Shown piece by piece: positions 1-21,072 of a DNA stretch of 21,072 bases; position 1 is the first letter of the stretch, and every line of letters begins with the position of its first letter. The notes beneath the pieces were generated by a model. That model was not told the origin of the DNA, did not search any database, and was given only the letters and a program-made list of their open reading frames with translations. A program made the translations under genes and the position numbers. The stretch is from a virus, in IMG/VR virus record IMGVR_UViG_3300005095_000050, positions 1-21,072 of that record; one strand, given 5' to 3'.

Positions 1-2378
1 GATTTTACTCTTTCTTCTATTGCGTTTATATTTAATTTATCTATTTTTACTTTACCTGTTTGTTCCATAGTAAAATAAGCAAACTCAGTGGGTTTTTGTT
101 TGAATTCATCTTTTATTGATTTAATTAGTTCTTTTGTGTATTCATTTGCTTTTTCTTTTATTTTATCTTTATTTTTGCTTATATGTCTTTCAACTAATCC
201 ATCTATGTCTTTTTTTGTTATTTTTGTTTTTGATTTAGTAAATTTAGCTTCGTATTGTTTCTTTTTAAATATTCTTGCTCTTTCTTCTACGGCTTCAGTT
301 ATTGAGTCTTTAACAGAACCAAGTTCATCTGTTTTACCTGTGAATATTGAATTTAGTTTTTTAACAAAATCAGTATATATTTCTTTTTTATTTATTTTTG
401 GTTCTACTGACGACTCACCTTTGTCTAGAGACGCTATAAACGATTTGTTTTTTTCGTCAAGATATGGAAAATCTTTGTCTAATACTTGAGATAATATATC
501 GCTTTCAAATTGATCATATTCTGTGCTTATATTTTCGATTAATGCTTCTTTGTTTTTTATTTTATCTACTTCTTTTAAAATATTGTTGTGAAGATCAAGA
601 ACGTATGCTGATTTAACTAACTTATCTTTATCTTCTATAGTTTTTGGTTTTTCGTTTAGATATTTATTTATAGTTTCATATGTATTTAATAGATCATCGT
701 TATCATATTTTGAATATTCTTTGTATAACTTTTTTAAATTACTGTTTTTGTTTAATTCTGATCTACTAATTTTTATATATCCATCTTTTAATAGTTCTTT
801 TGCATTATTTAGTTTATTTATATCTTTTTTTCTTAGTTTAGATTCAATTGATATTTTATTTGCAATTTTAGTAAATTCATTAGAACCAATGTGCTTGGTG
901 TTGATATCAGTTAAATGTTTGTCAAGTGATCTTGCAATAGTGCTTAAATTTGTGTTTTTACCAATGATTATTTTGTTTGGTTCTATTTTTAATTTATCTC
1001 CAAACTCAATATTGTAATTGTCTAATTTAGTATCTAATGTGTCTTCGAGAATTGTTTTTATTCTATTTGTATCTTTTTTAAAGATAGCATCTTTAAAATG
1101 CTTTGAGGTTATTTTTTTATCATATGCAGTTGGTTCTGTGTCAATATATTTAGGAGTTCCTCCAGCAAAATCAACCATATCTTTGTTATCGAAAGATTTC
1201 TTAATGTCGTTTAAAGCTTTTATATAATTTTCTCTTGTTACTTTTTCATCTCTGTATGCTTTCATAAAATCAGACAGTTCACCTTTTCCATATGTTGATT
1301 CAAATGTATTTATAATTCTATCCATATCATCTTTTGATTTAGAACCAAGTAATTCGTCAGAATAAGCAAAGAATTCATTTAAACCTTCGTCTTGTTTAGG
1401 TATTTTTGTTTTTGTATCTATGTTTTTATGTGTAAGCTCGTGAGATAGTATTTGTGATAATGACATACCATCATCAATTATATTATCTGGATTTATTCTT
1501 ATGTGCGCTTGTCCATTGTTGTCGTATGATACTGTTGCATATGATCTTAAATTTTCATCTATCGAAATTGAAGCAATGTTACCTGTGTTAAATTTTTCTG
1601 ATACTATGCTTTTTGCTTTTTCTGGATTGTGTTGAATTAATGAATATAGCTCCATCTCTTCATCTGGATGAAACATTGGTGGTTCTGAATATTTAATTTC
1701 TCCATTGTCGATATCAAGCATATCGACTTTTTTGCCTTTTATTCTGTCTTTAGTTTTGTTTATTTTTTCTTTTGTTTTAGATAGATCAAGTTTTGGTACT
1801 GTTACTTTATTTTTGACTCCATACAATGTTTTACCAGCTGATATTGATCCTCTTATGGCAATATCAGGTATTGCATTAAATGCAACTTGTTTAGCAAATT
1901 CTGATTTATCAACAGATACTGATCCATCTTCGTTTAATTCATAAGGTATTTCTCCTTTTGATATATCATATCCAGATTGACCTAATGATAATGCTGGTGT
2001 TTCTTTGGTAACAAATCCTGTAGTTTTTGATAGTAATTTATTTTCTATTTTATTTTCAACTACTTTTGCTACTTTACTTGATAACGATAAGCCTTTTGTG
2101 TATGGAATACCAAAAGATAGTGTATCAACTAATATTTCAGTTGGAGTAGAACCTTGAACAGCTTGATTTATTGTTTCTATTTCTTCTAACGCTCTTTGTT
2201 GAATTAGGTTAGCTTTGTTCTTATCTTTTATTAATGATGGCGCAAATAATATTGCAGTATTACCAGCAACGTTTCTTAAGAATGTATCTAAAGTATAATC
2301 GCTTGTTCCTATAGTTAAGATATTGTTTTGTTTGTATTGTTTGTCTTTTTGCCCAAGATATAATAATTTATCACCCAT
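1..2378 (-). CDS. Large internal virion protein with embedded zinc-metallopeptidase motif (3' end outside window)
   Basis: An uninterrupted minus-strand frame runs from ATG at 2378 to the window edge, giving at least 792 codons; the C-terminus is missing. AGGAAT lies just upstream of the ATG. The protein is Lys/Asp/Asn-rich and largely helical. The clear motif is HELTH at residues 313-317 (positions 1428-1442), followed about 17 residues later by EGLNEFFAYSDELL. This is the HExxH plus downstream Glu layout of zincin peptidases, and the second part resembles the ANxFAAELL element of ImmA/IrrE-like (M78) enzymes. It is the last gene of the run capsid, small virion proteins, coiled-coil protein. 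In podoviruses that position holds large ejected internal proteins, some with an enzymatic domain (T7 gp16 has a transglycosylase). I infer an ejected or virion-associated protein with a possible peptidase. The target is unknown, and a degenerate domain is possible. Confidence 0.8.
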   Translation of the reverse strand, partial: MGDKLLYLGQKDKQYKQNNILTIGTSDYTLDTFLRNVAGNTAILFAPSLIKDKNKANLIQQRALEEIETINQAVQGSTPTEILVDTLSFGIPYTKGLSLSSKVAKVVENKIENKLLSKTTGFVTKETPALSLGQSGYDISKGEIPYELNEDGSVSVDKSEFAKQVAFNAIPDIAIRGSISAGKTLYGVKNKVTVPKLDLSKTKEKINKTKDRIKGKKVDMLDIDNGEIKYSEPPMFHPDEEMELYSLIQHNPEKAKSIVSEKFNTGNIASISIDENLRSYATVSYDNNGQAHIRINPDNIIDDGMSLSQILSHELTHKNIDTKTKIPKQDEGLNEFFAYSDELLGSKSKDDMDRIINTFESTYGKGELSDFMKAYRDEKVTRENYIKALNDIKKSFDNKDMVDFAGGTPKYIDTEPTAYDKKITSKHFKDAIFKKDTNRIKTILEDTLDTKLDNYNIEFGDKLKIEPNKIIIGKNTNLSTIARSLDKHLTDINTKHIGSNEFTKIANKISIESKLRKKDINKLNNAKELLKDGYIKISRSELNKNSNLKKLYKEYSKYDNDDLLNTYETINKYLNEKPKTIEDKDKLVKSAYVLDLHNNILKEVDKIKNKEALIENISTEYDQFESDILSQVLDKDFPYLDEKNKSFIASLDKGESSVEPKINKKEIYTDFVKKLNSIFTGKTDELGSVKDSITEAVEERARIFKKKQYEAKFTKSKTKITKKDIDGLVERHISKNKDKIKEKANEYTKELIKSIKDEFKQKPTEFAYFTMEQTGKVKIDKLNINAIEERVK

Positions 2379-2386
2379 ATTTATTC

Positions 2387-4291
2387 CTACTTGTTATCTT
2401 TTAAGATCTTAGAAAGGGTAAACAACGACATTAGAGTATAGTCAGTTATTGCTTCATCTTTTGTTTTATATCCTAGCCTTTTATAATTTTTAGATAGGAA
2501 TCTGTATACTTCGTTTGTTACTGCGTTTGGATTTATTGTTTTTTGTTTTAAGAATTTAGAGCCAATTTGTGATTTTAAAAATTCTGAATTTATGTATGTT
2601 AATTTATTAGAAAAATCATCAAACATTTTATTGTTTATTATTTGTAGTTGTTTTAAAGCGTATTTATCACCTTTTGATGCTTTTTCTTGCAAATTAACTA
2701 ATGTTTTATACTTGTATCCTTGTGGTAGGTGCTTTTCTATAGAATAAATAATATTTCTTGCATCTCTATCACCACTCTTAAACGATTCATATAAACTATT
2801 GTCTATTGGATCAAATCTGTCAGTTGTTATAGAACCAATGAATGGTAAATAAAACCCATTTTTAAATGATTCTCTAGATATATTCTCAGCTTTATCAACA
2901 TTGTTTTCAAATCCAAAAAATTTTTTTATCTTATTTCCTATAACAGTAAATAATCCTCTATTATCGTTAAGATAAGAACCAACTGAGAATGACAATGATA
3001 ATTCTGGATTGGTTCTAGATATTTCATCTAACGCTTTAACTTGATTATCTGAAAATTTATCAATGAAAGGAAGTTTTTTAACGAAATGAATAAACCAATT
3101 TTCACCTATTAAATTATCAGGATCTACTGTATTTGTTACTAGACTTGGTTCTTTTGAGCCAAGAGTTTTTCTGTAGTCATTTAAATTTGTTTTAAGATTA
3201 TTTGTTCTTTTTTTTAAAATATCGTAGTCTTCTTTTAAGCCAGATATTTCTAACATTTTACTGAAGTTTTTATATTTTTTAGATAAAGAATCTATTGTTT
3301 TTACTTTTTCATTATCTGGTATGTTCATATCTAAAATATATTTAATTTTATCTCTAAACTCATTAGAGTATTTATTTATAATATCTTGATCTATGTTTTG
3401 TAGTTTTCCATATTTTAGAACGTTTGATAGTTTATCGCTAAACTCAATGTCGTTACTGTTTATTAAACCAAGTAGATTATTTATTTTGTTTTCTTGATAT
3501 TTATCATTGTATGCTAATGTTTGAGTGTATGGTAATGTTTGTTCAACTTCAGGATTGTCAACGATCTTGTTTTCTGGTTTTAATAAAGTATCTATATTTA
3601 ATGAATAATCATCTATATTTTTTTTTATGCTATTGCTTCTAATGTTTGATTGATTGTATTGTTGCTGATCGTATTGATCAATATCATATTGTCCTTCAGA
3701 TAAGCCAAACTCTCTTTCAAAGTTTCTTTCTAATCTTATGTATTCAGGATTTACTATTTTTTTCGTTAAGCCTGTTGATGAGTCAATAACTTCAATAGTT
3801 TTAGGTGCATTTTTTAATGCTATTTTATATGCTTCAAATTTATCATTTTTATTATTGTTATTTAGCTCAAGATATAATTTGTTTTTATTAAAATTCAATT
3901 TTTCTTTGCTTATATCAAGCATACCAAGCTTGTATGCTTTATTTAGCTGATATTCTTTATTAAAATGGTCATCAGCTTGTTTTAATTTTAAATAATCAAA
4001 ATTAAGACTATCCTCAAATTGTTTTTGTTTCTGTGATAATTGTTTCTCTCTAAAACTTTCATCTGAAATAATTTTCCTAGCTTGCAATTCTAACTGTTTA
4101 TTCTGTAATAATTGTTGTTGTCTTCTAGCTTCTGCTTGTTCTAATAGTGAAATCATTTTCATAGATAAAGATGCTGATGAATTAAATAAATTAGATGCTA
4201 TATTCATAAACTGACTAGCTGTTCTTGCAGTATTAGATGAAGCTGAAGCACCTTGTGAGAGAGTTTGAATATATGGATTCTGTATTGGCAT
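2387..4291 (-). CDS. Coiled-coil internal virion (ejection-type) protein
   Basis: This is a 634-residue protein starting MPIQNPYIQ. The ATG at 4291 shares bases with the TAA of the preceding gene (TAATG) and has AAAGG six bases before it. The longer in-frame start at 4306 has no such site. Residues 1-45 are Ala/Ser-rich. Residues 45-115 are dense in Gln, Lys and Glu and predicted to be a long coiled coil. The rest is a polar, Lys/Asn/Asp-rich helical protein with no catalytic motif I can recognise. Size, composition and position after the capsid genes match internal core or ejection proteins of podoviruses. It is tightly coupled to the 117-residue protein upstream and the peptidase-containing protein downstream, so the three may assemble together. 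The assignment rests on context and composition, not on a recognised family signature. Confidence 0.78.
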   Translation of the reverse strand: MPIQNPYIQTLSQGASASSNTARTASQFMNIASNLFNSSASLSMKMISLLEQAEARRQQQLLQNKQLELQARKIISDESFREKQLSQKQKQFEDSLNFDYLKLKQADDHFNKEYQLNKAYKLGMLDISKEKLNFNKNKLYLELNNNNKNDKFEAYKIALKNAPKTIEVIDSSTGLTKKIVNPEYIRLERNFEREFGLSEGQYDIDQYDQQQYNQSNIRSNSIKKNIDDYSLNIDTLLKPENKIVDNPEVEQTLPYTQTLAYNDKYQENKINNLLGLINSNDIEFSDKLSNVLKYGKLQNIDQDIINKYSNEFRDKIKYILDMNIPDNEKVKTIDSLSKKYKNFSKMLEISGLKEDYDILKKRTNNLKTNLNDYRKTLGSKEPSLVTNTVDPDNLIGENWFIHFVKKLPFIDKFSDNQVKALDEISRTNPELSLSFSVGSYLNDNRGLFTVIGNKIKKFFGFENNVDKAENISRESFKNGFYLPFIGSITTDRFDPIDNSLYESFKSGDRDARNIIYSIEKHLPQGYKYKTLVNLQEKASKGDKYALKQLQIINNKMFDDFSNKLTYINSEFLKSQIGSKFLKQKTINPNAVTNEVYRFLSKNYKRLGYKTKDEAITDYTLMSLFTLSKILKDNK

Positions 4292-4644
4292 TACTCGCCT
4301 TTCCATTCGCTAGTTATTTTTTCTCTTAATGATTTTATTCTGTCTAATTCTTCTTTTGTTTTGCTCCATTGATCTTTAGCTAGTGACAGCTGATCTTTAG
4401 CTAATCCATAATTTTTAAATCCTAAATATAAAGAACCAAGAGTTCCTAAAGTTGATATTCCGTAGTTTAACGGTTTAAGGTATTGTTCTGTAAAGTTTTG
4501 CATAGTTTGTTGGTTCTGAACGTAAGATTGATTTGATAGTGTTTTCATTGTGTAGTCAACTTGTGGCTCTATATATCCTGTATTATTTTTAATCATATTA
4601 TTGTCTACATATTTGAAATTTCCAAGAGTTCCTATTTCATACAT
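4291..4644 (-). CDS. Small internal virion protein
   Basis: A 117-residue protein with AAAGGA five bases before the ATG. The N-terminal half is polar and Asn/Gln-rich. A Gly-rich, weakly hydrophobic stretch follows at about residues 62-78 (ISTLGTLGSLYLGF), then a charged helix with the near-repeat LAKDQLSLAKDQW and a Lys/Glu-rich end. A Gly/Leu segment followed by an LAKDQL-type helix is common in small proteins beside capsid genes of podoviruses, where related proteins are internal or ejection components. Its TAA overlaps the next gene's ATG, which implies translational coupling to the 634-residue coiled-coil protein. No enzyme motif is visible. A small membrane-active ejection protein is my best inference; the family is not firmly recognised. 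Confidence 0.75.
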   Translation of the reverse strand: MYEIGTLGNFKYVDNNMIKNNTGYIEPQVDYTMKTLSNQSYVQNQQTMQNFTEQYLKPLNYGISTLGTLGSLYLGFKNYGLAKDQLSLAKDQWSKTKEELDRIKSLREKITSEWKGE

Positions 4645-4678
4645 TGGAGTCCTTTTGAGGTAATAAATTATCTAAATC

Positions 4679-4702
4679 ATAGAACCACAAAGTTGGTTCT
4701 AT
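4679..4702. terminator. Hairpin built from a motif pair, between two virion genes
   Basis: ATAGAACCA (4679-4687) and TGGTTCTAT (4694-4702) form a perfect 9-bp stem with a 6-nt loop. It lies 3' of the 103-residue gene on the transcribed strand. The sequence after it is A/T-rich but has no clean U run, so it would be a weak terminator or an RNA end-protecting hairpin. The arms are copies of the octamer spread through the window, one exact (4693-4700) and one with a last-base change (4681-4688). A protein-binding inverted site is therefore an alternative. Confidence 0.4.
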
Positions 4703-4705
4703 TGT

Positions 4706-5017
4706 TTAAACAATTTTTACGAAATATTTAGGAACATACTTTACTTTTGCATTTTGAATATCGTTATTTTTAGCAATTCTGTTTGCTTTTTCTTGTGGTA
4801 TTTGTAATTGTTCCATAATTGCTCTAGGGTCTAGTTTAGAGTTAACTTTTCTTGGTTCTTTTTGTCTTTCTAGAGCTTTTAAATCCATTTGAGAAATAAT
4901 CACAGGAATATCGTACGGAATAACTTTACCATTTGCTTTAGCGTATCCTTCTTTATCTGCGTTATCTGTAGCTGGCTTAACAATAACTTTTACTTTATCA
5001 GATTTGGCTTTTGCCAT
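4706..5017 (-). CDS. Small basic protein downstream of the major capsid gene
   Basis: A 103-residue, Lys-rich protein with AAGGAG upstream of its ATG. The first 20 residues are mostly Lys, Ala, Val and Asp (MAKAKSDKVKVIVKP). The middle has the segment VIPYDIPVIISQMD and the C-terminus ends in YVPKYFVKIV. No catalytic motif is visible. It is flanked by two hairpins, one behind the capsid gene and one behind its own stop codon. A small basic protein directly after the capsid gene could be a head decoration, completion or DNA-associated virion protein, but I cannot place it in a family. Confidence 0.7.
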   Translation of the reverse strand: MAKAKSDKVKVIVKPATDNADKEGYAKANGKVIPYDIPVIISQMDLKALERQKEPRKVNSKLDPRAIMEQLQIPQEKANRIAKNNDIQNAKVKYVPKYFVKIV

Positions 5018-5044
5018 ATTTTCTCCTTTTTAGTAGATTAAATC

Positions 5045-5069
5045 GAATGTGGAGAAAAACTCCACACTC
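5045..5069 (-). terminator. Strong stem-loop behind the major capsid gene
   Basis: Read on the transcribed strand, GAGTGTGGAG (5069-5060), loop TTTTT and CTCCACATTC (5054-5045) form a 10-bp stem with a single G-U pair. It starts about 11 bases after the capsid stop codon. There is no proper U run after the stem. It may act as a partial terminator or as a 3' stabiliser of capsid mRNA, a common arrangement behind phage major capsid genes. Confidence 0.6.
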
Positions 5070-5080
5070 TGTTTAAGCTA

Positions 5081-6154
5081 CTAGTCGATAGTGAAATTGA
5101 ATTTGATCACTCCAAGTCTTTCTGGATAAAGAACTTTTGCCCCAATCCAAGATTTCCAACCAATTGTTCCAAATCTATTAAGAGCATCTGATTTATCAGA
5201 GCCACCAATTGGTTTAACGATAACCTGAACTCTTTTTTTACCTCTTAAAGGAATTTGTGCTGTATGATCTTTACCCATGATTAGCATTTCACCTGTGTAT
5301 AGACCATCAGTATCTGTTGCACTAATTGACATGTTTTCATTTTCAATAACTCTAACGTCACCAATCATTCCAATTTCACCATCAAGTGGTTTTACTGAAC
5401 CTGTTGCATATTTTTCTAGTGGAATGAATTTCTCATTGTCTTTTAATTTGTCTCCAGCAAGTGGGTTAACGATACCAATGTATCTTGACCATACAGGAAT
5501 TGTTCCATACTTAGGTGTAGCACTAATAATGCTATTTACATATTTTGCTCCAGATAGCCTTAGTTGTAATCCGATCTTTCTAATTGCTTTTGCAAAAGAT
5601 TCGCTTTCGATTTTGTCTTCTGGATCAGTGTTTCCTGTGATATCCTGTAAATGTCCAGCTCCGTTAACCATAAAATCTCTGTAGAATCCATCAATTACTA
5701 AAGATGCAACATCACTGTACTGTTTAACGTTCTCACTAATTGTGTACATATCGTGAAATAACTCAAGCTCTTCAGTGTATGTCATCCATGCACCAATTGG
5801 GATAACTTCAGCTTCAGTTTTTACAACTTGCATTGCTCCCTTTTCATCTCCTGAGCTACCCTCACTTAAAATAAAATCTTGATATGCATTCTCTGGAATT
5901 AGAGTAGCAATACCTTCTCCATCAGTATTGCCTGTGTAATTTTTGTAAATATCATTAACAAACATTAAGTCTTTCATTGGAATCCATCTTTTGAATTCAA
6001 TCTTTTGTGAATTCCTTTGTGGAAGTTCTTTTCTTAAAGTAGCAAATCTATCGAATACTGTTTTTTGAGCCAATTCAGCTGTCATTAATTTATCAACATA
6101 TGCTTGTTGAGCATCGCTTAACCCTGAACCTTGTGTTCCGTATGTAACACCCAT
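5081..6154 (-). CDS. Major capsid protein, N4 gp56-like family
   Basis: A 357-residue protein that builds the icosahedral shell. The N-terminus has the typical pattern of the N4 gp56-type major capsid family: TYGTQGSGLSDAQQAYVDKL, then LRKELPQRNSQKIEFKRW (a Ser/Gln-Lys-x-Ile-Glu-Phe-x-Arg element at about residues 45-62). The C-terminal half carries GKDHTAQIPLRG and RFGTIGWKSWIGAKVL, also usual in the family. Length is normal. AAGGAG stands five bases before the ATG, and the gene ends in a double stop TAGTAG followed by a strong hairpin. Codon use is less extreme and more C-rich than in the neighbours, as expected for a highly expressed gene. It sits directly after the scaffold gene. I find no exact copy of the AGAACCAA octamer inside it. 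Confidence 0.93.
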   Translation of the reverse strand: MGVTYGTQGSGLSDAQQAYVDKLMTAELAQKTVFDRFATLRKELPQRNSQKIEFKRWIPMKDLMFVNDIYKNYTGNTDGEGIATLIPENAYQDFILSEGSSGDEKGAMQVVKTEAEVIPIGAWMTYTEELELFHDMYTISENVKQYSDVASLVIDGFYRDFMVNGAGHLQDITGNTDPEDKIESESFAKAIRKIGLQLRLSGAKYVNSIISATPKYGTIPVWSRYIGIVNPLAGDKLKDNEKFIPLEKYATGSVKPLDGEIGMIGDVRVIENENMSISATDTDGLYTGEMLIMGKDHTAQIPLRGKKRVQVIVKPIGGSDKSDALNRFGTIGWKSWIGAKVLYPERLGVIKFNFTID

Positions 6155-6170
6155 GATATCTCCTTATATT

Positions 6171-7220
6171 TTATTTTTTAAACAATTCTTTTTCAAGCTC
6201 GTTTAAGTCTTTGTCCCATAATTCATCATATGAGACTTTCTTTCTTTTAATTTGCCTTTTAGGTTTTCTTTTTATATTTTTTTGCATTGGTTCTGTTAGT
6301 TGTCTTTGTGATAATAAATCATTTGCTATTGCTCTGTAAAGATCAAGCCACTTTACATGAGCATATCTATCCATTGATTTTAGTTTAATCAATTCAGGAA
6401 ATACTCTGTCAAATTCGCCTGTTTGAATAGAACCAACGAAGTCTGCAAATAATTCAGCTTCAGCTATTTCTCGTTTGAATTCGTCTGGAACTTGGTTGTT
6501 CCAAACACTTACCACCAATCCAGCTAATTCTGGATCTCTTTGTTGAATATCGTTAAAAACTTCTTCAATGTGGTTTTGTTGTTTTACTTCTGGTTTGTAA
6601 TCAATCTCATCATCAAATAAATCATCAGTTGGTTCTAAATTGAATTTTTCTTGAAGATATTTAATTGCTTCAGATTTTCCATTCTTAGCATCAGCTAAAG
6701 CAACAATATCTTCTTCAGTTAAACCAGCATTCTCTATTAGATCAACAATTCTTCTGTGAGGTTTGATCTTACTCATTTTAAATGAGTAATCTAATCCTTT
6801 TTGAGCAAGCTCAATTAACTCATCCTCATTGTTGACCCATATTTCTTTACCTCTGTATTTTAAAGGCTTTGTAACCACTATTCTTTTTTTATCTTCATTA
6901 GAACCAATAGTGTCATCTTCTTCGTCAGTCTCATCAGTTGGTTCTTCGTATTGCTCGTATGTTTCTTCTATTTCTTCGTTTTCTTCTTCTGTTTCATTTT
7001 CCTCTGTTTCTTCTTGCATGCCATCTTCTTCTCCTGTGTTTTTGCTATTTAAGTCTTCAAGTGATATTTCGTCATCATTCCAAATATCATCATAAGATAA
7101 ATTTTCTTCTGTATTGTTTTCTTCGACCTCTGTTTGAGTGTCGTTAGCATCTTCAAGTTCATTAAACTCTTGTGCTTCCATCTCTTCGTTTGATGGAGTA
7201 GCCAAAGTTTTGTCTTCCAT
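6171..7220 (-). CDS. Scaffold (head assembly) protein, highly acidic
   Basis: A 349-residue protein between portal and capsid genes. Residues 1-110 are extremely Glu/Asp-rich, the middle is a mixed helical region, and residues 312-327 are a basic cluster (KNIKRKPKRQIKRKK). An acidic protein with a short basic C-terminal end, located just upstream of the coat gene, is the signature of phage scaffolding proteins, whose basic tail binds the coat protein. A short element is repeated at the two ends: LSYDDIW at residues 41-47 and VSYDELW at 329-335, each followed by an acidic/Leu helix. No protease motif is visible. The ATG overlaps the stop of the 73-residue gene as TAATG. Five exact AGAACCAA octamers lie within it. 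Confidence 0.82.
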   Translation of the reverse strand: MEDKTLATPSNEEMEAQEFNELEDANDTQTEVEENNTEENLSYDDIWNDDEISLEDLNSKNTGEEDGMQEETEENETEEENEEIEETYEQYEEPTDETDEEDDTIGSNEDKKRIVVTKPLKYRGKEIWVNNEDELIELAQKGLDYSFKMSKIKPHRRIVDLIENAGLTEEDIVALADAKNGKSEAIKYLQEKFNLEPTDDLFDDEIDYKPEVKQQNHIEEVFNDIQQRDPELAGLVVSVWNNQVPDEFKREIAEAELFADFVGSIQTGEFDRVFPELIKLKSMDRYAHVKWLDLYRAIANDLLSQRQLTEPMQKNIKRKPKRQIKRKKVSYDELWDKDLNELEKELFKK

Positions 7221-7441
7221 TAATTCTCCTTGTCTTTTTCGTTAATTATATCATATTCGCTTATTTTAGCGTCTACAAAGCGTTTAAATGATTGAATTGC
7301 CTTAAGTTCATCAATTACCTTTTGGTTATCTAAATCTTCGTTATAAATCATCTTAAGAGCTCTTTCAACTGTGTATTCTTCAACAAAAGAACCAAACGCT
7401 TTGTTTTCCAACAAATCTATAATATAATGCTTATCATCCAT
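7220..7441 (-). CDS. Small hypothetical protein between portal and scaffold
   Basis: A 73-residue acidic protein with AAGGAG upstream of its ATG. It overlaps the portal gene by 8 bases at its start and the scaffold gene by 1 base at its end. The sequence is predicted helical, with motifs such as LLENKAFGSFVEEYTVERAL, and ends in a charged tail. I do not recognise it. Position and coupling imply a role in head assembly, perhaps an assembly chaperone. Confidence 0.72.
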   Translation of the reverse strand: MDDKHYIIDLLENKAFGSFVEEYTVERALKMIYNEDLDNQKVIDELKAIQSFKRFVDAKISEYDIINEKDKEN

Positions 7442-9479
7442 TAAGATCTCCTTTGTTTAACTCATCTAGAGTTATTCCATGTTTTTCTAATTTTTCTAGT
7501 AGTTCTGCATATTTTTTTGCTATGTCAGCATCTGTGCTTAATACTTCTTTTTGAGCTTTAACTTCAGTCATTTTTGTTCTAGCTAGAGCATTTTGAGCCA
7601 ACGCTTGTTCTTTTATTGATTTAGCTTCTTTTTCTTTAGCTTCAGCTTGTTGTTTAATTAATTCTATCTGTTTAGCTTGTTGTTGTATAGGATCAACTTG
7701 ATGTTTATAATTTTCAATCTCATCAGCAATTGAAGGAAATTCCATTAACTCAAATAATTTTGCCAATAATTTCTGAACTATTTCAGGAGGACATGCTCCT
7801 ACTTGAACCAACTGTGATGCTTGTTGCATTAGCATATTAATTTGGTTTATTCTTGACTCTTTTAATCCGTCTGTTCCTACTACTATTTTTATATCGTAAT
7901 CAACATCTGATTTGTTGAACATATCATTTATTTCTTTAAATATAAGCAATCTTGCTTGTGCTTGTATGTCTTCTGGGAGTTCTTGTACTCTGTACTTATC
8001 TTCAAGTTTAGCCTGTTCTTTAGCTTTTACCTCAGGAATGTTTATTCCTGTTATCTTTTCTATCTCTTCATCAGACAAATACTTCATAGCCATCTTTAAC
8101 CACATAACCAAGATGTCTTTTATGTATTCTTGTAATTGAATATTAAACACTAACAATCTTACCTGCGCTTGGCTCATCATCATAGAAAAGTTTGAAGCAG
8201 GAGAGTTTAGCTCTTTTCCAGACATACCAGATATAGTTCTGTTTACTCCAGTTAGTCCCTCAGCTTGGTTCTCTACTATTTGTAGCATATTGTAAACAAC
8301 AGATGGTACTTCGTTAAATTTACCATCATAGATAACTTGATTTATTGGAAGTCCTATTGAGTCTATCTCAACAAATGGTTTACCCTCAAGTAATCTTTTC
8401 ATGTTAACGCTATCAAGTGATCCTTTTCTAATAAATTTTGTCCCATTATTTGACATACTCATATTATCAACAACACCCCTAATTATTGAAGTTATAAATT
8501 TTTGTTCATCTGAGATCATTTCAGCTAAACTGTCTCCCCATATGTTAAATTCGTTTTCGAATAGATTTACTTCTCTAAATGGAAAAAAATCAAAATCAAA
8601 AGTGTCTTTTCCAATTATCTCTATATCGCTTGAAGAATATGGTAAGAAGTAAACTATTTTTATTTTACCTTTTTCTTTATACCAATATTCGTAGACATAA
8701 AACTCACTATCTTCCTTAGATTTATCTTCAGTATCCAAATATTCTATGTTTCTTGTGTCATGAATATTGTCAGCTACTTCAGTTGAAGTGCTATTATTGT
8801 TAAAAAATTTTTCAACTTTCCTTTTGTCGTATTTTTCATCACTTAACAATTCATCTTTTGTTGTATTGTATCTTACTATTATATATCTACTACTTTGTAT
8901 GCTTGAGGCTAATGGATCAGTAAAAACGTCTTCATTTGGCAATATTTCAGCATTTGGTCTGTTTTTTGTTACATTCTCTATGACTATGTAGTATTTTCCG
9001 TCTTTTTCAATTGTTTTAAATTTAGAACCAACAGTTTGAAGTTGAACATATTGATTATATGATATTTCTTGTTTGTTTTGAGTTTTTTGTTTTTCCCAAA
9101 AGACTCTTGCTATTGCTGTTCCCTCTTTTGTAACAATATTTGAAGTTGTGTTTATAAATTTAATTCTTTCGAATTCTTTGTTCCAGAAATAATTGAGTAA
9201 TTTTTCATCTATATTTGCTTTGATAGTATCAAATTTAGTTTTTGGATATATCTTACATATCTTATCACCTGTAATGAATGGTTTTACTAAATTAGCTGAT
9301 AATACTTTTGATTGTTTTTTTATCAATTTCCATACTATCTTACTTCTTCCTTCAACTTCATTACCGTATGGTTCACCATCATGTTCTGACAACCATTTAG
9401 ATATTTTATCGTTTATGCCTGATTTGAATTCATCTGATATTTTAAAATCGTCATATATTTGTTTTGCTAATTCGCTCAT
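7434..9479 (-). CDS. Portal protein
   Basis: A 681-residue protein expected to form the dodecameric ring at the capsid vertex through which DNA is packaged and ejected. The N-terminus (FKSGINDKISKWLSEHDGEP) leads into a helical wing region. The centre contains EGLTGVNRTISGMSGKEL (about residues 408-425) and SPASNFSMMMSQAQVRL, the conserved Gly/Ser-Gln region typical of P22-like and other podoviral portals. The last 70 residues are an Ala/Gln/Lys/Glu-rich coiled coil, comparable to the C-terminal barrel of long portals. AAGGAG is correctly spaced before the ATG. It sits directly upstream of the scaffold and capsid genes. I make the portal call from length, pattern and context; the exact subfamily is uncertain. 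Confidence 0.88.
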   Translation of the reverse strand: MSELAKQIYDDFKISDEFKSGINDKISKWLSEHDGEPYGNEVEGRSKIVWKLIKKQSKVLSANLVKPFITGDKICKIYPKTKFDTIKANIDEKLLNYFWNKEFERIKFINTTSNIVTKEGTAIARVFWEKQKTQNKQEISYNQYVQLQTVGSKFKTIEKDGKYYIVIENVTKNRPNAEILPNEDVFTDPLASSIQSSRYIIVRYNTTKDELLSDEKYDKRKVEKFFNNNSTSTEVADNIHDTRNIEYLDTEDKSKEDSEFYVYEYWYKEKGKIKIVYFLPYSSSDIEIIGKDTFDFDFFPFREVNLFENEFNIWGDSLAEMISDEQKFITSIIRGVVDNMSMSNNGTKFIRKGSLDSVNMKRLLEGKPFVEIDSIGLPINQVIYDGKFNEVPSVVYNMLQIVENQAEGLTGVNRTISGMSGKELNSPASNFSMMMSQAQVRLLVFNIQLQEYIKDILVMWLKMAMKYLSDEEIEKITGINIPEVKAKEQAKLEDKYRVQELPEDIQAQARLLIFKEINDMFNKSDVDYDIKIVVGTDGLKESRINQINMLMQQASQLVQVGACPPEIVQKLLAKLFELMEFPSIADEIENYKHQVDPIQQQAKQIELIKQQAEAKEKEAKSIKEQALAQNALARTKMTEVKAQKEVLSTDADIAKKYAELLEKLEKHGITLDELNKGDLNG

Positions 9480-9491
9480 TGATTCTCCTTA

Positions 9492-11630
9492 TTAAAACTC
9501 AAAAAATCTATCATAATTATAATCATATTCTCCTGTTGATACTTTGTAATATTCATCAATATTTTCAAATGGCATATATATTCTTATGCCATTGTTCATT
9601 TTTTCAATTTCGTTTTGTATTTCTTCGGTTTTTTTATTGTATTCTTCTATTTCATTAGATATTTTATATTGAGATATTAGTAAATATATTTTTTCAGCTG
9701 ATAAAGCATAATTTGTTATTGTTAATGCAATAGGTCCAGAAAATGAATATGCTTGATAAGCTATTACAGCTATTTGCATATAAAGTTTTGTATTGTCATC
9801 AAGTCCAGCATTGTTAAACAAAGACGTTGAAGTGAATGTAACAAATGTTGTTACTGGAGCAAAGTAGAATCCTATTGCAAATGTAAGAAATTGAAACATT
9901 GATGTTTGCCAAAATTTTAATTTAACAGAATCTTTTGCGTATACAAACATTACTACATCATGTTTATAGTTTCCATAAAAATCTTTTAATGATCTTGATT
10001 TTGTCTTAAAATATTTCATTGGGATTGGAAATATTCCATTATCGTAATTGTGATTTGTATAATATGAATTATCACCAATTTTTATTGACATTTTTCTTGT
10101 TGAATTGCATATTATTGGATACTCTCCATCATCTGAATCATGTGTTGTGTCAGGATAACAATTTTCATCATTAAAAAAAACAAGATCTGTAATGCCATCA
10201 CCTATAGTTATACTTTTAAATTCTTTGTTTGTTTTTCCATATAATATATTTAAAATTTCATCAAATCCATCTCCAAAATTTGTCCCTATTGTTATTATGG
10301 CTTCTTTTATTGCCTCAGAACCAATGCCATCTGACTCATCAGACCCATCTATAAGAATATCAGGATCTATACCCATGTCTTTTAAAAGCCTATTATATTT
10401 ATGTTTTGTATTTACTAGTGCTCCTCTTTGTTTTAATGGTATAAACATAAAATCATCAACTCCTATGCTTTCAAGTGCTTCTTCTTGATAGAAGACTTCA
10501 TTAAATTCATTATCGTCATGATCTAAACATACACATGCTATTGCTGACTTGTTTACTGGTATATTAATTGATATTTCATTATCTGTTTTATTTAAATCAA
10601 CAAATTCATATTCTATTTCTACATTTGAATTCTCTTCAATTTCATCGTTGAAATTTACTATTACAGGAAACATTCCTGTTGTATAAAAATCTGTAGTTTC
10701 TTTATCGTTTACTTTTACACTTAATACTTTATAAGATCTGTCATCAGATAATGTTATAGTGTCTGTATTTTCTTCTATGGTTATTGATTCAGTTGCTTTG
10801 TTTTTTATATTGTAAAAGTAATATGTTGAAATATCTCTGTTTACAAAAATAAAATCACTATCATCAGTTTTTATAATTAATGGTTGGTCATCATAAAAAA
10901 AAGGAAATACACTTTTTTCATACACAAATATACCTAAATCTTCTTTTGCTACAATTGGATCAAATTTGTCAATTATGTTATATCTATAACTTTCAAAATT
11001 ATTGACAAAGAAGTGCAAATATGATTTAACATAATCTGAATAGTAATCAATTTTATTTATCTCTATAATATATTTTCTCCCATCCTGACCTAAATATTCA
11101 CATTTTGTTCCTGGGCACAAATCATCAGCATTTATTCCAGCAACACAGCTTTTCTTAAACCATTTTGTTGTAAGAGATGAATCTATATATTCTCCATTAG
11201 AATATTGACATATTTGTTCAGCTGTTAGATAAATATTAGAAAAATATATTCTGTAATCACTACAAACACAATTATATTTTTCGATACTTTCAGATTTCTT
11301 TTTTACATTAATAGTTTTATTGTATTTTGCCGATAATAATTCCTCTATGTTTTTTACTGTTATTGTTTTTATTGTTCCATTTACGCTTGCAGTAAAACCA
11401 AGAGCCTTAATCCTACCATAAGACATAAGCATTATTTTCTCATATATCAATCTTGATATAGGATTACCATTTCTGTACTTTATCCATTTTGCAAATTCAT
11501 TTACAAGTTTAACTCTAAACAAATCTTTGTCACCGTCAAGTATTCTGAAGACTCCTAAATCTCTGAATGTAACAGTTTCTTCAAACGCTACTCCTATAAA
11601 ATCTACAAAAGAACTAACAGCTCCACCCAT
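9492..11630 (-). CDS. Large virion/tail protein with Cys cluster and C-terminal hydrophobic segments
   Basis: A 712-residue protein; the ATG at 11630 has AGGA five bases upstream and sits two bases after the stop of the preceding gene. The N-terminus begins MGGAVSSFVDFIGVAF. Six cysteines lie within residues 121-177 (121, 123, 141, 162, 172, 177), rare in this otherwise Cys-poor proteome. The middle is beta-rich and acidic, with repeats of the type SITIEENTDTITLSDD. At about residues 590-665 there are two or three hydrophobic stretches (MFQFLTFAIGFYFAPVTTFV, then IAVIAYQAY with AYSFSGPIALTITNYAL), then a Glu/Asn/Lys coiled coil and an acidic Tyr-rich end. It lies between the tailspike group and the portal, so a tail hub or nozzle, or a membrane-inserting ejection protein, is plausible. 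I do not recognise the family. Confidence 0.75.
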   Translation of the reverse strand: MGGAVSSFVDFIGVAFEETVTFRDLGVFRILDGDKDLFRVKLVNEFAKWIKYRNGNPISRLIYEKIMLMSYGRIKALGFTASVNGTIKTITVKNIEELLSAKYNKTINVKKKSESIEKYNCVCSDYRIYFSNIYLTAEQICQYSNGEYIDSSLTTKWFKKSCVAGINADDLCPGTKCEYLGQDGRKYIIEINKIDYYSDYVKSYLHFFVNNFESYRYNIIDKFDPIVAKEDLGIFVYEKSVFPFFYDDQPLIIKTDDSDFIFVNRDISTYYFYNIKNKATESITIEENTDTITLSDDRSYKVLSVKVNDKETTDFYTTGMFPVIVNFNDEIEENSNVEIEYEFVDLNKTDNEISINIPVNKSAIACVCLDHDDNEFNEVFYQEEALESIGVDDFMFIPLKQRGALVNTKHKYNRLLKDMGIDPDILIDGSDESDGIGSEAIKEAIITIGTNFGDGFDEILNILYGKTNKEFKSITIGDGITDLVFFNDENCYPDTTHDSDDGEYPIICNSTRKMSIKIGDNSYYTNHNYDNGIFPIPMKYFKTKSRSLKDFYGNYKHDVVMFVYAKDSVKLKFWQTSMFQFLTFAIGFYFAPVTTFVTFTSTSLFNNAGLDDNTKLYMQIAVIAYQAYSFSGPIALTITNYALSAEKIYLLISQYKISNEIEEYNKKTEEIQNEIEKMNNGIRIYMPFENIDEYYKVSTGEYDYNYDRFFEF

Positions 11631-11632
11631 AT

Positions 11633-11956
11633 TTATCCTATCAATCTATAGATATTGTTCTTACCATCAGAACCAACCAACTTATATTTAAATAGTTTAA
11701 GCAATCTTTCATTATTTGTTCTACATAAAGGCTTATATCTTTTTATTAATCTTTTTACAATAGAATATATTCTGTATTTACAATCTTCTCTATCAACTGT
11801 AAAAAGATTAATGTAATTATCATTGTCTATTATTACTATATACTTGCAGAATGATACATATTCTTTTAAATTATTAAAAGAACCAACAAAACACTCTGTT
11901 GGCTCTAATCCTAACGACTTGAAATATTTTATCGTTTCTTTATTAAACTTAACCAA
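11633..11956 (-). CDS. Hypothetical basic protein
   Basis: A protein of up to 107 residues, Lys/Arg-rich, with two Tyr/Ile-rich segments (YIVIIDNDNYINLF and YRIYSIVKRLIKRYK) and four cysteines. The proposed start is a TTG that overlaps the end of the previous gene by 8 bases; the site before it (AAAGAA) is weak, and no ATG or GTG is available nearby, so the N-terminus is uncertain. It ends two bases before the ATG of the 712-residue virion protein. I do not recognise it. A small alpha/beta fold is likely, and a tail or head accessory role is inferred only from location. Confidence 0.6.
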   Translation of the reverse strand: MVKFNKETIKYFKSLGLEPTECFVGSFNNLKEYVSFCKYIVIIDNDNYINLFTVDREDCKYRIYSIVKRLIKRYKPLCRTNNERLLKLFKYKLVGSDGKNNIYRLIG

Positions 11957-12374
11957 TACTATTCTTTATGTCAGTATATAAAGATGATAATTCATCGTTA
12001 GCTATAATGCTAGGCTTATCTTCAAGTATTCCTGAGCTAAACATCATAGCCCAAGCATTCATTTGAGAATCAAATAGTTTGAATCTAAAGTTATCATCAA
12101 ATCCTTTTGTTTGTCTGTCTAATAACTCTTGTTGTTTTATTTGTGTATTTTTCTGTTCAAGAACCAACTCAGCTTGGTTCTGTTTTACAATAGTGTCTTG
12201 TTCATTTAATGGAGCTTGAAAAGCTAATTGCAAACATTGAGACATCAAATTAGCATATACATTAGCATAGTCGCTTCCTTTTAATCTTCCAAGATTGTAT
12301 TGTTCGTCTAAATCTTCTTTTACTTTTTCTGTTAATTCATCATATATTGTTTTTATTTGTTCAATGTCATACAT
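11949..12374 (-). CDS. Hypothetical structural-module protein (Gln-rich helical)
   Basis: A 141-residue helical protein with AAAGGA six bases before its ATG. The N-terminal half is acidic (IYDELTEKVKEDLDEQY). Then comes LMSQCLQLAFQAP, a Gln/Glu-rich coiled coil (residues 60-90, with KQNQAEL and QIKQQELLDRQ), and the segment GFDDNFRFKLFDSQMNAWAMMF. The pattern of a Gln-rich helix followed by RQ-x-GFDDN and a Gln-x-NAW element occurs in short proteins of phage tail modules, but I know no function for them. It contains two exact AGAACCAA octamers (one per orientation) only 14 bases apart at 12160-12181, read in two different frames. Confidence 0.72.
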   Translation of the reverse strand: MYDIEQIKTIYDELTEKVKEDLDEQYNLGRLKGSDYANVYANLMSQCLQLAFQAPLNEQDTIVKQNQAELVLEQKNTQIKQQELLDRQTKGFDDNFRFKLFDSQMNAWAMMFSSGILEDKPSIIANDELSSLYTDIKNSIG

Positions 12375-12386
12375 TTTAATTCCTTT

Positions 12387-12476
12387 CTAAAAATTTGTAA
12401 TACCTCCCCATAGGCTCAAAAGAAAGAGCCAGATTAGTTTCGTTTGATGAATTTCGTTTAAGTTTGTATATTGCAT
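12387..12476 (-). CDS. Small single-pass membrane peptide (29 residues)
   Basis: This short ORF lies in the 110-bp gap between tailspike and 141-residue gene. It begins at ATG 12476 with AAGGAG five bases upstream, as good a site as that of the capsid gene, and ends at TAG 12389. The product is MQYTNLNEIHQTKLIW followed by LFLLSLWGGITNF: a polar N-terminus and one hydrophobic segment of about 15 residues. The GG within a hydrophobic stretch recalls the first membrane segment of some phage holins, including this phage's own (GLLASGLGSF). It could be a small membrane protein, a lysis modulator, or a remnant of a longer gene. The family is not recognised. Confidence 0.5.
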   Translation of the reverse strand: MQYTNLNEIHQTKLIWLFLLSLWGGITNF

Positions 12477-12485
12477 TGTTGCTCC

Positions 12486-14009
12486 TTATCCTTGACTAAC
12501 TTTTAATACATCTCCATTTTCAGTATCTATCCATAGCTGTCCTACAACACCTGGGTCTGAAGTAGGAAGATTTGGTATATATACAGTCTTCATTAGCAAG
12601 TCAAATGTCATATATTCATCATCACTATATATTTTTAATCTATTTTTTCCATTGTCAGCACTTTTTACTTCAATATAAGCATCGTGCCCGTAAGCTCCGA
12701 GAAAAATTTTTGATGTTCCTCCATATAGTGTATGGTTTAATTTTAGTTCCACAGGGTCTAAAGTTTTATAATTTGTTAAACTTATTCGTGAAAACTCATC
12801 TACTTTAACATATGAATTAGTAATGTTTGTTAAAACATTGCTACTAAAATAATAGTTATCCTTTATAAAAATATCCTTAGATGAATCTATTTTATATGCT
12901 ACTGTTTGTTCTAAATAACCCTCTGTAAAATAATTTCCTTTTATTGTAGCTTTGTTTATATTAATACCATTAATACAAGTTTTATTTGCCTCAAATCTAT
13001 TATACAAAATATTTATAGATTTAAAAATATTGTTAGATTCGCTATTTAAAGAAATTGCTGTATCGCACTCATCAAAAGCTACTCCTATGATGTTTGTATG
13101 CTCCCATTGTTCAGTAGCGCCATCATCTTGTACAAAATTAATGCCTATACTTTCTTCAACAGCTTTACAATTTATATATCCTCCGTTAATCCATAAATTA
13201 GACACAAAACCATTTATAGTGATAGGATATTTACAATTTCTAGCTGTAAAATTAATTATTCTTGTATTAACAGACTGTCTAATTTTTAAAAATTCATTCA
13301 TATTATCAATTACAGATATATTTTCAAGTATATTGTGGTCAGCGTTATCTATAACAATACCTGAGTTTTCTGTAAATTTTATATCTTTTAAAACCACACC
13401 ATTAAGAATTTTAGATGAACTTTTTACATTAATTATCCCATCAATTACAGATAAATTATCTGTCCAGCTTGATTTAATGCCATAAATTTCTTTGTGAGAA
13501 GTTAAACTTATATTTGCTTTATATATTTTTTTATTTAATTTAACTACATCATATGAATCTATCGCTTTTTGTATGGCTAAACTATCATCTGTCTCGCCAT
13601 CTCCTTTTGCCCCGAATTGTTCTGGAGTTACATAACTATCATTTAAGATTCTTTCAAATGTTCCAAAAACTAAACCATCTTCATTAAACCATTCTTCCTG
13701 TTGAGTAATATCATCCCAAGTTTCAGGAAATGTTTTACCCAAGTTTATCTTTGTTCCTCCGTTATGCTCTTGTAAATCTTTTCTAAAGATGAAAGTTCCT
13801 ACACCTCCATCATTCTCTATGTGGTAGCCAAGAAGTTTGATAACATCTCCTTCATCAATCTTATCTTTAAGATTTAATAATTCTTTAACATTTCTAACAA
13901 TATAATGAAAATCTTTAGTTTGTAATTGTTTTGAATATTGTCTATCATCTGTTACTTCAATAGAAAATTCAGCATCATTAGCATTTCTTAAACCGAATTT
14001 TGAACTCAT
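12486..14009 (-). CDS. Tailspike with pectate-lyase-like beta-helix
   Basis: A 507-residue tail protein, probably a receptor-binding depolymerase acting on host surface polysaccharide. Residues 58-76 (KLLGYHIENDGGVGTFIFRK) match the LGY...DGGxGxF element that often precedes phage spike catalytic domains. Residues 127-151 contain VTPEQFGAKGDGETDD and LAIQKAID, the start signature of the Pectate_lyase_3 beta-helix family. Repeated Asn/Ile/Gly rungs then run to about residue 420. The last 30 residues carry LPTSDPGVVGQLW and DVLKVSQG, an end sequence shared with the next fibre gene. AAGGAG is five bases before the ATG. It contains no exact AGAACCAA octamer, unlike most neighbours. Catalytic residues cannot be assigned by eye. 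Confidence 0.85.
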   Translation of the reverse strand: MSSKFGLRNANDAEFSIEVTDDRQYSKQLQTKDFHYIVRNVKELLNLKDKIDEGDVIKLLGYHIENDGGVGTFIFRKDLQEHNGGTKINLGKTFPETWDDITQQEEWFNEDGLVFGTFERILNDSYVTPEQFGAKGDGETDDSLAIQKAIDSYDVVKLNKKIYKANISLTSHKEIYGIKSSWTDNLSVIDGIINVKSSSKILNGVVLKDIKFTENSGIVIDNADHNILENISVIDNMNEFLKIRQSVNTRIINFTARNCKYPITINGFVSNLWINGGYINCKAVEESIGINFVQDDGATEQWEHTNIIGVAFDECDTAISLNSESNNIFKSINILYNRFEANKTCINGININKATIKGNYFTEGYLEQTVAYKIDSSKDIFIKDNYYFSSNVLTNITNSYVKVDEFSRISLTNYKTLDPVELKLNHTLYGGTSKIFLGAYGHDAYIEVKSADNGKNRLKIYSDDEYMTFDLLMKTVYIPNLPTSDPGVVGQLWIDTENGDVLKVSQG

Positions 14010-14029
14010 ATCATCTCCTTAATGTTTTT

Positions 14030-15670
14030 TTATCCATCACTCACTTTTAAGATTCCACCATCATTCCAAATAGCACCAGCTACATTTGGATCACTTGTTG
14101 GTAAATCAGTAAAGATATAATTGCCACCATTTTTATAAAACTTAATTCCACCAGCATTAGATGCGCTACCATCTTTATGGTATAGATTTATTCCTGAACC
14201 ACCTGTAGCAAGATCAGTCCATGCTCTAATGTTCAAGATGCCATAAGTTGTATCATAATTAATGCACTTATTGAAATCATTAGAACCAGTTGTTGGATCA
14301 TACATTATTCCAATATAGTTCCCAGCAATTCTTAAATTACCATAGTCTGTTAAGCTTGCAACATGTTTTGTTTCTAATGAGCTTTCATTCCATTGCCAAA
14401 CAGTAAACCAAGAACCATATCCTATGAATTGATCAATATCAGATGATTTATAATCACTGTATGGAATATCTTCTTTGATTAATATTGCATTTGTTCCATC
14501 ATCTAATTTAACCAAATATTCTTCATAAATATCATCGTTATTTTTTAAGTGCATGCCAATATAAATATCGTTTCCATCAAAAACTATACCCTCTGGCTCT
14601 ATATATTTGTAATTACTTAAATTAATGAAATTAGGCATAAATTTAATTACATTTACAAGACTTCCTTCATCTGTGTACACTCTAATCTCTCTATTTCTAA
14701 TTTGTGAGCTATCATAAGAACCAAACAGCATATAGATAAGTCCATTTTTGTAAGCAACACCTTGGAAGTCATAATATGAAGCATAATCTGTGTTTCTTGT
14801 AACTATAAATTCTTTTTCAAAGTTATTGTAATCACCATCAATAATTGTTTGAATATTATTGTATATCCTAACCAATTTTCTTCTTGTAGTCTTTATATCA
14901 CTAAATACGATTATTGTCTTTTTAGTTTCATTATCAACATATGGTAAAGCGTGATACCATATTGTTTCTTTTTCGTTGTTGCTGTCATAATCATCAATTA
15001 CCCTGTATAGATTAACTTCAGGTGTATCTGAATCATCCCATTTAATTATACTTATATGTCTACCAAAATTTGGGTAGACAGTAATATCTTCGTATTTATA
15101 GTTTTTGATAACTATCTCATTGTCTTCGTTTGGAGTCCCACCAGATGATACAAATTGCAATTGACCAGTACTGTCTTTGAAGTAAGAAAGTCCTTGATGA
15201 GCCACATTGTCTAAATCATTAGTTTTTAGTATTAAATTTCCATTTAAGTCAAATTTATAAATTCTACCTTTTTCTCCTGGTGAATAGTTATTAATGCCAT
15301 TGTCACTATCTTTTACATTCCTGTGTGCATATAAATACCCATCAACTACAGCAATTCCTTGTAAATTTCCTTTTCCATATTCACTTTCTACATCAAACTT
15401 ACATATCATTTTATGTTTACTTAAATCAAACCACCTTTTTCCTCTAACTAGGTTAGTATCTTTAGCAACAATCTTTGGATTTTCATTGTTTTCATTGACA
15501 ACAATATTTGTAACTTCATCTTTTTTTGGATATTCATTTAATGTATTATTTAGCTTTTCATCTGTTGTAATATCTTCAATATTTATAGTTTTATTGCCAT
15601 CAGTTCTATAATTACATTCAATTGTTGCAATATTCCCATTTTCATTTTCAAGCTTCAATCTACTAGCCAT
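14030..15670 (-). CDS. Tail fibre with beta-propeller-like domain
   Basis: A 546-residue protein starting MASRLKLENENG. The ATG at 15670 is five bases after AAGGAG, the spacing used by the capsid and tailspike genes; the ATG at 15673 would be only two bases away. The N-terminus is a short fibre-type attachment region. From about residue 100 there are repeated blade-like units, such as LQGIAVVDGYLYAH, GRIYKFDLNGNLI, FQGVAYKNGLIYMLFGSY and EPEGIVFDGNDIYIGMHL. This pattern fits the P68 RBP/TagC-like beta-propeller of phage receptor-binding proteins. The C-terminus (LPTSDPNVAGAIW, GILKVSDG) is shared with the adjacent tailspike. One exact octamer occurs, at 14717. Fibre identity is well supported; the propeller is inferred from pattern. 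Confidence 0.8.
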   Translation of the reverse strand: MASRLKLENENGNIATIECNYRTDGNKTINIEDITTDEKLNNTLNEYPKKDEVTNIVVNENNENPKIVAKDTNLVRGKRWFDLSKHKMICKFDVESEYGKGNLQGIAVVDGYLYAHRNVKDSDNGINNYSPGEKGRIYKFDLNGNLILKTNDLDNVAHQGLSYFKDSTGQLQFVSSGGTPNEDNEIVIKNYKYEDITVYPNFGRHISIIKWDDSDTPEVNLYRVIDDYDSNNEKETIWYHALPYVDNETKKTIIVFSDIKTTRRKLVRIYNNIQTIIDGDYNNFEKEFIVTRNTDYASYYDFQGVAYKNGLIYMLFGSYDSSQIRNREIRVYTDEGSLVNVIKFMPNFINLSNYKYIEPEGIVFDGNDIYIGMHLKNNDDIYEEYLVKLDDGTNAILIKEDIPYSDYKSSDIDQFIGYGSWFTVWQWNESSLETKHVASLTDYGNLRIAGNYIGIMYDPTTGSNDFNKCINYDTTYGILNIRAWTDLATGGSGINLYHKDGSASNAGGIKFYKNGGNYIFTDLPTSDPNVAGAIWNDGGILKVSDG

Positions 15671-15699
15671 CATATCTCCTTAAAGCATATTAAAAATAA

Positions 15700-16149
15700 T
15701 TAAAGTATTTTAAAAGTTGCATCATTCTGTATTATAAATTCAGTTCCATCTGGTAATTCTATACTATCTATAGAACCAGCATTTGTTCCAGATGGAATAA
15801 TTATTTTTGTATTTGTGGCTCTTTTGTTAGTGTAAAAGATACACTCATCAGTGTTTACCCATTGTCTAATAAATGTTTGAAACCTTGTTCCATTAAAAAA
15901 ATAAAGCTGACCATCTATTGTGTTCAAGTAACAATCACCTATTTGCAATTTAGAGCCATCAATTCTTTCAGATGGTTCTGAGTCAAAAGCTCCAAGAAAT
16001 TTTTTTGTAGCCTCAATAGCTGACTCAATATTATCGGCAACATATTTAACTCTGTATTCATCAAATAATTTTTTAAGTATATCATGCGTTCTCAGTATTT
16101 TTTCATCTATGTATTGTTTTAAATAATCCAAAACATCTTTTAATTTCAT
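15700..16149 (-). CDS. Small tail appendage / fibre-attachment protein
   Basis: A 149-residue protein. The ATG at 16149 overlaps the preceding stop codon (ATGA) and has AAAGG seven bases upstream, so it is preferred to the TTG at 16155. Residues 1-55 are a charged helix, likely a coiled coil. Residues 50-90 contain FLGAFDSEPSERIDGSKLQ and GDCYLNTIDGQLYFFNG, the GxF...P..R.DGs.L..GD.Yyn...g.lyvfnG element common at the N-terminal attachment parts of phage tail fibres. The end is a small beta domain (IIIPSGTNAGSIDSIELPDG). It probably links fibres to the tail, or is a short fibre. It precedes the two large receptor-binding genes. Confidence 0.75.
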   Translation of the reverse strand: MKLKDVLDYLKQYIDEKILRTHDILKKLFDEYRVKYVADNIESAIEATKKFLGAFDSEPSERIDGSKLQIGDCYLNTIDGQLYFFNGTRFQTFIRQWVNTDECIFYTNKRATNTKIIIPSGTNAGSIDSIELPDGTEFIIQNDATFKIL

Positions 16150-16859
16150 AGCCAAGCCTTTTTAAATTGTTTAGTATCATAAAATGTAGTCGTTGACATT
16201 AATGATTTTTTTTCATTTTCATATTTCTTAAGAAGTAAAGCTGTAGTGTCCTGATCAACTGACGACGAATATGACATTGTTGTGTAGTACTTTATACCCT
16301 CTATTAAAGCATTTTCTATATACGCTATTTCGTCATAACTAATGTTATCTATATCAGGAATAACACTACATGTAGCAATTGATTGAATAATCTCTTCATC
16401 TCTTGGCATAAAAGAGAAATCAGTAACTCTGTATATATTCGAAGTAAGGTATTCAAATTTATTGAATGCACTTTTAAGTTTGCTAGTTATTTGATCTTCA
16501 ATCAACACATCGTTAACAGACAATAATATTTCATTTATTTCAGAACCAACCGATTCAGTAGTTATTGCTACATTTGGTATGATGGATTCGTCATATGTTT
16601 TTAGCCAATTTAGTATATCGTCTTCAGTCATAGATTCTATTGTTACAGAATCAAGATCTGTTCTAACTCTATTGTTTAACTTTAGTATTAAAGAAAAATT
16701 GTAATCTGTAAAATCTCTTGTTATAGAAAAAGCTAATAGTCTTTTAAAGAAATGAGTAGTCTTTGCTATATCGTTTATAACAATAGATATTAAATTAGTT
16801 AAATCATCATCGCTTATAGACATATCTCTAACAAAAAATTTATATTTTTGTATGTCCAT
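16146..16859 (-). CDS. Putative head-tail adaptor or tail protein
   Basis: A 237-residue acidic, Ile/Asp/Ser-rich protein with AAGGA six bases before its ATG. It begins MDIQKYKFFVRDMSISDDDL and is predicted largely helical, ending in IENALIEGIKYYTTMSYSSSV with a terminal helix (LLLKKYENEKKSLMS). Location right after the large terminase and before the fibres, and an all-helical plan with a C-terminal helix, fit an adaptor that docks on the portal. I do not see a diagnostic family motif, so this is inference from context. It is coupled by an ATGA overlap to the 149-residue fibre-attachment protein. Confidence 0.65.
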   Translation of the reverse strand: MDIQKYKFFVRDMSISDDDLTNLISIVINDIAKTTHFFKRLLAFSITRDFTDYNFSLILKLNNRVRTDLDSVTIESMTEDDILNWLKTYDESIIPNVAITTESVGSEINEILLSVNDVLIEDQITSKLKSAFNKFEYLTSNIYRVTDFSFMPRDEEIIQSIATCSVIPDIDNISYDEIAYIENALIEGIKYYTTMSYSSSVDQDTTALLLKKYENEKKSLMSTTTFYDTKQFKKAWL

Positions 16860-16894
16860 ACAAAATCCTTACTTATTGTTTTATAAATTATACA

Positions 16895-18391
16895 TTAAAA
16901 CACATATGGGTTATTGTAGTTTTGATAAAACGATAAATCACTGTCATAATCTATTGGTTCATTATATGATATATCAATAAGTGTTAGCTGAGATATACTG
17001 TCAACTAAGTCGTCATGCTTTGCTAATATTGATTCGTTTGTTATTAACTCCATCTCATGCTTTAATTCATTTACAAAATCTTTTATATGTGTTTTTGGTA
17101 ACCACAATTTACCAAGCTCAACTATAGGTTGTAGAGCTTTTATAACAGATAGTTTAGCTTTGGTTCTACTAACCATCTGTAAATTAAAATATTTGCCTCT
17201 TCTGTTCATTTCATTGTATATAAACGTCTTCATTGATAATTGAAAAGCAACTTTTTCAAGAACCACAGCTGATGGATTCCATCTATCAACAAACTCAAAT
17301 ATCTTATCTATTGTCTTGTCTGGTTTTATCCTTCCAAAAAATCCATCAACTAGATACCAATTTCTATTGCTGTCTATTCCAACGACAGATATTGCTGTAT
17401 AATCTGCATATGATTTTTCTGATACAGCCAAATCTACTGATATGTAGTAGTTCATTTTTCTCAGTTTATCTTTTATATCATCTATATTATAATAGTTTAT
17501 ATTATCAAGATTAAACAGTAAATCATCCTTAGGTGTAACTTCAAGCATATATTCCTGGTAAAATGATCTTTCTCTACCTTTATCTTTTAGATCTTCATAA
17601 ACGCTTCTAACATATTCTTTAGTGAATCTGTCTTCCCACGAAGTAACTAAATTGTTCCAATCATCTGGAGGGAATTCTTCAGCTACAGGCAATTGTAGCG
17701 TTACCCATTGATCTGAATTTACTAACTCTAATAATAAGCTATCTTCGTGTATAGGAGTTCCAATGAAAATGAACTCAAATCTATTTGGATTAATCGCTGG
17801 AGTAACTACATCATAGAACCAATTTTTTAATTTATTCCTAGCCTCTTTAGTCTGTTGTTTTGTTTCATTTTCAATATCATCAAGAATTACTATATTAGGT
17901 CTTTTATTCATTATCTTAGTACCTCTCATACTTTGCCCAGAACCACGACCCTTAATATAGAACATTTTGTTAACTTCTTTATTATATATATAAAGAGTTG
18001 GATCGTCATCTAATCTTTTTTTTCTTATTTCAAGTACTTCAGATAGCTTAGAGCTTTCTATCATTGAGGCTATAGTTTCTATAGTAGCCTGAACCATTGA
18101 TACGACGTCCTGTATAATAAGTATATACTCAAAGTCCCCAAAGTTTGGCTTCTTTCCTAATTGTAACCATTCAAGTATTAAATGTATTATCTTTGTTGAC
18201 TTACCAAGTCCTCTATGGCATTCCAATACTTTTTTTCTATGTTTTGATAATACATGGTCTACTAACATAAAATGAGCTTGTGCGGGCTTGTTTTCTTCTT
18301 CAAAGTATGTATCGAACCAAAGGAAGTGTTTTATTGTGTCTTTGTTTTTTGGAACATATGGTTCGTCATATCTAGGTCTGCTTATTATCAC
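16895..18391 (-). CDS. terL: Terminase large subunit
   Basis: The DNA-packaging ATPase and nuclease, 498 residues from GTG at 18391. GAGGA lies eight bases before that GTG; the TTG at 18397 would be only two bases from it. Motifs: Walker A CHRGLGKST at residues 58-66, Walker B NIVILDDIE at 166-174 with two acidic residues, coupling motif FIGTP at 209-213, and the RNase H-like nuclease with Asp320 (ISVDLAVS), Glu379 (VVLEKVAF) and HDDLVD at 459-464. All expected catalytic positions are present and length is normal. It follows the lysis genes, with a 59-residue ORF overlapping its first 20 bases. It cuts concatemers and drives DNA through the portal, presumably recruited by the small subunit at 19813-20454. 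Confidence 0.95.
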   Translation of the reverse strand: MIISRPRYDEPYVPKNKDTIKHFLWFDTYFEEENKPAQAHFMLVDHVLSKHRKKVLECHRGLGKSTKIIHLILEWLQLGKKPNFGDFEYILIIQDVVSMVQATIETIASMIESSKLSEVLEIRKKRLDDDPTLYIYNKEVNKMFYIKGRGSGQSMRGTKIMNKRPNIVILDDIENETKQQTKEARNKLKNWFYDVVTPAINPNRFEFIFIGTPIHEDSLLLELVNSDQWVTLQLPVAEEFPPDDWNNLVTSWEDRFTKEYVRSVYEDLKDKGRERSFYQEYMLEVTPKDDLLFNLDNINYYNIDDIKDKLRKMNYYISVDLAVSEKSYADYTAISVVGIDSNRNWYLVDGFFGRIKPDKTIDKIFEFVDRWNPSAVVLEKVAFQLSMKTFIYNEMNRRGKYFNLQMVSRTKAKLSVIKALQPIVELGKLWLPKTHIKDFVNELKHEMELITNESILAKHDDLVDSISQLTLIDISYNEPIDYDSDLSFYQNYNNPYVF

Positions 18392-18551
18392 TAGCAAATT
18401 CCTCGTTATATTGTTTTATCTGATTGTTTAAGAATTCGTTTATTTCTTTGCATTTACTTAGTTCTTCTTTTAAATCTCTAAGATCGTTTATCATTTTTAT
18501 AAAATCTTCTAACGATAAAAGCACTTGATTATTCTTTATTTTCGTTTCCAT
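18372..18551 (-). CDS. Small coiled-coil protein before the large terminase
   Basis: A 59-residue ORF beginning MEDTKI-like as METKIKNNQVLLSLEDFIKM, with AAGG six bases before ATG 18551. It overlaps the o-spanin gene by 23 bases and the large terminase start by 20. Residues 13-50 form a regular charged helix with Leu/Ile at heptad spacing (LRDLKEELSKCKEINEFL), so a coiled-coil dimer is likely. Good ribosome site, overlaps with both neighbours and lack of any other gene in this stretch argue that it is real. Function unknown; it could assist terminase or be a lysis accessory. Confidence 0.65.
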   Translation of the reverse strand: METKIKNNQVLLSLEDFIKMINDLRDLKEELSKCKEINEFLNNQIKQYNEEFASDNKQT

Positions 18552-18726
18552 TTATTACCTTGTATTTTATTATCGTTGGTTCTTTGTTTGTGTAGTTGTA
18601 CTCGTATGTTTGCAGTTTAGGACACTTTTGCTTTATGTATATATACTTTACTTTCCGTTCGCACCCATTAATAAACAATAGTATGATAACCGATAGAAGT
18701 ATTAATGTCAGTTTTGTTTGTTTCAT
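18529..18726 (-). CDS. Outer-membrane spanin lipoprotein (Rz1-like)
   Basis: A 65-residue protein from ATG 18726; a TTG at 18732 is possible but less likely. The N-terminus is a lipoprotein signal: MKQTK, a hydrophobic run LTLILLSVIILLF, then INGC with the lipidated Cys at residue 22. The mature part is about 44 residues (KVKYIYIKQKCPKLQTYEYN), and VKxxYIKxxCPxLxxY is a usual o-spanin pattern. Its first 59 bases are nested out of frame within the end of the i-spanin gene, the classical Rz/Rz1 overlapped layout. Together with the i-spanin it spans the periplasm and fuses inner and outer membranes at the last step of lysis. It shows that the host has an outer membrane. Confidence 0.88.
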   Translation of the reverse strand: MKQTKLTLILLSVIILLFINGCERKVKYIYIKQKCPKLQTYEYNYTNKEPTIIKYKVINGNENKE

Positions 18727-18958
18727 TCTCAATTCTTTTTTTTGTTTGTTTTTTTAACTCGTTCATTCTACTTTCAAACGTTCTTGCGTATTCTTTCTGT
18801 TGTTTGGATAAAGCGTCACTAATAATCTGGTTCTGCTCATAGATCTTTATTTCTTTTTCAAGATCTTTGACTTGTTTCTCTGAATAAAATATGAAAACTA
18901 TTACAAACAATAAGAAAACTATTATCACATAAAAAATCCAATCTTTAAAAAAACTCAT
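18668..18958 (-). CDS. Inner-membrane spanin (Rz-like)
   Basis: A 96-residue type II membrane protein. Residues 7-25 (WIFYVIIVFLLFVIVFIFY) are one N-terminal membrane anchor. Residues 27-80 are a Lys/Glu/Gln-rich periplasmic coiled coil (KQVKDLEKEIKIYEQNQ and SRMNELKKQTKKRIENE). AAAGG is six bases before the ATG, and the ATG overlaps the endolysin stop (ATGA). This architecture, and the o-spanin nested in its 3' end, identify it as the i-spanin of a two-component system. Confidence 0.88.
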   Translation of the reverse strand: MSFFKDWIFYVIIVFLLFVIVFIFYSEKQVKDLEKEIKIYEQNQIISDALSKQQKEYARTFESRMNELKKQTKKRIENETNKTDINTSIGYHTIVY

Positions 18959-19362
18959 AACTCACCTTTTATTTCAAAGTGGTATGGATCATGACCACCG
19001 TTTATATTGTATGTCAATCCCCATTCAAGGCATATTCCGTTCCTTCTTGCGCATCTAAGCATTGCTCTACCAATCTCAAGCCATTTGTCTTCATTGCCAA
19101 CTAAAGACCAAACAGGGTGTCCATCAACATAAGGAACTATGTCTACTGCTAGTCCTAGTTGATGAGCTGACTTTCTATTGTACCCATCTAAATAGCTCTT
19201 ACCTTGCTTGTATAGCTTATTTTGTTCTTCAGCAGTCCTTAGTCCAGACACTACCATAAAGTCTACTCTAGTATTTGCTAATGCACAGTGTAGTGTATCT
19301 ATCAGCTTTTGGTTTAATCCCTTCATCCTTCTTATCGAAGTTTTTGAAAATTTAAAACTCAT
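18955..19362 (-). CDS. Endolysin, M15 family L,D-/D,D-peptidase
   Basis: A 135-residue peptidoglycan peptidase that cleaves the stem peptide during lysis. The zinc site is complete: SAHQLGLAVD gives His67 and Asp74, and DPYHFE gives His128. Glu113 in LEWG is the catalytic acid. VVSGLRTAEEQNKLY (residues 37-51) is the conserved SGxRs..eQ..LY segment of M15C enzymes such as T5 endolysin. The start is decided by AAGGA, six bases before ATG 19362; an in-frame ATG at 19368 directly abuts that site. The ATG overlaps the stop of the 29-residue ORF upstream. There is no signal peptide, so release depends on the holin. It is a single catalytic domain of normal family size. Confidence 0.93.
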   Translation of the reverse strand: MSFKFSKTSIRRMKGLNQKLIDTLHCALANTRVDFMVVSGLRTAEEQNKLYKQGKSYLDGYNRKSAHQLGLAVDIVPYVDGHPVWSLVGNEDKWLEIGRAMLRCARRNGICLEWGLTYNINGGHDPYHFEIKGEL

Positions 19363-19448
19363 TCGCATTCCTTGATTATGTATACGGATATAATAACACC
19401 AACGATAATAGAAAATATTGAGTAGTAAACAAAAAAGTATTCATTCAC
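19359..19448 (-). CDS. Tiny membrane peptide between holin and endolysin (29 residues)
   Basis: A GTG-started ORF filling the 76-bp gap exactly. Its GTG overlaps the holin TGA (GTGA) and its TGA overlaps the endolysin ATG (ATGA), so both ends show the coupling used throughout this operon. The product begins MNEYFFVYYSIFS and continues IIVGVIISVYIIKECE: one hydrophobic segment of about 20 residues with a short charged end. The Shine-Dalgarno match (AAGAAAG) is weak, so expression would rely on re-initiation after the holin. A single-pass peptide at this spot could be an antiholin or lysis-timing factor, but that is inference. The next frame also has a short hydrophobic ORF, which lowers confidence a little. 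Confidence 0.5.
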   Translation of the reverse strand: MNEYFFVYYSIFSIIVGVIISVYIIKECE

Positions 19449-19810
19449 TTTTTGCTTTCTTGATTGTGATATCTAAGTATCTCTTCTTTTAGTGTTTCTG
19501 AACCAATTTTCTCAGCTATAGCAAGCTCCATAAGATAAATCCCTCTAGGACCTAAATGCCCTAATATAGAACCAACTCCAGCCGATAAAATAATATTATC
19601 ACTATATCCATAAACCAACAAAAATGCAGGCAAACCAACGCTAACTGACCCAACTATGTCTATAATAAGAAAAATTATTACTTTCCTTAAAGAATACCCA
19701 TCTTTCTTTCTTCTAATAAAAGAACCAAGTCCTGAAGCCAATAATCCAGCAAAAACAATTATATATTCAGTTAAACTTAATTGTGTTTTCATAGTGTCAT
19801 TCCTATCCAT
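19445..19810 (-). CDS. Holin
   Basis: A 121-residue protein with three likely membrane segments: about residues 13-33 (TEYIIVFAGLLASGLGSFI), 43-70 (VIIFLIIDIVGSVSVGLPAF and following) and 73-95 (IILSAGVGSILGHLGPRGI), then a charged C-terminal helix. The pattern of a loop RRKKDGYS, three helices and a GxxGxLGxxG element resembles holins of the LydA/class I type. It lies at the head of a holin, peptide, endolysin, spanin cassette. Two in-frame ATGs have plausible ribosome sites: 19810 (AAAGGA, nine bases away) and 19792 (AGGA, eight bases away). Long and short forms, differing by the charged MDRNDT, may both be made. It permeabilises the inner membrane to release the endolysin. Confidence 0.82.
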   Translation of the reverse strand: MDRNDTMKTQLSLTEYIIVFAGLLASGLGSFIRRKKDGYSLRKVIIFLIIDIVGSVSVGLPAFLLVYGYSDNIILSAGVGSILGHLGPRGIYLMELAIAEKIGSETLKEEILRYHNQESKK

Positions 19811-19812
19811 TT

Positions 19813-20454
19813 TTATTTTTCCTTTGCTACAAGCTCTATAATTTTATCAGCACTAACGCCTTGTAGCTTACTTGCTATTTTATCAAGTTTATCGTTTATC
19901 TCTGTTATATCTGAATTATTTCTAAGATCAATGTTTACCTCTATGCCTTTATCGTCTTGAGGTTTTCTTGTCTCATTCAAAAATATCTCTACATACTTGG
20001 CTCTGTCTCTTTCTGACATTTTATCAGAAAAGATCTTCTTTGTTACAAGCTCCAATACTTTTATTCTCTCTAATGCAAACATTGTGTAAGTAGAAGTAGT
20101 AAGAAGAGCAACTATTGATTTATAAATCTTTGAATTCTCTAATCTCTTTGCTTTAATCTCAATAGATGACTTCGATAATTCATCACCTTCATTTTTGTTA
20201 ACTCCCCATTCTCTAGCTTTGTTTGGATCAGTAACTACGCACATTTCAGGAAAAGCATACTTAAAACTCTCAACCCTTCCTCTTCTCTCTATAAACCTCT
20301 TCCTAACGTATAATACAGTTTTGATTATTTTATGATAATCATCAGAACCAATATCTGAAGCAAGACTAAGTATTTCCGCTGGTTCTATTTCATCAATTAA
20401 TCCAGCTTCTTTGACAACAGATGATATTAATTCCAACTTCTCTTTTAGAGCCAA
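19813..20454 (-). CDS. Probable terminase small subunit
   Basis: A 213-residue helical protein. The start is a TTG at 20454 with AAGGA seven bases upstream; the next Met is about residue 71, so TTG is the only reasonable start. It overlaps the upstream gene by 10 bases. Residues 50-71 (VRKRFIERRGRVESFKYAFPEM) resemble the helix-turn-helix-adjacent part of small terminases (R..A...AfPe). Residues 126-162 (FALERIKVLELVTKKIFSDK, then MSERDRAKYVEIFLNE) follow the RI.vL..i......DR.kA.e.fl.et pattern typical of that family. The C-terminus is a coiled coil suited to ring assembly. Placement ahead of lysis and terL parallels T7-like genomes, where lysis genes also mix with terminase genes. It probably recognises the packaging site. 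Confidence 0.62.
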   Translation of the reverse strand: MALKEKLELISSVVKEAGLIDEIEPAEILSLASDIGSDDYHKIIKTVLYVRKRFIERRGRVESFKYAFPEMCVVTDPNKAREWGVNKNEGDELSKSSIEIKAKRLENSKIYKSIVALLTTSTYTMFALERIKVLELVTKKIFSDKMSERDRAKYVEIFLNETRKPQDDKGIEVNIDLRNNSDITEINDKLDKIASKLQGVSADKIIELVAKEK

Positions 20455-20651
20455 CCTATAATCCTTTTAATCTTATAAACAAGTCTACTAATGTTTCTTT
20501 TTAAGAAATAGAACCAAGCAGTTAGCCTATACCATCTGATAGCAAACTTCAACACATCATCATTTGATGCCCCAACTTTATCTCTAATTGATCTTAATTG
20601 CTCAATAGTTTTCTTTTTAGCGGTAATGCTTAATTGATCTTCTCTTCCCAT
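20445..20651 (-). CDS. Small ribbon-helix-helix-like protein, first gene of the operon
   Basis: A 68-residue basic protein with AAGGA six bases before the ATG. Residues 6-47 (QLSITAKKKTIEQLRSIRDK, then VGASNDDVLKFAIRWY) have the layout of a ribbon-helix-helix DNA-binding domain: a short strand, helix, turn with Gly-Ala-Ser, then a second helix. The last 22 residues are aromatic and basic (WFYFLKRNISRLVYKIKRII), possibly a membrane-associating or dimer helix. It is the promoter-proximal gene, 36 bases from the -10 box of a strong promoter that overlaps an 18-bp palindrome. An autoregulator of the operon is therefore an attractive inference. It could instead be a packaging accessory of the adjacent small terminase. 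Confidence 0.65.
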   Translation of the reverse strand: MGREDQLSITAKKKTIEQLRSIRDKVGASNDDVLKFAIRWYRLTAWFYFLKRNISRLVYKIKRIIGWL

Positions 20652-20670
20652 TTGTGATCCTTTTAATTTG

Positions 20671-20699
20671 TTGATATTATTGATAAATTATACTATAAT
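20671..20699 (+). promoter_or_regulatory. Rightward sigma70-type promoter, face-to-face with the leftward one
   Basis: On the plus strand TTGATA (20671-20676), 17-bp spacer, TATAAT (20694-20699). The boxes match those of the leftward promoter, and the two -10 regions sit within the same 13 bp. Transcription would start near 20706, at the edge of the palindrome, and run right through a 300-bp stretch without a clear gene toward sequence outside the window. Because A/T-rich DNA yields promoter-like matches by chance, I hold this less firmly than the leftward promoter. Confidence 0.5.
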
Positions 20700-20715
20700 A
20701 GTTTTTGTGTATCAA
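20687..20715 (-). promoter_or_regulatory. Leftward sigma70-type promoter of the late operon
   Basis: Read on the minus strand: TTGATA (20715-20710), 17-bp spacer, TATAAT (20692-20687). The -10 is consensus and the -35 differs by one base (TTGATA for TTGACA). Transcription would start near 20680, giving a leader of about 30 bases before the first gene, which has AAGGA at 20662-20658. The -35 lies inside an 18-bp palindrome. Confidence 0.75.
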
Positions 20716-20724
20716 CTGATACAC
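20707..20724. promoter_or_regulatory. 18-bp palindromic operator
   Basis: GTGTATCA AC TGATACAC is a perfect inverted repeat with 8-bp arms and a 2-bp centre. It covers the -35 box of the leftward promoter and the expected start site of the rightward one, so a bound protein could repress both. The adjacent ribbon-helix-helix-like gene product is a candidate binder. A short RNA hairpin is an alternative, but the 2-base loop makes a DNA site more likely. Confidence 0.6.
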
Positions 20725-20783
20725 TTTAGCTTTCCTGTGTTTGCACAATGTGTAGTTCTTTATTTTTTCATCCTTTTCTCTAC

Positions 20784-20810
20784 AAGAGGAGTTTAGCCCC
20801 TTCTCCTCTT
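20784..20810. other. Stem-loop in the non-coding right region
   Basis: AAGAGGAG (20784-20791) and CTCCTCTT (20803-20810) are perfect complements around an 11-nt loop that contains four C residues, unusual in this A/T-rich DNA. Neither strand has a U run after it, so it is not a standard intrinsic terminator. It may stop or protect the rightward transcript, or be a structural element of the control region. Confidence 0.5.
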
Positions 20811-20820
20811 ACTCAACCAC

Positions 20821-20880
20821 AAAAGAAAATAAGAAAAAGAAAAAGCAACATAAAAAGAAAAAGAACAAAAGAAAAGTATA
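20821..20880 (+). other. Purine-rich tract
   Basis: Nearly all bases on the plus strand are A or G over 55-60 bp, arranged as AAAAG/AAAAAGA runs broken by a few C and T. It lies between the stem-loop and the octamer cluster, with no ribosome site or gene. It could be an intrinsically curved or easily melted segment near an origin. No function is shown by the sequence itself. Confidence 0.5.
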
Positions 20881-20888
20881 TAAATATT

Positions 20889-20983
20889 AGAACCAACAAG
20901 TATTTATATAACTAATATATTCTCTCTGTTGGTTCTATACTATTGGTTCTAAATAATTAGAATAATATTTTTTATAGAACCAA
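20889..20983. repeat. Cluster of four AGAACCAA octamers in inverted pairs
   Basis: Exact copies lie at 20889 (plus), 20929 (minus), 20943 (minus) and 20976 (plus). The first two extend to an 11-bp inverted repeat, TAGAACCAACA (20888-20898) and TGTTGGTTCTA (20927-20937), separated by an A/T-rich 28-bp spacer. The outer copies are likewise inverted with extended AGAACCAACAA arms. This is the densest group in the window and lies outside any gene, beside a nearly pure A/T segment. Confidence 0.8.
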
Positions 20984-21072
20984 CAATAAATATTAATATT
21001 ATTACTTATATTATATTAATAATATTATATTATAAGTAATATAATATATATAATATATAATATATAAGAGTA
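20984..21072. other. Extreme A/T-rich segment with inverted repeat
   Basis: This stretch is almost entirely A and T. ATTACTTATA (21001-21010) and TATAAGTAAT (21031-21040) form a 10-bp inverted repeat around a 20-bp near-palindromic A/T centre, followed by iterated ATATAAT units to the window end. With the adjacent octamer cluster it resembles a DNA-unwinding part of a replication origin, though no initiator box of a known type can be named. Confidence 0.55.

Follow-up and report, generated by a model that had tools for sequence, protein, structure and literature searches.

A dense octamer in a deep-branching N4-like phage and its relatives as the candidate docking site of a phage primase

The DNA analysed here (the window, 21,072 bases) is an incomplete linear virus record without the primase region. 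Its large terminase (phrog_38, 16895..18397, minus strand) places the phage among the N4-like podoviruses, and the portal (phrog_1216, 7434..9479, minus strand) and the major head protein (phrog_1357, 5081..6154, minus strand) likewise belong to N4-like families. Judged by these three proteins, the deep-branching phage is an N4-like phage of the Schitoviridae type. When N4 proteins were compared with the phage group, the N4 portal and TerL were matched, and the virion RNA polymerase (vRNAP) was matched only in the relative G441, the window itself being a fragment. The relatives suggest hosts among the Campylobacterota. Of the 55 phages that ThyX of the relative G012 matched, 54 are Campylobacter phages, and the only matches of this ThyX among solved structures were two ThyX entries that we take to be from Helicobacter pylori. 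Several source metagenomes of the relatives are presumably hydrothermal-vent samples. A terminase search of genome contigs for the host gave no match, and a terminase profile run on 397 Campylobacterota genomes returned generic terminases only (the three matches inspected did not contain AGAACCAA).

The octamer AGAACCAA is spread over the whole window. The largest class lies on the plus strand and reads as Gly-Ser, at 882..889, 1341..1348, 2831..2838, 2975..2982, 4432..4439, 6429..6436, 6900..6907, 7388..7395, 9024..9031 (portal gene), 10317..10324, 11669..11676, 11879..11886, 14717..14724, 16542..16549, 19568..19575 and 19721..19728 (both in a holin-like gene) and 20344..20351; the plus-strand copy at 315..322 is antisense to a Gly-Ser pair. 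Minus-strand copies at 398..405, 977..984, 1130..1137, 3145..3152, 4852..4859, 6287..6294, 6629..6636, 6938..6945 and 18576..18583 fall in the Glu-Pro frame. The remaining frames are Arg-Thr (minus strand, 3009..3016 and 17160..17167), Asn-Gln (minus strand, 4510..4517, 8265..8272 in the portal gene, and 12174..12181), Leu-Val (plus strand, 12160..12167, forming an inverted pair with the 12174 copy) and Trp-Phe (plus strand, 17815..17822 and 20510..20517). Two of these lie in the terminase gene; the copy at 17160 is kept in contigs L009, L011, L012 and L015, and that at 17815 in L011 and L012. Five copies are found between genes. At 4693..4700, a minus-strand copy and a near-word immediately before it make up an imperfect inverted repeat; the other four form a cluster at 20889..20896 (plus), 20929..20936 (minus), 20943..20950 (minus) and 20976..20983 (plus).

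The original prediction, made from the letters of the window, listed 40 exact copies in 21 kb, 23 on the plus and 17 on the minus strand, and our count and coordinates were the same. No other 8-mer occurs as often in the window as AGAACCAA. Its expected number is 0.83 at order 0, and 2.1 and 2.4 under Markov models of order 2 and 3; the measured base composition is 12% G and 17% C, not the 14% each assumed before. The reversed word, used as a control, occurs 5 times. Because the 24 single-base variants of AGAACCAA occur just 0-7 times each, the word is sharp. In a best-word test, 20 kb of the window gave a -log10 P of 26, compared to at most 9.3 in control viral loci (n=40, each at least 12 kb).

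It had also been argued that the copies occupy all six codon relations and that protein-level selection therefore cannot explain them. The ten codon relations named were all right when the copies were placed in genes, and all six relations are present, but they are used unevenly (18 Gly-Ser, 9 Glu-Pro and 8 in four other frames among the 35 in-gene copies). The argument itself was borne out by a shuffle that preserves codons and protein, which left 4.0 ± 1.8 in-gene copies versus 33 observed in the complete ORFs of the window. A similar count from a Markov model of order 5-6 had been named as a refutation, and such models do formally return one (29 and 38 copies), but this test is circular because the 6- and 7-mers on which they rely come from AGAACCAA itself.

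The enrichment was expected to extend to related phages, and these proved to be denser than the window. Contigs with 65-73% terminase identity contain 13 copies in 5.9 kb, 23 in 10.3 kb and 17 in 7.7 kb. There are 114 copies in 42.9 kb of G011 (reversed control, 9), 111 in 33.4 kb of G012 (reversed control, 10), 132 in 45 kb of G437 and 106 in 46 kb of G439. AGAACCAA was not enriched in G002, G003 and G014, three fragments with about 50% terminase identity. The relatives are contigs of uncertain completeness, and gene absences in them are tentative. Over 264 sites, the ninth base after AGAACCAA is preferably C (53%) and A is avoided (8%). With G011, G012 and the window taken together, all six reading frames of the word are 15- to 57-fold enriched over codon-permuted genes. 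The word bends the proteomes of G011 and G012: the dipeptides it encodes top the list of over-represented dipeptides, with Pro-Thr at 2.8-2.9 fold and Glu-Pro and Gly-Ser at 2.3 fold each.

Comparison of relatives showed that AGAACCAA sites are held by purifying selection at the DNA level. Where the amino acids are conserved between G011 and G437, 53 of 59 words survive exactly, compared to 33% of other 8-mers (Fisher P = 8e-20); between the window and G437, 7 of 8 words survive versus 25% for other 8-mers. Between G011 and G012, Gly-Ser written as AGAACCAA survives in 11 of 12 cases and Gly-Ser written otherwise in 2 of 17. The dipeptide itself is equally conserved in both spellings, thus selection acts on the word and not on the protein. 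Selection maintains roughly one exact AGAACCAA every 300-500 bp. The mean gap on each strand is 570-1284 nt in phages with AGAACCAA, 441-810 nt in G441 and G445 and 1273-1749 nt in G001, which on both strands is the spacing of Okazaki-scale starts.

Other N4-like phages carry sister words. Further word-bearing phages were found by searching with the primase; a scan of viral contigs for triple words had returned mainly tandem repeats in unrelated contigs. G441 has 157 copies of GATCCAA and 49 of AGAACCAA, G445 has (A/T)GAGCCAA (85 and 46 copies in 35 kb), G001 has TGTAGCAA (65 copies in 48 kb), and the short contigs L152 and L010 have a relaxed AGAACCA(A/C/G). AGAACCAA, GATCCAA and (A/T)GAGCCAA differ at positions 1 and 4 only, with G at position 2 and CAA at positions 6-8 in common. 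We also surveyed 13 named genomes, mostly over their first 50 kb and with mechanically called ORFs. GAACCAG is the top word of coliphage N4 (110 versus 26 expected, 1e-29), of G7C and of Pseudomonas phage ZC08 (101 versus 18 expected, 1e-32). GAACCAA is the top word, or lies inside it, in Vibrio phage phi 1, Enterobacter phage EcP1, Alcaligenes phage QDWS595 and Achromobacter phage JWAlpha. The words of the Pseudomonas phages LIT1 and LUZ7 are AAGCCAA and CAAACCA, respectively; in Ruegeria phage DSS3phi2, GAACCAA exceeds the codon null modestly, pYD6-A has a weak AAACCAA only, and VBP47 has no enriched word of the family. Enrichment in these named Schitoviridae is weaker than in the window's group. 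Among the top papers listed by our literature search none dealt with AGAACCAA in phages, and the library searched gave none on over-represented motifs in Schitoviridae.

The balanced orientation of the copies had been taken as an argument against a strictly polar, Chi-like role. Balance does hold in the window's sub-group, but the word is strand-biased in ten classical N4-like genomes (490:289, P = 6e-13). In N4 the ratio is 31:18 in the arm with plus-strand genes and 38:23 in the arm with minus-strand genes. Because the bias is the same in both arms, it does not follow transcription.

The original prediction also compared the word with Chi sites and DNA uptake sequences. As a host signal this likeness found no support. 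Among 397 Campylobacterota genomes, AGAACCAA was at most about 2.6-fold more frequent than its reversed word. TGTAGCAA occurs in Campylobacterota at most about once per 8 kb compared to once per 0.74 kb in G001, and its reversed form, in which CG occurs, is a poor control. GAACCA is present 20 times in 50 kb of E. coli K-12 versus 38 expected, and Chi 14 times versus 3.3; in 50 kb of coliphage N4, GAACCA occurs 153 times versus 60 expected and Chi 4 times versus 2.3. AGAACCAA is very probably not the signal of the host. That the word family crosses unrelated hosts along the phage lineage implies that its reader is encoded by the phage.

Seven word-bearing contigs include a replication region, and the only non-structural genes common to all seven encode a primase (650-700 aa) and a PD-(D/E)XK exonuclease. 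When 13 N4 proteins with replication, transcription or accessory roles were compared, only the gp43 primase was found in 7/7 contigs (E 1e-21 to 1e-32). N4 DNA polymerase was found in none of the seven, RNA polymerases I and II and vRNAP were matched in G441 only, and SSB and Sak4 are patchy. Diverged primases go with diverged words across the replication modules: the primases are 65-100% identical where the word is AGAACCAA, 52% where it is GATCCAA and about 30% where it is (A/T)GAGCCAA or TGTAGCAA. The gp43-type primase has an N-terminal MCM-like AAA+ domain (residues 1-351, Z about 18 to MCM), then conserved primase motifs IDxD and SH and then, in 8/11 cases, a C-terminal PriCT_1 match. Its C-terminal half was modelled with a pLDDT of 80 and gave no Foldseek match at E <= 0.001; the motifs and PriCT_1 are sequence evidence only. 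The fold search with the whole protein mainly probed the AAA+ part, and missing prim-pol matches there are meaningless. PriCT-1 has been equated with the helical subdomain in the pRN1 prim-pol (PMC5862659), and binding to the primase recognition site is reported for the helix bundle (PMC8718748). Other candidate readers fitted the distribution of the word less well. A RepL/winged-helix protein of G001 and G011 was not found in the word-bearing G012, vRNAP and RNA polymerases I and II were not found in most word-bearing relatives, and the terminase and portal are present in relatives without the word.

We propose, with moderate confidence, that AGAACCAA is a phage-encoded replication word, most likely the template start site of an N4 gp43-type primase. 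Its sister words in relatives including coliphage N4 suggest that it is probably a docking site of the phage primase and not the product of chance or a host signal. A replication-type protein was among the candidates of the original prediction, and we judge this right; priming, which was not named there, ranks first here, and the earlier reading as a whole is partly supported. We infer gp43 to be the reader, and to use the word on single-stranded DNA. The enzyme would unwind or track along DNA and start primers, or even synthesis, at the word, its helix bundle meeting the word on the single-stranded template to cause the start. With a word every 600-1300 nt on each strand, starts would be of Okazaki scale, and any single-stranded stretch, whether lagging strand or recombination intermediate, would meet a start site. 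The strand bias in classical phages would mirror the prevailing fork direction.

A precedent is the prim-pol of NrS-1, a phage of vent Epsilonproteobacteria, which reads the 8-nt template word 5'-TTTGGTTA-3' (PMC8718748, PMC7102993). That word is also phage-encoded and shares TTGGTT with TTGGTTCT, the reverse strand of AGAACCAA, and its enzyme, NrSPol, is an AEP primase with a helix-bundle domain that also uses GTG. Several observations speak against gp43 as the reader. Primases usually read 3-4 nt, and the NrS-1 octamer has just two copies per genome (PMC7102993), in an origin-like manner, versus about 110-130 here. The two enzymes have no detectable sequence similarity: gp43 gave no match up to E 1 against NrS-1 prim-pol and all solved-structure sequences by phmmer and profile search. 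VBP47 has a gp43 homologue and no enriched word, and the strand bias is missing from the window's sub-group. The missing gp43 of G002, G003 and G014 is not informative, these being fragments. The primase sites of T7 and T4 are trinucleotides, common by chance and not detectably enriched as octamers. Like AGAACCAA, they are short polar template words for lagging-strand primers and are needed on both strands, but the word here is detectably enriched as an octamer. Only tentatively do we extend the proposal to a lineage-specific, drifting priming code of 7-8 nt in N4-like phages, whose gp43 helicase-primase would read a long exact word and not a trinucleotide. The whole genome, proteins included, would then be rewritten for about one start per 300-500 bp, and the code would change stepwise across lineages through GAACCAG, GAACCAA, AGAACCAA, GATCCAA, GAGCCAA and TGTAGCAA. 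On this reading gp43 might even act as the replicase, by analogy with NrS-1, in the branch where no N4-type DNA polymerase was detected.

Among other explanations, a Chi-like signal run by the phage, in which a gp42-type PD-(D/E)XK exonuclease, Sak4 annealase and SSB read the word and control resection and recombination, seems unlikely to us, although the exonuclease matches exonuclease families and occurs in the same 7/7 contigs as the primase, and the word, which is polar and not a palindrome, shows a strand bias in the classical phages. The exonuclease is small and has a single domain, with no scanning module to be seen, N4 gp42 could barely be detected in the majority of relatives, and Chi is over-represented in phages by a median of only 2-3 fold (PMC3784561) compared to about 20-fold here. 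Chi itself (GCTGGTGG and variants; PMC8022716, PMC3784561) resembles the word as a polar, genome-wide octamer that is strand-biased in some genomes and enriched in phages, but its reader is a host enzyme and its enrichment extends to the host genome, whereas the word is specific to a phage lineage. It is very improbable that AGAACCAA is a host Chi which shields phage DNA from the RecBCD/AddAB nuclease and recruits host recombination, even though enrichment of host Chi is known from phages (PMC3784561). The low ratio in Campylobacterota, the reversed GAACCA and Chi patterns of E. coli and N4, the occurrence of one word family in phages of unrelated hosts and the phages' own Sak4 recombinase all argue against it.

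A dense, genome-wide word on both strands without fixed positions relative to genes could also serve a phage-encoded DNA-organising or packaging protein, acting in condensation, the nucleoid or head filling. We find this improbable, since G002, G003 and G014 share the portal, the head protein and mostly the terminase and yet are without the word, and a strand bias independent of gene direction is not readily explained by a structural role. A role of the word in modification, restriction or the evasion of defence (methylation, phosphorothioation or BREX) can hardly be expected. Type III and BREX sites are typically non-palindromic, and GAAC and CCA inside AGAACCAA, which we take to be phosphorothioation motifs, would favour this reading; but phages normally avoid modification and restriction sites, no methyltransferase is among the genes common to word-bearing phages, and word specificity tracks the phage lineage and not the host. 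Haemophilus and Neisseria DNA uptake sequences are dense exact words in host genomes. They resemble AGAACCAA in lying in coding sequence, being imposed on proteins and sometimes forming inverted pairs, but our word is not strongly enriched in the sampled hosts and follows a phage lineage. Finally, the order 5-6 Markov counts and the two dominant frames might suggest an artefact, statistical or at the protein level, of biased composition, codon usage or dipeptides, but the shuffle (4 versus 33) and the retention tests already refute this. The high-order models are circular, all six frames are enriched, the dipeptide excess follows the word, and control viruses stay at or below a -log10 P of 9.3.

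Should the primase reading be correct, a large and well-studied phage family, coliphage N4 included, would share a sequence code that has been overlooked, and the word would show what the replication initiator of N4-like phages reads. It would be a rare replication signal that bends protein sequences genome-wide, its series of words and cognate enzymes would offer natural material for the evolution of primase specificity, and it would be a simple computational marker for N4-like phages. The intergenic cluster of four copies at 20889-20983 lies in the gap adjoining small-terminase-like genes; the equivalent gaps in G011 and G012 hold counterparts at 11448, 11549 and 11562 and at 27990, 28001 and 28032, respectively. 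The cluster may be a preferred start region.

The words cluster at the same position in three phages, with 3 or 4 words in an AT-rich gap adjoining a gp69-like gene (20889-20983 in the window, 11448-11569 in L233 and 10990-11039 in L237, the latter two being loci of other phages). These clusters are possible replication start or control regions. No N4-type DNA polymerase was detected in the phages of L233-L235, L236-L237 and L365-L370, which retain the N4-type primase. In these phages the role of replicase may fall to the primase, or the host polymerase may be used.

Two short inverted repeats of words or near-words lie in the window, at 4668-4702 and 12160-12181, with arms of about 8 nt and a spacer of 5-6 nt. 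One of the two is intergenic, and they resemble hairpins or terminators. A longer, promoter-like element around TACGTCCCA/CCCAAGAAC is repeated 6-7 times in 18 kb of the N4-like contig L024.

The 48-kb relative G001 (L340-L342) carries a word of the TGTAGCAA family, and the related words TGTAACAA and GTTGCAAC are also enriched. Within its genes the words are biased to the antisense strand; the other phages differ in this. Secondary words, one base off the main word, were found in N4 (L377/L381; TGACCCA, 43 vs. 10.7 expected) and G7C (L387; CTGGCTC type). In Alteromonas phage AD45-P1 (L390), the enriched words are different ones, AACTAGTG (22 vs. 1.7 expected) and GAACTAG (38 vs. 7.6 expected), and possibly represent another code.
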